From an uncultured Hyphomicrobiales bacterium (lineage in GTDB: Bacteria > Pseudomonadota > Alphaproteobacteria > Rhizobiales > Devosiaceae): a stretch of 54,620 nt of DNA. The DNA lies in NCBI GenBank assembly GCA_903842455.1, contig CAIMLX010000225.1, forward strand, positions 1-54,620, given 5' to 3'. Positions within the stretch are counted from its first letter, which is position 1, and each line of letters starts with the position of its first letter. The translations under genes and the position numbers were made by a program. Shown in pieces: positions 1 through 54,620 of the stretch. The notes below the pieces were generated by a model. The model was not told the DNA's origin. It saw only the letters and a program-made list of their open reading frames with translations, and searched no databases.

Positions 1-40
1 AGCCTGAGACGCGTCGGATGGCGCGCACGGGTTGAGCGCT

Positions 41-75
41 CAGGATGGATCCCGGCCTCCGCCGGGATGACACCG
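41..75. repeat. REP-like palindrome upstream of the first permease
   Basis: The sequence contains ATCCCGG (49-55) and its reverse complement CCGGGAT (62-68) around a 6-base spacer, inside a GGATCCCGGCCTCCGCCGGGATGAC-type context. I associate this kind of short intergenic palindrome with Hyphomicrobiales genomes (from memory, not checked). It lies in the 110 bases before the first gene, where I see no other coding sequence. The open frame can be extended upstream through it to position 45, but the repeat is unlikely to be coding. Confidence 0.55.
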
Positions 76-110
76 GGTGTGGTGCAGCCTTGGTGGCTGG
101 GGGTGGCGCC

Positions 111-1112
111 ATGACCGACACCACCGCCCCCGGCAAGACCGGTATCAACTGGGCCAAATTCCTCGAGGTCTACGGCATCATCCTCGTCGTCATCGTGATG
201 ATGCTGGCGCTGGCCGCGATCAAGCCCGAGGTGTTCCTCTCGGCGCAGAACCTCACCAATATCCTCAAGCAGAACGCCTCGCTGGCGCTGCTGGCGCTCG
301 GGATGTACGTGGTGATTGTCACCGCCGGCATCGACCTTTCCGTCGGCTCCATCATGGGGCTCTCGATGGTGGCGCTCGCCATCGCGTCGAAGGCCGGCGT
401 GCCGTGGCCTGTGGTGCTGCTGATCGGGCCGGCCATCGGCATCGCGGTGGGCTGGGTGAACGGCGTCGGCCTTACCGTGCTGAAGCTGCCGCACCCGTTC
501 ATCATGACGTTGGGCACGCTCAACGTCGCGCGCGGGCTGACCTTCCTCATCTCGAACGGTGCGCCCGTGTCCGGGCTGCAGCCCGAAGTGCGCTATATCG
601 GCCAGGCCTATTACAGCTTCGGCCTGCCGCCGCCGGCCGGCATTCCGGCGAGCCTGATCCTCGTCGCCGTGTGCGCCGTGGGGCTGTGGTTCTTCCTCGA
701 GAAGACCAATATGGGCCGGCACATCTTTGCCATCGGCGGCAATCCGCATGCGGCGCGCGTCTCGGGGATCAACGTCGATGGCACGCTGACCATCGTCTAC
801 GTCATCTCGGGCTTCATGGCTGGGCTCTCGGGGCTGCTGCTCGCCGGCCGCACCGACTCGGGCTTTCCCAATGCCGGCATCGGCATAGAGCTCGACGCCA
901 TCGCGGCGGTGATCATCGGCGGCGCAAGCTTCTTCGGCGGGCGCGGCACGGTGATGGGGGTGCTGGCGGGGGTGCTGATCATGGGCATCCTGCGCAACGG
1001 GCTGAACATCAACAATGTCAGCGCCTTCTGGCAGCAGATCCTGATCGGGCTCGTCATCATCATCGCCGTCTATATCGACGTGCTGCGCCGGAGGGCGTCG
1101 GTGCGCCGCTGA
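111..1112 (+). CDS. Sugar ABC transporter permease, RbsC/CUT2 family
   Basis: This is an inner-membrane permease of about 333 residues, the usual length for the RbsC/XylH/AraH-type (BPD_transp_2) family. It has many hydrophobic segments, the family's GIDLSVGSIMG segment after the first helices, and a late AAVIIGGASFFGGRGT loop. I chose ATG 111; the frame is open from 45, but that extension would translate a REP-like palindrome. The matching binding protein follows 76 bases downstream. No ATPase is visible, so it probably lies left of the window. The substrate is probably a monosaccharide or polyol; the adjacent Gfo/Idh/MocA enzyme fits but does not identify it. Confidence 0.9.
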   Translation: MTDTTAPGKTGINWAKFLEVYGIILVVIVMMLALAAIKPEVFLSAQNLTNILKQNASLALLALGMYVVIVTAGIDLSVGSIMGLSMVALAIASKAGVPWPVVLLIGPAIGIAVGWVNGVGLTVLKLPHPFIMTLGTLNVARGLTFLISNGAPVSGLQPEVRYIGQAYYSFGLPPPAGIPASLILVAVCAVGLWFFLEKTNMGRHIFAIGGNPHAARVSGINVDGTLTIVYVISGFMAGLSGLLLAGRTDSGFPNAGIGIELDAIAAVIIGGASFFGGRGTVMGVLAGVLIMGILRNGLNINNVSAFWQQILIGLVIIIAVYIDVLRRRASVRR

Positions 1113-1188
1113 CCGAACACTACACGCCCGGCGACCCGTCTCCGCCGATCGGGCGACAATTTCCGGAGACTTCAGGGAGGACTACCGA

Positions 1189-2094
1189 ATGAAGAAACTG
1201 CTTCTGGCTGGCGTCGCTGTCGGCGCGCTGCTCGGCATGATGGGCTCGGCCAACGCCGCCTACGTGCTGGCGATGAAGGGCCCGGGCGCGGGCAACCCGT
1301 TCTGGGCCGCTGTCGAAGCCGGCGCCAAGGCGAAGGCAACCGAACTCGGCGTCGAGGTCGTGGTCGTGGCTCCGCCCGCCGAATCCGACGTGCAGGCCCA
1401 GATCACCCAGATCGAAGACCTGATCGCGCAGGGCATCGACGGCCTCGCTCTTGCCCCCACCGATCCGAACGCACTCGCTCCCGTGGTCGAGGCCGCCAGG
1501 GCCGCCGGCATCCCGGTGGTGTTCGTCGACACGCGCGGCATCAATGAAGGCGTCACCTTCATCGGCACCAACAACGAAGTGGGCGCCGCGCTCGCCGCGA
1601 AGTACCTCTGCGACAATCTCCCGGCCGGGTCGGACGTCGCCATCCTGCAGGGCCTGATCAGCCAGTCGACCGGGCAGGCCCGCGCCGAAGGCTCCAAGAA
1701 GGGCCTCACCGATTGCGGCCTCAACGTCGTGGCCGAGCAGACGGCCGAGTGGGATCGCGCCAAGGGCCTGACCGTCACCGAGAACATTCTCGCCGGCAAC
1801 CCGAACATCAAGGGCATCTTCGGCTCGAACGACAACATGGCGCTCGGCGCGGTGGAAGCGGTGAAGGCCGCGGCCCGCACCGACATCACCATCGTCGGCT
1901 TCGACGCCAACCCCGATGCGGCGGCGGCGGTGATCGCCGGCGACATGGCGGCGACCATCGCGCAGGCCCCCGGCAACATGGGCGGCTTCGGCATCCAGGC
2001 CCTCGTCGACCTCAAGGCCGGCAAGACCCTCGACGCCTGGATCGACACCGGCACCGTGCTGGTGACGGAAGACAACGCCGACGGGTACAAGTAA
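1189..2094 (+). CDS. Periplasmic sugar-binding protein, ribose/LacI-type (Peripla_BP_4)
   Basis: A 301-residue exported binding protein with an N-terminal signal peptide (MKKLLLAGVAVGALLG..., likely cleaved after ANA, residues 22-24). The mature part has the type I periplasmic-binding fold: a GNPFWAAVEAGAKAKA start, ALAPTDPNAL, GTNNEVGAALAAKYL, and FGSNDNMALGAVEA followed by IVGFDANPDA. A strong ribosome site, AGGGAGGA, sits just before ATG 1189. It follows the RbsC-type permease as its ligand receptor. A hairpin directly after the stop (2113-2136) may hold this gene's transcript level above that of the downstream enzymes. The ligand cannot be read from the sequence. Confidence 0.92.
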   Translation: MKKLLLAGVAVGALLGMMGSANAAYVLAMKGPGAGNPFWAAVEAGAKAKATELGVEVVVVAPPAESDVQAQITQIEDLIAQGIDGLALAPTDPNALAPVVEAARAAGIPVVFVDTRGINEGVTFIGTNNEVGAALAAKYLCDNLPAGSDVAILQGLISQSTGQARAEGSKKGLTDCGLNVVAEQTAEWDRAKGLTVTENILAGNPNIKGIFGSNDNMALGAVEAVKAAARTDITIVGFDANPDAAAAVIAGDMAATIAQAPGNMGGFGIQALVDLKAGKTLDAWIDTGTVLVTEDNADGYK

Positions 2095-2112
2095 GCCTTG
2101 GCTTGAATGACG

Positions 2113-2136
2113 GCGCCCGGTCGCGAGGCCGGGCGC
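2113..2136 (+). terminator. Hairpin after binding-protein gene
   Basis: GCGCCCGG (2113-2120) pairs perfectly with CCGGGCGC (2129-2136) around an 8-base loop, 19 bases after the stop codon. There is no uridine run, so this is more likely a partial terminator or mRNA-stabilising hairpin than a full stop. Confidence 0.5.
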
Positions 2137-2145
2137 TGGTGATCC

Positions 2146-2312
2146 TCCACCGCGAAGCGGGGGAGGGGGACCATGCGAAGCATGGTGGAGGGGGCGGTCC
2201 GAACGCAAACGGTTGGTCAGCGGGGAGGTCGTCCCTCCGCACTGCCTGTGCCGCCCCCTCCACCGCCTTCGGCGGTCCCCCTCCCCCGTAGTCACGGGGG
2301 AGGACCCCCTCG
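2146..2312. repeat. Intergenic repeat, inverted pair of units
   Basis: A unit reading CGAAGCGGGGGAGGGGGACC...GGTGGAGGGGGCGG (about 2151-2197) is followed by an inverted relative, CCGCCCCCTCCACC...GGTCCCCCTCCCCC (about 2250-2288). Each carries a small internal hairpin. The same arrangement recurs at about 13205-13385, so this is a dispersed repeat family rather than unique leader sequence. No coding signal was seen in it. Confidence 0.7.
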
Positions 2313-2342
2313 CCGTAGCGGCTCACTGCAGAGGATTTCCAA

Positions 2343-3455
2343 TTGACCACCATCGGCGTCGGGCTCATCGGCACGGGCTACATGGGCAAGTGCCATGCGC
2401 TGGCCTGGAACGGGGTGAAGCCGGTGTTTGGCGATGGGCAGCGGCCCCGCCTCGTTCATCTCGCCGAAGTCTCGGCCGAGCTGGCACAGCGCCGGGCCGA
2501 GGAGTTCGGGTTCGAAAAATCCACATCCGACTGGCGGGCGCTGATTGCCGATCCCGAGGTCGAGGTGGTTTCCGTCACCACCCCCAATGCGTTTCACGCC
2601 GAGATGGCGATCGCGGCGCTCGAAGCGGGCAAGCATGTCTGGTGCGAAAAGCCGATGGCCGTCGGGTTTGGCGAGGCGGAGCGCATGGCCGCCGCAGCGC
2701 GGGCCTCGGGCACGGTGACCGCGCTCGGCTACAACTACATCCAGAACCCGGTGATCCGGCAGATCCGGCAGCTGCTCGACGAGGGCGCCATCGGTGCGGT
2801 CAACCACGTCCGCTTCGAGATGGACGAGGATTTCATGGCCGATCCCGAGGCCCTGTTCTACTGGAAGTCCGAGGCCTCCTCCGGCTATGGGGCGCTCGAC
2901 GATTTCGGCGTCCACCCGCTCAGCCTGATGCAGTTCCTGTTCGGCGGCGTTACGAAAGTGATGGCGCAGCTTTCGATGCCCTATGCCGATCGCCCCAGCC
3001 GCGACGGGGCGCGCCGCACGGTGGAAACCTGGGACATCGCCTCGGTGCTGATGGAGCTCACGAACGGTGCGTCGGGCGTCATGGCGCTCAACCGCTCGGC
3101 CTGGGGCCGCAAGGGGCGGATCGCCATGCAGGTGTTCGGGTCGAAAGGCACCATCGCCTACGACCAGGAGCGGATGAACGAATTCCAGCTCTACCGCGCC
3201 GACGATCCGGCCGGCACGCAGGGGTTTCGGACCGTGCTCACCGGCCCGGTGCATCCGCCCTATGACCGGTTCATCCCGGCGCCGGGGCATGGGCTGGGGT
3301 TCAACGAACTGAAGATCATCGAGTGCCACGAACTGCTGCGCGCCATCCGCGGCGAGCCGGCGCAGATCGTCGGCTTCGAGGCGGGGCTCGAGATCGAGCG
3401 CGCCGTGCATGCGATGGCGCAAAGCCAGCGCGAGGGGCGGTGGGTGGCGGTGTAG
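2343..3455 (+). CDS. Gfo/Idh/MocA family NAD(P)-dependent oxidoreductase
   Basis: A 370-residue cytosolic dehydrogenase. The N-terminal Rossmann motif GLIGTGYMG is at residues 7-15, and the family's catalytic-lysine motif CEKP is at 101-104. The C-terminal GFO_IDH_MocA_C-like domain includes DDFGVHPLSLMQF. The start is a TTG at 2343 with AGAGGA upstream; I see no better ATG. Members oxidise sugars, inositols or sugar derivatives. It sits after a sugar importer and before a cupin, so it probably acts on the imported compound. The intergenic repeat at 2146-2312 separates it from the importer but does not rule out co-transcription. Confidence 0.88.
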   Translation: MTTIGVGLIGTGYMGKCHALAWNGVKPVFGDGQRPRLVHLAEVSAELAQRRAEEFGFEKSTSDWRALIADPEVEVVSVTTPNAFHAEMAIAALEAGKHVWCEKPMAVGFGEAERMAAAARASGTVTALGYNYIQNPVIRQIRQLLDEGAIGAVNHVRFEMDEDFMADPEALFYWKSEASSGYGALDDFGVHPLSLMQFLFGGVTKVMAQLSMPYADRPSRDGARRTVETWDIASVLMELTNGASGVMALNRSAWGRKGRIAMQVFGSKGTIAYDQERMNEFQLYRADDPAGTQGFRTVLTGPVHPPYDRFIPAPGHGLGFNELKIIECHELLRAIRGEPAQIVGFEAGLEIERAVHAMAQSQREGRWVAV

Positions 3456-3517
3456 CCCGGTGCTTTTCCGACTTCTCTGCCGCAGCTAGACTTGCGCAGC
3501 AGCAGCGGGAGGAAGAG

Positions 3518-3979
3518 ATGCCAAAGATCGACATGACGGCCGTGCCCCGGCACCTGGGGTCGGGTTATCCGAAGCCGTTCGACGCCAACTGTACTGGCCG
3601 GGTGCGCCAGCGGCTTGGCGATGCCGGCGGGCTGACCGACTATGGGCTCAACATCATGCGGCTGCCGCCGGGCAACTGGTCCAGCCAGCGGCACTGGCAC
3701 AGCCACGAGGACGAGTTCGTCTTTCTTCTCGAGGGTGAAGTGGTGCTGATCGAGGATGACGGCGAAACGGTGCTGCGGGCCGGAGACCGTGCGGCATTCC
3801 CGAAAAACACCGGCAACGGCCACCACATGATCAACCGCTCGGATGCCGACGCGGTCTATCTCGAGATCGGCTCACGGCACATCGACGACATGACTACCTG
3901 CGCCGATATCGACCTCAAGAGCGCCAACGCCGACGGGGTGTGGCGCCACAAGGATGGTACACCCTATCCAGAGCGCTGA
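3518..3979 (+). CDS. Cupin-domain protein
   Basis: A 153-residue single-domain cupin. The metal-binding cupin motif 1 is visible as HWHSHEDEFVFLLEGEV (residues 60-76), and motif 2 appears as PKNTGNGHHMIN further on. ATG 3518 is preceded by GGGAGGAAG at good spacing; the longer open frame to 3323 overlaps the upstream gene and lacks such a site. It follows the Gfo/Idh/MocA oxidoreductase by 62 bases and closes the operon. Small cupins of this type can be sugar isomerases, epimerases or dioxygenase-like enzymes. I cannot assign the reaction. Confidence 0.82.
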   Translation: MPKIDMTAVPRHLGSGYPKPFDANCTGRVRQRLGDAGGLTDYGLNIMRLPPGNWSSQRHWHSHEDEFVFLLEGEVVLIEDDGETVLRAGDRAAFPKNTGNGHHMINRSDADAVYLEIGSRHIDDMTTCADIDLKSANADGVWRHKDGTPYPER

Positions 3980-4030
3980 CTGGCAAGGCCGCCCATCCCC
4001 TCGCGGGACAGGCGGCCAATGCCATGTCGA

Positions 4031-5014
4031 TCAGGCTGTCGCCAGCGTGCCAGTCCGCTCCCGGCTCTCCACCCAGTAAATGAAGGCCGAGGCGGCGACG
4101 ATTAGGGCGGCGCCGGGCCAGAACCAGACCGACGGCACCTGGCCGAGGATCACCCAGCCGAGCAGGCCAGATAGCGGCACCTTGGAATCGCCAAAGGGCT
4201 GCAGGTAGGTCGCATCGGCCACCTTGTAGGCGTAGGCGAGCAGATACTGCGCGGCGGCGGTGAGCGCCCCGAGCAGGGCCAGCAGCCACAGCGCCGTGCC
4301 GGTGGGGATGGCGAAGACGTTGTCGGCAAGGCCTGATGGCAGCAGGCCGGGCGTGGCGATGCCGAGGGCCCAGACGGCGAGCAGGATCAGCAGGTGGTTC
4401 GGCGTCACCAGCACCAGCAGCGACACCGTCAGCGTCTCCGGGCTTTCGCCCTTCAGCGCCAGGTACTTGGTCAGCACGTCCGTCGCGGCCCAGAGGGCCG
4501 CAGCGGCGACCGGCACCAGCGCCGTCCAGCCGAGGCCTTCGGCGCCGACGCCCGAAATGATGATGGCGCCGGCAAAGCCGACCAGCGCCGCCCCGATCCG
4601 GGCCAGCGAGGCGCGTTCGCCGAGGAACAGGGTCGAGCCGAGGATGATGAACAGCGGCCCGGTGGCGAGCAGCGTCACCATCTGCCAGATCGGCACCCCG
4701 GTGGCGAAGCCATAGACGAAGACGTGGACGCCGAGCGCCGAGACGAAGGCGCGGATTTCATGCGCCAGCGGGTGGGCAGTGCGGAGCTTGCCGACGCCGA
4801 TCCTGAGGATCAGCGGCAGGCTGAGCACGGCGGCAATCACATATTGCCAGAACGCCATACCGGTCGAGCTCATGCCGTAGCCGCCATATTCGACGGGGGT
4901 GGGCAGCGCCGATTGCAGCAGGTTGGAGCCGGCGAAGGCGAATGCCGCCACCAGCATGAAGATGGCGCCGGCAGTGGCGCCCGAGGACTTTGCAGCAGAG
5001 GAAACGTGGTTCAT
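4031..5014 (-). CDS. ribN: EamA/DMT-family transporter, probable riboflavin importer RibN
   Basis: A 327-residue inner-membrane protein with about ten hydrophobic segments in two EamA repeats, as in the drug/metabolite transporter superfamily. Its start, ATG 5014, has GGAAAGGA upstream. The substrate inference comes from its leader: a well-conserved FMN riboswitch lies at 5121-5259 on the same strand, with no gene in between. Known: FMN-riboswitch-controlled EamA proteins in Rhizobiales (RibN, formerly ImpX) import riboflavin. I infer the same role here, with expression falling when FMN is plentiful. The gene converges on the cupin operon, with 51 bases between their stops. Flavin-related substrates other than riboflavin are possible. 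Confidence 0.85.
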   Translation of the reverse strand: MNHVSSAAKSSGATAGAIFMLVAAFAFAGSNLLQSALPTPVEYGGYGMSSTGMAFWQYVIAAVLSLPLILRIGVGKLRTAHPLAHEIRAFVSALGVHVFVYGFATGVPIWQMVTLLATGPLFIILGSTLFLGERASLARIGAALVGFAGAIIISGVGAEGLGWTALVPVAAAALWAATDVLTKYLALKGESPETLTVSLLVLVTPNHLLILLAVWALGIATPGLLPSGLADNVFAIPTGTALWLLALLGALTAAAQYLLAYAYKVADATYLQPFGDSKVPLSGLLGWVILGQVPSVWFWPGAALIVAASAFIYWVESRERTGTLATA

Positions 5015-5120
5015 CGATGGATCCTTTCCGTAACCAGTTCCCTCAGGGAGTTACGGGGATCGACGATGGATCTATCGCCCGCCCCAATAGGAACGGGCGC
5101 CGGAACCAGCGCGTTTTCCC

Positions 5121-5259
5121 GTTCTCTTTCATCCGGACTATACCGTCGGCCCCGGAATTACACCGGATCTGCTGACCCTTCGGAGTGACCCGAAGGCGCT
5201 CGCGGGCTTTGGCTTTCGCCATCTACCGCCGGTGGGGAATTGCACCCCGCCCTGAGAAC
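5121..5259 (-). promoter_or_regulatory. FMN riboswitch (RFN element)
   Basis: Read on the minus strand, the RFN core is nearly consensus. P1 is GTTCTC (5259-5254) pairing with GAGAAC (5126-5121). In order come CACCGGCGGTA (5234-5224), AGCCCGCGAGCG (5208-5197), GGTCAGCAGATCCGGT and GGCCGACGGTATAGTCCGGA, then GATGAAAGAGAAC. Downstream, before the gene, CGCCCGTTCC can pair with GGGGCGGGCG without a U-run, and a second stem GTAAC/GTTAC lies close to the ribosome site. That suggests either termination without a classic U-tract or sequestration of translation; I cannot decide which. It controls the EamA transporter at 4031-5014. Confidence 0.95.
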
Positions 5260-5394
5260 ATTGCCATCGTAAGATGACGATGGAGATTTATGACAGACTG
5301 GTCTCCAGTACAAGGGGCGTACAGAGCATGGCTTGGCGCGAGGTGGGGCATGGGGGAGAAAACGTGCTGGGCGGGCAAACGCTGCAGCTGGGGG

Positions 5395-5552
5395 CCTGAA
5401 CGTCCCCTCATCCGTCTCGGCTTCGCCTCGCCACCTTCTCCCTCAAGGGGAGAAGGGCAACAGCGTCTCTTTGGCGAGGTTGTGCACCCTCTGCCCCTCT
5501 CCCCTTGAGGGAGAGGGTGGCCGCGCAGCGGCCGGGTGAGGGGACGTTCAGG
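5395..5552. repeat. 158-bp inverted-repeat element (MITE/REP-like)
   Basis: The ends are a perfect 16-base inverted repeat: CCTGAACGTCCCCTCA at 5395-5410 and its complement TGAGGGGACGTTCAGG at 5537-5552. Inside, CCTTCTCCCTCAAGGGGAGAAGG and CCCTCTCCCCTTGAGGGAGAGGG are inverted relatives of each other and individually palindromic. It lies between the riboswitch and the end of the pot operon, in a 316-base stretch that has no gene. The same CCCTCTCCCC/GGGGAGAGGG core recurs near 44367 and 49807. Confidence 0.75.
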
Positions 5553-5575
5553 AGACAGCCAACCCCGTCACGTCC

Positions 5576-6388
5576 TTAAGCCTGCTTCTCCCGGGCGCTC
5601 TGCCGTAGCCCGTAGATCGTCGCCAGCACCACGCCGCTGGCCACGACGCCGATGATGATGGTGGCGAGGGCGTTCACCTCGGGCGCCACGCCCAGCCGCA
5701 CCTTACTGAAGATAATCATCGGCAGGGTCGATGAGCCGGGGCCGGAGACGAAGCTGGCGATGACCAGGTCGTCGAGCGACAGCGTGAAGGCCAGCAGCCA
5801 GCCCGAAACCAGCGCCGGGGCGATGATGGGCAGGGTGATGTCGAAGAACACCCGCACCGGGCTGGCGCCGAGATCCATCGCCGCTTCCTCGAGGCTCATG
5901 TCGAAATCGGCGAGCCGCGATTGCACCACCACCGTCACGTAGGCGGTGCAGAAGGTGGAGTGCGCGAGGATGATGGTGAGGACGCCGCGGCCCTGCGGCC
6001 AGCCGATCAGGCTCTGCATGGTGACGAACAGCAGCAGCAGCGCGATGCCGGTGATCACGTCGGGCATCACCAGCGGAGCCGACACCGTCGCCTGCAGCAC
6101 GGTCTTGCCGCGGAAGCGGCGGAAGCGCACCAGCGCCACGGCGCACAGCGTGCCCAGCACCAGCGCGATGGTGGCGGAGACGGCGGCGATCTGCAGGCTG
6201 AGCCAGGTGGCGGGCAACAGCTGCGGATCGGCCCAGAGGTCGGCATACGCCTGGGTGGAGAAACCCGACCACACCGTCACCAGCCGGTTGGCGTTGAATG
6301 AGAAGATCACCAGCGACAGAATCGGCGCGTAGAGGAACAGGAAGCCGACCGAGGCAGCGAGCGGCAGGAACCAGCGGTTGCGGCCCAT
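5576..6388 (-). CDS. potI: Putrescine ABC transporter permease PotI
   Basis: A 270-residue inner-membrane permease of the PotC/PotI type, with about six hydrophobic segments and the permease (EAA-like) loop around EEAAMDLGASPVRVFFDITLPII. It is the last gene of a minus-strand potF-potG-potH-potI operon. Its ATG overlaps the potH stop in ATGA at 6390-6386. With PotH it forms the channel through which PotG-driven uptake brings putrescine (or a related polyamine) into the cell. Length and order match E. coli potFGHI. Confidence 0.9.
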   Translation of the reverse strand: MGRNRWFLPLAASVGFLFLYAPILSLVIFSFNANRLVTVWSGFSTQAYADLWADPQLLPATWLSLQIAAVSATIALVLGTLCAVALVRFRRFRGKTVLQATVSAPLVMPDVITGIALLLLFVTMQSLIGWPQGRGVLTIILAHSTFCTAYVTVVVQSRLADFDMSLEEAAMDLGASPVRVFFDITLPIIAPALVSGWLLAFTLSLDDLVIASFVSGPGSSTLPMIIFSKVRLGVAPEVNALATIIIGVVASGVVLATIYGLRQSAREKQA

Positions 6389-7338
6389 CAGCGGCGGCCC
6401 TCCACCACGGCGTTCTGCGCGCGCTGCATCAGCATGATGGGGATCACCACGATCACCAGCATGGAGATGGCGAGCGCGGCGGCGCGCGGCCAGTTGGTCT
6501 TACTGAAGAACTCGTCCCAGAGGATGCGGCCGATCATCTGCGTGCCCGGGCCGCCGAGCAGCGAGGGGATGACGAATTCGCCGATCGCCGGGATGAACAC
6601 CAGCATCGAGCCGGCAATGACGCCCGGCATGGAGAGCGGCAGGGTGATCGAGAAGAAGGTGCGGATCGGGCGCGCGCCGAGATCGGCCGAGGCCTCGAGC
6701 AGCGAGGGGTCGAGCTTCACGAGGTTGGTGTAGAGCGGCAGGATGAAGAAAGGCAGGTAGGAATAGACGATGCCGACATAGACCGCGAAATCGGTCTGCA
6801 TCATCGTGAACGGCCCGAGGCCGAACACCGCCAGCGTGTTGTTGATTACGCCCTCGCCGCGCAGGAAGCCGCTCAGCGCGTAGACGCGCAGCAGGAACGA
6901 GGTCCAGAACGGCAGGATCACCAGCATCAGCAGGATGTTGCGCCAGCGGTCGGGGGCGCGGGCGATGGCATAGGCCATCGGGTAGCCGATGAGGATGGCG
7001 AACACCGTCGACACCGCGGCGATGCGGATCGAGCTGAGGAAGGCGTTGATGTAGATGTTCGAGGGATCGGTGAAGATGCGGATGTAGTTGGAGAGGTGCA
7101 GCGTCAGCTGCACCGTGCCGTCCTCGGTGGTCAGCAGGTCCGAATAGGGCGGCTGGCCGAACTCCTTGGTGGCGAGCGAAATGCCGAACACCACCCCCAG
7201 CGGCACGAGGAAGAACAGCGTCAGCCAGGCCGCCGGCGCGGCGATCACCAGCCCGCGTCCGGACAGGCCCACGGCGGCGAGCGCCCGGCGCAGCCAGGCG
7301 AGGCGGCCCTGCGATGGCGGGGGCGCGGCGCGGGTCAA
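6388..7338 (-). CDS. potH: Putrescine ABC transporter permease PotH
   Basis: A 316-residue PotB/PotH-type permease. After a short Ala/Pro/Arg-rich cytosolic N-terminus comes the first membrane segment (VIAAPAAWLTLFFLVPLGVV). The EAA-like loop LEASADLGARPIRTFFSITLPLS lies near residue 230. The reading frame stays open far upstream into potG. I place the start at TTG 7338, which overlaps the potG stop as TTGA, the translational coupling used throughout this operon. A later internal start is possible because TTG is uncommon. It pairs with PotI to form the transmembrane channel. Confidence 0.85.
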   Translation of the reverse strand: MTRAAPPPSQGRLAWLRRALAAVGLSGRGLVIAAPAAWLTLFFLVPLGVVFGISLATKEFGQPPYSDLLTTEDGTVQLTLHLSNYIRIFTDPSNIYINAFLSSIRIAAVSTVFAILIGYPMAYAIARAPDRWRNILLMLVILPFWTSFLLRVYALSGFLRGEGVINNTLAVFGLGPFTMMQTDFAVYVGIVYSYLPFFILPLYTNLVKLDPSLLEASADLGARPIRTFFSITLPLSMPGVIAGSMLVFIPAIGEFVIPSLLGGPGTQMIGRILWDEFFSKTNWPRAAALAISMLVIVVIPIMLMQRAQNAVVEGRR

Positions 7339-8495
7339 TTGGTCAGCACCGAGCCGGAGTGTCCGTCCCAGCTGACCCAGACCGGCTCGTCCCACGAGAT
7401 GGCGTTGGGGTCGCCGCGCAGCGCGTTGGTCTTGGTGACGCGGATGTAGCGGCCGTTCTCGAGCCGCACCTGGTAGACGGTCATGTCGCCCAGATAGGCG
7501 ATGTCCTCGACATAGCCCTTCACGATGTTGGCGCCGTCCGGGATACCGGGTTGCGCCGCGGGCCGGTCGCGGGTCAGCACCATCTTTTCGGGGCGGATGG
7601 CCCACCACAGGATCTGCTCGGGCGAGCAGTCGACGCCGTGGTCGACATAGATGTCGGTGCCCAGTTCCGCCGAGTTGATGCGGACATGGTCCGGCTCGTC
7701 CTCGGTCACCACGCCCTCGACCATGTTGGCCGAGCCGATGAAGTTGGCGACGAAGCGCGAGTTGGGGAATTCGTAGATTTCGGTCGGCTCGCCCACCATG
7801 GCGATCTCGCCCTGGTTCATCACGCCGATGCGGGTGGCGAGGCTCATCGCCTCTTCCTGATCGTGGGTCACCACGATGAAGGTGACGCCCAGCGTCTCCT
7901 GGATTTTCACCAGCTCGAACTGGGTTTCTTCGCGCAGCTTCTTGTCGAGCGCGCCGAGCGGCTCGTCGAGCAGCAACAGCTTGGGACGCTTGGCGAGGGC
8001 GCGGGCGAGGGCGACGCGCTGGCGCTGGCCGCCCGACAGCTGGTGCGGCTTCCGCTCGCCGTAGGCATCGAGCTTCACCAGCTTCAGCAGTTCGTCGACG
8101 CGCGCCGCGATCTCGGCCTTCGGCATATGGTCGCGCTTCAGGCCGTAGGCTATGTTGTTCCACACCGTCATGTGGGGGAACAGCGCGTAGGACTGGAACA
8201 TCATGTTGATGGGCCGGTTGTATGGCGCGACGTTCGACATGTCCTGGCCATCGATCTCGATCGAGCCCGATGTGGGCACCTCGAAGCCGGCGAGCATGCG
8301 CAGCAAGGTCGACTTGCCCGAACCGGACCCGCCGAGCAGGCAGAACAGTTCGCCCTTGTAGATATCGAGCGACAGGTCGTCGACCGCTGCCACGTCACCG
8401 AATTTCTTGGTGACGTTGCGGATGCGCACGAACGGCTTGGCTGCGGGGTCGCGCCAGGGCCGTGTGTCGGCAGCAAGCTGAGGTTTCTTCGCCAT
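7335..8495 (-). CDS. potG: Putrescine ABC transporter ATP-binding protein PotG
   Basis: A 386-residue ATPase. Walker A is GGSGSGKS (residues 55-62), the signature is LSGGQRQRVALARAL, Walker B is LLLLDEPLGALD, and the switch histidine is in VVTHDQEEA. The C-terminal extension (about 280-386) is the TOBE regulatory domain typical of MalK/PotA-type ATPases. It powers polyamine import with PotF, PotH and PotI. It lies 65 bases downstream of potF, across a strong hairpin, and its stop overlaps the potH start. Confidence 0.93.
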   Translation of the reverse strand: MAKKPQLAADTRPWRDPAAKPFVRIRNVTKKFGDVAAVDDLSLDIYKGELFCLLGGSGSGKSTLLRMLAGFEVPTSGSIEIDGQDMSNVAPYNRPINMMFQSYALFPHMTVWNNIAYGLKRDHMPKAEIAARVDELLKLVKLDAYGERKPHQLSGGQRQRVALARALAKRPKLLLLDEPLGALDKKLREETQFELVKIQETLGVTFIVVTHDQEEAMSLATRIGVMNQGEIAMVGEPTEIYEFPNSRFVANFIGSANMVEGVVTEDEPDHVRINSAELGTDIYVDHGVDCSPEQILWWAIRPEKMVLTRDRPAAQPGIPDGANIVKGYVEDIAYLGDMTVYQVRLENGRYIRVTKTNALRGDPNAISWDEPVWVSWDGHSGSVLTN

Positions 8496-8520
8496 GTCGC
8501 TGGAATTCCGTCGGATGGGG

Positions 8521-8551
8521 CCGGACGGGGCAGCGTGGCCGCCCCGTCCGG
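8521..8551 (-). terminator. Intra-operon hairpin after potF
   Basis: CCGGACGGGGC (8521-8531) and GCCCCGTCCGG (8541-8551) form a perfect 11-base stem with a 9-base loop between potF and potG. No T-run follows on the minus strand. It probably leads to higher potF mRNA than potGHI mRNA, by partial termination or 3'-end protection. Confidence 0.65.
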
Positions 8552-8560
8552 AAGGGAGTG

Positions 8561-9649
8561 TCAGAGGCCCGCTTTGATGCGCTGCCAGGTTTCGGTCAAG
8601 AGCTCATCGTAGTCGGGCGTATGCGCCTTGAGGTTGAAGAGCTTGGCGGACACTTCGGCGGTGGGATAGATCGCCGGATCGTTCTTGACTTCGTCGTCGA
8701 TGAACTCGAGTGCCGCCTTGTTGCCCGAGGCGTAGAACACGTAGTTGGTGTTGGCCGCCGCGATGTCGGGGCGCAGCATGAAGTCGATGAACTTGTAGGC
8801 GTTCCCGATATGCGGCGCGTCCGCCGGAATGGCGAACAGGTCAAACCACTTCAGTGCGCCTTCCTTGGGGATGACATAGGCCACCTCCACCCCGGCCGCG
8901 GCTTCCGCCGCTGCGTCGCGGGCGATGAACACGTCACCCGAGTAGCCGATCGACAGGCAGATCTCGCCGTTGCCCAGATCGTCGATGTACTGCGACGAGT
9001 TGAAGGTCCGCACATAGGGGCGGATCGACAGCAGCAGCTCTTCGGCCTTTTTCAGGTCGTCGGTGCTCTCGGAGTTCGGATCGAGGCCCAGGTAGTTGAG
9101 CGCCGTCGCCATCACCTCGGCCGGGGCATCGAGGATGTTGACGCCGCACTCCTGCAGCTTGGCCAGGTTCTCGGGCTTGAACACCGCATCCCAGCTGTCG
9201 ATGGGGCCGCCGAGCGCTTCGGTGACCTTGGCGACATTGTAGCCGATGGCCGTGGTGCCCCACATGTAGTCGACCGAATGGGTATTGTCCGGATCGTGCG
9301 CGGCGGTAGACGCCATCACGTCGGGGTCCATGTTGACGAGGTTGGGAATTTTGGACTTGTCGAAGGGCAGGAACAGCCCGGCAGCCACTTGGCGCTCGAG
9401 GAAGAAGCCCGAGGGCACCACCACGTCATAGCCCGAACCGCCGGCGAGCAGCTTGGCTTCCACGAGTTCGTTGGAATCGAACACGTCGTAGTTCACCTTG
9501 ATGCCGGTCTCGGCTTCGAACTTCGCCACCGTGTCCTCGGCGATGTAGTCCGACCAGTTGTAGACGTTCACCACATTGTCCTGCGCGAGCGCCGGGGTGG
9601 CGATCAGCAGGGCGCCGAGCGCCACAGTCAGAGTCAAAGTCCTGGTCAT
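8561..9649 (-). CDS. potF: Putrescine-binding periplasmic protein PotF
   Basis: A 362-residue exported spermidine/putrescine-binding protein. The signal peptide (residues 1-22) ends in PALAQ. The mature start VVNVYNWSDYIAEDTVAKFEAETGIKVNYDVFDSNE closely resembles E. coli PotF, as does the following KLLAGGSGYDVVVPS segment. GGAGAC lies just before ATG 9649. It captures polyamine in the periplasm and delivers it to PotHI. Putrescine is favoured over spermidine because of the PotF-like N-terminus, but the ligand pocket was not compared residue by residue. Confidence 0.92.
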   Translation of the reverse strand: MTRTLTLTVALGALLIATPALAQDNVVNVYNWSDYIAEDTVAKFEAETGIKVNYDVFDSNELVEAKLLAGGSGYDVVVPSGFFLERQVAAGLFLPFDKSKIPNLVNMDPDVMASTAAHDPDNTHSVDYMWGTTAIGYNVAKVTEALGGPIDSWDAVFKPENLAKLQECGVNILDAPAEVMATALNYLGLDPNSESTDDLKKAEELLLSIRPYVRTFNSSQYIDDLGNGEICLSIGYSGDVFIARDAAAEAAAGVEVAYVIPKEGALKWFDLFAIPADAPHIGNAYKFIDFMLRPDIAAANTNYVFYASGNKAALEFIDDEVKNDPAIYPTAEVSAKLFNLKAHTPDYDELLTETWQRIKAGL

Positions 9650-10089
9650 TAAGCAGTCTCCCTATTGGTCGGCGCGGTCCTGGAGGCGGTGCCGCGCGGT
9701 TGAAATGTTCGGGTTGGGCCGCCCGGGGCGGCAGGCAGCAGCGCGCAGCAATGTGACGCGCGTGAGACGCGACGGCACCGGCGACGGCTGAAATGCATGG
9801 GATGTGCGGGTGGGGAGGCCAAGCGGCGCGTCGGCGCGCCGGGGAGTGGGGAGGTCGCAATATGCCCCGGTCGGGGCGCGCATCGATCCGGAGGGTCCGG
9901 ATCAACAGTCATCGTGCTCAGTGAAGTGCCCTTCCCCGCGTGGAGCCTCCGCAACGGGCCGAAACCTAGTGGCAAATTCCCGCTGGGGCAAGGGACCAGA
10001 ACGCGTTTCAGCCTTGCGTTCCGCCGGTCGCGTCATCCCGTCGCGGCCGGGCCTTCCGACGCAGTTGCGCAGAGCGAAATTCCGGTTCA
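9650..10089. other. Divergent intergenic region, pot / psu promoters
   Basis: 440 bases without a convincing gene between divergently transcribed potF and psuG; it must hold both promoters. I see a palindrome GATCCGG (9885-9891) / CCGGATC (9897-9903) that could be an operator or a hairpin, and GC-rich sequence otherwise. I could not recognise a riboswitch or a clear -35/-10 pair. Confidence 0.5.
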
Positions 10090-11036
<947 letters not shown>

Positions 11037-11040
<4 letters not shown>

Positions 11041-11927
11041 GCCCCACGCCGCGGGTCATCGTCATCGGCGACGTCATGACCGATGTCATCGTCATCCCTG
11101 AGGGGCCGATGGTGCGCGGCTCCGACCGGCGCGCGCAGATCCAGAGCCGCCCCGGCGGCTCGGGCGCCAACCAGGCGGTGTGGTTCGGCTCGATGGGCAC
11201 GCGCGTCAGCTTCGTGGCGCGGGTGGGGGCGAAGGACAAGCCGCATCTCGAGGCCTACTTCAAGGGTTTCCATGTCGATCCGGTACTGATCGCGGACGCC
11301 GAAAAGCCCTCGGGCATGCTGGTCACCATCATCGACCCCGATGGCGAGCGCAGCTTCCTCACCGATCGCGGCGCCAATCTGCAACTCAGCCATTCCGACA
11401 TGCCGGTGTGGCTGCTCGACGACACGCGGCTGGTGGTGGTCTCGGGTTACTCGCTGTTCGCCGAGCACCCGCGCGGCGCCGTGCGGTGGATGGCGGGGGA
11501 AGCAAAGCGGCGGGGCATACCGGTGGTCGTCGATGCGGCCTCGGTGGGCTTCATCGAGGAAGTCGGGCCGCAGAACTTCCTCGACTGGACCGCGGGATTT
11601 TCCACCCTCTTCGCCAATGCCGACGAGGCGGCGGCGCTTTCGGGCAGCACGGTGCTCGAAGAGCAGTTCGCGCGGCTGACCGGGAACTACGGCCGCGTGG
11701 TGATCAAGCTCGGCGCATCCGGGGCGGCGGTCGGCAATGCCGAAGGGCTGCGCCTCAGCAGGCCCGCACCGACCGTCGAGGTCGTCGACACCACAGGGGC
11801 GGGCGACGCGTTTGCGGCTGGATTCCTGAGCGCCGAACTGCGCGGCGAACCGTTGGAAGCCAGCCTGCTGGCCGGGATTGAGGCGGGGTCGGCCGCGGTG
11901 ACGCAGATCGGCGGCCAGCCGGCCTGA
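11037..11927 (+). CDS. psuK: PfkB-family kinase, probable pseudouridine kinase PsuK
   Basis: A 296-residue ribokinase-family enzyme. Signature 1 is seen in PGGSGANQAVWFGSMG (residues 39-54). Signature 2, DTTGAGDAFAAGF, with the catalytic aspartate and anion-hole glycines, lies near residue 250. ATG 11037 overlaps the psuG stop (ATGA). The frame is open upstream, but only inside psuG. Known PsuK phosphorylates pseudouridine to the substrate of PsuG. Substrate specificity in PfkB kinases is not readable from these motifs, so the assignment rests on the coupling to psuG. Confidence 0.88.
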
Positions 11928-11982
11928 CTTGGCGGGTGGGGCGAGCGGGTGCTATCTTGCTTCAATCTTGGAGAGCCGAGCG

Positions 11983-12225
11983 ATGCAGATACCATCAGAG
12001 TGGGAAGACTACGTAGCCGAGCAGGTCAAGTCGGGCCGCTTCGCCAGCGCCGACGAAGTCATCGCCGACGCTCTTGGCCTGCAGCGTGACGACTATCGCA
12101 AGCTTGAGGCGTTGCGCCGCGAAATCCAGAAGGGCATCGATTCCGCAGAGGCAGGTGACGTCAGCTATGCCACAGCCGACGACATCATTGCGAAGGTCAA
12201 GGCGCGGATGAAGAAGTCAGCATGA
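11983..12225 (+). CDS. ParD-like antitoxin
   Basis: An 80-residue protein of the ribbon-helix-helix ParD type (CC2985-like). It begins MQIPSEWEDYVAEQVKSGRFASADEVIADAL, the DNA-binding and dimerisation region, and ends in a charged, flexible toxin-binding tail (DDIIAKVKARMKKSA). ATG 11983 has GGAGAG upstream. It overlaps the ParE-like gene by ATGA, as expected for translational coupling of antitoxin and toxin. The likely role is to neutralise ParE and repress its own promoter. Confidence 0.85.
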   Translation: MQIPSEWEDYVAEQVKSGRFASADEVIADALGLQRDDYRKLEALRREIQKGIDSAEAGDVSYATADDIIAKVKARMKKSA

Positions 12226-12548
12226 GCGGCTATGTGCTGTCGGGCGACGCGGACGCGGACCTGCAGTACATATTTTCGTTTGGCATTGTCACCTGGGGTG
12301 AGAAACGGGCGACCAAGTACATCTACGACATATACGAGAAGCTGAATCTCGTCGGTTTCAATGCCGACATTGGCCGGGCACGTCCTGAATTTCACCCATT
12401 CGTCCGAGCCTTGCCTCACAGCTCGCACGTGTTGTTCTTCATGCCCTGGCGCAGTGGCACACTTATTGTTCGCATCCTTCACGGGGCCGCCGACCACCAA
12501 AGGGCGTTCGAAGGATATGATCCCCTGGCGTCAGTAGCCGCCGACTGA
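12222..12548 (+). CDS. ParE/RelE-superfamily toxin
   Basis: A 108-residue protein with the ParE-family pattern: an N-terminal SGDADADLQYIFSFGIVTWGEKRATKYI helix region, the arginine-containing strand NADIGRARPEF, and a C-terminal VLFFMPWRSGTLIVRILHGAADHQRAF core. It directly follows, and overlaps, the ParD-like antitoxin. Known ParE toxins inhibit DNA gyrase. Whether this copy is active cannot be judged from sequence. The pair sits in a chromosome-like context just after psuGK. Confidence 0.85.
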   Translation: MSGYVLSGDADADLQYIFSFGIVTWGEKRATKYIYDIYEKLNLVGFNADIGRARPEFHPFVRALPHSSHVLFFMPWRSGTLIVRILHGAADHQRAFEGYDPLASVAAD

Positions 12549-12549
12549 T

Positions 12550-13155
12550 TTACTCCACCTCGATCGTGCACCAGCTCAGTGGGTCCACGGTGAACGCGCC
12601 GCGGTTGCCCTCGATGTCGCCGAGTTCCGACACGAGATGGTCCCGCACCACTTCCACCGTCGCGTGCGGGGTGGTGAGGTCGCAGCGGCGGGCGAGCTGG
12701 TATTCGGCAGTGTCGGTTTCGCCACGTCCTTGCCGCCCTCGGTGATCGATTGCAGCACGCGCAGCAGGTTGCCGTCGGGGTCGAAGTAGAGGCGGCCCTC
12801 GCGGCTGATCGCCGGACCGTCGGCGCCTTCGGCCATGTTGGGGGAGGTCATCCGAGTAGAGGAAGGCGAGGCTGCCGTCGGCGCGGTAGCACGAGGTGTC
12901 GGTCTGGGTGGCGATGGCATCGATCAGCCAGGTCTGCACCAGCACCGATGCCGCACCGTCGCCGCCGTCGTGGAACTGAAAATGGTCGGCATAGCCGCCA
13001 TCGAAATTGCGCCGCCAACCGGTCCAGTCGTCGGGCGCCGCCGCCAGCATTGCAGAGCATGTGGCCCAGGCGTCGCGGACCTCGGCGATCGCCGCATCGT
13101 CGGCTAAGGCGGCGCCGGGTAGCAGCACGGGCAGGGCGAGGAGCAGGCGACGCAT
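12550..13155 (-). CDS. Exported protein of unknown function, with two compensating frameshifts
   Basis: The frame reads through as 201 residues with a signal peptide (MRRLLLALPVLLPGAALA, about 1-18) and conserved-looking ends. The middle (about residues 105-145) changes to Arg/Pro/Gly-rich shadow-frame sequence. The neighbouring frame supplies sensible sequence for exactly that stretch (NMAEGADGPAISREGRLYFD, then GNLLRVLQSITEGGKDV). One extra C in the run at 12840-12844 and one missing base near 12716-12722 explain it. Joining the frames gives a continuous exported protein of about the same length. I do not recognise a family. It converges on the ParE-type gene with one base between the stops. 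Confidence 0.65.
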   Translation of the reverse strand: MRRLLLALPVLLPGAALADDAAIAEVRDAWATCSAMLAAAPDDWTGWRRNFDGGYADHFQFHDGGDGAASVLVQTWLIDAIATQTDTSCYRADGSLAFLYSDDLPQHGRRRRRSGDQPRGPPLLRPRRQPAARAAIDHRGRQGRGETDTAEYQLARRCDLTTPHATVEVVRDHLVSELGDIEGNRGAFTVDPLSWCTIEVE

Positions 13156-13204
13156 TCGGGACCTCCGGGTTCGAGGCGGACGCTAGCGGATGCTTCCCGG
13201 CCGT

Positions 13205-13385
13205 GAAAGCTTCTCGCTGTTGCCGCCCCCTTCACCATGCTTCGCATGGTCCCCTTCCCCCGTTTTCACGGGGGAAGTCCCCATGTGGCACCGACGGCGA
13301 CTGGCCGGATCCTCACCTGCGAAGCGGGGGAGGGGGACCAGCCGCAGGCTGGTGGAGGGGGCGGCACCGGCACAGCGCCGGCACA
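13205..13385. repeat. Intergenic repeat, second copy of the inverted-pair family
   Basis: Left unit CCGCCCCCTTCACC...GGTCCCCTTCCCCC (about 13221-13262) and right unit GCGAAGCGGGGGAGGGGGACC...GGTGGAGGGGGCGG (about 13319-13365) are inverted relatives. The right one matches the unit at 2151-2197 almost base for base outside the variable hairpin stem (ATGCGAAGCAT there, GCCGCAGGC here). No gene is visible in the 237 bases between the two minus-strand genes. Confidence 0.7.
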
Positions 13386-13392
13386 AAGGACC

Positions 13393-15951
13393 TCACTCCT
13401 CGCGCAGGAACCGCGCCGGGCGGGTGCTGAGGGCCGACCATGTCGTCGCCACGCCCACGGCAATGCTCAGCGCCATGGTGCCGAGGATTACCCAGACGAT
13501 CAGCATCGGGTCGACCGAGAAGCCGATCTCCAGCACGTACTCGACGAAGGCCCAGGTTCCGGCGATGCCCAGCGCGGCGGCCAGCACCGCTGCCAAGAGG
13601 CCGAGCAGGCCATACTCCACGAGGTAGGCCCGCACCACGTCGGCACGGGTGGCGCCGAGCACCTTCATCACCACGGCGTCGGCCTCGCGCTGGCGACGGC
13701 CGGCGGCCATGGCTCCCGCAAGCACCAGCACGCCCGAGACCACGGCGAGGCCGCCGATCACCTCGACGGCCGCCGTCACATTGCCGAGGATCACGGCGAA
13801 GCTTTCGAGCGCCTCGCCGACCGGCAGGAAGATCAGGTCGGGGAACTCGGCGACGAGCCGGCTCTGCAGTTCGCGCTCGGCTTCGGGCACGGCCTTCATC
13901 AGGCCCAGGTAGCTGACGTCGAAATCGGCGAAGGCGTTGGGCGAGAAGACGAAGCCGAAGTTCACGCTGCCCGAGCGCCAGGCATAGTCGCGGAAGCTGC
14001 CGATGCGGGCGGTGACCTCCTGCCCGAAGACCAGCAGCTGCAGCTCGTCGCCGAGCTTCAGCCCGAGCGGCTCGTGCAGCCGGTCGAACACCGAGACTTC
14101 CGGGATACCGTCGTAGTTGTCCGGCCACCATTCGCCCTGGGTGAGGGTCGAATCCTCCGGCAGCGTGGCAGCCGAGGTGAGCGGGATCTCCTCGGTGAGC
14201 ACGAAGCTGAACTCCGGCGGCAGGGTGCGGCCGAGATCGTCGACGTTGACGCCATTCACGCTCTCGATCTTGCCGCGCATCATCGGCATCGCGGTGAAGT
14301 CGGCGACGTCGGCTGGGGCGGCCGCCGAGAAATCGGTCAGCGCCTGCGCCTCGTCCTCGAAAAGGTCCATGAAGACGAAGCTCGGGGCGTTGGGGATCGA
14401 CTCGCGGTTGAGCTGGTTGCGCAGGTTGCCGTCGATCAGGGCGATCAGCAGCAACAGCGCGAGGCCCATGCCGAGCGACAGGATCACCACCGGGGCAGGG
14501 GCGCCGGGGCGGTGGATGGATTTGAGCGCATTTCGAAGCGCCGCGTTGGGCAGCGGCGGCACGAGGCGGAGGATGGCCTGCAGCAGCCAGGCCGCGACGC
14601 GCAGCACGATGAACGCGCCGAGCACGGCGCCCGCATACCACAGCACCAGCACCGGCCGGCCGGTGCTCAGCGTGGCGAGGCCGAAAATGCCGAGGGCGGC
14701 GAGGCCGAGCGGCAGCCACAGGCCGGGGCGGAAATAGTCGCGCCAGCCGAGGCCGCCTTCTACCGCCGAGCCGGCCGAGCGGAACAGGAGGGCGGGCTTC
14801 AGCTTCTGCGCCCGGCGCAGCGGCAGGTAGCCGAAGGCGAAGCCGACGAGGAGGCCGAAGCCGGCGGCGGTCGCGAGGGTAGCGGGGTCGAGCACCGCCG
14901 GCAGGTCCAGCCCCAGCAGGCCGCCGAGGATGGGCAGCGCCACGAGCGTCAGCAGGCTGCCCAGCATCAGCCCGAGCACGATGCCGACGCCGGTCAGCAG
15001 CATCACCTGGAAGAGGAAATGCGCCATGATCTGCGCGCCGGTGGCGCCGAGCGCCTTCATAGTGGCGATCGAGCGCTGGCGTTCGGTGACGTAGGCGGCG
15101 ATGGCGTTCGAGACGCCGACGCCGCCGATCAGCAGCGAGCTCAGCCCGACGATGATGAGGAAGCGGCCGAAGATGTCGAAGAAGCGGGCGAGGTCGGCGG
15201 TGGCGTCTTTCGGCGCGTTGACCTGGAAGCCGGCGCTGGGGAAGGCGGTGCGGATCTGCTCGCTCGCCGCCTCGAAGGTGACGCCCGGGTTGAGCAGCAG
15301 CTTGTTGTGGAAGCGGGCGAGGACGCCGGGCTCGATGATGCCGGTGGCGTTCACCGCCTCGACCGACATCACGACCGGCACGCCGATGCCGATGCCGTTG
15401 GTGAGCTGGTCGGGCAGCGCCTCGATCACGCCGCGGACGATGAAGGTGGCGTTTTCGATGGTTATCGTGTCGCCGAGGCCGACCTGCAGCCGGTCGAGCA
15501 GCAGGGAGTCGGCGACGAGGCCGAAATTGTCGCCATCCTTCGCTGTCAGTTCGGCGACGGTGGCCGCGCTGTCCGCCACCGTGGCGGTGCCGACGAGCGG
15601 ATAGTTGGCATCGACGGCGCGGATGGAAATGAACGTGCTTTGCGTTTCGCTTGCGGCCCGACCGAGCACCTCGACCTGTTCGCTGAGGGTGCCGAGCGAT
15701 TGCAGCAGGGCCTTTTCGTCGGGGTTGATGGCGCGGTAGCTGAGCGTCGCGTCGAGGTCGCCACCGAGCAGGACGCGGGCGTCGCGGACCAGCGAGGCCT
15801 GCAGCGCCGCGCTCACCGAGCCGACGATGGTGATGGTGCCGACCCCGAGCGCCAGGCAGGCGAGGAGGATGGTGAAGCGGCGGAGGTCGCCGCGCAGGTC
15901 GCGGAAGGCGACGCGGAGCCAGCCCCTCAGGGTTGCCTGGAGCGTGCTCAT
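13393..15951 (-). CDS. FtsX-family ABC exporter permease (YbbP-like)
   Basis: An 852-residue membrane protein. It has an N-terminal helix (FTILLACLALGVGTITIVGSV), a large periplasmic MacB_PCD-like domain, a three-helix FtsX domain in the middle, then a second periplasmic domain and a C-terminal FtsX domain. This is the architecture of the large YbbP-type permeases (COG3127) rather than of LolC/E. Its ATG overlaps the stop of the ATPase gene upstream (ATGA), so the two form one complex. Known relatives export lipophilic molecules or act on envelope lipoproteins. The cargo is unknown. There is no partner hydrolase such as TesA nearby. Confidence 0.87.
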   Translation of the reverse strand: MSTLQATLRGWLRVAFRDLRGDLRRFTILLACLALGVGTITIVGSVSAALQASLVRDARVLLGGDLDATLSYRAINPDEKALLQSLGTLSEQVEVLGRAASETQSTFISIRAVDANYPLVGTATVADSAATVAELTAKDGDNFGLVADSLLLDRLQVGLGDTITIENATFIVRGVIEALPDQLTNGIGIGVPVVMSVEAVNATGIIEPGVLARFHNKLLLNPGVTFEAASEQIRTAFPSAGFQVNAPKDATADLARFFDIFGRFLIIVGLSSLLIGGVGVSNAIAAYVTERQRSIATMKALGATGAQIMAHFLFQVMLLTGVGIVLGLMLGSLLTLVALPILGGLLGLDLPAVLDPATLATAAGFGLLVGFAFGYLPLRRAQKLKPALLFRSAGSAVEGGLGWRDYFRPGLWLPLGLAALGIFGLATLSTGRPVLVLWYAGAVLGAFIVLRVAAWLLQAILRLVPPLPNAALRNALKSIHRPGAPAPVVILSLGMGLALLLLIALIDGNLRNQLNRESIPNAPSFVFMDLFEDEAQALTDFSAAAPADVADFTAMPMMRGKIESVNGVNVDDLGRTLPPEFSFVLTEEIPLTSAATLPEDSTLTQGEWWPDNYDGIPEVSVFDRLHEPLGLKLGDELQLLVFGQEVTARIGSFRDYAWRSGSVNFGFVFSPNAFADFDVSYLGLMKAVPEAERELQSRLVAEFPDLIFLPVGEALESFAVILGNVTAAVEVIGGLAVVSGVLVLAGAMAAGRRQREADAVVMKVLGATRADVVRAYLVEYGLLGLLAAVLAAALGIAGTWAFVEYVLEIGFSVDPMLIVWVILGTMALSIAVGVATTWSALSTRPARFLREE

Positions 15952-16643
15952 GCGTCGGCCATGGCGCTGAGGTGGCCCTCATTCATCCGCAACTGCCGGT
16001 CGGCCTTCTTCGACAGGTTCGGGTCGTGGGTAATCAGCAGGATCGAGGTGCCGCGATCGCGCGCCAGGTTGAACATCAGCTCGATGACGTGGGCGCCGGT
16101 CTCCTGGTCGAGGTTGCCGGTCGGCTCGTCGGCCAGCAGCAGCTTGGGGTTGCCGACCATGGCGCGGGCGAGGCCGACGCGCTGCTGTTCACCGCCCGAG
16201 AGCGCGCTCGGCAGGTGGCCGGTGCGCTTGTCGAGCCCGACATCGGCGAGGGCCTGCGCGGCGCGGTCGCGCACGGTGCGCCACGGCGTGGCGGGGTCGG
16301 CGATCTCGAGGGTCAGCGCCACATTTTCGAGCGCGGTCAGCGAGGGAATGAGATGGAAGTTCTGGAACAGGATGCCGAGGTTCTTGCGGCGGAAGATCGC
16401 CAGCTTGTCCTCGTTCATGCCGGTAATCTCGATGCCGTCGATGCTGACCGAGCCGGCCGTCGCCTGTTCGAGGCCGCTCAGCACCATCAGGAGCGAGGTC
16501 TTGCCGCTACCCGAGGGGCCGACCACCGCGGTGACCTCCCCAGCCGACAGTTCGAGCGACACATCCTTGAGGATATGCAGCGGCTGACCGCCCGACTTGA
16601 GATGGAGGTTCAGGCCTTTGGCGACAGCGACGGGAGTGGACAT
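15948..16643 (-). CDS. ABC exporter ATP-binding protein (YbbA/LolD-like)
   Basis: A 231-residue ATPase with Walker A GPSGSGKT (residues 42-49), signature LSGGEQQRVGLARAM, Walker B LLLADEPTGNLD and switch histidine in ILLITHD. The GNLD variant and length fit the LolD/MacB/YbbA group that works with FtsX-type permeases. I chose ATG 16643. The frame continues to a TTG at 16700, but that stretch overlaps a hairpin that looks like the upstream gene's terminator. It drives the permease encoded immediately downstream. Confidence 0.88.
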   Translation of the reverse strand: MSTPVAVAKGLNLHLKSGGQPLHILKDVSLELSAGEVTAVVGPSGSGKTSLLMVLSGLEQATAGSVSIDGIEITGMNEDKLAIFRRKNLGILFQNFHLIPSLTALENVALTLEIADPATPWRTVRDRAAQALADVGLDKRTGHLPSALSGGEQQRVGLARAMVGNPKLLLADEPTGNLDQETGAHVIELMFNLARDRGTSILLITHDPNLSKKADRQLRMNEGHLSAMADA

Positions 16644-16690
16644 GGGGGACCGTGGTTCGGACAGGTCCTTCACAGATAGGCCGAAACCGG

Positions 16691-16719
16691 CCGGGGTCAA
16701 CGCGACGCGTTAGCCCCGG
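16691..16719 (-). terminator. Terminator-like hairpin after the PQQ dehydrogenase gene
   Basis: CCGGGGTCAACGCG (16691-16704) pairs with ACGCGTTAGCCCCGG (16705-16719), giving a stem of about 14 pairs with one mismatch and one wobble and almost no loop. It lies 47 bases beyond the stop at 16766 on the minus strand, and before the exporter ATPase start. Confidence 0.5.
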
Positions 16720-16765
16720 CGGTCAATTGGGTGGCATGCATGCGGAAGCGAGTGGCTTCCACCCC

Positions 16766-18616
16766 TCAGTTCGGGATCACCATCTGGTTCAGCGCGTCGC
16801 GGTCGGCCGGGAGTTCCGCATCGCCGGCGGCCACGCCATTCACCTGCAGCATGTAGGCCACGAGGTCGGCGTAGGTCTCGTCGCCGAGGCTGGCAGGACG
16901 GGAGGGCGGCATGCGGTCATGGGTGTGGGCATAGAGCGCGCCCACCGTCTGGCCGGGCCACTTGCCGTCGAAATACGGGCCGGCGAGCGGCGGGCCGTAA
17001 TTGGCGCTGATCAGGTCCGGCCCGTGGCAGGAGACGCAGTTGGCATCGTAGGTGGTCTTGCCGCGCGTTGCCTGCTCGGCCGTGAACGTCGGGGCAATAC
17101 CGTCGGTTACGGCCGCCGCGTCGGCCTGCTCGGCGGCCGGCTGGTCGGTGGTGGCCGCGACGTTGCCGTCACCCTCGCCGGTATAGGTGTAGACGAGGAT
17201 GGCGCCGGGGTTCTGCAGCGTCGTGCCGGCGCCGCCATCCATGGTGCCGACAAGGCCGCTGGCATCAGTTGCCACGTACATGGTCTTCATGTCGGGGCTC
17301 AGTGCCATGTCGCGCAGCCGGTTCTCCGACTGGAAGTAGCGCTCGATGGGGCCGGAGACGGTCTGGCCGTCCTCGCCCAGCGGCACGCGGTAGATCGAGC
17401 CGCGCTTCAGCGTGGTAATCAGCAGCGAGTTTTCCCAGCCGGGAATGCCTTCGCCGGCCTCGGGGAAGTAGGCCTGCATGGCCGAGGTGGCGACCGTCGG
17501 CCAGCAGATGAAGTCGATGCCGTTGCAGGCATTGTCGGTGAAGTTGTAGTCGCTCGGCACGGTGAACAGGGTAGCGATCGGATCGTGCTGTTCTTCGGGC
17601 CACTCGCTCTCGTCGGTGACGGGCACCGAGGGATCGATGGTGATGTCGGAGAACCGCAACTGGTCGCACGGGGTTGTGGCGAGATCCCAGCGGGCCATCT
17701 GGTAGGCCATGTCGTCCCTGAAGCCGACGACATGCGGCCAGCCGTAATTGTCGCCGCCGACCAGGATGTTCACCTCGTCATCGGTCTTGGGACCCTGCTC
17801 GGAGGCGTAGAGCGTGCCGTCCGGCGCGAAGTCGATGCCCTGCATGTTGCGGTGGCCATAGGTGAAGACGTGGCTGCGGACGCCGTCGATCTCCGGGTTG
17901 TCCTCCGGAATGCTGCCATCGAGGTTGAGGCGGAGCGACTTGCCCTCATAGGCGCTGTAGTCGGGAACAGCGATCTCGTCGGCGGTCGGCAGGCGCTGCG
18001 TCTCGATGGGGATGCACCAGTTGCCGAGCTGGCCTTTGCCGCCATCGCCGATGGTGTAGTAGAGCTTGCCGTCGGTGGGGCCGATCTTGAGGCGGCCCGA
18101 ATTGTGATCGTTCTGACCCGGCAGGCCGGCGACCAGCTCGAGCGGTTCGCCCAGCGTGCCATCCGCCTCGTTGTAAGTCAGCCGGACGATCTTCACGAAA
18201 AGGTTGGCGTAGGGGCTGAAGGCATCGGCCACCCACGGGTGCTTCTCGCGCGACTTGTCGACGTAGCTGTAGGCTGCATAGACGTAGTCGCTGCCGGTGC
18301 CCTGCAGCAGGCCGGGATCGAGGGCAAGGCCAAGCAGGCCATCCTGGCCGCCGGGGGCCGAGACTTCCTCGATATCGATCGCCACCTGCTTGGTGCCGTC
18401 GGCCGGGTTGACGCGGGTGATCTTGCCGCCGGTCCGCTCGGTGAGCCACAGCCAGCCATCGGGGCCCCAGCTGATTTCCCAGGGGGCTCCGAAGCCATCG
18501 GCCAGCACCGTCATTTCGAACTGCTTGGTGCCCGCGACGGCCGCATCCGGCGTATCCTGCGCCAGGGCAGGCAGGGTGAGCGCAGTCAGGGTCAGCAAGG
18601 CGGCAGCAATTCTCAT
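16766..18616 (-). CDS. Soluble PQQ-dependent glucose/sorbosone dehydrogenase fused to a cytochrome c domain
   Basis: A 616-residue periplasmic protein. The signal peptide is residues 1-19 (ending PALA). Residues 30-480 form the beta-propeller of the soluble GDH (GdhB) family, with many stretches I recognise from Acinetobacter s-GDH: NDHNSGRLKIGP with H171 at the expected catalytic-base position, KLYYTIGDGG, GHRNMQG with R256 (PQQ-binding arginine), SEQGPKTDDEVN, GGDNYGWP and CWPTVA. An acidic, Ala-rich linker (about 482-510) leads to a class I cytochrome c domain with CVSCH (527-531) and a candidate axial Met (M569 in DRMPP). It should oxidise an aldose to its lactone and pass electrons to its own haem. 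The exact sugar is unknown. Confidence 0.88.
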   Translation of the reverse strand: MRIAAALLTLTALTLPALAQDTPDAAVAGTKQFEMTVLADGFGAPWEISWGPDGWLWLTERTGGKITRVNPADGTKQVAIDIEEVSAPGGQDGLLGLALDPGLLQGTGSDYVYAAYSYVDKSREKHPWVADAFSPYANLFVKIVRLTYNEADGTLGEPLELVAGLPGQNDHNSGRLKIGPTDGKLYYTIGDGGKGQLGNWCIPIETQRLPTADEIAVPDYSAYEGKSLRLNLDGSIPEDNPEIDGVRSHVFTYGHRNMQGIDFAPDGTLYASEQGPKTDDEVNILVGGDNYGWPHVVGFRDDMAYQMARWDLATTPCDQLRFSDITIDPSVPVTDESEWPEEQHDPIATLFTVPSDYNFTDNACNGIDFICWPTVATSAMQAYFPEAGEGIPGWENSLLITTLKRGSIYRVPLGEDGQTVSGPIERYFQSENRLRDMALSPDMKTMYVATDASGLVGTMDGGAGTTLQNPGAILVYTYTGEGDGNVAATTDQPAAEQADAAAVTDGIAPTFTAEQATRGKTTYDANCVSCHGPDLISANYGPPLAGPYFDGKWPGQTVGALYAHTHDRMPPSRPASLGDETYADLVAYMLQVNGVAAGDAELPADRDALNQMVIPN

Positions 18617-18741
18617 GGGTGTCCCTCCAAATAGCTATGGTCGGGGTACCGAACCGCCGTGGTGCCGGTTGGGTTCCCGGAAAAATCAGTGTGTCGCGGC
18701 AGGCGTGAAGCGGGCGAGAAATGCCCGCCTCACAGTTTGAC

Positions 18742-19569
18742 CTAAAGGTTGTGCTTCCAGCCGAGGATGCGCTCGGCCTTGGATGAATTGAAAAATGCCT
18801 TGCGGCCCGAAAGGTCGCCTTTGATCGGGATGCCGGGGAACAGCCTGGCGGCCACTTCGAGACTCGGTAGATCGGCGGTGGTGTCGGGCGCCACTATGTA
18901 GAAGGCTTCGTGGCCCTTGAACTTGCCCTCGAGGCTCAGCAGGCAGGCGCGCGCCGCCGCATCGAACAGCGTGTAGGCGAACAGGTGCTTCTTGGGATGC
19001 TCGCTGTCGAGGGTGAAGTTCCTGGCAGCCAGCGCCCGCTCCGGCACGACCCAGTGGAAGCGCATCGAGGCGATCGAAATGTCGGCCCAGCGGCGGGCGA
19101 AGGCGTCGGCCTGCGCTTCGCAGATCCACTTCGAGAGGCTGTACGGCTCCTCGGAGTAGTTGGCGTGCTCCTCGTCGATGGGCAGGTAGTGGTAGTGCGG
19201 ATCGCGGCTGTAGGAGTGACCGATGGCGTTGACGCTTGAGGCCTGGCAGATGCGCATGATGCCGTTGTCGACGGCGGCCTGCAGGGCGTTGTAGCTGCCC
19301 ACCACGTTGTTGTTGTGCACGACGTGGTCGGGGTGGCGGCCGGGCGAGGGGATGGCGGCCATGTGAATGACCGCGTCGCAGCCGGCAAAGGCGGCGACGA
19401 GCTTTTCGTACTCGTCCATGTCGGCCTGGATGAAATGCAGGCCCTTGGTCTCTTCTGTCTCGGGCGCGGCGACGCGATCGATGCAGACTAGCTCGTGGCC
19501 CTGGGCCTTCGCTTCCTTGATGATGGCGCGGCCGACGCCGCCGGATGAACCGGTGAGGGCGATCTTCAT
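18742..19569 (-). CDS. NAD-dependent epimerase/dehydrogenase, uronate-dehydrogenase-like SDR
   Basis: A 275-residue extended SDR. The nucleotide-binding motif TGSSGGVG is at residues 6-13, AIPSP follows HMA near 70, serines in ASSVNAIG sit at 111-112, and the YxxxK pair is Y143/K147 (EPYSLSK). The size, the VNAIG stretch and the neighbourhood match uronate dehydrogenase (Udh), which oxidises galacturonate or glucuronate to the aldarolactone. Other NAD sugar epimerases cannot be excluded. It is the last gene of a minus-strand operon with a UxuA-type dehydratase and a Dpp-type importer, which supports a sugar-acid substrate. Confidence 0.8.
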   Translation of the reverse strand: MKIALTGSSGGVGRAIIKEAKAQGHELVCIDRVAAPETEETKGLHFIQADMDEYEKLVAAFAGCDAVIHMAAIPSPGRHPDHVVHNNNVVGSYNALQAAVDNGIMRICQASSVNAIGHSYSRDPHYHYLPIDEEHANYSEEPYSLSKWICEAQADAFARRWADISIASMRFHWVVPERALAARNFTLDSEHPKKHLFAYTLFDAAARACLLSLEGKFKGHEAFYIVAPDTTADLPSLEVAARLFPGIPIKGDLSGRKAFFNSSKAERILGWKHNL

Positions 19570-19580
19570 GTCAGTTCACC

Positions 19581-20543
19581 TTACTTCGCGTAGACGGCTT
19601 CGTGGAGGCCGCGGATATAGCCGATGGCATAGAGGCGACCGAACGCCGAGTAACCGGCATTCTCATTGCTGTCGCCCTCGACCGTCGGCACGTGGTCTGG
19701 CCGCAGCACGCCATCGAAGCCGATGTCGCGATAGGCCTTCATGGTTTCCAGCATGTCGGTCTTGCCCGCATCGTGCCAGGTTTCGCGGAAATTGGTCGGC
19801 ACGCCCTCGACGTCGCGGAAGTGGACGAAGCTGATCTTCTTGCCGAAGCCGCGGATCGCCTTGGGCAGGTCGTCGGTCATCAGGGTGAAGTTGCCCTGGC
19901 AAAGCGTGATGGTGTTGTAGTCCGACGGGATCATCTCGACGAGGCGCTGGTAGTTCGGCACCGTGCGCATGATGCGCGACACGCCCTTGATCGGGGTGAT
20001 CGGCGGATCGTCCGGGTGCATGGAGAGTTTCACGCCGGCCTTCTCGGCGACCGGGATGACGCGGCGCAGGAAGTATTCCAGCGTCTCCCACAGCTTTTCT
20101 TCGCTGATGGGCGGGTTCGAGGTGATGCTGTCGGGCACGTCGTCGACGTTGAATGCCGTCACCACCGAGCCACCGCGGCTGGGGGTCGCCATGTTGGTGC
20201 GGACCCAGTTGAAGTCGGTCATCCACTCGTAGCACCACACCGGGATGCCGAGCTTGCCCATGTTGGTGAGCAGTTCGCAGACGACGTCGATCTCGGCGTC
20301 GCGACCCTCGAGCCCGCGCTTGGCGAGGTTGAGCGGCGGACGGCTCTCGATGACGCGGATGTCGAAGCCGCCTTCGGTGTAGCGGTCCTTCATGCGCTGC
20401 AGGGCGCTCAGCGAGCTGACGCGCTCGCCGGCCTGCAGCATGTCGAAGGGCAACCCCGCCACGGCCAGGTCGACGCCGGCCTGCTTGGCCAGCTTCCACA
20501 CGGAATTTGGTGTCGGGGGGATGAATTCAGCGATCTCGAGCAT
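19581..20543 (-). CDS. Mannonate-dehydratase (UxuA)-family protein, short form
   Basis: About 320 residues, shorter than E. coli UxuA (about 394). The four metal ligands I expect from UxuA structures are all present: H176 (SMHPDDPP), C215 (LCQGNF), H241 (VHFRDVEG) and D283 (RPDHVP), with spacings close to the known enzymes. UxuA dehydrates D-mannonate to 2-keto-3-deoxygluconate. The start is uncertain: I use ATG 20543, giving MLEIAEF; the frame continues to 20597 through Pro-rich sequence atypical of the family. It lies 11 bases before the Udh-like gene and 114 bases after the importer ATPase. A related aldonate could be the true substrate. Confidence 0.8.
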   Translation of the reverse strand: MLEIAEFIPPTPNSVWKLAKQAGVDLAVAGLPFDMLQAGERVSSLSALQRMKDRYTEGGFDIRVIESRPPLNLAKRGLEGRDAEIDVVCELLTNMGKLGIPVWCYEWMTDFNWVRTNMATPSRGGSVVTAFNVDDVPDSITSNPPISEEKLWETLEYFLRRVIPVAEKAGVKLSMHPDDPPITPIKGVSRIMRTVPNYQRLVEMIPSDYNTITLCQGNFTLMTDDLPKAIRGFGKKISFVHFRDVEGVPTNFRETWHDAGKTDMLETMKAYRDIGFDGVLRPDHVPTVEGDSNENAGYSAFGRLYAIGYIRGLHEAVYAK

Positions 20544-20657
20544 CTTACCGGACTTGCTATTGGGGCGGCCGACAGGGGGCGGGGCCATCATTGACAACGG
20601 GGATGGACAACCGGGCGCATCGGCCTGCGATGCGCCCGGTCGGGTAGTTCTGGCGGA

Positions 20658-21494
20658 TCAGACGGGTTCGCGCGGCTTGAGCGGGTCGCCCCACTTCTTG
20701 TTGAGGTCCGGCCACGGGATCGAGTCGACAAGCAGCCGGGTGTAGGCGTGCTGCGGGTTGCGGATGACGCTCTCGACGTCGCCCTTCTCCACCACGTCGC
20801 CTTTGTAGAGGACGATGATGTTGTCGGAGACGTGATACGCCGTCGTCAGGTCGTGGGTGATGTAGATGATGGTGACGCCGTGGTCGCGGTGCAGATTGCG
20901 CAGCGACTCGAGGATGTTGGCGCGCAGCGACGCATCCACCATCGATACCGGCTCGTCGGCGATCAGCAGGCGGGGCTTCAGCAGCAGGGCGCGGGCGACA
21001 TTGATGCGCTGGCGCTGGCCGCCCGAAAGCTGGTGCGGGAACCGCCCGAGCACGTCCTCGGGGCGCAGGCCGACCGAGTTGAGCGCTTCGTCCATCTTGT
21101 CACGGGCGTCGCGGCCGGACTTCGCCAGCTTGAAGTGCTTGATCGGCACGGTCAGCAGGTGATCGACCGTGTAGAACGGGTTGAACACCGCGAAGGGGTC
21201 CTGGAACACCGCCTGCACTTCCTTGCGGTAGTTCAGCTTTTCCTTGCCTTCGAGGCCGCGGATATCCTTGCCGCGGTAGATGATCTGGCCGGTGGTCGGG
21301 GTGATGAACCCCAGCAGCAGCATGGCGAGCGTGGTCTTGCCCGAGCCGGATTCGCCGGCGACGGTCAGGATGGACGGATCGTCCTCCGGCATCGTCAGCG
21401 AGTATTCCTTGAGGGCGATCGTCGCCTTCGTGCTCAGCAGGCCGCGCTGGTAGACCTTCGAGACGTTGCGGATCTCGAGCAGGTTCTTACTCAT
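20658..21494 (-). CDS. Peptide-type ABC importer ATP-binding protein, DppF/OppF-like (system 1)
   Basis: A 278-residue ATPase with Walker A GESGSGKT (residues 47-54), signature HQLSGGQRQRINVARAL, Walker B LLIADEPVSMVD and switch ITHDLTTA. It ends soon after the HAYTRLLVDSIP segment and lacks the Cys-rich oligopeptide C-terminal extension found in its counterpart at 41497-42510. It overlaps the DppD-like gene by 8 bases. With 21487-26321 it forms a complete SBP family 5 importer. Because the operon ends in sugar-acid enzymes, I infer an oligosaccharide or sugar-acid substrate rather than peptides. Confidence 0.87.
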   Translation of the reverse strand: MSKNLLEIRNVSKVYQRGLLSTKATIALKEYSLTMPEDDPSILTVAGESGSGKTTLAMLLLGFITPTTGQIIYRGKDIRGLEGKEKLNYRKEVQAVFQDPFAVFNPFYTVDHLLTVPIKHFKLAKSGRDARDKMDEALNSVGLRPEDVLGRFPHQLSGGQRQRINVARALLLKPRLLIADEPVSMVDASLRANILESLRNLHRDHGVTIIYITHDLTTAYHVSDNIIVLYKGDVVEKGDVESVIRNPQHAYTRLLVDSIPWPDLNKKWGDPLKPREPV

Positions 21495-22527
21495 GGGCGT
21501 GGCCTTCTTCGTCGTAGAGGTGACAGGTCACCATGCGGCCGCCCGGCAGGATGCGGGCCTCCGGACGCACGGAACGCTGCAGTTCGCGCTGCCCATGCGG
21601 GCAGCGGGGGTGGAAGGCGCAGCCCGAGGGCAGGCGCAACAGCGACGGCGCGAGGCCGGGGATGCCGTTGAAGACGCCCTTGTTGTCGAGGTTGGGCAAC
21701 GAACTGATCAGCGCCTGCGAATAGGGATGCTTGGGATCGGTGAACATCTCGCGCACCGTCGACAGCTCGACGAGGCGGCCGGCATACATCACCGCGACCT
21801 TGTCGACCGCCTGCGCCATCAGGCCCATGTCGTGGCCGATGAGGATGACGGCGGCGTTGATCTCCGACTGCACCCGGGTGATGGTTTCCATCACCTGGCG
21901 CTGCGTCACCACATCGAGGGCCGAGGTGGGCTCGTCGGCGATGATGACGTTGGGCTGCAGCAGGATGCCGATGGCGATACAGACGCGCTGCTTCATGCCG
22001 CCCGACAATTCGTGCGGGTACATGCGGGCAACGCCCGGATCGAGATCCACCGAGCGCAGGGCGTGCGAGAGACGGTCCTCGATGGAGGACTTGGTCTCGC
22101 CGGTGAGATGCGACTTGATGGCGTCGGCCATCTGGGAGCCGATGCGCATCACCGGGTTGAGCGAGTTCATCGCGCCCTGCGGGATGTAGGCGATCTTGTT
22201 GAGACGCGCCTTGCGCATGTCGCGCTCGGGGAGGCTCATCAGGTCGGTGCCGCCGACGATGACCTTGCCGCCCTCGATGCGCCCCGGCGGCTTGATCATC
22301 CGCATCATGGCGAGCGCCATAGTGGACTTGCCGGAACCCGACTCGCCGACCATGCCGAGCTTTTCACCCGAGTTCAGGGTGAAGCTCACATCGTCGAGCG
22401 CCTTGGCGCGGCCGAGGTCGGTGTAATAGGTGACCTCGAGCCCTTCGACGCGCAGCACCGGTTCGGTGACGTTCCGGTTGGCGCTGCCGACCTTCTTCTC
22501 GCGCAGGGGAGTGCTATCAATAGTCAT
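21487..22527 (-). CDS. Peptide-type ABC importer ATP-binding protein, DppD/OppD-like (system 1)
   Basis: A 346-residue ATPase with Walker A GESGSGKS (61-68), PQGAMNSLNPVMRIG after it, signature HELSGGMKQRVCIAIGI, Walker B VIIADEPTSALD, and a C-terminal oligopeptide-type motif CAFHPRCPHGQ. It works as the partner of the DppF-like protein. Its ATG overlaps the permease stop (ATGA at 22527-22524), and its end overlaps the next ATPase start. Confidence 0.88.
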   Translation of the reverse strand: MTIDSTPLREKKVGSANRNVTEPVLRVEGLEVTYYTDLGRAKALDDVSFTLNSGEKLGMVGESGSGKSTMALAMMRMIKPPGRIEGGKVIVGGTDLMSLPERDMRKARLNKIAYIPQGAMNSLNPVMRIGSQMADAIKSHLTGETKSSIEDRLSHALRSVDLDPGVARMYPHELSGGMKQRVCIAIGILLQPNVIIADEPTSALDVVTQRQVMETITRVQSEINAAVILIGHDMGLMAQAVDKVAVMYAGRLVELSTVREMFTDPKHPYSQALISSLPNLDNKGVFNGIPGLAPSLLRLPSGCAFHPRCPHGQRELQRSVRPEARILPGGRMVTCHLYDEEGHAHE

Positions 22528-23426
22528 TCAGTACGCCTCACGCGGGGATTGGCCAGTTCATCGAGGCCCATGTTGACGAGGGCGAGTGCCCCGAGGATCA
22601 GGATCATGGCGAAGGCGGGGATCAGCGGCCACCACCACCAGCCGTTGAAGAAGGCGCCCTGGCTCTGGGCGGCCCAGATCAGGTTGCCGAGCAGCGGCTC
22701 GCGCAGCGGGCCGAGGCCCAGCACGGCGAGGTAGAAGGACGCGAACACCGCACCGAACACCTGGCCGACGAACGAGGCGGCAATGAACGGCAGCAGGTTG
22801 GGCAGGATTTCCTTGAAGATGATGCCCATGTCGGACACGCCGGAGAGCTTGGCGACCGACACGAACTGTCGCTCCTTCATGGTCATCACCTGGGCGCGCA
22901 CCACGAGGGTGGGGCCCATCCAGGCGAGCATGGCGACGATGATGGCCATGGTGAAGATGGTCACGTCGCGCTTGTCGAGCGAGCCGGCGACGACAACCTG
23001 GATCAGCAGCACCGGGATCGGCGTGAGGATCTGGCAGACGGTGCGGATGACGGAGTCGATCCAGCCGCCGAAATAGGCGGAGGTGAAGCCGAGCACGACC
23101 CCGACGAGGGTGCCGATGCCGCCCGCGAGCAGGCCGATCAGCGCGGTCTGCCACATGCCGATCACCATGGCGACGAGCAGGTTGCGGCCGAAGAAGTCGG
23201 TGCCGAACGGGTATTTCAGGCTCGGCGGCTGCTTGAGGGCGGCCGCGAGGGGGTAGGCATGTTTGGGGTTCACCACGAACATGCCGATCACGGTGAACAG
23301 CGTCAGGGCAACGAGGATGAGGACGCCGACGGCGAGGCCCTTGTTGCGGCGCAGGTAGCGAAAGAACAGGACGACGTTGGAAGGCTGACGAACGATATCG
23401 GGCGCAGCGTTGGAAACAATGGTCAT
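22524..23426 (-). CDS. Peptide-type ABC importer permease, DppC-like (system 1)
   Basis: A 300-residue inner-membrane permease: a cytosolic N-terminus, a first helix (LAVGVLILVALTLFTVIGMFV), a periplasmic stretch with YPFGTDFFGRNLL, then five helices with the permease loop (SDMGIIFKEILPNLLPFI). I chose ATG 23426 because AAGGAG sits 7 bases upstream; the open frame to 23477 runs into the previous gene. It pairs with the DppB-like permease. Confidence 0.88.
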   Translation of the reverse strand: MTIVSNAAPDIVRQPSNVVLFFRYLRRNKGLAVGVLILVALTLFTVIGMFVVNPKHAYPLAAALKQPPSLKYPFGTDFFGRNLLVAMVIGMWQTALIGLLAGGIGTLVGVVLGFTSAYFGGWIDSVIRTVCQILTPIPVLLIQVVVAGSLDKRDVTIFTMAIIVAMLAWMGPTLVVRAQVMTMKERQFVSVAKLSGVSDMGIIFKEILPNLLPFIAASFVGQVFGAVFASFYLAVLGLGPLREPLLGNLIWAAQSQGAFFNGWWWWPLIPAFAMILILGALALVNMGLDELANPRVRRTE

Positions 23427-23436
23427 AGGGCTCTCC

Positions 23437-24435
23437 TTAGCTGTCCCGAATGCGGGGATCGAGGAGCGGGTAGACAAACTCCAGGATCAGCATCAGCAGG
23501 GCGATGGCGAGGGTGATGAAGATCACGATGCCGTAGATTACGGGGAAGTCGTTGGCGCGGATGGCGAGGTTGAGGGCGGTGCCGATGCCCGGCAGGCCGA
23601 ACAGGCCCTCGACCACGACGGCCGAAGTGATGACGGTGCCCAGCGCCAGCGCGAGGCCGGTCACCTGTGGCAGCAGGGCGTTGCGCAGGTAGTAGTCGCG
23701 GAAGATGCGACCGGCGCTCAGCCCCTTGTGCTCGGCGTAGTTCACGTAGTCCTCGCCCTGGATGGTGATGCCCATGCCGCGCATCGACAGCACCCAGCCG
23801 CCGACGGAGCCGAGGATCAGCGACAGGGCCGGAAGCACCTGGTGCTGCATCAGATCGAAGAAGAACGGCCAGCTCCAGGTTGGAACCACGCCCGGCGAGT
23901 AGGCGCCGCCAAGCGGCAGCCACTGCAGGCGGAAGCCGATGAAGAACACCAGCAGGATGCCCATGATCACCGGGGGAACGCCGGTCAGCAGGATGAAGGG
24001 GGTGGCGATGCCACGCAGCCAGCCTGGCGCCCTGGGCCAGGCCGAGACGGCGCCGAGCAGTGTGCCGATGACGAAGCTGAGAACCGTGGTGACCAGCAGC
24101 AACCCGATGGTCCACGGCAGGGCCTGCGCGATCACCTCGGTGACCGTGGAGGGGTATTTCGACAGCGAGTAGCCGAAATCAAGGTGAACGATGTTGTTGA
24201 GGTACTGCCAGTATTGCTCGAGCAGCGGCTTATCGAGACCGAAGGACTTGTTCATCGACTCGATGAGCTTCTCGATGTCGCCGGGCGAGAAACCGCCCGA
24301 ACGGGCCAGCTCGCCGAAGCGTTCGCGGATGGCGTTGCGGGTCGAGAGCCGCGGGACGAAGAAGACGATGGTCGATGCGGCCCAGACGACCAGAACGAAG
24401 AAGAGCAGGCGCTTGACGATGACTTTGACGTTCAA
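23437..24435 (-). CDS. Peptide-type ABC importer permease, DppB-like (system 1)
   Basis: A 332-residue permease opening with a positively charged stretch and helix (VKRLLFFVLVVWAASTIVFFVPRL), as in DppB/OppB. It then has an extracytoplasmic segment containing the family's RERFG...GLDKPLLEQYWQYL region and further helices. No ATG is available in the right place; TTG 24435 or TTG 24465 are the candidates, and I use the shorter. It is separated from the binding-protein gene by two hairpins and forms the channel with the DppC-like permease. Confidence 0.84.
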   Translation of the reverse strand: MNVKVIVKRLLFFVLVVWAASTIVFFVPRLSTRNAIRERFGELARSGGFSPGDIEKLIESMNKSFGLDKPLLEQYWQYLNNIVHLDFGYSLSKYPSTVTEVIAQALPWTIGLLLVTTVLSFVIGTLLGAVSAWPRAPGWLRGIATPFILLTGVPPVIMGILLVFFIGFRLQWLPLGGAYSPGVVPTWSWPFFFDLMQHQVLPALSLILGSVGGWVLSMRGMGITIQGEDYVNYAEHKGLSAGRIFRDYYLRNALLPQVTGLALALGTVITSAVVVEGLFGLPGIGTALNLAIRANDFPVIYGIVIFITLAIALLMLILEFVYPLLDPRIRDS

Positions 24436-24473
24436 TTCAGGAGTTCCCGATGGCCGTGGCCCCAAAAGGCTCG

Positions 24474-24522
24474 CGACCTGTCATCAGGTCGGCGAGTAGG
24501 ACGCGCGCCGTAGCGCGCGCCC
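24474..24522 (-). terminator. Two hairpins between binding-protein and permease genes
   Basis: GGACGCGCGC (24499-24508) pairs with GCGCGCGCCC (24513-24522) with one mismatch; CGACCTG (24474-24480) pairs perfectly with CAGGTCG (24485-24491). They follow the binding-protein stop on the minus strand and probably reduce transcript reaching the permeases or protect the upstream message. Confidence 0.55.
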
Positions 24523-24536
24523 CATTGATTGGACTG

Positions 24537-26321
24537 TTACTGCGCGCCCGAGGGCTGCAGGCCGGCAACAACGAGCATGCCGGTATGGGCCCAGAAGGCG
24601 CCGTTGGCGCCAACGCCGACGTTCGTCGACGACGGCCAGTTGGTCCAGTAGTGGTTGTTGTACGCGATGCGGTGCAGCCACTGGATGACCGGCACGTCGA
24701 TCGTGTCGCGCCAGTAGATGCCCAGAGCCTTCGCGGCGCCTTCCTGGAACGCCGGATCGTCCGACGACAGCGAGGCGATCGAGTCGAGGATCGCATCGTA
24801 CTCAGGGTTCTTGTAGCGCGAGAACCGGTTGTTACCAGCACCCGAGCCGATGGCCTGAGAGTACTTGCCGTGGAAGAGGTTCATGGCTTCGAACGGGTCG
24901 AACAGCGAAGCGCCGTGACCGAACATGTAGAAGCCGGCCTTGCCGTCGACCATGTTCTGGTAGGCGTCGGTGCCGAAGTTCACGTTCGAGTCAAAACCAG
25001 CCTGGCGGAGCATTTCAGCCAGCACCGGGGCGATGTCGCCGTGGATGCTTTCGAAGGCCTGGATGGTGGCGTCGAAGGTCGCGCCGTCTTTTTCCCACAG
25101 GCCGTCGCCGTTCAGGGCGAAGCCGGCTTCCTGCATGAGGCGTGCGCTCTCTTCAGGATCGAACTTGCCGGGCTCGTACTTGGCTTCTTCGGCCTTGACG
25201 GCCGGCGAGTCAGCAAACGCCTGGAGGTTCGGGTACAGCGGGAACGGGTAGATGGTGGCGATCGCAGCGCCCTCGTAGAGGACTTCGTTGATCAGGTCAC
25301 GGTTGATGGCGAGGCTGACGGCCTTGCGGACGTTCGGATCGCTGTAGGGCTCGAGCTGGGTGTTCATCCAGAGCGAGTTCGGCCACCAGTCCAGGTACCC
25401 GTAAGGCGACTCGGAGCCAGTCCACGACTGGATTTCCGGGTTCTGCTGCAGGATGTTCTGGATGATCTGCGCACGCATGTCGACCGCGGAGTCGAAGTCG
25501 TTGTTGACGATGCGCTGGGCAACGGTGTCGATCGGCTGGTTCAGGATGTTGACGATCACGACGCGCTTGACGGCCGGAAGGGCCATGCGGCCGGCCGCAA
25601 CAGCCCACCAGTCTTCACGCAGGTCGAAGATCTTCTGGTTGGTGTTCCAGGCGACGATATCGAACGGACCCGAATGCGGGATCTCGTCACGGCCCGGAGC
25701 CTTCGTCGGATCGGTCTGAGCCGACAGGTAGGCAGCGGGGACGATCGGGATACCGGTATCGAACTTCTGGGTCAGAACTTCGAACTTGAAGCGCGGCGAC
25801 GGAGCCTTGAACTTCACCGAGACGGTGAGATCGTCCACGGCCGTCACGCTTTCCACCAGATCAGAGAACTGCGTGTGGTAGGGCAGCGTGTTGTACTGGA
25901 TCTGGCCGTCGAAGGTGTACTTGACGTCGGCAGAGGTGACGGCGGTGCCGTCAGACCACTTGGCGCCAGCGTTCAGCTTGATCTCGAGGGTCGTAAACGT
26001 GTCGTCCGTGTACTCCATCGAGTCGGCAAGCCACGGAATGTACTCGTTCTTGTAGATGCCGAAGTACATCAGCGGCTCCCACATCAGGTTGTTGCCTTCC
26101 TGATGGGTATAGCCCGGGAGCACCCAGGGATTGGTGGTGCCGACGGACGAGCCGCCAGACACGCCCCAGCCCAGCTGCACGGTCTGGTTGCGCGGCACTT
26201 CGCCGAGCGCAGCAGGCACGATATCGCTGGCAGCGACCGTATCCTGCGCGTAGCCGACCGTCGGCGCCGCAAAGGCCACGACCGCCACAATGGCGGCTGC
26301 AGCCAGTTTCAGATTCATCAT
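24537..26321 (-). CDS. ABC importer substrate-binding protein, family 5 (system 1)
   Basis: A 594-residue exported SBP_bac_5 protein. The signal peptide is about residues 1-25 (ending GYAQ). The mature region has the usual family order: GNNLMWEPLMYF, a KLNAGAKWSDGTAVTSADVKYTF segment, AVSLAINRDLINEVLYEG, and a long C-terminal lobe ending LQPSGAQ. GGGAGGA lies upstream of ATG 26321. The protein at 36574-38352 is a clear paralogue with the same ending. Although the family is named for peptides, several members bind oligosaccharides. The linked dehydratase and uronate dehydrogenase suggest such a ligand here. Confidence 0.9.
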   Translation of the reverse strand: MMNLKLAAAAIVAVVAFAAPTVGYAQDTVAASDIVPAALGEVPRNQTVQLGWGVSGGSSVGTTNPWVLPGYTHQEGNNLMWEPLMYFGIYKNEYIPWLADSMEYTDDTFTTLEIKLNAGAKWSDGTAVTSADVKYTFDGQIQYNTLPYHTQFSDLVESVTAVDDLTVSVKFKAPSPRFKFEVLTQKFDTGIPIVPAAYLSAQTDPTKAPGRDEIPHSGPFDIVAWNTNQKIFDLREDWWAVAAGRMALPAVKRVVIVNILNQPIDTVAQRIVNNDFDSAVDMRAQIIQNILQQNPEIQSWTGSESPYGYLDWWPNSLWMNTQLEPYSDPNVRKAVSLAINRDLINEVLYEGAAIATIYPFPLYPNLQAFADSPAVKAEEAKYEPGKFDPEESARLMQEAGFALNGDGLWEKDGATFDATIQAFESIHGDIAPVLAEMLRQAGFDSNVNFGTDAYQNMVDGKAGFYMFGHGASLFDPFEAMNLFHGKYSQAIGSGAGNNRFSRYKNPEYDAILDSIASLSSDDPAFQEGAAKALGIYWRDTIDVPVIQWLHRIAYNNHYWTNWPSSTNVGVGANGAFWAHTGMLVVAGLQPSGAQ

Positions 26322-26931
26322 AAGACATATCCTCCCATGTCACATGGTTCGTTCGTGGTGCCGGTGCGGCAGGAAGGGAGAGTCAAGTCGTCTCCAGCCC
26401 CCAATTGTCAGGCGACAGCCTGCCGCTTCGTCATCACTCCCACGAAAGGTCCGCTCTGTGCGCAACCTTCGCTCACAGGCTTCCGCCCGTGTTCCTCGTC
26501 GGCCGACCAAAGCAGCCGTCCTTGTTCAGTGCCCCAAGCGTATTCACGCACCCCGTTGCGTCTTCACGCACCCCGGTAATCCCGGGTTCACGCCATCGGC
26601 TGCCCTTGCGGATGCAGTCGGATCGGCGCTGGTCGCTAGAATTTCTCGGTAAAATATCGTGCGAAAACCCGCCTCGACGGGCCCGGCATTCTCCCAAACC
26701 GGATCACTCCTCCCAGAGCGGTCCATGTTTTTCCTTGTTTCTCTAACGCTTGCACGGGCTTTGAGCGGAGTCAACGACCGACAATACACTATCTGTATCG
26801 TTTTCGTACATTCTTTGGGATTGCGCGCGGCAGGCCCGGGTAGGGGCTTTGCAAGCGCTGCACGGACATGCTGATCTCGCGCGCCCGCAAGCCGGCATCG
26901 CACGGCAGGGCACAAACAGGGAGAAGGCGGC
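26322..26931. other. Divergent intergenic region with AT-rich palindromes
   Basis: 610 bases with no supportable gene between the divergent binding-protein and SMP-30 genes. An AT-richer patch at about 26780-26815 holds ATAC (26784-26787) / GTAT (26795-26798) and TGTA (26794-26797) / TACA (26807-26810) inverted repeats. These are plausible operator half-sites for a GntR-type regulator (one is encoded at 27857-28579) or part of promoter DNA. This is an inference only. Confidence 0.45.
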
Positions 26932-27849
26932 ATGGCGACCAGCGATTTCTACGAAGTGCTCGATCCGCGGTTCGGGCGGCTGTTCAACGGCAATGCCCAG
27001 GTCGACAAGCTGTGGACCGGCTGCCGCTGGGCCGAGGGCCCGGCGTATTTTGCCGCAGGGCAATATCTGGTGTGGTCCGACATCCCCAACGACCGGATGA
27101 TGCGCTACGACGAGACCGACGGCTCGGTGTCGGTGTTCCGGCAGCCCGCCGGCAACACCAACGGCCATACCCTCGACCGGCAGGGCCGGCTCGTCTCGTG
27201 CGAGCATGGCGGGCGGCGCGTCAGCCGCACCGAGCATGACGGCACCGTGGTGACGGTGGTGGACAGGTTCGAGGGCAAGCGACTCAATTCGCCCAACGAC
27301 GTGGTGGTGAAGTCGGACGACTCGATCTGGTTCACCGACCCGACCTACGGCATCGACAGCGACTACGAAGGCAACAAGGCCGAAAGCGAGATCGGCGCGT
27401 GCTACGTGTACCGGGTCGACCGGGCGACCGGCTCGATCACCCCGGTGGTCACCGACATGGTCCGGCCCAACGGCCTCGCGTTCTCGCGTGACGAAAAGCA
27501 GCTCTACGTCGCCGATACCGGCCTGACGCATGGCGCGGCGCACGCCAAGCACATCAAGGTCTACGATGTCGGTGCCGACGGCACGCTGAGCGGCGGCCGC
27601 GAGTTCGCCGCATGCACGGCCGGGCTGTTCGATGGCTTCCGCCTCGATACCGACGGGCGCATCTGGACCAGCGCGGGGGACGGGGTCCACTGCTACGACC
27701 CGGACGGCACGCTGATCGGCAAGGTCAAGGTGCCCGAAGTGGTGGCCAATGTCTGTTTCGGCGGCCCCAAGCGGAACATCCTCTACATCTGCGGTACCAC
27801 TTCGCTCTACGCGGTGCGGCTGATGGTCAGCGGCCACCGGACGTACTGA
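26932..27849 (+). CDS. SMP-30/gluconolactonase-family lactonase
   Basis: A 305-residue beta-propeller of the SGL family, preceded by GGAGAAGG. Metal-site landmarks are present: AEGPAY (Glu) near residue 34, RLNSPNDVVVKSD (Asn) around 117, and VADTGL near 190 with the later Asp in DGFRLDTDGR. Such enzymes hydrolyse aldonolactones to aldonic acids. It is transcribed alone, divergent from the Dpp-type operon and convergent with the GntR gene. A lactonase fits as the step after an aldose or uronate dehydrogenase. Confidence 0.87.
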   Translation: MATSDFYEVLDPRFGRLFNGNAQVDKLWTGCRWAEGPAYFAAGQYLVWSDIPNDRMMRYDETDGSVSVFRQPAGNTNGHTLDRQGRLVSCEHGGRRVSRTEHDGTVVTVVDRFEGKRLNSPNDVVVKSDDSIWFTDPTYGIDSDYEGNKAESEIGACYVYRVDRATGSITPVVTDMVRPNGLAFSRDEKQLYVADTGLTHGAAHAKHIKVYDVGADGTLSGGREFAACTAGLFDGFRLDTDGRIWTSAGDGVHCYDPDGTLIGKVKVPEVVANVCFGGPKRNILYICGTTSLYAVRLMVSGHRTY

Positions 27850-27856
27850 AAAGGGC

Positions 27857-28579
27857 TCAGTAGGTCAGCGTGCGGTGCAGCACGCCTTTCAGGTGGCGGT
27901 CGAGGGCGTCGATGGCGCCCTCGATATCGCCGGCCGCGAGACCATCGATGATGTCGAGGTGTTCTCGCATCGAGGTGATGGTGTGGATCGGGCCGACCGC
28001 ATCGAGGTTGTGCAGGCGGATCAGGTACATCTTCTGAATCAGCCGGGCATAGACCATGCTGAGGTGGTTGTTGCCGTAGGCCGCGATGAAGCTCTCGTGG
28101 AACTCGCGCTCCAGCGCCTTGACCGGAATGCGGTAGGTGTTGAGGTCGTTGACCTCGCGGACGAAGGCCATGATGCGTTCATGGCTCTGCCGCATCCGCT
28201 CGATCCAGCCGGGCGGCAGGGTGGTGGCGAACTTGCGCAGCCCCTCCTTCTCGAGCAGGCCGCGGAACTGGAACGTGTTCCCGACGAAGTTCATGTCCGG
28301 GTAGAAAATGGTAATCCCGACCTTGCGGCGGACGGTGATCATGCCCTCGGCCTCGAGCAGCGTGGTCGTTTCGCGCATCGGTGACAGCGAGAGGCCAAGG
28401 ACGGCGCCGAGCTCCTCCTGCCTGAGGGTCTGCCCCAGCCTGAGCCGGCCTTCGATCAGCGCCTCGAAGAAGGCGTGATAGCCGGAATTGTCGATGCCGC
28501 CGTTCAAGAACTTCCCCGTCCTGGTCCGCTGAAATTGCTCGCTATCCAACCAAAGATGGCACCCGGAGAGCGTTGACAT
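27857..28579 (-). CDS. GntR-family regulator with FCD domain
   Basis: A 240-residue regulator. The winged helix-turn-helix occupies about residues 30-95 (GRLRLGQTLRQEELGAVLGLSLSPMRETTTLLEAEGMITV). The C-terminal all-helical FCD effector domain includes REFHESFIAAYGNNHL and the late EHLDIIDGLAAGDIEGA stretch with metal-type His/Asp positions. FCD regulators usually respond to sugar acids. It is divergent from the CUT1-uxuA operon, 200 bases away, and is the likely regulator of that operon and perhaps of the SMP-30/Dpp region. The start ATG 28579 has no strong ribosome site. Confidence 0.88.
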   Translation of the reverse strand: MSTLSGCHLWLDSEQFQRTRTGKFLNGGIDNSGYHAFFEALIEGRLRLGQTLRQEELGAVLGLSLSPMRETTTLLEAEGMITVRRKVGITIFYPDMNFVGNTFQFRGLLEKEGLRKFATTLPPGWIERMRQSHERIMAFVREVNDLNTYRIPVKALEREFHESFIAAYGNNHLSMVYARLIQKMYLIRLHNLDAVGPIHTITSMREHLDIIDGLAAGDIEGAIDALDRHLKGVLHRTLTY

Positions 28580-28779
28580 CGATTATTCGCAGCCTATACG
28601 CTCAGAAACAAGCAGATAAGATATATTTAATCCGCCAGCGGCGATAGCTTTCAAGCGTTGCCGGGCGAAGGGTGAGGAAAACCGGGCGTCTGCCGCCACT
28701 GGTGCGGCCCGCTCCAACGTAGTCGCCCGAAGGTGTCACGAAGGCGCCAGGGCTATTGGTTTCTCAGGGAGGGAATTCA
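28580..28779. promoter_or_regulatory. GntR / CUT1 divergent promoter region
   Basis: This 200-base region must hold both promoters. An AT-rich stretch (about 28590-28632, including AGATAAGATATATTTAATCC) stands out from the GC-rich surroundings and is the best candidate for promoter elements or the GntR operator. Close to the plus-strand gene, AGGGAGGG provides a strong ribosome site before ATG 28780. No unambiguous palindrome was found. Confidence 0.45.
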
Positions 28780-30096
28780 ATGACCGACAGCATTTCCAAC
28801 AAGTGGTCGCGCCGCCGCGTGCTCGCGACTGCCGCCTCGGGCGTCGCGCTCGCGGCGGCCACCGGCTTCCCCATGCCGGCGCTCGCGCAGGGCAAGAAGC
28901 TCACCTACTGGGGCGGCCTGATCTTTTCGGACGACGCCAACAAGCTGCTCTCCGACACCATCACCGCCTGGGGCGCCGCCAATGGCGTCGAGACCGAAGT
29001 GGTAATGATCAACCAGAACGAGACCACGCAGAAGGTCTCGGCGGCGGTTTCGTCCAACACCATGCCCGACGCCATGGATACGGGCCTCGGCCTGTTGCGG
29101 CTGCTGGGCCGGCAGAACGTGTTCTCCGATGTCGGCGCGCTCTACAAGAAGATCGGTGATGCACAGGGCGGCTGGTTCTCCGGCCCCGATACCGCCACCG
29201 ACCTGACCGCCGATGGCGGCGTGGCGCGCATCGGCATCCCGTTCGGCGTCAATGGCAACCTGCTGCTGCGCCGCAAGGACCTGCTGGAGCCCGCCGGCTT
29301 CACCGAAGCGCCCAAGACCTGGGACGAGCTGAAGATGCAGGCCGAGGCGGTCAACAAGGCGCCCGTTTCCGGCCTCGGCCTCGCGCTCTCCAACGTCGGC
29401 GACGCGAACCTGCAGGTGGCGATCCTGCAGTCCTACGGTGGCCGCATCGCCGACGATGCCGGCAAGACCGTGACCCTCGATACGCCCGAGACGCGCGAGT
29501 GGCTCGCCTGGGTGAAGGACGCCTGGGACAAGAAGCTGTTCCCGGCCGGCAACACCACGTGGGACGGGGCCGGCGACAACCAGGCCTACCTGTCGGGCCA
29601 GGCCGCCTTCATCGCCAATACCGGCTCGGTGGGTATTGCGGCCAAGAAGGACGACATGGAGTTGTTCGAGGCCAGCGCCTTCTCGCCGCTGCCGGGCGGT
29701 CCGAAGGGCATCGTCTCGCCGATCGACGTGCAGCTGCGCGCCATCACCAAGGCCAGCCCGCTGCAGGCCGAGGCCATGGCGCTGCTCGAGCACCTCTCCT
29801 CGCCCGAGTTCATGAACGCCTACTTCAACGTGGCGATCTATGGTCCGGTGCTGGCGGACCAGGAAAAGCTGCCGGCGTTCGATGGTACCAACACCATCCT
29901 CGTCGGCCTGCTCGGGCTCGCCAAGAACGGCACGGCGCCGGCCTATCCCGACGTCAACAATGCCGCCTTCGCCGATTTCGGCTCGAACTTCATCATCCCC
30001 AAGCTGGCGCAGCGCGTCGTGGTGGATGGCTGGGATTTCGACCGGGCCATCGCCGAAGCGCAGGCCCAGGGCCAGGCGATCTACGACAAGTACTGA
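28780..30096 (+). CDS. CUT1-type sugar-binding protein (family 1), Tat-type signal
   Basis: A 438-residue SBP_bac_1 protein. The signal carries a twin-arginine motif, SRRRVL at residues 10-15, then a hydrophobic segment and an ALAQ cleavage site near 36. The mature start KLTYWGGLIFSDD and the segment QAAFIANTGSVGIAAKKDD are typical of the family. ATG 28780 has AGGGAGGG upstream; an earlier in-frame GTG at 28756 adds residues before the Tat motif and is less likely. It delivers sugar to the permeases downstream. Folded Tat export is unusual but known for some sugar-binding proteins. Confidence 0.9.
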   Translation: MTDSISNKWSRRRVLATAASGVALAAATGFPMPALAQGKKLTYWGGLIFSDDANKLLSDTITAWGAANGVETEVVMINQNETTQKVSAAVSSNTMPDAMDTGLGLLRLLGRQNVFSDVGALYKKIGDAQGGWFSGPDTATDLTADGGVARIGIPFGVNGNLLLRRKDLLEPAGFTEAPKTWDELKMQAEAVNKAPVSGLGLALSNVGDANLQVAILQSYGGRIADDAGKTVTLDTPETREWLAWVKDAWDKKLFPAGNTTWDGAGDNQAYLSGQAAFIANTGSVGIAAKKDDMELFEASAFSPLPGGPKGIVSPIDVQLRAITKASPLQAEAMALLEHLSSPEFMNAYFNVAIYGPVLADQEKLPAFDGTNTILVGLLGLAKNGTAPAYPDVNNAAFADFGSNFIIPKLAQRVVVDGWDFDRAIAEAQAQGQAIYDKY

Positions 30097-30103
30097 GCAT
30101 TCT

Positions 30104-30133
30104 GCCGCGGCCGGTCACGAGGCTGGCCGCGGC
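30104..30133 (+). terminator. Hairpin after CUT1 binding-protein gene
   Basis: GCCGCGGCC (30104-30112) pairs perfectly with GGCCGCGGC (30125-30133), followed by CTTTCCC, 8 bases after the stop. It is a probable partial terminator separating high binding-protein expression from the permeases. Confidence 0.65.
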
Positions 30134-30165
30134 CTTTCCCCGAATAATTCAGGAGCGGATGCGCG

Positions 30166-31083
30166 ATGTCTGTTGCGGCTGACACCATCCCCGCGAAACC
30201 GCGACGCCGGCTTCCCGGCAATGTCCGCATCAAGGCATTCGCTTACCTGCTGGTGGCGCCGGCGATCCTTCTGATCTGCGGCCTCGTCGCCTACCCGTTC
30301 CTGTTTGCCATCTGGGTGTCGTTCACCGACATGGTGGTGGGCAGCGTCGGCAACTTCGTCGGCTTCAAGAATTTCGAATATCTCGCCGGCACCGCCACGT
30401 TCTACAGCGCCATCTGGAACACCATCGTCATCGTGCTGGTGTCGGACGTGCTGAAGCTCGGGATCGGGCTGGGCCTCGCGCTGCTGGTGCACCAGAACCT
30501 GCCGGGGCGCGGGATTTTCCGCTCGTTCCTGATGCTGCCCTGGGCGATGCCGGCCTTCGTCGCCTTCCTCACCTGGCGCGTGCTGTACCAGCCGATCGGC
30601 GGCGGTATAAACCTGATCCTGACGCAGACGGGGCTTTACCCGGAGGTGATCGACTTCCTCGGCTCGCGCTCGACCGCTATGGGCTCGGTGATCGTCGCCT
30701 CGGTGTGGCGCGGCTTCCCGTTCTGGTTCATCTCCATCCTCGCCGCACTGCAGTCGGTGCCCAAGGAACTCTACGAGGCGGCGATCGTCGATGGCGCCTC
30801 GACCTGGCAGCGGTTCTGGAACGTCACCATTCCGAGCCTGATGCCGGTGATCATCGTCACCACGCTCCTGAGCTCGATCTGGACTGCCAACGGCTTCGAG
30901 CATGTCTGGCTGCTGACCGCCGGCGGGCCGTCGGATGCCACCATGGTGTTCCCGGTGCTCGCCTACTACGGGATGCAGACGCAGCGCATCGGCGAGGCGG
31001 CGGCGGTGTCGGTCTACATGCTGCCGGTGCTGGGTGTCCTCGTGATCTTCGCGACATCACTGATGATGCGGAGGGAAGAATAA
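30166..31083 (+). CDS. CUT1 sugar ABC permease, MalF/UgpA-like
   Basis: A 305-residue inner-membrane permease. A charged N-terminus is followed by the first helix (FAYLLVAPAILLICGLVAYPFLFAIWVSF), as in the MalF/UgpA/LacF group. The EAA loop reads LYEAAIVDGASTWQRFWNVTIPSL near residue 203. It is coupled to the next permease by a TAATG overlap. It forms the heterodimeric channel with the MalG-like protein. Confidence 0.9.
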   Translation: MSVAADTIPAKPRRRLPGNVRIKAFAYLLVAPAILLICGLVAYPFLFAIWVSFTDMVVGSVGNFVGFKNFEYLAGTATFYSAIWNTIVIVLVSDVLKLGIGLGLALLVHQNLPGRGIFRSFLMLPWAMPAFVAFLTWRVLYQPIGGGINLILTQTGLYPEVIDFLGSRSTAMGSVIVASVWRGFPFWFISILAALQSVPKELYEAAIVDGASTWQRFWNVTIPSLMPVIIVTTLLSSIWTANGFEHVWLLTAGGPSDATMVFPVLAYYGMQTQRIGEAAAVSVYMLPVLGVLVIFATSLMMRREE

Positions 31084-31964
31084 TGGCCACGCTCGCGGAA
31101 GTCGCCAGCGCTGCGCCGGTTGGTACGGCGTCGGCCCAGCGCCGCATTATCACCGCGCGGATCGTCAGCTACGCCCTGCTAGCAGTGGCCGTCATCCTGG
31201 TGCTGTTTCCGATCTACTGGATGATCATCACGTCGCTGAAGCTGCCGCGCGAGATCTACCGCGTGCCGGCGCTGTGGCCGCAGACGTTCACGCTCGCCAA
31301 TTTCGACAAGCTGCTGGCCGATGGCAGCTTCCTGCTCGCCATCCGCAACAGCGCCATCGTTGCCACGACGGTGACGGTGATCTCGGTGATCATCTCGTCG
31401 TTTGCCGCCTACTCGATGGTGCGGTTCCGCTACCGCTTCCGTGGCGTGTTCGGCCGCCTGATCCTGTTCGCCTACCTGACGCCGGGGTCGCTGCTGTTCA
31501 TCCCGCTCTCGATCGTGATGGCGCAACTGCGGCTCGGCAACTCGCTGCAGGGGCTGATCCTCGTCTACCTCACCTTTTCGCTGCCGCTCTCGACCTGGCT
31601 GCTGCAGGGCTATTTCCGCGGCGTGCCGCGCGAACTGGAGGAGCAGGGGATGATCGACGGGCTGACGCGGTTCGGCGCGCTGATCCGCATCACCCTGCCG
31701 CTGTCGGCGCCGGGGCTGGCGGCCGTCGCCATCTTCACCTTCACCGGCGCGTGGAACGAGCTGCTGTTCGCGCTGGTGCTGACCACGTCCGAAAGCGTGC
31801 GGACGGCGCCACTGGCGCTCAACTATCTCATCACCAGCGACGTGCTGCCGTGGGGACCCCTGATGGCGGGTGCCGTCATCTCCTCGGTGCCGCTGATGAT
31901 CCTCTATTTCGTCGCACAGCGCTTCATGGTGGCCGGCATGGCCGAAGGCGCCGTGAAGGGCTGA
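31083..31964 (+). CDS. CUT1 sugar ABC permease, MalG/UgpE-like
   Basis: A 293-residue permease with an N-terminal helix (ISYALLAVAVILVLFPIYWM-like region), WPQTFTLANF in the periplasmic part and the EAA loop ELEEQGMIDGLTRFGALIRITLPLS near residue 187. ATG 31083 overlaps the previous stop (TAATG); the long upstream open frame is inside the MalF-like gene. No ATPase gene of the MalK/UgpC type follows or precedes, so this importer must borrow one encoded elsewhere. Confidence 0.9.
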   Translation: MATLAEVASAAPVGTASAQRRIITARIVSYALLAVAVILVLFPIYWMIITSLKLPREIYRVPALWPQTFTLANFDKLLADGSFLLAIRNSAIVATTVTVISVIISSFAAYSMVRFRYRFRGVFGRLILFAYLTPGSLLFIPLSIVMAQLRLGNSLQGLILVYLTFSLPLSTWLLQGYFRGVPRELEEQGMIDGLTRFGALIRITLPLSAPGLAAVAIFTFTGAWNELLFALVLTTSESVRTAPLALNYLITSDVLPWGPLMAGAVISSVPLMILYFVAQRFMVAGMAEGAVKG

Positions 31965-31999
31965 CGGAACCACTCAACGATGACACAGGAATACACATT

Positions 32000-33049
32000 A
32001 TGGGCATGAGGGTAGCGGTCGGGCAGTTCCACGACCTGACCGAGGACAGGCTGCGCTTTGCAGCGCAGATCGGCGTCAACGGACTGCAGATGAACAACCC
32101 GACGCTTCCCGGCGATCACCGCTGGGAACAGGCGGACGTCAAGGCGCTGGTCGACAAGGTCGAAGCGGCCGGGCTGAAGTTCGAGGCGATCGAGAACGTG
32201 CCCACGCACTTCTACCACAAGGCCATGATGGGCCTCGATGGGCGCGACGAGCAGATCGAGAACTACCAGGCGACGATCCGCGCGGTGGCGCGGGCCGGCG
32301 TGCCGGTGCTGGGGCTGCACTTCATGCCCAACTCGGTGTGGACCACCGACCGCAACGGCCAGACCCGCGGCGGCGCGACCGCCCGCAAGTTCGACATGTC
32401 GATCGTCGAAGCCAATATCGACAATCTCGAACTGCTGCGCTCGTTCATGCCGACGACGCTGGGCCGCGCCTCCTCGATGCCGCTGTTCGGCAAGGATGGC
32501 CCGTTCATCTCCGAAGAGCAGATGTGGTCCAACTACGAGTACTTCATGAAGGCAGTACTGCCGGTCGCGGAGGAAGAGGGCCTGAAGCTCGCGCTGCATC
32601 CGGATGATCCGCCGGTGCCGATGCTGGGCGGCGTGGCGCGGCTGTTCTACAAGCCCGCCAACTTCAAGAAGGCCTACGAGATGCTGGGCCGCTCGCCGAG
32701 CTGGTCGCTGGATCTCTGCCTCGGCTGCTGCTCGGAAATGCCGGGCGGCAAGACCAACGTCACCGAGATGATCGAGTATTTCGCGCCCAAGGGTGCGATC
32801 TCCTACATCCATTTCCGCGACGTGCAGGGCACGGTGCCGAACTTCACCGAATGCTTCATCGGCGACGGCAATTTCGACCCGGCCGAAGTGGTGGCGCTGC
32901 TCGACAAGAACGGCTTCGGCGGCTTCCTGCTCGATGACCACGTCCCCAAGATGGACAATGACAGCGACTGGAACCATCGCGGCCGCTCGCATGCCATCGG
33001 CTACCTGCAGGGGCTGCTGCGCATGCTGGAGTTCTACAAGAAGGCCTGA
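32000..33049 (+). CDS. Mannonate dehydratase (UxuA)-family protein
   Basis: 349 residues of the UxuA family. The predicted metal ligands are H200 (ALHPDDPP), C240 (LDLCLGC), H271 (IHFRDVQG) and D313 (LLDDHVP). It should convert D-mannonate, or a close relative, to 2-keto-3-deoxygluconate. It lies 35 bases after the CUT1 permease, closing that operon; the imported sugar is therefore probably a uronate or glucuronide-type compound. It is a divergent paralogue of the protein at 19581-20543, sharing the ligand motifs and little else at the N-terminus. ATG 32006 is an alternative start. Confidence 0.86.
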   Translation: MGMRVAVGQFHDLTEDRLRFAAQIGVNGLQMNNPTLPGDHRWEQADVKALVDKVEAAGLKFEAIENVPTHFYHKAMMGLDGRDEQIENYQATIRAVARAGVPVLGLHFMPNSVWTTDRNGQTRGGATARKFDMSIVEANIDNLELLRSFMPTTLGRASSMPLFGKDGPFISEEQMWSNYEYFMKAVLPVAEEEGLKLALHPDDPPVPMLGGVARLFYKPANFKKAYEMLGRSPSWSLDLCLGCCSEMPGGKTNVTEMIEYFAPKGAISYIHFRDVQGTVPNFTECFIGDGNFDPAEVVALLDKNGFGGFLLDDHVPKMDNDSDWNHRGRSHAIGYLQGLLRMLEFYKKA

Positions 33050-33077
33050 TGCGTCAGCGCCTTCGCATGGATCGAAG

Positions 33078-33102
33078 CTCCCGCGGGTCGGACCTGCGGG
33101 AG
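33078..33102 (+). terminator. Terminator hairpin after CUT1-uxuA operon
   Basis: CTCCCGCGGGT (33078-33088) pairs with ACCTGCGGGAG (33092-33102) over 11 positions (one wobble) with a 3-base loop, 29 bases after the stop and before the next operon's operator region. The following bases, TCATAATA, are AT-rich but are not a U-run. Confidence 0.7.
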
Positions 33103-33111
33103 TCATAATAC

Positions 33112-33127
33112 GTTCAGCCAGTTGAAC
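33112..33127. promoter_or_regulatory. Palindrome GTTCA-N6-TGAAC, possible distal IclR operator
   Basis: GTTCAGCCAGTTGAAC is a perfect inverted repeat with 5-base arms and a 6-base spacer. It has the same geometry as the GTTCC-N6-GGAAC site 105 bases downstream (33217-33232), and the spacers are nearly identical (GCCAGT and GCCAAT). It may be an auxiliary operator for the IclR gene at 33279. Confidence 0.5.
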
Positions 33128-33194
33128 ATCGTTTCCCCCTACGAACGTTTTACCGCCAACGCTGTCATTCCCGGTTGACTTGGGCAGCCCGCCG

Positions 33195-33232
33195 GTTCTC
33201 ACTGGTGGGACAGCGTGTTCCGCCAATGGAAC
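33195..33232. promoter_or_regulatory. Tandem IclR-type operator upstream of iclR-rhaM operon
   Basis: GTTCCGCCAATGGAAC (33217-33232) is a palindrome with arms GTTCC/GGAAC and a 6-base spacer. A degenerate second copy, GTTCT-N7-GGGAC, lies at 33195-33211, with centres about 21 bases apart (two helical turns). The same GTTCC-N6-GGAAC motif stands upstream of the other IclR-containing operon (51779-51794). It lies 47 bases before the regulator's start, so autoregulation is likely. The assignment to IclR binding is inferred. Confidence 0.62.
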
Positions 33233-33278
33233 GCACGGCAAGACGACAAAAGTCGCTGCCCAGGGGAGGAGTTTCCGG

Positions 33279-34064
33279 TTGTCCAGTCCGCGGCGGACCA
33301 TCCATGTGCTTGACCTGCTCGCCCGCAAGGGTGCGCTGGGCGTGCGTGGCATCGCCCAGCAGCTCGACCTGCCGGTCGGCTCGGTGCACCGCCTGCTGCT
33401 GGAACTCGCCGAAGAGAACGTCGTCGAGCGCAATGCCGATGGCGCCTGGCAACTGGGATACCGCCTGCTGGAAATCACCGACCTGCAACTCGACGGCGTC
33501 GGCTTCCCGCGCCTGGCGCGGCCGTACTGCGAGGCCATCGCCGAGGTGACGCGCGAGACGGTCAACGTCAACGTGCTGAGCGGCGACGCCTGCGTGTGCA
33601 TCGACAAGGTGCGTGGCAACGAGGGGATGCAGCTCGACTGGCGCATCGGCTCGCGCGGCCCGCTTTATGCCGGGGGCAGTGCCAAGGCGATGCTGGCCTT
33701 CATGAGCGAGGCCGACCAGGTGCGGGTGGCGAACGGCCCGAAGACCCGCTTCACGTCCCATACGCTCACCGATGCAACGGCGCTGCTGATCGAACTGGGC
33801 CGCATCCGCGAGCGCGGCTACTCGATCGACGACCAGGAACTGGTGCTGGGCGTGTTCTGCGTCGGGGTGCCGATCCTCGACCGCATCGGCCGGCCGGTGG
33901 GCGGGATCAGCGTTTCGGGCCCGACGCCCAAGACGCCCGGCGCCGAACTGGAGCTGCTGGTGAAGCGCCTGCACGAGGCGTGCGGGCAGGTCAGCAAGCG
34001 ACTTGGATATGTGGGGGCCTGGCCGCCGCGCGACGTGGTCGCGCCGCCGCTCGTGGCCGTTTGA
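33279..34064 (+). CDS. IclR-family transcriptional regulator (copy 1)
   Basis: A 261-residue regulator: an N-terminal winged helix-turn-helix (about residues 5-65, ending LPVGSVHRLLLELAEENVVER) and a C-terminal IclR effector domain (SETVNVNVL-like strand, CIDKVRGNEGMQLDWRIGSRGPLYAGGSAKAMLAF, and a late YSIDDQELVLGVFCVGVPI). I place the start at TTG 33279, 8 bases after GGGGAGGA; the frame upstream runs through the operator region and is not protein-like. It heads a plus-strand operon of sugar-acid genes and is a close paralogue of the regulator at 45671-46468. Confidence 0.87.
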   Translation: MSSPRRTIHVLDLLARKGALGVRGIAQQLDLPVGSVHRLLLELAEENVVERNADGAWQLGYRLLEITDLQLDGVGFPRLARPYCEAIAEVTRETVNVNVLSGDACVCIDKVRGNEGMQLDWRIGSRGPLYAGGSAKAMLAFMSEADQVRVANGPKTRFTSHTLTDATALLIELGRIRERGYSIDDQELVLGVFCVGVPILDRIGRPVGGISVSGPTPKTPGAELELLVKRLHEACGQVSKRLGYVGAWPPRDVVAPPLVAV

Positions 34065-34076
34065 GGGAGGAAGACG

Positions 34077-34385
34077 ATGATCCGATCTGCATGGGTGATG
34101 AAGCTGAAGCCCGGCCAGGAGGCCGAATACAAGCGCAAGCACGACGAGATCTGGCCCGAGATGGTCGAGCTGCTGAAGAGCCAGGGCGTCACCAACTACT
34201 CGATCTACGCCTACGACCTGCTGCTGTTCGCCTACCTCGAAAAGCCCGACGGCGCGCCGTCGCAGACCGAGGGCGTCGATCCGGTGGTGCTGAAGTGGTG
34301 GAAGTGGATGGAGCCGCACATGGAAACCCATGAGGACGCGCGGCCGAAATCGTGGCCCGTCAATCTCGTCTTCCGGATGGACTGA
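34077..34385 (+). CDS. rhaM: L-rhamnose mutarotase (RhaM family, copy 1)
   Basis: 102 residues, the size of E. coli RhaM, with the family's active-site residues: H22 (KRKHDEIWPE), Y41 (NYSIY) and the W74-W75 pair (KWWKWM). It interconverts the alpha and beta anomers of L-rhamnose, or of L-fucose in some family members, supplying the anomer needed by the dehydrogenase. It follows the IclR gene by 12 bases with GGGAGGA upstream. A second copy sits in the same position relative to the second IclR gene (45345-45659). Confidence 0.88.
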   Translation: MIRSAWVMKLKPGQEAEYKRKHDEIWPEMVELLKSQGVTNYSIYAYDLLLFAYLEKPDGAPSQTEGVDPVVLKWWKWMEPHMETHEDARPKSWPVNLVFRMD

Positions 34386-34393
34386 GGCGCGCC

Positions 34394-35281
34394 ATGGCAA
34401 AGCTGCAGATTGTCGATCCGCATATCCACCTGTGGGACCTCTGGACCCGCATCTACCCGCATTTCGAAAAGCCCGGCCCGGGCGGCGCGAGCGCAACGAT
34501 CTGCCGTTCCTACCTGATCGACGAGTACCTCGAAGAAGGCCGCGACGACTTCGAGATCGTCGGGGCGGTGCATGTCGAGGCGTTCCCGACCGATCCTATC
34601 AAGGAAACCGAAACGCTGCAGGCAGTGGCCGATACCAAGAAGCTGCCGCTGGTGATCGTCGGCAATGGCGACCTGGGGTCGAAGGATTTCCCGGCGCTGC
34701 TCGACCGGCACCAGGCGTTCCCGATCTTCCGGGGCATCCGGCAGGTCGTGAACATGCATCCCGACCCCAAGCGGAGCTACACGAGCCGCGACCTGATGGC
34801 GGAGCCGCAGTTCCTCGAAGGGCTGCGCGAGCTTGGACGGCGCGGCCTGAGCTTCGACCTGCAGCTCTATCCGCACCAGATGGACACCGCGGCGGCCCTC
34901 GCGGCACAGGCGCCGGATACGCAGATCATCCTCAACCACGCCGGCATGTGGGCCGACCGCGACCTGAGCGGCTGGAAGCAGTGGAAGGCGGGGATGCGGA
35001 CGCTCGCCGCGCGACCCAACATCGTCGCCAAGATCAGTGGCCTCGGCATGCTCGACACTGGCTGGACCACCGAGAGCATCCGGCCGCTGGTGCTCGAGAG
35101 CCTCGAGGCGTTCGGGACGGAGCGCGCCATGTTCGCCTCCAACTTCCCGGTCGACAAGCAATACACCGACTTTGTGACGGTCTGGCGCGCCTTCGACGCG
35201 ATCACCAAGGGGTTCTCGGAGGGTGAGCGCACCGGCCTCTTCCGCGATAACGCCCGCAAATATTACCGCATTGCCGCCTGA
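34394..35281 (+). CDS. COG3618 amidohydrolase, probable rhamnono/fucono-lactonase
   Basis: A 295-residue TIM-barrel amidohydrolase. The metal motif HxH is at H10/H12 (VDPHIHLWDL), with a barrel histidine in LNHAGMW and the late aspartate region SNFPVD. The family includes L-fuconolactonase and L-rhamnono-1,4-lactonase, which open the lactone made by the sugar dehydrogenase. Position between mutarotase and dehydratase supports that step. The ATG at 34394 is used; an upstream in-frame start overlaps rhaM. 2-Pyrone-4,6-dicarboxylate lactonases belong to the same superfamily but do not fit the context. Confidence 0.82.
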   Translation: MAKLQIVDPHIHLWDLWTRIYPHFEKPGPGGASATICRSYLIDEYLEEGRDDFEIVGAVHVEAFPTDPIKETETLQAVADTKKLPLVIVGNGDLGSKDFPALLDRHQAFPIFRGIRQVVNMHPDPKRSYTSRDLMAEPQFLEGLRELGRRGLSFDLQLYPHQMDTAAALAAQAPDTQIILNHAGMWADRDLSGWKQWKAGMRTLAARPNIVAKISGLGMLDTGWTTESIRPLVLESLEAFGTERAMFASNFPVDKQYTDFVTVWRAFDAITKGFSEGERTGLFRDNARKYYRIAA

Positions 35282-35299
35282 CGGCGGAGGAGAATTACC

Positions 35300-36484
35300 T
35301 TGAAGATCAAGAGCATCGAAGCCTTCACCATCACCAACCCGATTGCCGGTGGCACCTACGAGGAAGCCAAGCAGCGGGGCAGTGCGCGGCGGCCGCCGTG
35401 GACCAAGGATGCCGAGGTGGCGAACCCGATGTCGCGCTACCCGCGCTACAAGGCGCTGCGTGCCAGCTGGAACGCCAAGTTCCCGGCAGTGGGCGTGATC
35501 GTCACCGCCGACGATGGCAGCTGGGGCTTCGGCACCACGGGCTACGGCCAGCCGACGGTGTCGATCATCAACGACCACATCGCGCCGCTGCTCGAGGGCG
35601 AGAACGCGCTGGCGACCGAGAAGCTCTACGACATGATGATGCGCATCGTGTCGCCGTACTCGGCGTCGGGGCTCGCGTCCTACGCCGTGTCGGGCATCGA
35701 CCTGGCGCTGTGGGACCTCAAGGGCAAGGTGCTGAAGCTGCCGGTATACGAACTGGCGGGCGGCGCGGCGCGGGACAAGCAGTTCTGCTACGCCACCGGC
35801 AACGACACCGACTGGCACATGGAGCTGGGGTTCAAGGCGACGAAGCTGGCGTGCCCCTACGGCACGGCCGATGGGCTCGATGCGCTCGACAAGAACGAGG
35901 CTTTCGTCGGCAAGGCGCGCGAGCTGATCGGACCGCATGTGGAGTTGATGCTCGACTGCTGGATGGCGTTCGATGTGGAGTTCGCGGTGCGGCTGGCGCA
36001 CCGGCTGCGGCCGTTCAACCTCAAGTGGATCGAGGACTGCCTGATCCCGGAAGATCACAGCAGCCACAAGGCTTTGCGCGAGCGGCTGCCGTGGCAGACG
36101 ATCGCTACCGGCGAGCACTGGTACACGCCCTACACCTTCTTCGAGGCGGCAAAGGATCGCGTCGCGGACATCTTCCAGCCCGATATCCACTGGGTCGGCG
36201 GCTTCACGGCCTGCCAGAAGATCGCGTCGATCGCCGAGTATGCCGGGCTCGACATGTACTGCCATGCGGGCATGAACACGCCCTACGGCCAGCACTTCAC
36301 CATCGCCTCAACGGCGTCGAAGTGGGGTGAGTTCTTCGTTGGCGGCGCCGTCGGGCAGCCGCTCAAGGAGACCAACAACTATCCGGGGATGGCGGTGCCG
36401 GTCGACGGCTACGTCGTCGTCTCGGACGAGCCGGGCTTCGGCCACGGACTGAGCAAGGACGCCATCGAGAAGATGGTGGTCTGA
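35300..36484 (+). CDS. Enolase-superfamily dehydratase, L-rhamnonate dehydratase-like
   Basis: 394 residues. It shares with E. coli RhmD the segments LMLDCWM, LKWIEDCL and GIDLALWDLKGKV. The metal ligands fall at D219, E245 and E272, and the catalytic His at H322 (MYCHAGMN), with spacings (26, 27, 50) nearly those of RhmD. The reaction would be dehydration of L-rhamnonate to 2-keto-3-deoxy-L-rhamnonate; RhmD enzymes also accept L-mannonate and L-lyxonate. The start is TTG 35300 behind GGAGGAG. It follows the lactonase by 18 bases. L-fuconate dehydratase is the main alternative but is usually longer. Confidence 0.8.
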   Translation: MKIKSIEAFTITNPIAGGTYEEAKQRGSARRPPWTKDAEVANPMSRYPRYKALRASWNAKFPAVGVIVTADDGSWGFGTTGYGQPTVSIINDHIAPLLEGENALATEKLYDMMMRIVSPYSASGLASYAVSGIDLALWDLKGKVLKLPVYELAGGAARDKQFCYATGNDTDWHMELGFKATKLACPYGTADGLDALDKNEAFVGKARELIGPHVELMLDCWMAFDVEFAVRLAHRLRPFNLKWIEDCLIPEDHSSHKALRERLPWQTIATGEHWYTPYTFFEAAKDRVADIFQPDIHWVGGFTACQKIASIAEYAGLDMYCHAGMNTPYGQHFTIASTASKWGEFFVGGAVGQPLKETNNYPGMAVPVDGYVVVSDEPGFGHGLSKDAIEKMVV

Positions 36485-36573
36485 GGATGGTCAGCGGGCC
36501 TGCCCCGATCTGGCGGCCTGCCTGAACAGTAGACGAACGACTTCTGAACGAGATCCTGGAGGAGGAAATCCGA

Positions 36574-38352
36574 ATGAACTTAGGACTGAAGAAAATCCTG
36601 ACTGGCAGCGCGATGGCGCTGCTGGCCGGTTCGCTGATGGCGACCACTGCGATGGCGCAGGTGGCCGACATGCCGCGTAACGAAACGCTGGTGCTGACCC
36701 CCTGGGGCGACCAGCCGGCACAGTTCGCCAACACGGAGAACTGGCACCCCTACCTGACCTCGGTGACGCATCAGCGCGACGCGATGCAGATCACCGTCAA
36801 CGAGGGGTTGTTCTACACCAACCTCAACACGGGCGAATTGATCCCCTGGCAGGCCGAAAGCTACGAGAACGCAGCCGACTTCATGTCGGCGACGATCAAG
36901 CTGCGCGACGGCGTGGAATGGAGCGACGGGCAGAAGTTCACTGCCGAGGACGTGAAGTTCACCCTCGAGACGCTGCGCGACGCGCCGCCGGAAATCAACG
37001 GCTCGGCCTCGTTCAAGGAATGGGTGAAGGACGTCGAGGTCGTCGATGCGCTGAACCTCAAGATCAATTTCAACAAGTCGGCGCCGCGCTTCGTGCGGGA
37101 CTTCCTGGCGCTTGGCCACGAGAACCACTACCCGGTCCTCGCCAAGCACATCTGGGAAGGTCAGGACATCACGACCTTTACCAACTACGATCTGGCCAAG
37201 GGCTGGCCGGTTGGCACGGGTGCCTACAAGCTCGTGCTCTCGACCAACCAGCAGGAAATCTTCGATCGCCGCGACGACTGGTGGGGAGCCAAGGTCGGCT
37301 TCGAGGACCTGCCGGCGCCCAAGCGCATCATCCTGGTGCCGGTCTCGTCGGACGACGCGATGGGCCAGCTGCATATCGCCAACCAGATCGACGGCGGCCG
37401 CCAGCTGCTGATCGGTACGTTCGAGGCCGCACGGGCCCAGAACGACAAGCTCGCCTCGTGGAACCCGGAAGGTCCGAACTGGGGTGCCCCGGACGGCTGC
37501 GACTACTCGCTGGTCTTCAACCAGATGAAGGCGCCGTGGAACGACGTCAACCTGCGCTACGCAATGAACTTCGCCATCGATCGCGATGGACTGAACGACA
37601 TCGGGTACGAGGGCAGCCAGAGGCCCGTGACCTTCGCGTTCTCCAACTACATGGCCGGCACCTGGCTGGGTGAAGGCAGCCCGCTGCAGGCGGTGCTGGA
37701 CAAGTACGACCTCGACAACCCCGATCCCGCCAAGGTCGAGGAATACATGACCAAGGCCGGCTACGCCAAGGACGCCAACGGCCTCTGGGCCAAGGACGGC
37801 ACGGCACTGCAGGTGACGGTGCGGACTCCGGCCTTCATCCAGCCGGTGCTGGCGCCGCTGACGCAGCAGCTGAAGAATGCCGGCTTCGACGCGGTTCAGG
37901 CACCGGTCGACGACACCTGGCTTCCCGACATCCAGAGCGGCAATTTCGACACGATGATCTTCGTGCATTGCGGTTCGCTGTCGGAGCCGCTGGAGACGCT
38001 GCAGCACTACCACAGCAAGTTCGCGCGGCCGCTCGGGGAGAACATCCCGAACGCCATCGCGGCCTCGCGCTACATGAACCCCGAGTATGACGCGCTGATC
38101 GATGCCATGGACGCCGTCCCGGCCAGCACGGATCCGGACTCGGAGTACATGAAGAACGCCGTGGCGGCGCTCGACATCGCGCTGCGCGACCTGCCGCAGA
38201 TCGACATGCTCGAAGAGTACCATGTGGTGACGTTCAACAACACTTACTGGACCGGTTGGCCGTCGGCTGCCGATCCGTACGTGGCGCCGTACACCCCGTG
38301 GGAAGCCTTCAACGTGGTGATCCACAAGCTGCAGCCGACCGGCGCGCAGTAA
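36574..38352 (+). CDS. ABC importer substrate-binding protein, family 5 (system 2)
   Basis: A 592-residue exported protein with a signal peptide ending AMAQ near residue 29. It has SBP_bac_5 features: NEGLFYTNL, KLRDGVEWSDGQKFTAEDVKFTLETL, and AMNFAIDRDGLNDIGYEG. It ends LQPTGAQ like its paralogue at 24537-26321. GGAGGAGG precedes ATG 36574. It lies inside the rhamnose-type operon, so a rhamnose-containing oligosaccharide (for example from pectin) is a more likely ligand than a peptide; this is inference from neighbourhood only. Confidence 0.9.
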   Translation: MNLGLKKILTGSAMALLAGSLMATTAMAQVADMPRNETLVLTPWGDQPAQFANTENWHPYLTSVTHQRDAMQITVNEGLFYTNLNTGELIPWQAESYENAADFMSATIKLRDGVEWSDGQKFTAEDVKFTLETLRDAPPEINGSASFKEWVKDVEVVDALNLKINFNKSAPRFVRDFLALGHENHYPVLAKHIWEGQDITTFTNYDLAKGWPVGTGAYKLVLSTNQQEIFDRRDDWWGAKVGFEDLPAPKRIILVPVSSDDAMGQLHIANQIDGGRQLLIGTFEAARAQNDKLASWNPEGPNWGAPDGCDYSLVFNQMKAPWNDVNLRYAMNFAIDRDGLNDIGYEGSQRPVTFAFSNYMAGTWLGEGSPLQAVLDKYDLDNPDPAKVEEYMTKAGYAKDANGLWAKDGTALQVTVRTPAFIQPVLAPLTQQLKNAGFDAVQAPVDDTWLPDIQSGNFDTMIFVHCGSLSEPLETLQHYHSKFARPLGENIPNAIAASRYMNPEYDALIDAMDAVPASTDPDSEYMKNAVAALDIALRDLPQIDMLEEYHVVTFNNTYWTGWPSAADPYVAPYTPWEAFNVVIHKLQPTGAQ

Positions 38353-38382
38353 AGGCAAAAAGCCTTCGGTCCTCCCGACCGA

Positions 38383-38412
38383 GCGGGCGGCGACGTCTTC
38401 CCCGCCGCCCGC
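38383..38412 (+). terminator. Hairpin after binding-protein gene (system 2)
   Basis: GCGGGCGGCG (38383-38392) pairs perfectly with CGCCGCCCGC (38403-38412) around a 10-base loop, 30 bases after the stop. There is no U-run. It again separates a binding-protein gene from its permeases. Confidence 0.65.
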
Positions 38413-38451
38413 ACCTCCTGAACGCTTCTGTGGAACCGAAACGGTGCACCT

Positions 38452-38555
38452 TTCCAAACGTGTCATCCCCGCGACAGCAGGGACCCACCTCCCCACCAGC
38501 GCCGACTTCAAGTTGGGTCCCTGCTTCCGCAGGGATGGCAACGTTGGGGAACGGT
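38452..38555. repeat. REP-like repeat between binding-protein and permease genes
   Basis: GCAGGGACCCA (38477-38487) and TGGGTCCCTGC (38514-38524) form an 11-base perfect inverted repeat, flanked by GTGTCATCCCCGC and CGCAGGGATGGC. It is of the same general type as the GGATCCCGGCC element near position 50. It fills most of the 255-base gap before the permease gene, in which I see no coding sequence. Confidence 0.65.
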
Positions 38556-38607
38556 CCCCCTCAGTGACCCGACGGAGCGTGCCCGGTCGACGGATGCGGA
38601 TAGAACA

Positions 38608-39612
38608 ATGAGCAAGGAAATCGTGCGCTACATCGCGACGCGCTTCGGCCAGCTGCTGGTCGTCGTGTTCGTGGCGGTGAGCGTCAACTTCATCATTCCG
38701 CGGCTGCTGCCGGGCGATCCGGTGCAGACCGCGCTGGCGCGGCTGCAGACCAGCGGTGGCGCGGCCAATGTCGACATCCAGGCGGTCTCGGCGGCCTATC
38801 GGGCGCGCTACGGCCTTGATGCACCGGTCTGGCAGCAATACATCAATTACTGGGGCGACCTGCTGACGCTGGACCTCGGGGTGTCGTTCGCGAACTTCCC
38901 CGAGAAGGTATCGACGATGATCGGCAACGCGTTGCCGTGGTCGGTGACGCTGCTGGCCGTGGCGACGCTGATCGCCTTCTCGGTCGGCTCGCTGCTCGGC
39001 GCGAGGCTCGCCTGGCCGACGGCGGGGCGCGGGATCAAGTCGCTCGTGCCCTTCCTGATGGTCCTGACGTCGATCCCGTTCTACCTGCTGGCGATCATCC
39101 TGATCTATTTCTTCGCGGTGGTGCTGAAGTGGTTTCCACCGGCGGGCGGCGTCGACACGACGCGCATCATGCGGCTCGACTGGGCCACAACCTACGACAT
39201 CCTCGAACACGCATTCCTGCCGTGCATGGCGATCGTGCTGGGCAATGTCGGCTTCTGGGCGCTCGGCATGCGCAGCCAGATGGTCAACGTGCTGGGTGAG
39301 GACTACATCACGTTTGCCGAGGCCAAGGGCCTGCATCCGCGCCGCATTTTCGTCTGGTACGGCATGCGCAACGCGCTCCTGGCCCAGGTAACGGCACTCG
39401 CATTGAGCCTCGGCTCGGTGGTGTCGGGTGCGGTGCTGGTCGAGGTGATCTTCAACTATCCCGGCCTCGGTTCGCTGCTCTACGTGGCCATCCGCGGACA
39501 GGACTATTTCGTTATCCAGGGTGTGGTGCTGATGCTCATCGTCTCACTGGCGGTGCTGCTGTTCATCGTCGACCTGCTTTATCCGCTGCTTGACCCGAGG
39601 ATCCGGCGATGA
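38608..39612 (+). CDS. Peptide-type ABC importer permease, DppB-like (system 2)
   Basis: A 334-residue permease with an N-terminal charged segment and helix (ATRFGQLLVVVFVAVSVNFIIPRLLPGDPV), the extracytoplasmic RARYGLDAPVWQQYINYWGDLLTLDLG segment, further helices, the permease loop (FAEAKGLHPRRIFVWYGMRNALL), and the family ending LLYPLLDPRIRR. It overlaps the DppC-like gene by ATGA. Confidence 0.91.
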   Translation: MSKEIVRYIATRFGQLLVVVFVAVSVNFIIPRLLPGDPVQTALARLQTSGGAANVDIQAVSAAYRARYGLDAPVWQQYINYWGDLLTLDLGVSFANFPEKVSTMIGNALPWSVTLLAVATLIAFSVGSLLGARLAWPTAGRGIKSLVPFLMVLTSIPFYLLAIILIYFFAVVLKWFPPAGGVDTTRIMRLDWATTYDILEHAFLPCMAIVLGNVGFWALGMRSQMVNVLGEDYITFAEAKGLHPRRIFVWYGMRNALLAQVTALALSLGSVVSGAVLVEVIFNYPGLGSLLYVAIRGQDYFVIQGVVLMLIVSLAVLLFIVDLLYPLLDPRIRR

Positions 39613-40472
39613 ACCGCTTCTGGGCCAATCTCAGGCGCAACTACGAGCAGGGACGGATCAGTCCACTGCTGATCGTCGGCCTCGGCATCCTGCTCGCCGT
39701 CGTGCTCTTCGGGCTGATCGGACCGTTCTTCACCGATGCAACAAACGCCCAGGTGGGCGCGGTGCGGCCGCGCCGCCCGCCCGGTGGCGACTACTTGCTC
39801 GGCACCGACTCGCAGGGTCGGGACATGTGGACGCTGTTGATCTACGCCACGCCCAACACGCTGAAGATGGGCCTGATCGCCGGCTTCATCGGGGTCGGGC
39901 TCGGCACCGTGCTCGGGCTGATCGCCGGGCAATTCGGCGGCTGGATCGATGCGGTGATCCGGGTGATCTCGGATTCGCTGCTGACCGTGCCGGCCATCGC
40001 CATCCTCGTGATCATCGCTGGCAATATCGACCGGATGAGCACCTTTGTGATGGCGCTGGTGGTGGCATCGCTGGGCTGGATGTTCACCGCCCGCACGGTA
40101 CGGGCACAGGTGCTGTCGATCCGCGAAAAAGCCTATGTGGAAGTGGCAAGGGTGAACGGTGAAGGCCCGTGGGAAATCCTGTTCCGCGAGGTGATGCCCA
40201 ACATCATGCCGTATATCGTCGCGAGCTTCGTCGGCACCGTGTCGGGGTCGATCCTCGCGGTGATCGGGCTCGAGGCGCTGGGTCTCGGCGCGCTCGAGGA
40301 GATGACGCTGGGCAACACCATCTACTGGAGCCAGCAGAGCTCGGCGGTGCTGCGCGGCTACTGGTGGTGGTGGGGGCCGCCGATCGTGATGATCGCGCTG
40401 ATCTTCATCGGGCTGTTCCTCACCTCGGTCGGCTTCGACCGGTTCGCCAACCCCCGTCTGGCGAGGCGCTGA
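39609..40472 (+). CDS. Peptide-type ABC importer permease, DppC-like (system 2)
   Basis: A 287-residue permease. After a short charged N-terminus and first helix come the family's DYLLGTDSQGRDMWTLLIY segment, the helices, and the permease loop VNGEGPWEILFREVMPNIMPYI. It ends FDRFANPRLARR, typical of DppC proteins. The start overlaps dppB by 4 bases and the stop overlaps the next start (TGATG). Confidence 0.91.
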   Translation: MNRFWANLRRNYEQGRISPLLIVGLGILLAVVLFGLIGPFFTDATNAQVGAVRPRRPPGGDYLLGTDSQGRDMWTLLIYATPNTLKMGLIAGFIGVGLGTVLGLIAGQFGGWIDAVIRVISDSLLTVPAIAILVIIAGNIDRMSTFVMALVVASLGWMFTARTVRAQVLSIREKAYVEVARVNGEGPWEILFREVMPNIMPYIVASFVGTVSGSILAVIGLEALGLGALEEMTLGNTIYWSQQSSAVLRGYWWWWGPPIVMIALIFIGLFLTSVGFDRFANPRLARR

Positions 40473-41500
40473 TGGCCGTTGACATGACACAGAAGCCGAT
40501 CCTCGTGGTGAAGGACCTCAACGTCCACTACGACACCGGCAAGGGACCGGCCAAGGCGGTGAACGACGTGTCGTTCTCGCTGAGGCCCGGCGAACGGCTC
40601 GGGCTGATCGGCGAGAGCGGCTCGGGCAAGACCACCATGGCGACGGCGCTGATGCGGCTGACCCGGGCGCCGGGGCGGATCGTCTCGGGCAGCGTCGAGC
40701 TCGACGGGCAGGACCTGCTGAAGCTCTCCGACAAGGACCTGCGGGAAGTGCGGCTGCGCGATATCGCGCTGATGCCGCAGGGAGCGATGAGTTCGCTCAA
40801 CCCGGTGATGCGGCTCGAGGAGCAGATGATCGACGCGATCGTCGCGCACGTGCCCAACCTGAAGCGGCCGGAACTCGATGCGCGGGTGCAGCAACTGCTC
40901 AAGCAGGTGGGGCTGGAGCCCGAAGTGGCGCGGCGCTATCCGCACGAGCTAAGCGGCGGCATGAAGCAGCGCGCGGCGATGGCGATTGCCACGTCGCTGA
41001 GCCCCAAGGTTATCGTCGCGGACGAGCCCACGTCGGCGCTTGACGTGGTGGTGCAGCGGCAGGTGATGCAGACGCTGGGGCGCCTGCAGGACGGGCTTGG
41101 CGCGGCGGTGGTGCTGATCGGGCACGACATGGGGCTGATCGCGCAGTTCGCCGATACGGTGGGCGTGATGTATGCCGGCAAGATCGTCGAGATCGGGCCG
41201 GTGCGGCAGATGATCGAAGCGCCGAAGCACCCCTATACCAAGCTCCTGGTCGAGAGCCTGCCGGGCATCGAGGTGAAGCAGGCGCTGGTGGGTATCCCCG
41301 GCCTGCCACCGCCACTGGTGAACCTGCCGACGGGCTGCAGCTTCAACCCGCGCTGCCCGTTCGCCTTCGACCGCTGCCGCAGCGAGACGCCGCAGCTGCA
41401 GGAAGTGGTGCCGAGCCAGTTCGCGGCCTGCCACCTCTACCCTGACCACAAGGAATTGCCGCCGCTGCCGGCGCGCGCCACGCGGGAGTTGCACGCATGA
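40472..41500 (+). CDS. Peptide-type ABC importer ATP-binding protein, DppD-like (system 2)
   Basis: 342 residues: Walker A GESGSGKT (47-54), MPQGAMSSLNPVMRLE, signature HELSGGMKQRAAMAIA, Walker B VIVADEPTSALD, and a C-terminal Cys motif CSFNPRCPFAFDRC. It closely parallels the DppD-like protein of system 1 (same PQGAM.SLNPVM and SGGMKQR blocks). ATG 40472 overlaps the permease stop; the reading frame upstream lies inside the permease gene. Confidence 0.9.
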   Translation: MAVDMTQKPILVVKDLNVHYDTGKGPAKAVNDVSFSLRPGERLGLIGESGSGKTTMATALMRLTRAPGRIVSGSVELDGQDLLKLSDKDLREVRLRDIALMPQGAMSSLNPVMRLEEQMIDAIVAHVPNLKRPELDARVQQLLKQVGLEPEVARRYPHELSGGMKQRAAMAIATSLSPKVIVADEPTSALDVVVQRQVMQTLGRLQDGLGAAVVLIGHDMGLIAQFADTVGVMYAGKIVEIGPVRQMIEAPKHPYTKLLVESLPGIEVKQALVGIPGLPPPLVNLPTGCSFNPRCPFAFDRCRSETPQLQEVVPSQFAACHLYPDHKELPPLPARATRELHA

Positions 41501-42510
41501 GCGCGCTGATCGAAGCAAAGGGCGTCACCAAGCGCTACGGATCGTTCACGGCGCTCGACGACGTGACGCTGACGCTCAGCGACAGCGAGCCGTCGATGAC
41601 CGCGGTTGCCGGGGAATCCGGATCGGGCAAAACGACGCTGGCGCGGATGATGCTGGGGTTCATCGACCCGACCGAAGGGTCGGTCGAGTATCGCGGCAAG
41701 GATGTCGCGACCATGAGCGCCAGCGAGAAGCGGGCATTCCGGCGCGAGGTGCAGCCGGTGTTCCAGGATCCGTTCGAGGTGTTCAACCCGTTCTACCGGA
41801 TCGACAATGTACTGACGACGCCGGTGAAGCGGTTCCGGCTCGCCGATACCGACGCCAAGGCGCAGGCGCTGATCGAGGATGCGCTGAAGCGCGTCGGGCT
41901 GCGGCCCCAGGATACGCTGGGGCGGTTTCCGCACGAGCTGAGCGGCGGGCAGCGGCAGCGCGTGATGGTGGCACGGGCCGTGCTGTTGCGGCCCAAGCTG
42001 ATCGTAGCGGACGAGCCGGTATCGATGGTGGATGCCAGCCTGCGCGCCACCATTCTCGACGAGCTGAGGACGCTCAACCGCGAACTCGGCATCTCGATTG
42101 TCTACATCACCCACGACCTGACGACGGCATTCCAGATCTGCGACAATATCGTGGTGCTGTATCGCGGCAGCGTTGCGGAAGCCGGGGCGGTGGAGCAGGT
42201 GATCGGCCGGCCGAAGCACCCTTACTCGCAGCTGCTGGTCTCCTCGATTCCGCTGCCGGACCTGTCCAAGGCCTGGGGGGCGGACGAGATCCCCGTGACC
42301 GAGGCGAATGCCGCCCGGACCAATAACGGGTGCAAATTCGCGCCGCGCTGCCCGCATGTGATGGATCAGTGCTGGCAGGCGCCGCCGCCAAAATATATGC
42401 CGGACGCACAGAGGCTGGCGACATGCTTCCTCTATCGCGACGCGCCGGTTTCGCCGGACGCGGATGTCGCGTCCGTCTTCAGGCCGCCGCAGGCGGCTCC
42501 AGTTTCGTAA
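41497..42510 (+). CDS. Peptide-type ABC importer ATP-binding protein, DppF-like (system 2)
   Basis: 337 residues with Walker A GESGSGKT (39-46), signature HELSGGQRQRVMVARAV, Walker B LIVADEPVSMVD and switch ITHDLTTAF. A C-terminal extension carries the oligopeptide-type Cys motif CKFAPRCPHVMDQC, which the system 1 counterpart lacks. It overlaps the DppD-like gene by 4 bases and completes the importer. Confidence 0.9.
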   Translation: MSALIEAKGVTKRYGSFTALDDVTLTLSDSEPSMTAVAGESGSGKTTLARMMLGFIDPTEGSVEYRGKDVATMSASEKRAFRREVQPVFQDPFEVFNPFYRIDNVLTTPVKRFRLADTDAKAQALIEDALKRVGLRPQDTLGRFPHELSGGQRQRVMVARAVLLRPKLIVADEPVSMVDASLRATILDELRTLNRELGISIVYITHDLTTAFQICDNIVVLYRGSVAEAGAVEQVIGRPKHPYSQLLVSSIPLPDLSKAWGADEIPVTEANAARTNNGCKFAPRCPHVMDQCWQAPPPKYMPDAQRLATCFLYRDAPVSPDADVASVFRPPQAAPVS

Positions 42511-42527
42511 GGGGTTTTGGAGAGACC

Positions 42528-43274
42528 ATGAACCAGATCGATCTCAACGGCCAGGTGGCCGTCATCACCGGCGGCGCGCAGGGCATCGGCTTTGCCATCG
42601 CCTCGCGTCTCGTCAAATCGGGCGCCAAGGTGTCGCTGTGGGACATGAACGCCGAGCTGCTAGCCAAGGCCAAGGCCGAACTGGGCGAGGCGGCGTCGAC
42701 CATTGCGGTGAACATCACAGATTATGATGCGATCGCCGCAGCCGTCGCCGAGGTCGAGAGCAAGCTCGGCAAGCTCGATATCCTCGTCCACTCGGCCGGC
42801 ATTGCCGGCAAGAACGCGCCGCTCGACGAGTACGAGCTCGACGAATGGCGTCGGGTGATCGAGATCGACCTCAACGGGGCGTTCTACGTCAACCGCGCCG
42901 TGCTGCCGGGGATGAAGGCGCGCAATTACGGGCGCATCGTCAACATCGCCTCGATCGCCGGCAAGGAGGGCAACCCGAATGCCTCCGCCTATGCGGCGGC
43001 AAAGGCCGGCGTGATCGGCATGAGCAAGGCCGTCGGCAAGGAATGCGCGAAGTACGACATCGCCATCAACGTCATCACCCCGGCGACGGCTAAGACCCGC
43101 ATCCTCGACGAGCTGAAGCCCGAGTTCATCGACTACATGCTGAGCCGCATTCCGCGCGGCCGCTTCCTCGAGGTCGAGGAAGCCGCGAACATGGTCAGCT
43201 GGCTGGTGTCGAAAGAGAACTCGTTCACCACCGCTTCGGTGTTCGACCTCTCGGGCGGCCGGGCGACCTATTGA
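42528..43274 (+). CDS. SDR oxidoreductase, candidate 2-keto-3-deoxy-L-rhamnonate 4-dehydrogenase
   Basis: A 248-residue classical SDR with cofactor motif TGGAQGIG (14-21), NNAG-equivalent HSAG near 88, catalytic S142, and Y155/K159 (YAAAK). An acidic residue after beta-2 (D39 in LWDM) suggests NAD rather than NADP. ATG 42528 follows AGAG. In the non-phosphorylative L-rhamnose and L-fucose pathways, an SDR oxidises the 2-keto-3-deoxy acid at C4. An SDR sugar 1-dehydrogenase is equally compatible with the fold, so the role is inferred from the operon. Confidence 0.8.
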   Translation: MNQIDLNGQVAVITGGAQGIGFAIASRLVKSGAKVSLWDMNAELLAKAKAELGEAASTIAVNITDYDAIAAAVAEVESKLGKLDILVHSAGIAGKNAPLDEYELDEWRRVIEIDLNGAFYVNRAVLPGMKARNYGRIVNIASIAGKEGNPNASAYAAAKAGVIGMSKAVGKECAKYDIAINVITPATAKTRILDELKPEFIDYMLSRIPRGRFLEVEEAANMVSWLVSKENSFTTASVFDLSGGRATY

Positions 43275-43294
43275 TTTTGCACTGAGGACCAGAG

Positions 43295-44323
43295 ATGGCG
43301 CACAAGCTCACCGACCGGCGGCAGGCCGGCAAGACGACATTGCAACTGCCGCCGTTCGGCTTCGGCACGGCGCACCTGGGCGGCATGTACAGCCGCCCGT
43401 CCGGCGAGGTGGCGCGCGCCACCTTGCAGGCGGCGTGGGATGGCGGCGTGCGGTTCTACGACACCGCGCCCTATTACGGGCTGGGGCTTTCCGAGCACCG
43501 GACCGGCAATTTCCTGATGGACCAGCCGCGCGACCAGTTCGTGCTGACCACCAAGATCGGGCGCTACTTCAAGCGGCCGGCCGACCCCAAGACCTTCGAT
43601 CGCGGCGGCTGGGGCGGCGGGCTCAACATGGAGATCGTCTGGGATTATTCCTATGACGGGGTGATGCGGAGCTACGAGCAGAGCCTGTTGCGGCTGGGGC
43701 TCGATACGATCGACGCGCTGTTCATCCACGATCCGGAGCCGCAGGGGCATGGCGAACACCATGCCGCGCGGATGAAGGACATGGCGACGACGGGGATCAA
43801 GGCGCTCGAGGAGCTGAAGGCCTCCGGCCAGATCAAGGCCATCGGCATGGGGATGAACGCGGCGGATTCGCTCGTGAACATCGCGCCGCTGGTGCCGCTC
43901 GATTTCTGCATCGTGGCGATGCCGTACACGCTGCTCGACCAGGGTTCGCTCCATACCGGGATGCAGCGCTGCGTCGACGAGGGGATTTCGGTGGTGATCG
44001 GCGCGCCTTATGCCTCGGGCATTCTCGCTACCGGGCCGATCGAGGGGGCGCGCTACGCCTACGGCTTCGCCGACGAGGCGACCAAGGAGAAGACGCGGGG
44101 GATACTCGCGGTGGCAGGGCGGCACGGGGTGTCGCTGCAGGCCGCGGCGCTGCAGTTCCCGCTGGCGCATCCGGCGGTGGTGTCGGTGATTCCCGGTGGG
44201 GCGAAGCCGGAGGAAGTGACCTCCAACCTCAAGTACCTCACCGAGGCGATCCCGGCGGAGTTCTGGGCCGAACTCAAGGCGCAGGGGCTGATCGTGGCCG
44301 ATGCACCGGTGCCGGCGGCGTAA
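43295..44323 (+). CDS. Aldo/keto reductase, candidate L-fucose/L-rhamnose (aldose) 1-dehydrogenase
   Basis: A 342-residue AKR barrel with the catalytic tetrad D56, Y61 (FYDTAPYYG), K87 (LTTKIGR) and H145 (FIHDPEP). Sequences of this type are usually annotated D-threo-aldose 1-dehydrogenase or L-fucose dehydrogenase; they oxidise the sugar to its lactone with NAD(P). It is the last gene of the plus-strand operon and would provide the first step before the COG3618 lactonase. Pyridoxal 4-dehydrogenase-like activity is an alternative in the same family. Confidence 0.82.
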   Translation: MAHKLTDRRQAGKTTLQLPPFGFGTAHLGGMYSRPSGEVARATLQAAWDGGVRFYDTAPYYGLGLSEHRTGNFLMDQPRDQFVLTTKIGRYFKRPADPKTFDRGGWGGGLNMEIVWDYSYDGVMRSYEQSLLRLGLDTIDALFIHDPEPQGHGEHHAARMKDMATTGIKALEELKASGQIKAIGMGMNAADSLVNIAPLVPLDFCIVAMPYTLLDQGSLHTGMQRCVDEGISVVIGAPYASGILATGPIEGARYAYGFADEATKEKTRGILAVAGRHGVSLQAAALQFPLAHPAVVSVIPGGAKPEEVTSNLKYLTEAIPAEFWAELKAQGLIVADAPVPAA

Positions 44324-44366
44324 GCTGTGCGCTGAGAGGGCGTGGATGACCTTCCCTTCACCCTGA

Positions 44367-44388
44367 CCCTCTCCCCGTGGGGAGAGGG
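44367..44388. terminator. Bidirectional terminator between convergent operons (repeat-derived)
   Basis: CCCTCTCCCC (44367-44376) and GGGGAGAGGG (44379-44388) form a perfect 10-base palindrome in the 101 bases between the convergent AKR and DHDPS-family genes. The same core with CTCACCC(C)TGACCCTC-type flanks occurs at 49799-49830, and a related core within 5395-5552. This suggests the terminator role is served by a dispersed repeat. Confidence 0.6.
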
Positions 44389-44424
44389 GATGTGGTTGCT
44401 GGGACGGTGGTCCATGCGTGGGAC

Positions 44425-45330
44425 TCAGCCGGCGAAGGTCTTTGCCGTCGGGACGATCTCGGCGAGGACGTCGTCGATTTCGCGCTGGGTGAGGGGGTCG
44501 ATCTTCATCGTCGGGCTGCGGACATGGGCGGTGCGGATGATGCCGCGGCGGACCAGCAGTTGCTTGTGGGCGTGGTAGAACAGGTCGCCGCCCTGGCCGC
44601 CGAGGCGGTTCATGCCGATGAAGGCGTCGTTGAAGACTTTTCGCGCGCCCTTTTCGTCGCCACTGTTGAACAGGTTCCAGACGGCGACGTATTCGGCCGG
44701 CTGGCTGCAGAACGGCATGGTGCCGCGGGCTCCGCGGCGGAGTTCCTCGATGAAATAGACGCCGCCGGCGCCGCCGAAAATGGTCAGGCGGCCGGTGACA
44801 GCCTTTGCCATGTCGGCGACCTTCTGGGTCATCGGCAGGGTTTCGACCTTGATGTACTTGATGTTCTTGCAGTTGTCGGCGAGGCGAAGGGCCAGGCTGG
44901 GCGAGATCGGGGCTTGCGGGATGTCCTGCAGGATCATCGGTATCGAAACCGCCGCGTTTATGGCGCTGTAGTAGTCGAAGATCTCGTCGGCACCGACCGG
45001 GAAGAAGGTCGGCGGCATGATCATCAGCGCATCGGCGCCACCCTTTTCGGCGGCGATGGCGTGCTGCACCGCAAGGTGCGTGCCGGCGGCACCGGTATTG
45101 ATGATCACCGGGACGCGCTTGTTGGTCTGCGACACGACGATGCGGACGATCTCGGCGCGCTCGGCCTCGCTGAACTTGAACACCTCCGAGCCGAGCGCCA
45201 CGCCGAGGCCGTCGATGCCGGCATCGACGTTGAAGTCGATCAGCGAGCGCAGGCTCGCCTCGTCGATGCGGCCGTCGTCGAAGAACGGCGTGATCAGGAT
45301 GGGGACGACGCCCTCGATGACGGAACTCAT
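44425..45330 (-). CDS. DHDPS/NAL-family lyase or dehydratase
   Basis: A 301-residue TIM-barrel protein of the DapA/NanA family. The Schiff-base lysine is K161 (YIKVETLP). The position where DapA has the YNxP tyrosine reads QDIP (135-138), so the usual proton-relay tyrosine is absent. The substrate loop reads ALGSE instead of GTTGE. Such enzymes cleave or dehydrate 2-keto-3-deoxy sugar acids. Here it would act on the product of the enolase-superfamily dehydratase of the same operon. I cannot tell aldolase from dehydratase. ATG 45330 is used; it lies 14 bases after the mutarotase stop. Confidence 0.82.
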   Translation of the reverse strand: MSSVIEGVVPILITPFFDDGRIDEASLRSLIDFNVDAGIDGLGVALGSEVFKFSEAERAEIVRIVVSQTNKRVPVIINTGAAGTHLAVQHAIAAEKGGADALMIMPPTFFPVGADEIFDYYSAINAAVSIPMILQDIPQAPISPSLALRLADNCKNIKYIKVETLPMTQKVADMAKAVTGRLTIFGGAGGVYFIEELRRGARGTMPFCSQPAEYVAVWNLFNSGDEKGARKVFNDAFIGMNRLGGQGGDLFYHAHKQLLVRRGIIRTAHVRSPTMKIDPLTQREIDDVLAEIVPTAKTFAG

Positions 45331-45344
45331 GGGGTGGGTGACCT

Positions 45345-45659
45345 TTAGCGGTTCTCGAAGTTGAACATCTCTTGCACCGGGTACTGAACCGGCGAGAAAT
45401 CGGGGTTGGTTTCCATGTAGGGCGCCATCATTTCCCACCAGCGCCAGGTGAGATCGGTGGGCTTGTCGGCGGGGTTGGGCGCGGTGTCGCGCTCCATGTA
45501 GGCAAACAGGTCGAGCCCGTGCAGGTAGATCGAGAAGGTGCGCACGCCGTCGCGCTTCATGTTCTCGAGCATCTCGGGCCAGATTTCGTCGTGCTTTTGC
45601 TTGTAGATGGCTTCGTTGCCGGGCTTGAGCCGCATGACCCAGGCGAGACGGTGCGTCAT
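45345..45659 (-). CDS. rhaM: L-rhamnose mutarotase (RhaM family, copy 2)
   Basis: 104 residues, aligned end to end with copy 1 (34077-34385). H23 (KQKHDEIWPE) and the tryptophan pair (WRWWEMM) are kept, but the position of the active-site Tyr41 of RhaM is F42 (TFSIY). The substrate or rate may therefore differ from copy 1. AGGAG lies just before the start. It follows IclR copy 2, the same order as copy 1. Confidence 0.86.
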   Translation of the reverse strand: MTHRLAWVMRLKPGNEAIYKQKHDEIWPEMLENMKRDGVRTFSIYLHGLDLFAYMERDTAPNPADKPTDLTWRWWEMMAPYMETNPDFSPVQYPVQEMFNFENR

Positions 45660-45670
45660 TCCATGTTCTC

Positions 45671-46468
45671 CTAGGCGGCGCCGATGAGTGACCTGGGCAC
45701 GGCCGTGGTGCCAAGATCGCCCGGCCAGGGGCCGGAATAGCCGAGACGGTGGCTGACGTGTCGAGCAGCGTCCTGCAGCATGGCGACGAGCGGCAGCACC
45801 TCGGTGCCGGGCTTTTTCACCGACGGCCCGGTGATGCTGATCGCTCCGGCGGCGTGGCCGAGCCGATCGAGGATGGGAACCGAGACGCAGTAGACGCCGA
45901 CCACCACTTCCTGGTCGTCGATCGAATAGCCGCGCTCGCGGATCCGGCCGATTTCGTCGCGCAGCAGCGCCGGGTCGGTGATGGTGAAGGGGGTAAGGGA
46001 TTCGAGAGGAGCGGCGTAGACAAGCTCGCGCTCGGTTTCGTCCATGAAGGCGAGCATGGCCTTGCCAGCGCCGCCGCAGTTCAGCGGCCCGCGCGAGCCG
46101 ATGCGGTTATCGAGCTGCATGCCCTCGTTGCCGCGGACCTTGTCGATGCAGACGCCGGCGCGGCCGTAAAGGGCGTTGAGGTTGACCGTCTCGCTGGTGG
46201 CGGCCGCGATGGTTTCGGCGAAGGGGCGAAAGAGGCGCGGCAGCTCGATGCGCTCGAGCTGCAGGCCGGTGATCTCGAGCAGGCGGTAGCTCAGCTCCCA
46301 TTCGCCCGACGGGGTGCGGTCGACGATGCCTTCCTCACTGAGGTCGAGGAGCAGGCGGTGGACCGACCCGAGGGGCAGGCTCAGTTGCTGGGCGACCGCG
46401 CGCACCCCCAGCGGACCCTTGCGGGCCAGCAGGTCCATCGCCTGAACGGATCGGGTGATGGCGGACAT
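45671..46468 (-). CDS. IclR-family transcriptional regulator (copy 2)
   Basis: 265 residues: a winged helix-turn-helix at about residues 5-60 (SVQAMDLLARKGPLGVRAVAQQLSLPLGSVHRLLLDL) and an IclR effector domain. The blocks VCIDKVRGNEGMQLD, RIGSRGP, GKAMLAFM and RERGYSIDDQE are shared with copy 1, showing a paralogous pair. It is embedded in the middle of its minus-strand operon rather than at its head. The shared operator motif upstream of the operon (51779-51794) is the likely target. Confidence 0.9.
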   Translation of the reverse strand: MSAITRSVQAMDLLARKGPLGVRAVAQQLSLPLGSVHRLLLDLSEEGIVDRTPSGEWELSYRLLEITGLQLERIELPRLFRPFAETIAAATSETVNLNALYGRAGVCIDKVRGNEGMQLDNRIGSRGPLNCGGAGKAMLAFMDETERELVYAAPLESLTPFTITDPALLRDEIGRIRERGYSIDDQEVVVGVYCVSVPILDRLGHAAGAISITGPSVKKPGTEVLPLVAMLQDAARHVSHRLGYSGPWPGDLGTTAVPRSLIGAA

Positions 46469-46490
46469 GCGCGGTCGTTCCTCGTCGTTG

Positions 46491-47681
46491 TTACCAGTGG
46501 GTCTTCTTGGTGGTGACGTTGGGGTCCATCAGGTTGTCGTTGATGTAATCCCACTCGATCTGGTAGCCCATGCCCGGGCCCTTGGGGAGGTGCACGTAGC
46601 CTTCGGCGTCGATCTTGTCGACAATGTCCTTGAGGTAGGGGTGGGGCTTGTCGTAGTCGACGCCCGGCGCCAGCAGGCCCTTCTCGTAGTATTCCGACGT
46701 GTCTTCGGAGGTGGCGCCGCAGACCTGCAGGTTGCCCCAGCCGGCCATGTGCATCTCGCAGCGGAGGCCATAGGCCTCGGCGACGATCGCGGTCTTGCGG
46801 GCGCCGGTGATGCCGCCCCGCACGACGTCGATGCGGCTCATGTCACCCGCACCGCGGAGGATCCACTCGGCGCGCGAGAACACGCCGCCGGCGACGATCT
46901 CGGGGCTCAGGATCGGGATCGACAGTTCCTTCGAAAGCCGCACATAGCTCTCGACCCGGTATTCCGGCATCGGGTGCTCATACCAGTAGAAGTTCAGCTT
47001 CTCGAGTTCGCGGCCGACCTGGATGGCTTCCTCGAGGGACATGTAGGTGCCCCAGGGATCGAACATCAGCACGTAGTCGGGGCCGACGGCTTCGCGCACC
47101 AGGTGGCAGGTCTCGATGTCGGCCTTGATGTTGGACGGGCGGCCGGGCGTCGGGGTGCCGGTGGCCGGATTCCAGAAGTAGTGCGGGTGGATCTTGTAGG
47201 CGAGGTAGCCCTCGTTCTTGCACTGCAGCGCATGGTCCGCATAGACCTGCGGCTTGCCGATATTGGGGTAGGTCGAGGCGTAGGCCTTCACCTTGTCGCG
47301 GGCGCCGCCCATCAGCTTGTAGACCGGCAGCTTGGCGTAGTTGCCGGCGAGGTCCCACAGCGCGTTGTCGATCACCGAGGCGACATTTTCCTGGATGTTG
47401 GCGACCCACATCCATTTCCAGATCATCTCGCGATCCATCGGGTCCTGCCCGACGAGCAGGTCCTTGATCCGCCACAGGATCATCTGCTGGTCAACGATGT
47501 TCAGCCCTTCGGCATCGCCATGCGAGCCGCCGCCGAAATAGTTGCCGGTGACGCCTTCGTCGGTGTGGATGGTGAGCACGGTCTGCAGCATCGGCGTATC
47601 CGGCATCGGGCGGGCATAGCCCACGTCGAAGCGGTCGGCAGTGGTGCGGAACGACTTGATGGTGATGTCCGAGATTTTCAC
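46491..47681 (-). CDS. Enolase-superfamily sugar-acid dehydratase (mandelate racemase subgroup)
   Basis: 396 residues. The C-terminal barrel shows K163-I-H165 at the end of the second strand, metal ligands D208 (FDPWGTY), E235 (YEHPMPE) and E261 (SPEIVAGG), and H311 (EMHMAGWG) as a likely acid/base. This pattern is that of mandelate-racemase-type acid-sugar dehydratases, not of RhmD. The protein differs from 35300-36484, so the two operons probably handle different acids. The start is GTG 47681. The specific substrate is not assignable from motifs. Confidence 0.83.
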   Translation of the reverse strand: MKISDITIKSFRTTADRFDVGYARPMPDTPMLQTVLTIHTDEGVTGNYFGGGSHGDAEGLNIVDQQMILWRIKDLLVGQDPMDREMIWKWMWVANIQENVASVIDNALWDLAGNYAKLPVYKLMGGARDKVKAYASTYPNIGKPQVYADHALQCKNEGYLAYKIHPHYFWNPATGTPTPGRPSNIKADIETCHLVREAVGPDYVLMFDPWGTYMSLEEAIQVGRELEKLNFYWYEHPMPEYRVESYVRLSKELSIPILSPEIVAGGVFSRAEWILRGAGDMSRIDVVRGGITGARKTAIVAEAYGLRCEMHMAGWGNLQVCGATSEDTSEYYEKGLLAPGVDYDKPHPYLKDIVDKIDAEGYVHLPKGPGMGYQIEWDYINDNLMDPNVTTKKTHW

Positions 47682-47707
47682 GGTACGGGTCCCTTGAGTG
47701 GTCGCGG

Positions 47708-48712
47708 TTATTCGAAGGCGTCGCCGCCGCGCAGGCGGTCGAGAAGGACGGCGGCGAGCAGCAGCAGGCCGACGATGATATTGACGTAGTAGGGGCTGAT
47801 GGCCAGCAGATCGAGGATGTTGGACACGCCGGCCACGGCCAGCAGGCCGAGCGCGCCGCCGATCGGGTTGCCGACGCCGCCGCGCAGGATCGAATAGCCG
47901 CCGATCATCAGCGCCGCATAGACCTGGAACTCGAGGCCGAGACCGGTGGCGCGAGCTGCCGAGCCGAGCTGGCCGGCAAAGACGATGCCGCCAAGGCCGG
48001 CGCCGAAGGCCGAGAGCAGCAGGGCGCCGGCGCGGACGCGCTTCACCGAAATGCCGGCGCGGGCCGCCGCCTTGTCGTCACCGCCCACCGCCTGCACGTG
48101 GCGGCCGATGCGGGTCCTGGTGACGATGAGCGCCGCCAAGAGGGTCAGGCCGATGGCGAGGAGGAAGAACAGCGGCAGGCCGAAAACCTGAGTGGAAACG
48201 AGATTGAACAGCTCGATGTTGAAGGCAAAGATCGCGCCCTGCGTGCCGAGCAGCACCCAGGTGATGCCGCGCAGCGCTACCAGCATGCCGAGGGTCGCGG
48301 CGATCGGCTCGGCGCCGAAGCCGACGATGGCCACCGCGTTGATGGCGCCGAAGAACAGGCAGAAGGCGAGGGTAACCGCGGCCGCCGAGAACGGGTCCCA
48401 CCCCATGGACAGCAGCAGGGCGAAAATGGCGGACGAGAAGCCGACCATCGAACCGATCGACAGATCGACGACGCCCGAGAGCAGGGCGAAGCCGGCAAAG
48501 GCGCCGACGATCAGCGGCACGATCAGGAAGGTGCCCATGATCGAGACATTGCCGAACGAGACGAATTTGGGGCCGACCCAGAACAGGCCAACGGCCAGCA
48601 CCAGGATGAAGGTGATGCCGATGGAGGCGACCGAACCGGTGAGGAAGTCGCGCACCGGATGGTGCGGCAGGACGTAGTCTGCCGGCTCGGACTTGAGTGC
48701 AGTATCGGTCAC
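47708..48712 (-). CDS. Sugar ABC permease, RbsC/CUT2 family (b)
   Basis: 334 residues, a BPD_transp_2 permease with helices such as ITFILVLAVGLFWVG and the family's GVVDLSIGSMVGFSSAI segment. The start is GTG 48712, overlapping the previous stop as GTGA, with GGAGGA a few bases upstream; the frame open further upstream lies inside the other permease gene. It forms a heterodimer with the permease at 48709-49698. Confidence 0.88.
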   Translation of the reverse strand: MTDTALKSEPADYVLPHHPVRDFLTGSVASIGITFILVLAVGLFWVGPKFVSFGNVSIMGTFLIVPLIVGAFAGFALLSGVVDLSIGSMVGFSSAIFALLLSMGWDPFSAAAVTLAFCLFFGAINAVAIVGFGAEPIAATLGMLVALRGITWVLLGTQGAIFAFNIELFNLVSTQVFGLPLFFLLAIGLTLLAALIVTRTRIGRHVQAVGGDDKAAARAGISVKRVRAGALLLSAFGAGLGGIVFAGQLGSAARATGLGLEFQVYAALMIGGYSILRGGVGNPIGGALGLLAVAGVSNILDLLAISPYYVNIIVGLLLLAAVLLDRLRGGDAFE

Positions 48713-49698
48713 GGAGTCCTCCGGAGCGCGCGGTAGCCGTCGATGGACACGGCGATGATGAGGATGATGCCCTGGAAGATCGACTGGGTGTCCGAACTCA
48801 GCCCGAAGAACACCAACGAGGTGGGGATGGTGCTGAGGAAGCCGATCGACAGCAGCAGCATCCAGAAATTGCCGCGCCCGCCGCTCAGCGAGATGCCGGC
48901 GAGGATGACGCCCGCGATGATGTTGAGCTGCAGGGTATTTGCCGATGACGGGTTGAACGGTCCGGCGGTGCCGGCGAACAGCACCGCGGCGAAGCCGACG
49001 AAGCCGCCGGCGATGATGAAGGTGGCAAACCGGGTGGCCCGGAGCGAAATGCCGCGGGCCTTGGCGGCAGCGCGGTTGCCGCCGACGGCGATCATGCGGC
49101 GGCCGTAGCGGGTGCGGGGCACGAGGAAGCCGACGATCAGCACGAGGGCCAGCATGGGCCAGAAGATGGCGGGCAGCCCGAGCCAGCTCTGGCGGCCGAA
49201 GACGTAGATGTCGGAATTGAGTGGTACCTGCGCCAGCTGGAACACCAGGTAGAGCGCAGCGAGCCCGATGAAATTGGTGGCGAGCGTCACGATCACCGGG
49301 TTCAGCTTGGCGAAGACGATGATCAGCGCATTGAAGCCGCCCCACAGCATGCCGGTCAGGATGGCGCCGAGGATGACGACGGGGAAGGGCATCCCGGCTT
49401 CGGAGAGGCGCACGGCGACGAGGCTGGCGCTGATCAGTCCGGCAGGCTGGGAAAGGTCGATGAAGCCGCCCGACATGCCGATGATGCCCTGCCCGATGGC
49501 GAGGACGCCGACGATCGACATGGTGAAGGCAACAGCGAGCAGGGTCTGCTGCGCGAAGAAATCGGGGCGGTAGAGGCCGGTCGCGACGATCAGCGCGATC
49601 CACACCGCAGCAAGGATCAGGCCGGTGCCGAGCCCGCCGAAGCGGACTTTCAGCGGCGCCGCAGGGGGCGCGGTATCGAGGGCTTGATTGACGGACAT
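48709..49698 (-). CDS. Sugar ABC permease, RbsC/CUT2 family (a)
   Basis: 329 residues with helices from about residue 25 and the RbsC-type motif MSGGFIDLSQPAGLISASL, where the usual DLSVGS is changed to DLSQPA. The two permease genes are overlapping and clearly paralogous. Together with the binding protein and single ATPase upstream they make a four-gene CUT2 importer. It follows the binding-protein gene across a repeat-containing gap of 145 bases. Confidence 0.88.
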   Translation of the reverse strand: MSVNQALDTAPPAAPLKVRFGGLGTGLILAAVWIALIVATGLYRPDFFAQQTLLAVAFTMSIVGVLAIGQGIIGMSGGFIDLSQPAGLISASLVAVRLSEAGMPFPVVILGAILTGMLWGGFNALIIVFAKLNPVIVTLATNFIGLAALYLVFQLAQVPLNSDIYVFGRQSWLGLPAIFWPMLALVLIVGFLVPRTRYGRRMIAVGGNRAAAKARGISLRATRFATFIIAGGFVGFAAVLFAGTAGPFNPSSANTLQLNIIAGVILAGISLSGGRGNFWMLLLSIGFLSTIPTSLVFFGLSSDTQSIFQGIILIIAVSIDGYRALRRTP

Positions 49699-49719
49699 CG
49701 GCAGGATTCCGGACGGGGC

Positions 49720-49831
49720 GGGTTTCCTTCTCCCCGATGGGGAGAAAGTGTCGAGGCAAGCGAGACGGATGAGGGGCAGGTCAAACGGGACTGCCCCTCA
49801 CCCCGACCCTCTCCCCGGTGGGGAGAGGGGG
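49720..49831. repeat. Palindromic repeats between binding-protein and permease genes
   Basis: Two perfect palindromes are present: GAGGGGCAG (49771-49779) with CTGCCCCTC (49791-49799), and CCCTCTCCCC (49807-49816) with GGGGAGAGGG (49820-49829). On the minus strand they directly follow the binding-protein stop and may act as a partial terminator. The second core matches the one at 44367-44388. Confidence 0.65.
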
Positions 49832-49843
49832 GAGGAGCTGAGG

Positions 49844-50896
49844 TCAGCCCTTGTTGGGGCAGAACAGGTCGTAGGCGGTGGTGCCGGCCGGGGCAGCGAG
49901 AAGCTGCGCGACGCGCTCAGGCATGTCGGGCACCGACTTGGCCTGCTCGGCGGTGACCGGGCACGGCTGGACCTTCGAAGCCGGATCGCCGGCATCGGCC
50001 TTCAGCGGCGGGGTGTTGCCGTCGGCGACCGGCTTGATCACGTCGCGAACGGCGTAAACGGCGTAGCCTTCGAGGAAGTAGAACACCGAGCCCACGAGGT
50101 GCGGGTTGACGTTGTCGCCGGTGATGAAGGCGCCGTCCTGGCCCCAGCCGATGACTTCATCGGCACGACCCAGCTGCTCGGCAGCGTTGATGAGGCCGAG
50201 CACGCCGCCATCATTGATGCCGACGACGGCCATCTTGACCGCGTTGGGGTTGGCGGCGAGCAGGTCGCGCGCCGGCTGCAGGGCGACCGCTGCGTCGCCG
50301 CTGCCTTCGAACGAGACGTACTTCTCGGCCGGGATATCCGGGCAGATGTTCTTGACGCCGGTGCGCATGCCGCCGGTGCGCCACTCGTTGACGATGCCGG
50401 CGCCGGCACCCTCCGACGAGATGACCAGGTCAGGCTCGCAGTTCCACTTTTCCTTGATGATCTTGCCGAGGGCCTCGCCGCCGGCAATGCCGGCGCCGAG
50501 ATTGTCGATGCCGACGAAGTACATGCCGGGGTCGGCGATGTCGTAGGTGACGATCGGGATGTTGGCCTGCTTCATGACCGCCGAGATCGCCGGATTGGAC
50601 GAGGGCTGGCCGTTGAACTGGATGACGGCGTCGACGCCTTCCTGCACGAAGATCTGGGCGTTCTTGAGCGCCGTTGCCGGATCGTTGTTGTTGGACAGCT
50701 CGACGTAGTCCCAGCCGTTCTGTTCGGCGATGGCGCGGGCGACGTCGCCCTGGGCCTTCATCCACTCGCAGCAGGTGTTGCCACCCACGGCCATGCCGAG
50801 CTTGAACTTGTCCTGGGCCTCGGCAATGCCGACGAAGCCGAGGACGGCGGGGGTCGCGAGCGCCATGACGGCGATGGCCCGCTTCATAGTATGCAT
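49844..50896 (-). CDS. Periplasmic sugar-binding protein, CUT2 type
   Basis: 350 residues with a signal peptide (about 1-27, ending AEAQ) after GGAGGAGAG. The mature part has the type I binding-protein layout: LGMAVGGNTCCEWMKAQGD at the first ligand strand, VQEGVDAVIQFNGQPSSNP, VGIDNLGAGIAGGEALGKII, then GINDGGVLGLINAAEQ and GWGQDGAF. Vicinal cysteines C37-C38 are unusual near the ligand site. It is the receptor of the CUT2 importer in the second IclR operon. A pentose or 6-deoxyhexose is a reasonable guess only. Confidence 0.88.
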   Translation of the reverse strand: MHTMKRAIAVMALATPAVLGFVGIAEAQDKFKLGMAVGGNTCCEWMKAQGDVARAIAEQNGWDYVELSNNNDPATALKNAQIFVQEGVDAVIQFNGQPSSNPAISAVMKQANIPIVTYDIADPGMYFVGIDNLGAGIAGGEALGKIIKEKWNCEPDLVISSEGAGAGIVNEWRTGGMRTGVKNICPDIPAEKYVSFEGSGDAAVALQPARDLLAANPNAVKMAVVGINDGGVLGLINAAEQLGRADEVIGWGQDGAFITGDNVNPHLVGSVFYFLEGYAVYAVRDVIKPVADGNTPPLKADAGDPASKVQPCPVTAEQAKSVPDMPERVAQLLAAPAGTTAYDLFCPNKG

Positions 50897-50935
50897 GTCT
50901 TCTCTCCTCCTGGTGGTATTCGGTAGTCGCCGGCT

Positions 50936-51751
50936 TCAGGCCGGTATCTGCTGTGCTGCCCGGGCCTCCGGGCTGTCGCCGGGGACGGCGCCGGTGATCA
51001 GCCCGACGATCTCGGAGACGTCGGTCTGCTTGACCGTGCGGGTGGCGATGGAGCGGCCGAGGCGCATCACGGTGATGCGGTCGGCGACGGTCATCAGCTG
51101 CTGCATGTTGTGGCTGACGATGATGACGCTGACGTCCTGCTCGCGGAGGCCGGCGATGACTTCGAGCACCTGGCCGGTTTCGCGGACGCCGAGCGCGGCA
51201 GTCGGCTCGTCGAGAATGACGATGCGGCGACCCCAGAGCAGGGCGCGGGCGATGGCGAGGCACTGGCGCTGGCCGCCGGACATGCCCTTCACCGAGACGT
51301 TGATCGAGGGGACCTTCACCTTCAGCGAGTCCAGGACCTCGCGGGCGCGGGCGCGCATTTCCCTGTCGTCGACGAGGTTGAAGAGGCGGGCGATGGGGTT
51401 TTTCGAGAGCTGCTCGCGGCCGAGGTAGACGTTCTGGTAGGCGCTCATCGTGTCGACGAGCGCGAGGTCCTGATAGACGGTCTCGATCCCCGCATCCATG
51501 GCATCCTGGGCGCGCCTGAGGGTGACCGGCTTGCCGTCGATGGCGATCTCGCCGTCGGAGGGCGCGAGGATGCCCGAGAGAATCTTCAGCAGCGTGGACT
51601 TGCCGGCGCCATTGTCGCCGACGAGGCCGACGACTTCGCGCGGGTAGAGCGTCATCGACGCATCGGCGAGCGCGACCACTGCACCGAAATGCCGCTTGAT
51701 GTGACGCGCCTCGAGCACCGGCGAAGCCGATGCACCAGTGGTGCTCTCCAT
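50936..51751 (-). CDS. Sugar ABC importer ATPase, single-domain CUT2 type (FrcA-like)
   Basis: 271 residues with Walker A GDNGAGKS (45-52), signature VKGMSGGQRQCLAIARAL, Walker B IVILDEPTAALG and switch VSHNMQQL. Most CUT2 ATPases (RbsA, XylG) are double-domain proteins of about 500 residues. This one has a single domain, as in the fructose-type FrcA, and would work as a homodimer. I chose ATG 51751 behind GGGAGGA; the open frame to 51805 reads through the operator. It is the first gene of the eight-gene minus-strand operon. Confidence 0.88.
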   Translation of the reverse strand: MESTTGASASPVLEARHIKRHFGAVVALADASMTLYPREVVGLVGDNGAGKSTLLKILSGILAPSDGEIAIDGKPVTLRRAQDAMDAGIETVYQDLALVDTMSAYQNVYLGREQLSKNPIARLFNLVDDREMRARAREVLDSLKVKVPSINVSVKGMSGGQRQCLAIARALLWGRRIVILDEPTAALGVRETGQVLEVIAGLREQDVSVIIVSHNMQQLMTVADRITVMRLGRSIATRTVKQTDVSEIVGLITGAVPGDSPEARAAQQIPA

Positions 51752-51778
51752 GCAGTCCTCCCGCGACGTCTTTGCGTC

Positions 51779-51823
51779 GTTCCAGATATGGAACGTGCGT
51801 CCCATATTGAGAACGGTATGGGA
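51779..51823. promoter_or_regulatory. Tandem IclR-type operator upstream of CUT2 operon
   Basis: GTTCCAGATATGGAAC (51779-51794) is a perfect palindrome, extendable by one base pair each side (CGTTCC...GGAACG), with the same GTTCC-N6-GGAAC arms as the site at 33217-33232. Next to it, on the minus strand, GTTCTCAATATGGGAC (51813-51798) is a degenerate copy centred 19 bases away. An overlapping inverted repeat, TCCCATA (51800-51806) / TATGGGA (51817-51823), is also present. It lies 28 bases before the ATPase start. IclR binding is inferred. Confidence 0.62.
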
Positions 51824-52106
51824 GCGGCCCGGGGGATGTCAAGCGGGAGCGGAATGCGACCAAAGACCAAACCCCTTCCTCGGGGATCGATCGTGCCGAT
51901 GCGGGATGGAGAGGAAGCGGCGACCGGCTTTGCCGGAGCGGGGAGCGCAAGTGCGCTTCGGTTGGCCTGGGCCGGGGGGGGGCCGCGATCACCGGCTCAG
52001 GCGGGCGTCCAAACCCATCCCGATCGCGGGCGAGCGGGGTCATCGGGCATAGCTAGGCGGGGGGCAGTGAGCCCAACCCGGGCGTGAGCGCGCTGCGTAC
52101 GGGGAG
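51824..52106. other. Intergenic region without recognised gene
   Basis: About 280 bases between the CUT2 promoter and the end of the autotransporter gene. It is GC-rich with a G-run (GGGGGGGG near 51975) and no reading frame that looks like protein. The minus-strand promoter of the CUT2 operon probably lies in its left part. No other feature was recognised. Confidence 0.4.
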
Positions 52107-52148
52107 GCGCCACGCCCCGGTGACTGTCGCGACACCGGGGCGTGGCGC
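52107..52148 (-). terminator. Terminator hairpin of the autotransporter gene
   Basis: GCGCCACGCCCCGGTG (52107-52122) and CACCGGGGCGTGGCGC (52133-52148) form a perfect 16-base stem around a 10-base loop. It starts at the stop codon itself (TAG at 52150-52148 on the minus strand). No U-run follows, as is common in this window. Confidence 0.75.
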
Positions 52149-54620
52149 TAGAACCTGGTTGCCCAGGTGCCGGACACGACGTGGGTCTCCGTGCCGGCGC
52201 CGATCTGGCCGTCATAGGCGAGGTCGAGCATCGTGGTGTCGCTCAGGTCGAAGTTCACGCCCGCCGCAATTGCCGCCACATCGCCGGCCGGGCTGGTGCC
52301 GGAGATGGTGATCGGGGTGCCGCCGGCCAGGGCCAGGCTGGTGCCGTCGCCTTCGGCAAAGCTGTGCTGCCAGCCGAGCGATCCAGTGGCGGTGACCAGC
52401 ACGCCGTCTTCCAGCAGCATCTGGTAGCTCACGGTGGCGCCGATCGCCCCGAAGGTGGTGGCCGCATGGCTGCCGTCGGAGGTCAGCGCCGCGGCGCCGC
52501 CGGTTTCGCTGAACCCGTCCGTCCGGTGGTCGACATAGGCGGCGCTGGCGTAGGGGATGAGCGAGACGGCACCGAGGTCGAACTCGTGGCTGAGCCTGGC
52601 GCTGGCGAGCATGGTGGTCGAGGCGTAGTCGGCCGACAGTTCCTCGGTGAAGTTGCCGAACGCGACGGTGCGGGTGCTCGCATTGTCCTGCCGGGCGTAG
52701 GTGCCGGTGAGGGCGAGGCGCGTATCGCCCCAGTTGGTGCCGCCATAGAGCCCGAGGCCGTAGCTGGTGCCGGTGATCGTAGAACCGAGCGCCGCAACGT
52801 TGGTGTCGCCGGTACCGGCGTTCAGCATCATGCCCAGACGCCAGTCGCCGAGCAGGCCGTCGAGGCCGAGCGCCACGCCGCTGACCGTACTGTCGATCGC
52901 GGAGGTGCCGCTTTCGCCATCGGCCCGGTCGAAGGCACCATAGAACTCCGTCCACATCGCCGTGCTGCCCGAGCCGTCCGAGAGATCAGTCGAACTCGAG
53001 GCGTAGCCGCTGGCGCTGCCGCGCGCATCGAGGCCGTCGAACGCCTTGTCGACACGGTCGAGCCCGATGTCGCCGACAACCATCGCCTTGCGGGCTGCGG
53101 CTGCTTCGGCCGAGGCGTAGACTTCGCCCGACAGCTGGTCGAACGCCGACTGCGCCTCTTCGTTCGTCAGCCACAATATGGCGCCGTAGAGTGCATTGTC
53201 CTCGCCGAGGCCTTCGACCTGCGCGGCCACCGCCTGCTGGTTGGGCGTGACGCCAACGGCATAAAAGTCCACCAAATTGCGCTGCAGCGTCACCGAGGCG
53301 GTGGTCGAGGTGTAGTGCAGGGTCGGGGCGAGGAAGGCGAGGTCGGTGGTGACGCCATCAAATGCGCCGTCGAGTTCCGACGCGGTGAGAATGTCATACC
53401 TGGTGAGGTAGTCGCCGCTGGTTATGGTCGAGGCAGCGGTGACCCGGACGGTGCCGTCGAGATGCGCCACACCCGTGCTGGTCATGGTCTCGCCGACGCC
53501 TGCCGCCTCGAGATCGACGTCGAAGAAGGCGTCGTCGCCAAAGCTGGCGCTGCCGACGGTGAGGTCGCCGACGAGCCTGAGCACGCCGGTATTGACCACC
53601 GCGCCGGTGATGCTGCCGCCGGCTGCCAGGCGGCCAGAACTGGTGATGCCGCCGGTCCACAGGCCCCTGGTGATGATGGTACCGGTGTTCGCGAGGACAT
53701 TGCCATCCCACTCGCTGCCGTCGGCATTGTAGATATTGCCGGCATTGCTGAGCACGTTGCCGACCCAGGTCGACGGGCCGCTCATCACGTTGTTAATTTC
53801 ATCGGGGGCGTTGCTGATGGTGCCCGTATTGCCCTCGGCGGTGCCGGTCCAGGTGCCGCCGATGTTGAGGATGTATCCGGCATTGCCGATATTCGGGGCG
53901 TTGCCGGTGTTCGCGTTGGTGATGGTGCCGGCGGCGACGACGTCGCCATTCCACGCGCCGCCATTCCAGATGGTGTCGGCGTTGCCGATGACATCGCCCT
54001 CCCAGGTGCCGAAGGATTCGAGCGCCCAGTCGTTGGCGTAGACATCGCCGGCCCAGTAGGCCAGTCCGTCGTTCTTCAGGTAGCCGTGGTTACCCAGCAC
54101 GTCGCCGGTCCAATTGCCGCCGCCACCATTGAAGACGCTGGCATGATTGTCGACGACATTGCCGATCCAGTAGCCCGTGCCGGTTTCGTCGCTGCGATTG
54201 TCGTTCCAGACCAGTCCGCGGTTCGACAAAACGTCACCGGTCCAGGTGCCGCCGGCATTGAGAATCCAGGAATAGTTGGCGGCGATGTCACCTTCCCAGG
54301 TGGCGGTGTAGTTGTTGTAGATGATTTTGCCGAAATCGAGCATCGCCTCCCGTCCGGCATAGCCATTGGTGACGGTGCCGCCGATCCAGGTGCCGTCATT
54401 GGTGATAGCACCAATGTTGCCTTCTACCGCCCCAGTCCAGGTGGCCCCCACGTGGTTGACGATCCTGCCGTCGTTCGTTTCGATGTTGCCGGTCCACTTG
54501 CCGGGCTGCCGGTTGTCGATGGTGCCGGTATTGCTGGCGACGTCGGCGATGTAGTCGCTGTTGTTGGTGAAGGTCCCGATGTTGTCGAGATCGTCGATCA
54601 CGGTACCGTCGTTGACCAGG
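52148..54620 (-). CDS. Autotransporter, C-terminal part (start beyond window)
   Basis: At least 823 codons; the frame is still open at the window edge (the last visible codons read LVNDGTVIDD), so the N-terminus and signal peptide are missing. The visible passenger (to about residue 345 counted from 54601) consists of repeats built on a WxG core (KWTG, TWTG, TWIG, TWEG, YWIG and others, 14 counted) spaced about 20-27 residues and rich in Asn, Gly and Thr; this fits a beta-helix. A linker leads to the C-terminal beta-barrel domain (about residues 540-817), which ends GTWATRF with the terminal Phe needed for outer-membrane insertion. Likely a surface adhesin; function unknown. Confidence 0.86.
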   Translation of the reverse strand, partial: LVNDGTVIDDLDNIGTFTNNSDYIADVASNTGTIDNRQPGKWTGNIETNDGRIVNHVGATWTGAVEGNIGAITNDGTWIGGTVTNGYAGREAMLDFGKIIYNNYTATWEGDIAANYSWILNAGGTWTGDVLSNRGLVWNDNRSDETGTGYWIGNVVDNHASVFNGGGGNWTGDVLGNHGYLKNDGLAYWAGDVYANDWALESFGTWEGDVIGNADTIWNGGAWNGDVVAAGTITNANTGNAPNIGNAGYILNIGGTWTGTAEGNTGTISNAPDEINNVMSGPSTWVGNVLSNAGNIYNADGSEWDGNVLANTGTIITRGLWTGGITSSGRLAAGGSITGAVVNTGVLRLVGDLTVGSASFGDDAFFDVDLEAAGVGETMTSTGVAHLDGTVRVTAASTITSGDYLTRYDILTASELDGAFDGVTTDLAFLAPTLHYTSTTASVTLQRNLVDFYAVGVTPNQQAVAAQVEGLGEDNALYGAILWLTNEEAQSAFDQLSGEVYASAEAAAARKAMVVGDIGLDRVDKAFDGLDARGSASGYASSSTDLSDGSGSTAMWTEFYGAFDRADGESGTSAIDSTVSGVALGLDGLLGDWRLGMMLNAGTGDTNVAALGSTITGTSYGLGLYGGTNWGDTRLALTGTYARQDNASTRTVAFGNFTEELSADYASTTMLASARLSHEFDLGAVSLIPYASAAYVDHRTDGFSETGGAAALTSDGSHAATTFGAIGATVSYQMLLEDGVLVTATGSLGWQHSFAEGDGTSLALAGGTPITISGTSPAGDVAAIAAGVNFDLSDTTMLDLAYDGQIGAGTETHVVSGTWATRF

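Follow-up and report, generated by a model that had tools for sequence, protein, structure and literature searches.

Operators of IclR-family regulators were surveyed by Suvorova and Gelfand (2021), who distinguish group 1, group 2 and three-box motifs (PMC8222616). In Campylobacter jejuni, L-fucose utilisation is repressed by the IclR-type regulator FucR (Cj0480c), for which direct DNA binding was shown by EMSA (PMC12566272). The regulators described for L-rhamnose utilisation belong to the AraC, DeoR and LacI families (PMC3870299). The locus presented here comprises two operons that probably handle 6-deoxyhexoses, each containing its own IclR-family gene and preceded by a tandem palindromic site.

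Two convergent operons and their candidate operators

The window, a stretch of 54,620 nucleotides from an uncultured Hyphomicrobiales bacterium of the Devosiaceae (contig CAIMLX010000225.1), contains two convergent operons, one on the + strand (33279-44323) and one on the - strand (51751-44425), as a sequence-only reading of this DNA had described; the two IclR regulators that it called paralogous are 61% identical. Operon 1 is headed by icl1 (33279..34064, TTG start), followed by rhaM1 of the L-rhamnose mutarotase family (34077..34385, PF05336), an amidohydrolase with a weak match to an L-fucono-1,5-lactonase model (34352..35281, start not fixed), the enolase-superfamily dehydratase MLE1, nearest to L-rhamnonate dehydratase at a score below the curated cut-off (35300..36484), an Opp/Dpp-type ABC importer comprised of a substrate-binding protein, two permeases and two ATPases (36574..42510), an SDR dehydrogenase (42510..43274, start not fixed) and an aldo-keto reductase (43295..44323), all on the + strand. 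Operon 2, on the - strand, starts with a sugar ABC ATPase (50936..51751) and continues with a ribose-type substrate-binding protein and two permeases (47708..50896), the enolase-superfamily protein MLE2, whose nearest solved relatives are 1rvk and 4hcd (46491..47681), icl2 (45671..46468), rhaM2 of the L-rhamnose mutarotase family (45348..45659, with the stop codon just below 45348) and a DHDPS-family aldolase/dehydratase (44425..45330).

Icl1 and Icl2 both carry the HTH_IclR and IclR_C domains above gathering scores, and both stay below the NCBIfam cut-offs for BhcR (163 and 144 of 350 bits, respectively), KdgR (129 and 119 of 275) and PcaR/PcaU (115 and 120 of 285). Among the pathway genes RhaM scores above its cut-off, the lactonase and dehydratase models are matched below their curated cut-offs, and no function-specific NCBIfam model reached its cut-off among the matches listed. 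Since the mutarotase is the sole specific family match, the substrate is uncertain; a protein of this family is encoded in both operons, which makes the handling of 6-deoxyhexoses by both of them probable.

An exact search of the whole window found GTTCC-N6-GGAAC at 33217-33232 and at 51779-51794 only, in agreement with the two copies counted earlier by eye. The core palindrome of operator 1, GTTCCGCCAATGGAAC (33217..33232, + strand), has an upstream tandem partner, GTTCT-N7-GGGAC (33195..33211, + strand), whose right box GGGAC lies 5 bp from the core. The core palindrome of operator 2, GTTCCATATCTGGAAC (51779..51794, - strand), is likewise preceded by a partner, GTTCTCAATATGGGAC (GTTCT-N6-GGGAC; 51799..51814, - strand), which lies 4 bp from the core, overlaps the -10 and is one base shorter than that of operator 1. 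These degenerate neighbours had been noticed in the earlier reading, but at distances of about 21 and 19 bases; the centres are 21.5 apart at operon 1 and 20 at operon 2. Putative -35 boxes, assigned from the sequence and from TTGAC in relatives, are TTGACT for operon 1 (33175..33180, + strand, 42 nt before the core) and TTGACA for operon 2 (51837..51842, - strand), the latter with a -10-like TACCGT (51813-51818, - strand). By itself, a degenerate core is uninformative in the window: allowing two mismatches or fewer, it gives 25 matches versus 24.98 expected.

A third site of the same geometry, GTTCA-N6-TGAAC (GTTCAGCCAGTTGAAC, 33112..33127, + strand), had also been put forward; the palindrome exists, but as an operator it is judged to be background, since a matrix from which the window's own sites had been left out gives it 4.0 bits (8th in the window) versus 25.1 and 17.9 bits for the two operators. 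Its neighbour at 33131 (-9.4 bits), tried with it as an additional site, is background in the window by matrix score too. In the close relative G012 the changes in the counterpart of 33112 sit between the boxes, and the counterpart of 33131 gains a box base, reaching 9/10 matches, equal to that genome's own operator.

Conservation and promoter position among relatives

Conservation upstream of orthologous operons, the check suggested in the sequence-only reading, was found across genera, with the site present in Devosia, Kaistia, a Bauldia MAG and Rhodobacterales MAGs. D. insulae DS-56 is among the relatives that have both operons. For this comparison 79 of 261 related loci were retained, L126-L128 and L130-L174 (28-38% identity) lying outside the operator examination; duplicate genome records were dropped, as were a Burkholderiales-labelled MAG (L123), whose operator is the same as in G010, and regulators at contig ends without a readable upstream region (operon 2 of G012, G007 and G013). 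The core, the second box and a TTGAC 40-50 nt upstream of the core are found at all 34 located sites, which were located beforehand and not blind, with N6 built into the pattern that measured the gaps. The distance from TTGAC to core is 40-49 nt at 16/16 operon 1 sites and 47-50 nt at 15/15 operon 2 sites. The core of operator 1 is kept at 15 further Icl1-headed sites, often with one base changed, and that of operator 2 at 14 further operon 2 sites, once as GATCC...GGATC; the flanks, even between members of the genus, mostly give poor alignments. Against these upstream regions shuffled 200 times, the best core matches proved rare, with values of at most 0.5% for a 10/10 core and 0.5-3.5% for a 9/10 core, the degenerate operon 2 site of a Rubellimicrobium MAG being the only exception (19.5%); the automatic best match was not the expected operator in G012, G026 and D. 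faecipullorum. In six relatives, where the two operons are distant or on separate contigs, the site is retained at each, and in G004, which has rhaM-MLE1 and no icl orthologue, no site lies within 1500 bp.

The half-sites of the Rubellimicrobium operon 2 site read GATCC/GGATC, so half-sites diverge too. A compensatory change of half-site and recognition helix in this MAG was considered and rejected, because D. rhodophyticola and D. algicola have one GATCC box together with the usual helix.

The gap between dimer sites and what it may separate

The two dimer sites are separated by 5 bp (N5) in 16/16 Icl1-headed sites and by 4 bp (N4) in 15/15 operon 2 (Icl2) sites, and every one of the nine genomes in which both operators were read combines N5 at operon 1 with N4 at operon 2. 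This 5- versus 4-bp rule is new here. Three genomes with one regulator and two sites have a single spacing at both. D. faecipullorum, with an Icl1-type regulator only, has N5 twice, and G026 has N4 twice despite the weak placement of its one regulator found beside the Icl1 clade (92/60). In G009 the single orthologue is Icl2-type, and a rhaM-MLE1-AKR operon without icl1 has an N4 operator; the MLE1 of G009 groups within the Icl1/N5-associated set of 13 rows (support 99/98). A grouping of the nine Icl1-linked MLE1 rows of the window's genus without G009 was not rejected (p 0.18), so that support extends only to its placement within the wider set of 13 rows. G026 and G009 are 60% and 94% complete, respectively, and a second regulator could therefore be missing from either.

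On the regulator tree, which leaves out the Rubellimicrobium Icl1-type regulator L237 and in which N4 was assumed for the operon 2 rows of G012, G007 and G013, the gap difference amounts to one change, plus about one more in G009, and thus to few independent events. The recognition helix reads GS-(V/I/T/M)-HR in all Icl1 and Icl2 rows except G026. The split between Icl1 and Icl2, together with N4 in G009, argues that the gap tracks the regulator, and the one-base difference may be the way in which the two regulators distinguish their targets. We tentatively propose, at slightly less than even confidence, that Icl1 and Icl2 are insulated by this one-base gap, through the phasing of the tetramer and not through the recognition helix, and that an operon orphaned by loss of its paralogue adopts the spacing of the survivor.

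The sequence-only reading had supposed that both regulators recognise the same or overlapping sites and that the two operons may be cross-regulated. The first part holds insofar as the operators are related, with the same half-sites conserved and similar helices, but the spacing differs by one base. Unrestricted cross-regulation may occur, but is not the preferred reading. In its full form, with Icl1 and Icl2 interchangeable on both operators as redundant or two-input regulators of one regulon, it is doubtful, although the shared half-sites, the identical N6 core and the near-identical helix would suit it, and in G009, as probably in G026, a single regulator seems to control both sets of enzyme genes. 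The N5/N4 split in 9/9 genomes argues for at least partial separation, and the uniform spacing in the three one-regulator genomes also speaks against interchangeability. It is unlikely that the operators simply descend from one promoter, with the gap as a frozen accident and the ligand alone setting specificity: this would agree with a single change of gap label on the tree and with the adjacency of icl and rhaM in both operons, but icl2 is internal to operon 2, where the operator precedes a different gene (the ABC ATPase), and the MLE1 operon of G009 has N4 despite an operon 1-like TTGAC-to-core distance of 43 nt.

The sites are, in our judgement very probably, IclR-family repressor operators of deoxyhexose operons, in a regulon split by duplication and with gaps of 5 and 4 bp, each presumably bound by a tetramer of its own regulator. 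Such a tetramer of two dimers would occupy the two adjacent palindromic dimer sites, which span the predicted -10/start region just downstream of the TTGAC -35 box; it would block transcription until released by a sugar-derived ligand, and would include icl1 and icl2, each inside the operon it is predicted to control, in an autoregulatory loop. The 6-deoxyhexoses, for example L-rhamnose or L-fucose, would probably be degraded by an oxidative, non-phosphorylating route. Icl1 and Icl2 would have arisen by duplication from one ancestral regulator of a single regulon, the half-site and recognition helix then remaining nearly unchanged while the gap lengthened to 5 bp for Icl1 and was kept at 4 bp for Icl2, so that the paralogues would now be partly separated by dimer phasing. 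A role as activator sites is improbable: IclR proteins are able to activate or repress (PMC12566272), but in 34/34 sites the core lies 40-50 nt downstream of TTGAC, level with the expected start or beyond it, where polymerase would be blocked by a bound protein. With shared half-sites, a near-identical helix and a one-base difference in geometry, the locus offers a natural system for how duplicated bacterial regulators cease to interfere, with the two complete operons as readouts and with relatives in which only one regulator was found.

Genome-wide occurrence and comparison with known systems

Across the genome, 6 exact copies of the core were counted, versus 3 for the reversed control and 5.0 expected from composition, which means no enrichment of the bare core; four of the six lie away from both operons. 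The composite GTTCCN6RGAAYN4-5GTYYC occurs exactly twice, once per operon (control 0, expectation about 0.2), in a genome with five IclR genes; as the pattern was composed after the window sites had been viewed, the relatives, and not this count, serve as the test. In 61 genomes it gave 36 matches versus 17 for the reversed control, 21 at these operons and the other 15 at chance level. No Icl, RhaM, MLE1 or MLE2 homologue lies beside 27 of the 28 distinct off-operon matches (G053:C105 not included), where the resemblances to operon proteins are limited to homologues of the ABC transporters, a distant SDR and a distant UxuA-like match. In G007 (85% complete), where MLE1 and an Icl2-type regulator are present, the composite is missing from the whole assembly, the start of operon 2 being off the contig. 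That GTTCC-N6-GGAAC is a random palindrome before two operons can be dismissed, for all that six genome copies against some five expected, four of them elsewhere, would fit it, as it is contradicted by the cross-genus conservation at orthologous promoters, the fixed promoter position and the mere two composite matches in the genome.

An exact core also stands at the inositol promoter of this genome (G000:C87:1004) and of G001, and the locus was considered as a candidate third target. Among 10 relatives scanned, G001 alone has the exact core at the same place, two have one clear half-site (L180, L181) and the rest none, and no tandem partner at 4-5 bp is visible at the inositol-locus cores. All 11 genomes have, at this locus, a GGAA-N6-TTCC-like motif that deviates at one position or none. 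IolR belongs to the RpiR family. A D. faecipullorum site (L230), which looked like an N4 exception, precedes an RpiR-like gene and contains GGAA-N6-TTCC, and was taken as an inositol-type site. This inositol motif of alphaproteobacteria has the same GGAA/TTCC boxes and is mistakable for part of the operator motif, but differs in its opposite box order, its pathway and its link to IolR (PMC2597717).

The motif, which the sequence-only reading did not recognise as a described operator, follows in its half-sites, tandem and alternating-box layout a known IclR-family pattern (PMC8222616). The survey describes half-sites of the GTTCC/GGAAC type, alternating boxes and tandem palindromes whose centres are spaced by 18-22 nt; here the boxes are palindromic and of the GTTYC/GRAAC type, and the centre distances of 20 and 21.5 fall within that range. 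The core, GTT-10-AAC (16 bp, N6), is one base shorter than the nearest subgroup, GTT-11-AAC, and the N5 gap of operator 1 is just outside the group 2 range (PMC8222616). With GTT-10-AAC in the window and the aligned orthologues, and neither GTT-11-AAC nor NGT-12-ACN, the operators represent a variant and not members of these subgroups. The main text of the survey mentions neither Devosia nor rhamnonate. FucR resembles Icl1 and Icl2 as an IclR-type repressor adjoining a deoxy-sugar operon, but is one regulator without a pair, and the accessible text contains neither 'palindrom' nor 'mutarotase' (PMC12566272). SL1344_3500 of Salmonella, also IclR-like, controls two neighbouring sugar-acid operons, but as a single regulator and for xylonate (PMC12445098). 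The surveyed L-rhamnose regulators control L-rhamnose operons, RhaM mutarotase included, and no IclR member is among them ('iclr' has zero occurrences in the accessible text of PMC3870299). With the present locus, a probable IclR regulon joins the regulators known for 6-deoxyhexose utilisation.

Putative operators in the window and their chance level

The two GTTCC-N6-GGAAC palindromes (cores) of the sequence-only reading were confirmed at 33217-33232 (+) and 51779-51794 (-), and no other exact copies occur within the window. The first lies upstream of operon 1 (33279-44323, +), whose first gene encodes the IclR-family regulator Icl1, and the second upstream of operon 2 (51751-44425, -), which starts with a sugar ABC ATPase gene and contains internally the gene for the paralogous Icl2. 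Both regulators, which share 61% identity, are among the five IclR_C proteins found in this genome. At 44320-44430, operon 2 of the window lacks the aldo-keto reductase (AKR) gene that most relatives have after the DHDPS gene, and its end abuts the AKR gene of operon 1. The 591-aa open frame upstream of operon 1 (31274-33046) has a UxuA/TIM-barrel domain confined to its second half, and in G011, G014 and G001, UxuA-like genes (54-64%) are located approximately 4 kb away from operon 2, as though the two operons had swapped neighbourhoods.

The bare core is nothing special in its own genome, with 6 copies, 3 for the reversed control and approximately 5 expected from composition (window GC 66%); its degenerate versions within the window are at chance level (25 found versus 24.98 expected). 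Unlike the bare core, a pattern combining two dimer sites (the composite, GTTCCN6RGAAYN4-5GTYYC) stands out: its two matches in the genome are both at the window operons, with 0 for the control and approximately 0.2 expected. Across 61 genomes it has 36 matches versus 17 for the control, 21 of the 36 being located at these operons. When a scoring matrix derived without the window's own sites was run over the window, the two cores ranked first and second (25.1 and 17.9 bits; next-best 9.6), above the previously proposed third site at 33112 (GTTCA-N6-TGAAC; 4.0 bits, rank 8).

An exact core is also present at an inositol locus of the same genome (L041, G000:C87, 900-1063), in a region flanked by genes for an inositol-type ABC ATPase and an RpiR regulator; it is identical to operator 2 at 15/16 positions and has no tandem partner. 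G001 displays an exact core with a different spacer at the same place, and most other relatives have none. The GGAA-N6-TTCC-like inositol motif near the L041 core is conserved.

Conservation and spacing of the putative operators in relatives

Relatives were gathered by protein search of 61 genomes and a scan of named genomes; the closest of them belong to Devosia, and others come from Kaistia, a Bauldia MAG and Rhodobacterales MAGs. Conservation before orthologous operons, the check proposed from the sequence alone, was borne out: core, second box and TTGAC (a putative -35 box) are present at all 34 sites read, with TTGAC located 40-50 nt upstream of the core (34/34). Flanking sequence is mostly poorly alignable, even inside the genus. 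The exact core precedes the operon 2 ATPase gene in all six relatives of one comparison whose operon 2 start is present, on other contig stretches of G002 and G017, and in RYN_485, RYN_494, Kaistia defluvii, the Bauldia MAG and a Hyphomicrobiales MAG; a Rubellimicrobium MAG has GATCC-N6-GGATC. Upstream of icl1, relatives frequently have the core ATTCC-N6-GGAAC and, 5 bp from it, a GGAAC box; in D. rhodophyticola and D. algicola the core is GATCC-N6-GGAAC. One contig bearing a Devosia operon 1 start (L123) is labelled Burkholderiales bacterium 68-10; its operator is identical to that of Devosia sp. 66-14, whose sample has a similar name, and the label is probably a binning error. Two Devosia MAGs (L103, L104; 30-4700) have additional AKR, amidohydrolase and enolase-superfamily genes in front of operon 2, which form a second set with 27-56% identity to the operon 1 counterparts.

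The two dimer sites are separated by a gap of 5 bp at 16/16 Icl1-headed sites and 4 bp at 15/15 operon 2 sites, and 9/9 genomes with both operators readable (the window, G001, G002, G010, G011, G014, G015, G017 and the Rubellimicrobium MAG) have 5 bp at operon 1 and 4 bp at operon 2. On the regulator tree the gap label switches once. Genomes in which one regulator was found allow the effects of operon and regulator on the gap to be told apart. The single orthologue of G009 is of Icl2 type, and the rhaM-MLE1-AKR operon of this genome (L-rhamnose mutarotase family, operon 1 enolase-superfamily protein) is without icl1 and displays a 4-bp gap; its MLE1 shows 90% identity to that of the window and falls inside a set otherwise tied to Icl1 and 5 bp (99/98), and its TTGAC-to-core distance of 43 is of operon 1 type despite the 4-bp gap. 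Both of the facing sites in D. faecipullorum, whose only regulator is of Icl1 type, have 5-bp gaps. In G026 (assembly 60% complete), the one regulator found is weakly placed beside the Icl1 clade (92/60), and two facing sites both have 4-bp gaps. These sites (L062, 9563-9774) lie between divergent operons, MLE2-icl (MLE2 being the operon 2 enolase-superfamily protein) and an Opp-type importer with MLE1, an arrangement that amounts to the system in compact form, with one regulator. G004, which has rhaM-MLE1 and no orthologue, showed no site within 1500 bp. No composite site was found in the 85% complete assembly of G007, which has MLE1 and an Icl2-type regulator; this counts against the spacing rule, which is also weakened by the small number of independent changes.

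Putative pathway and mechanism of regulation

Next to the regulator gene, both operons have a member of the L-rhamnose mutarotase family, and rhaM was found in 28/33 searched icl-bearing loci; of the five misses, two represent a single G026 locus and two lie at contig ends. Further products of operon 1 are an amidohydrolase resembling lactonases, a dehydratase closest to L-rhamnonate dehydratase, an SDR dehydrogenase and an AKR; those of operon 2 are an importer of the ribose type, a second enolase-superfamily protein and a DHDPS-family enzyme. The operons are predicted to encode an oxidative 6-deoxyhexose pathway, with a tentative substrate, since the function-specific enzyme models shown all score below curated cut-offs.

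Since the cores sit at or just past the expected transcription start, a regulator bound over this region would most likely repress through promoter occlusion. Two dimer sites approximately two helical turns apart would fit a tetramer, which an IclR survey argues for at tandem sites (PMC8222616). All listed Icl1 and Icl2 proteins have the recognition helix GS-(V/I/T/M)-HR except that of G026 (AASALR), so that half-site reading should be nearly common to both; together with the fixed gap difference, this suggests that dimer-dimer phasing may add specificity.

Comparison with known systems

The motif had been noted as unrecognised among described operators; half-sites, alternating boxes and the tandem layout are known for the IclR family from the same survey (PMC8222616), and it is thus no new kind of operator. 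In literature covering few subscription journals, no report was found of an IclR operator with GTTCC or of IclR together with rhamnose genes and Devosia, nor, among the matches listed for IclR with rhamnose genes and for paralogues or spacing, of a spacing-based separation of IclR paralogues. The regulator families named in an L-rhamnose survey are AraC, DeoR and LacI (PMC3870299), and Campylobacter FucR provides a precedent for a deoxy-sugar operon under IclR control (PMC12566272). Compared with the nearest described IclR subgroup, GTT-11, the core reported here (GTT-10) is one base shorter, and operon 1 has a gap (5 bp) beyond the range of the described group 2 (PMC8222616).
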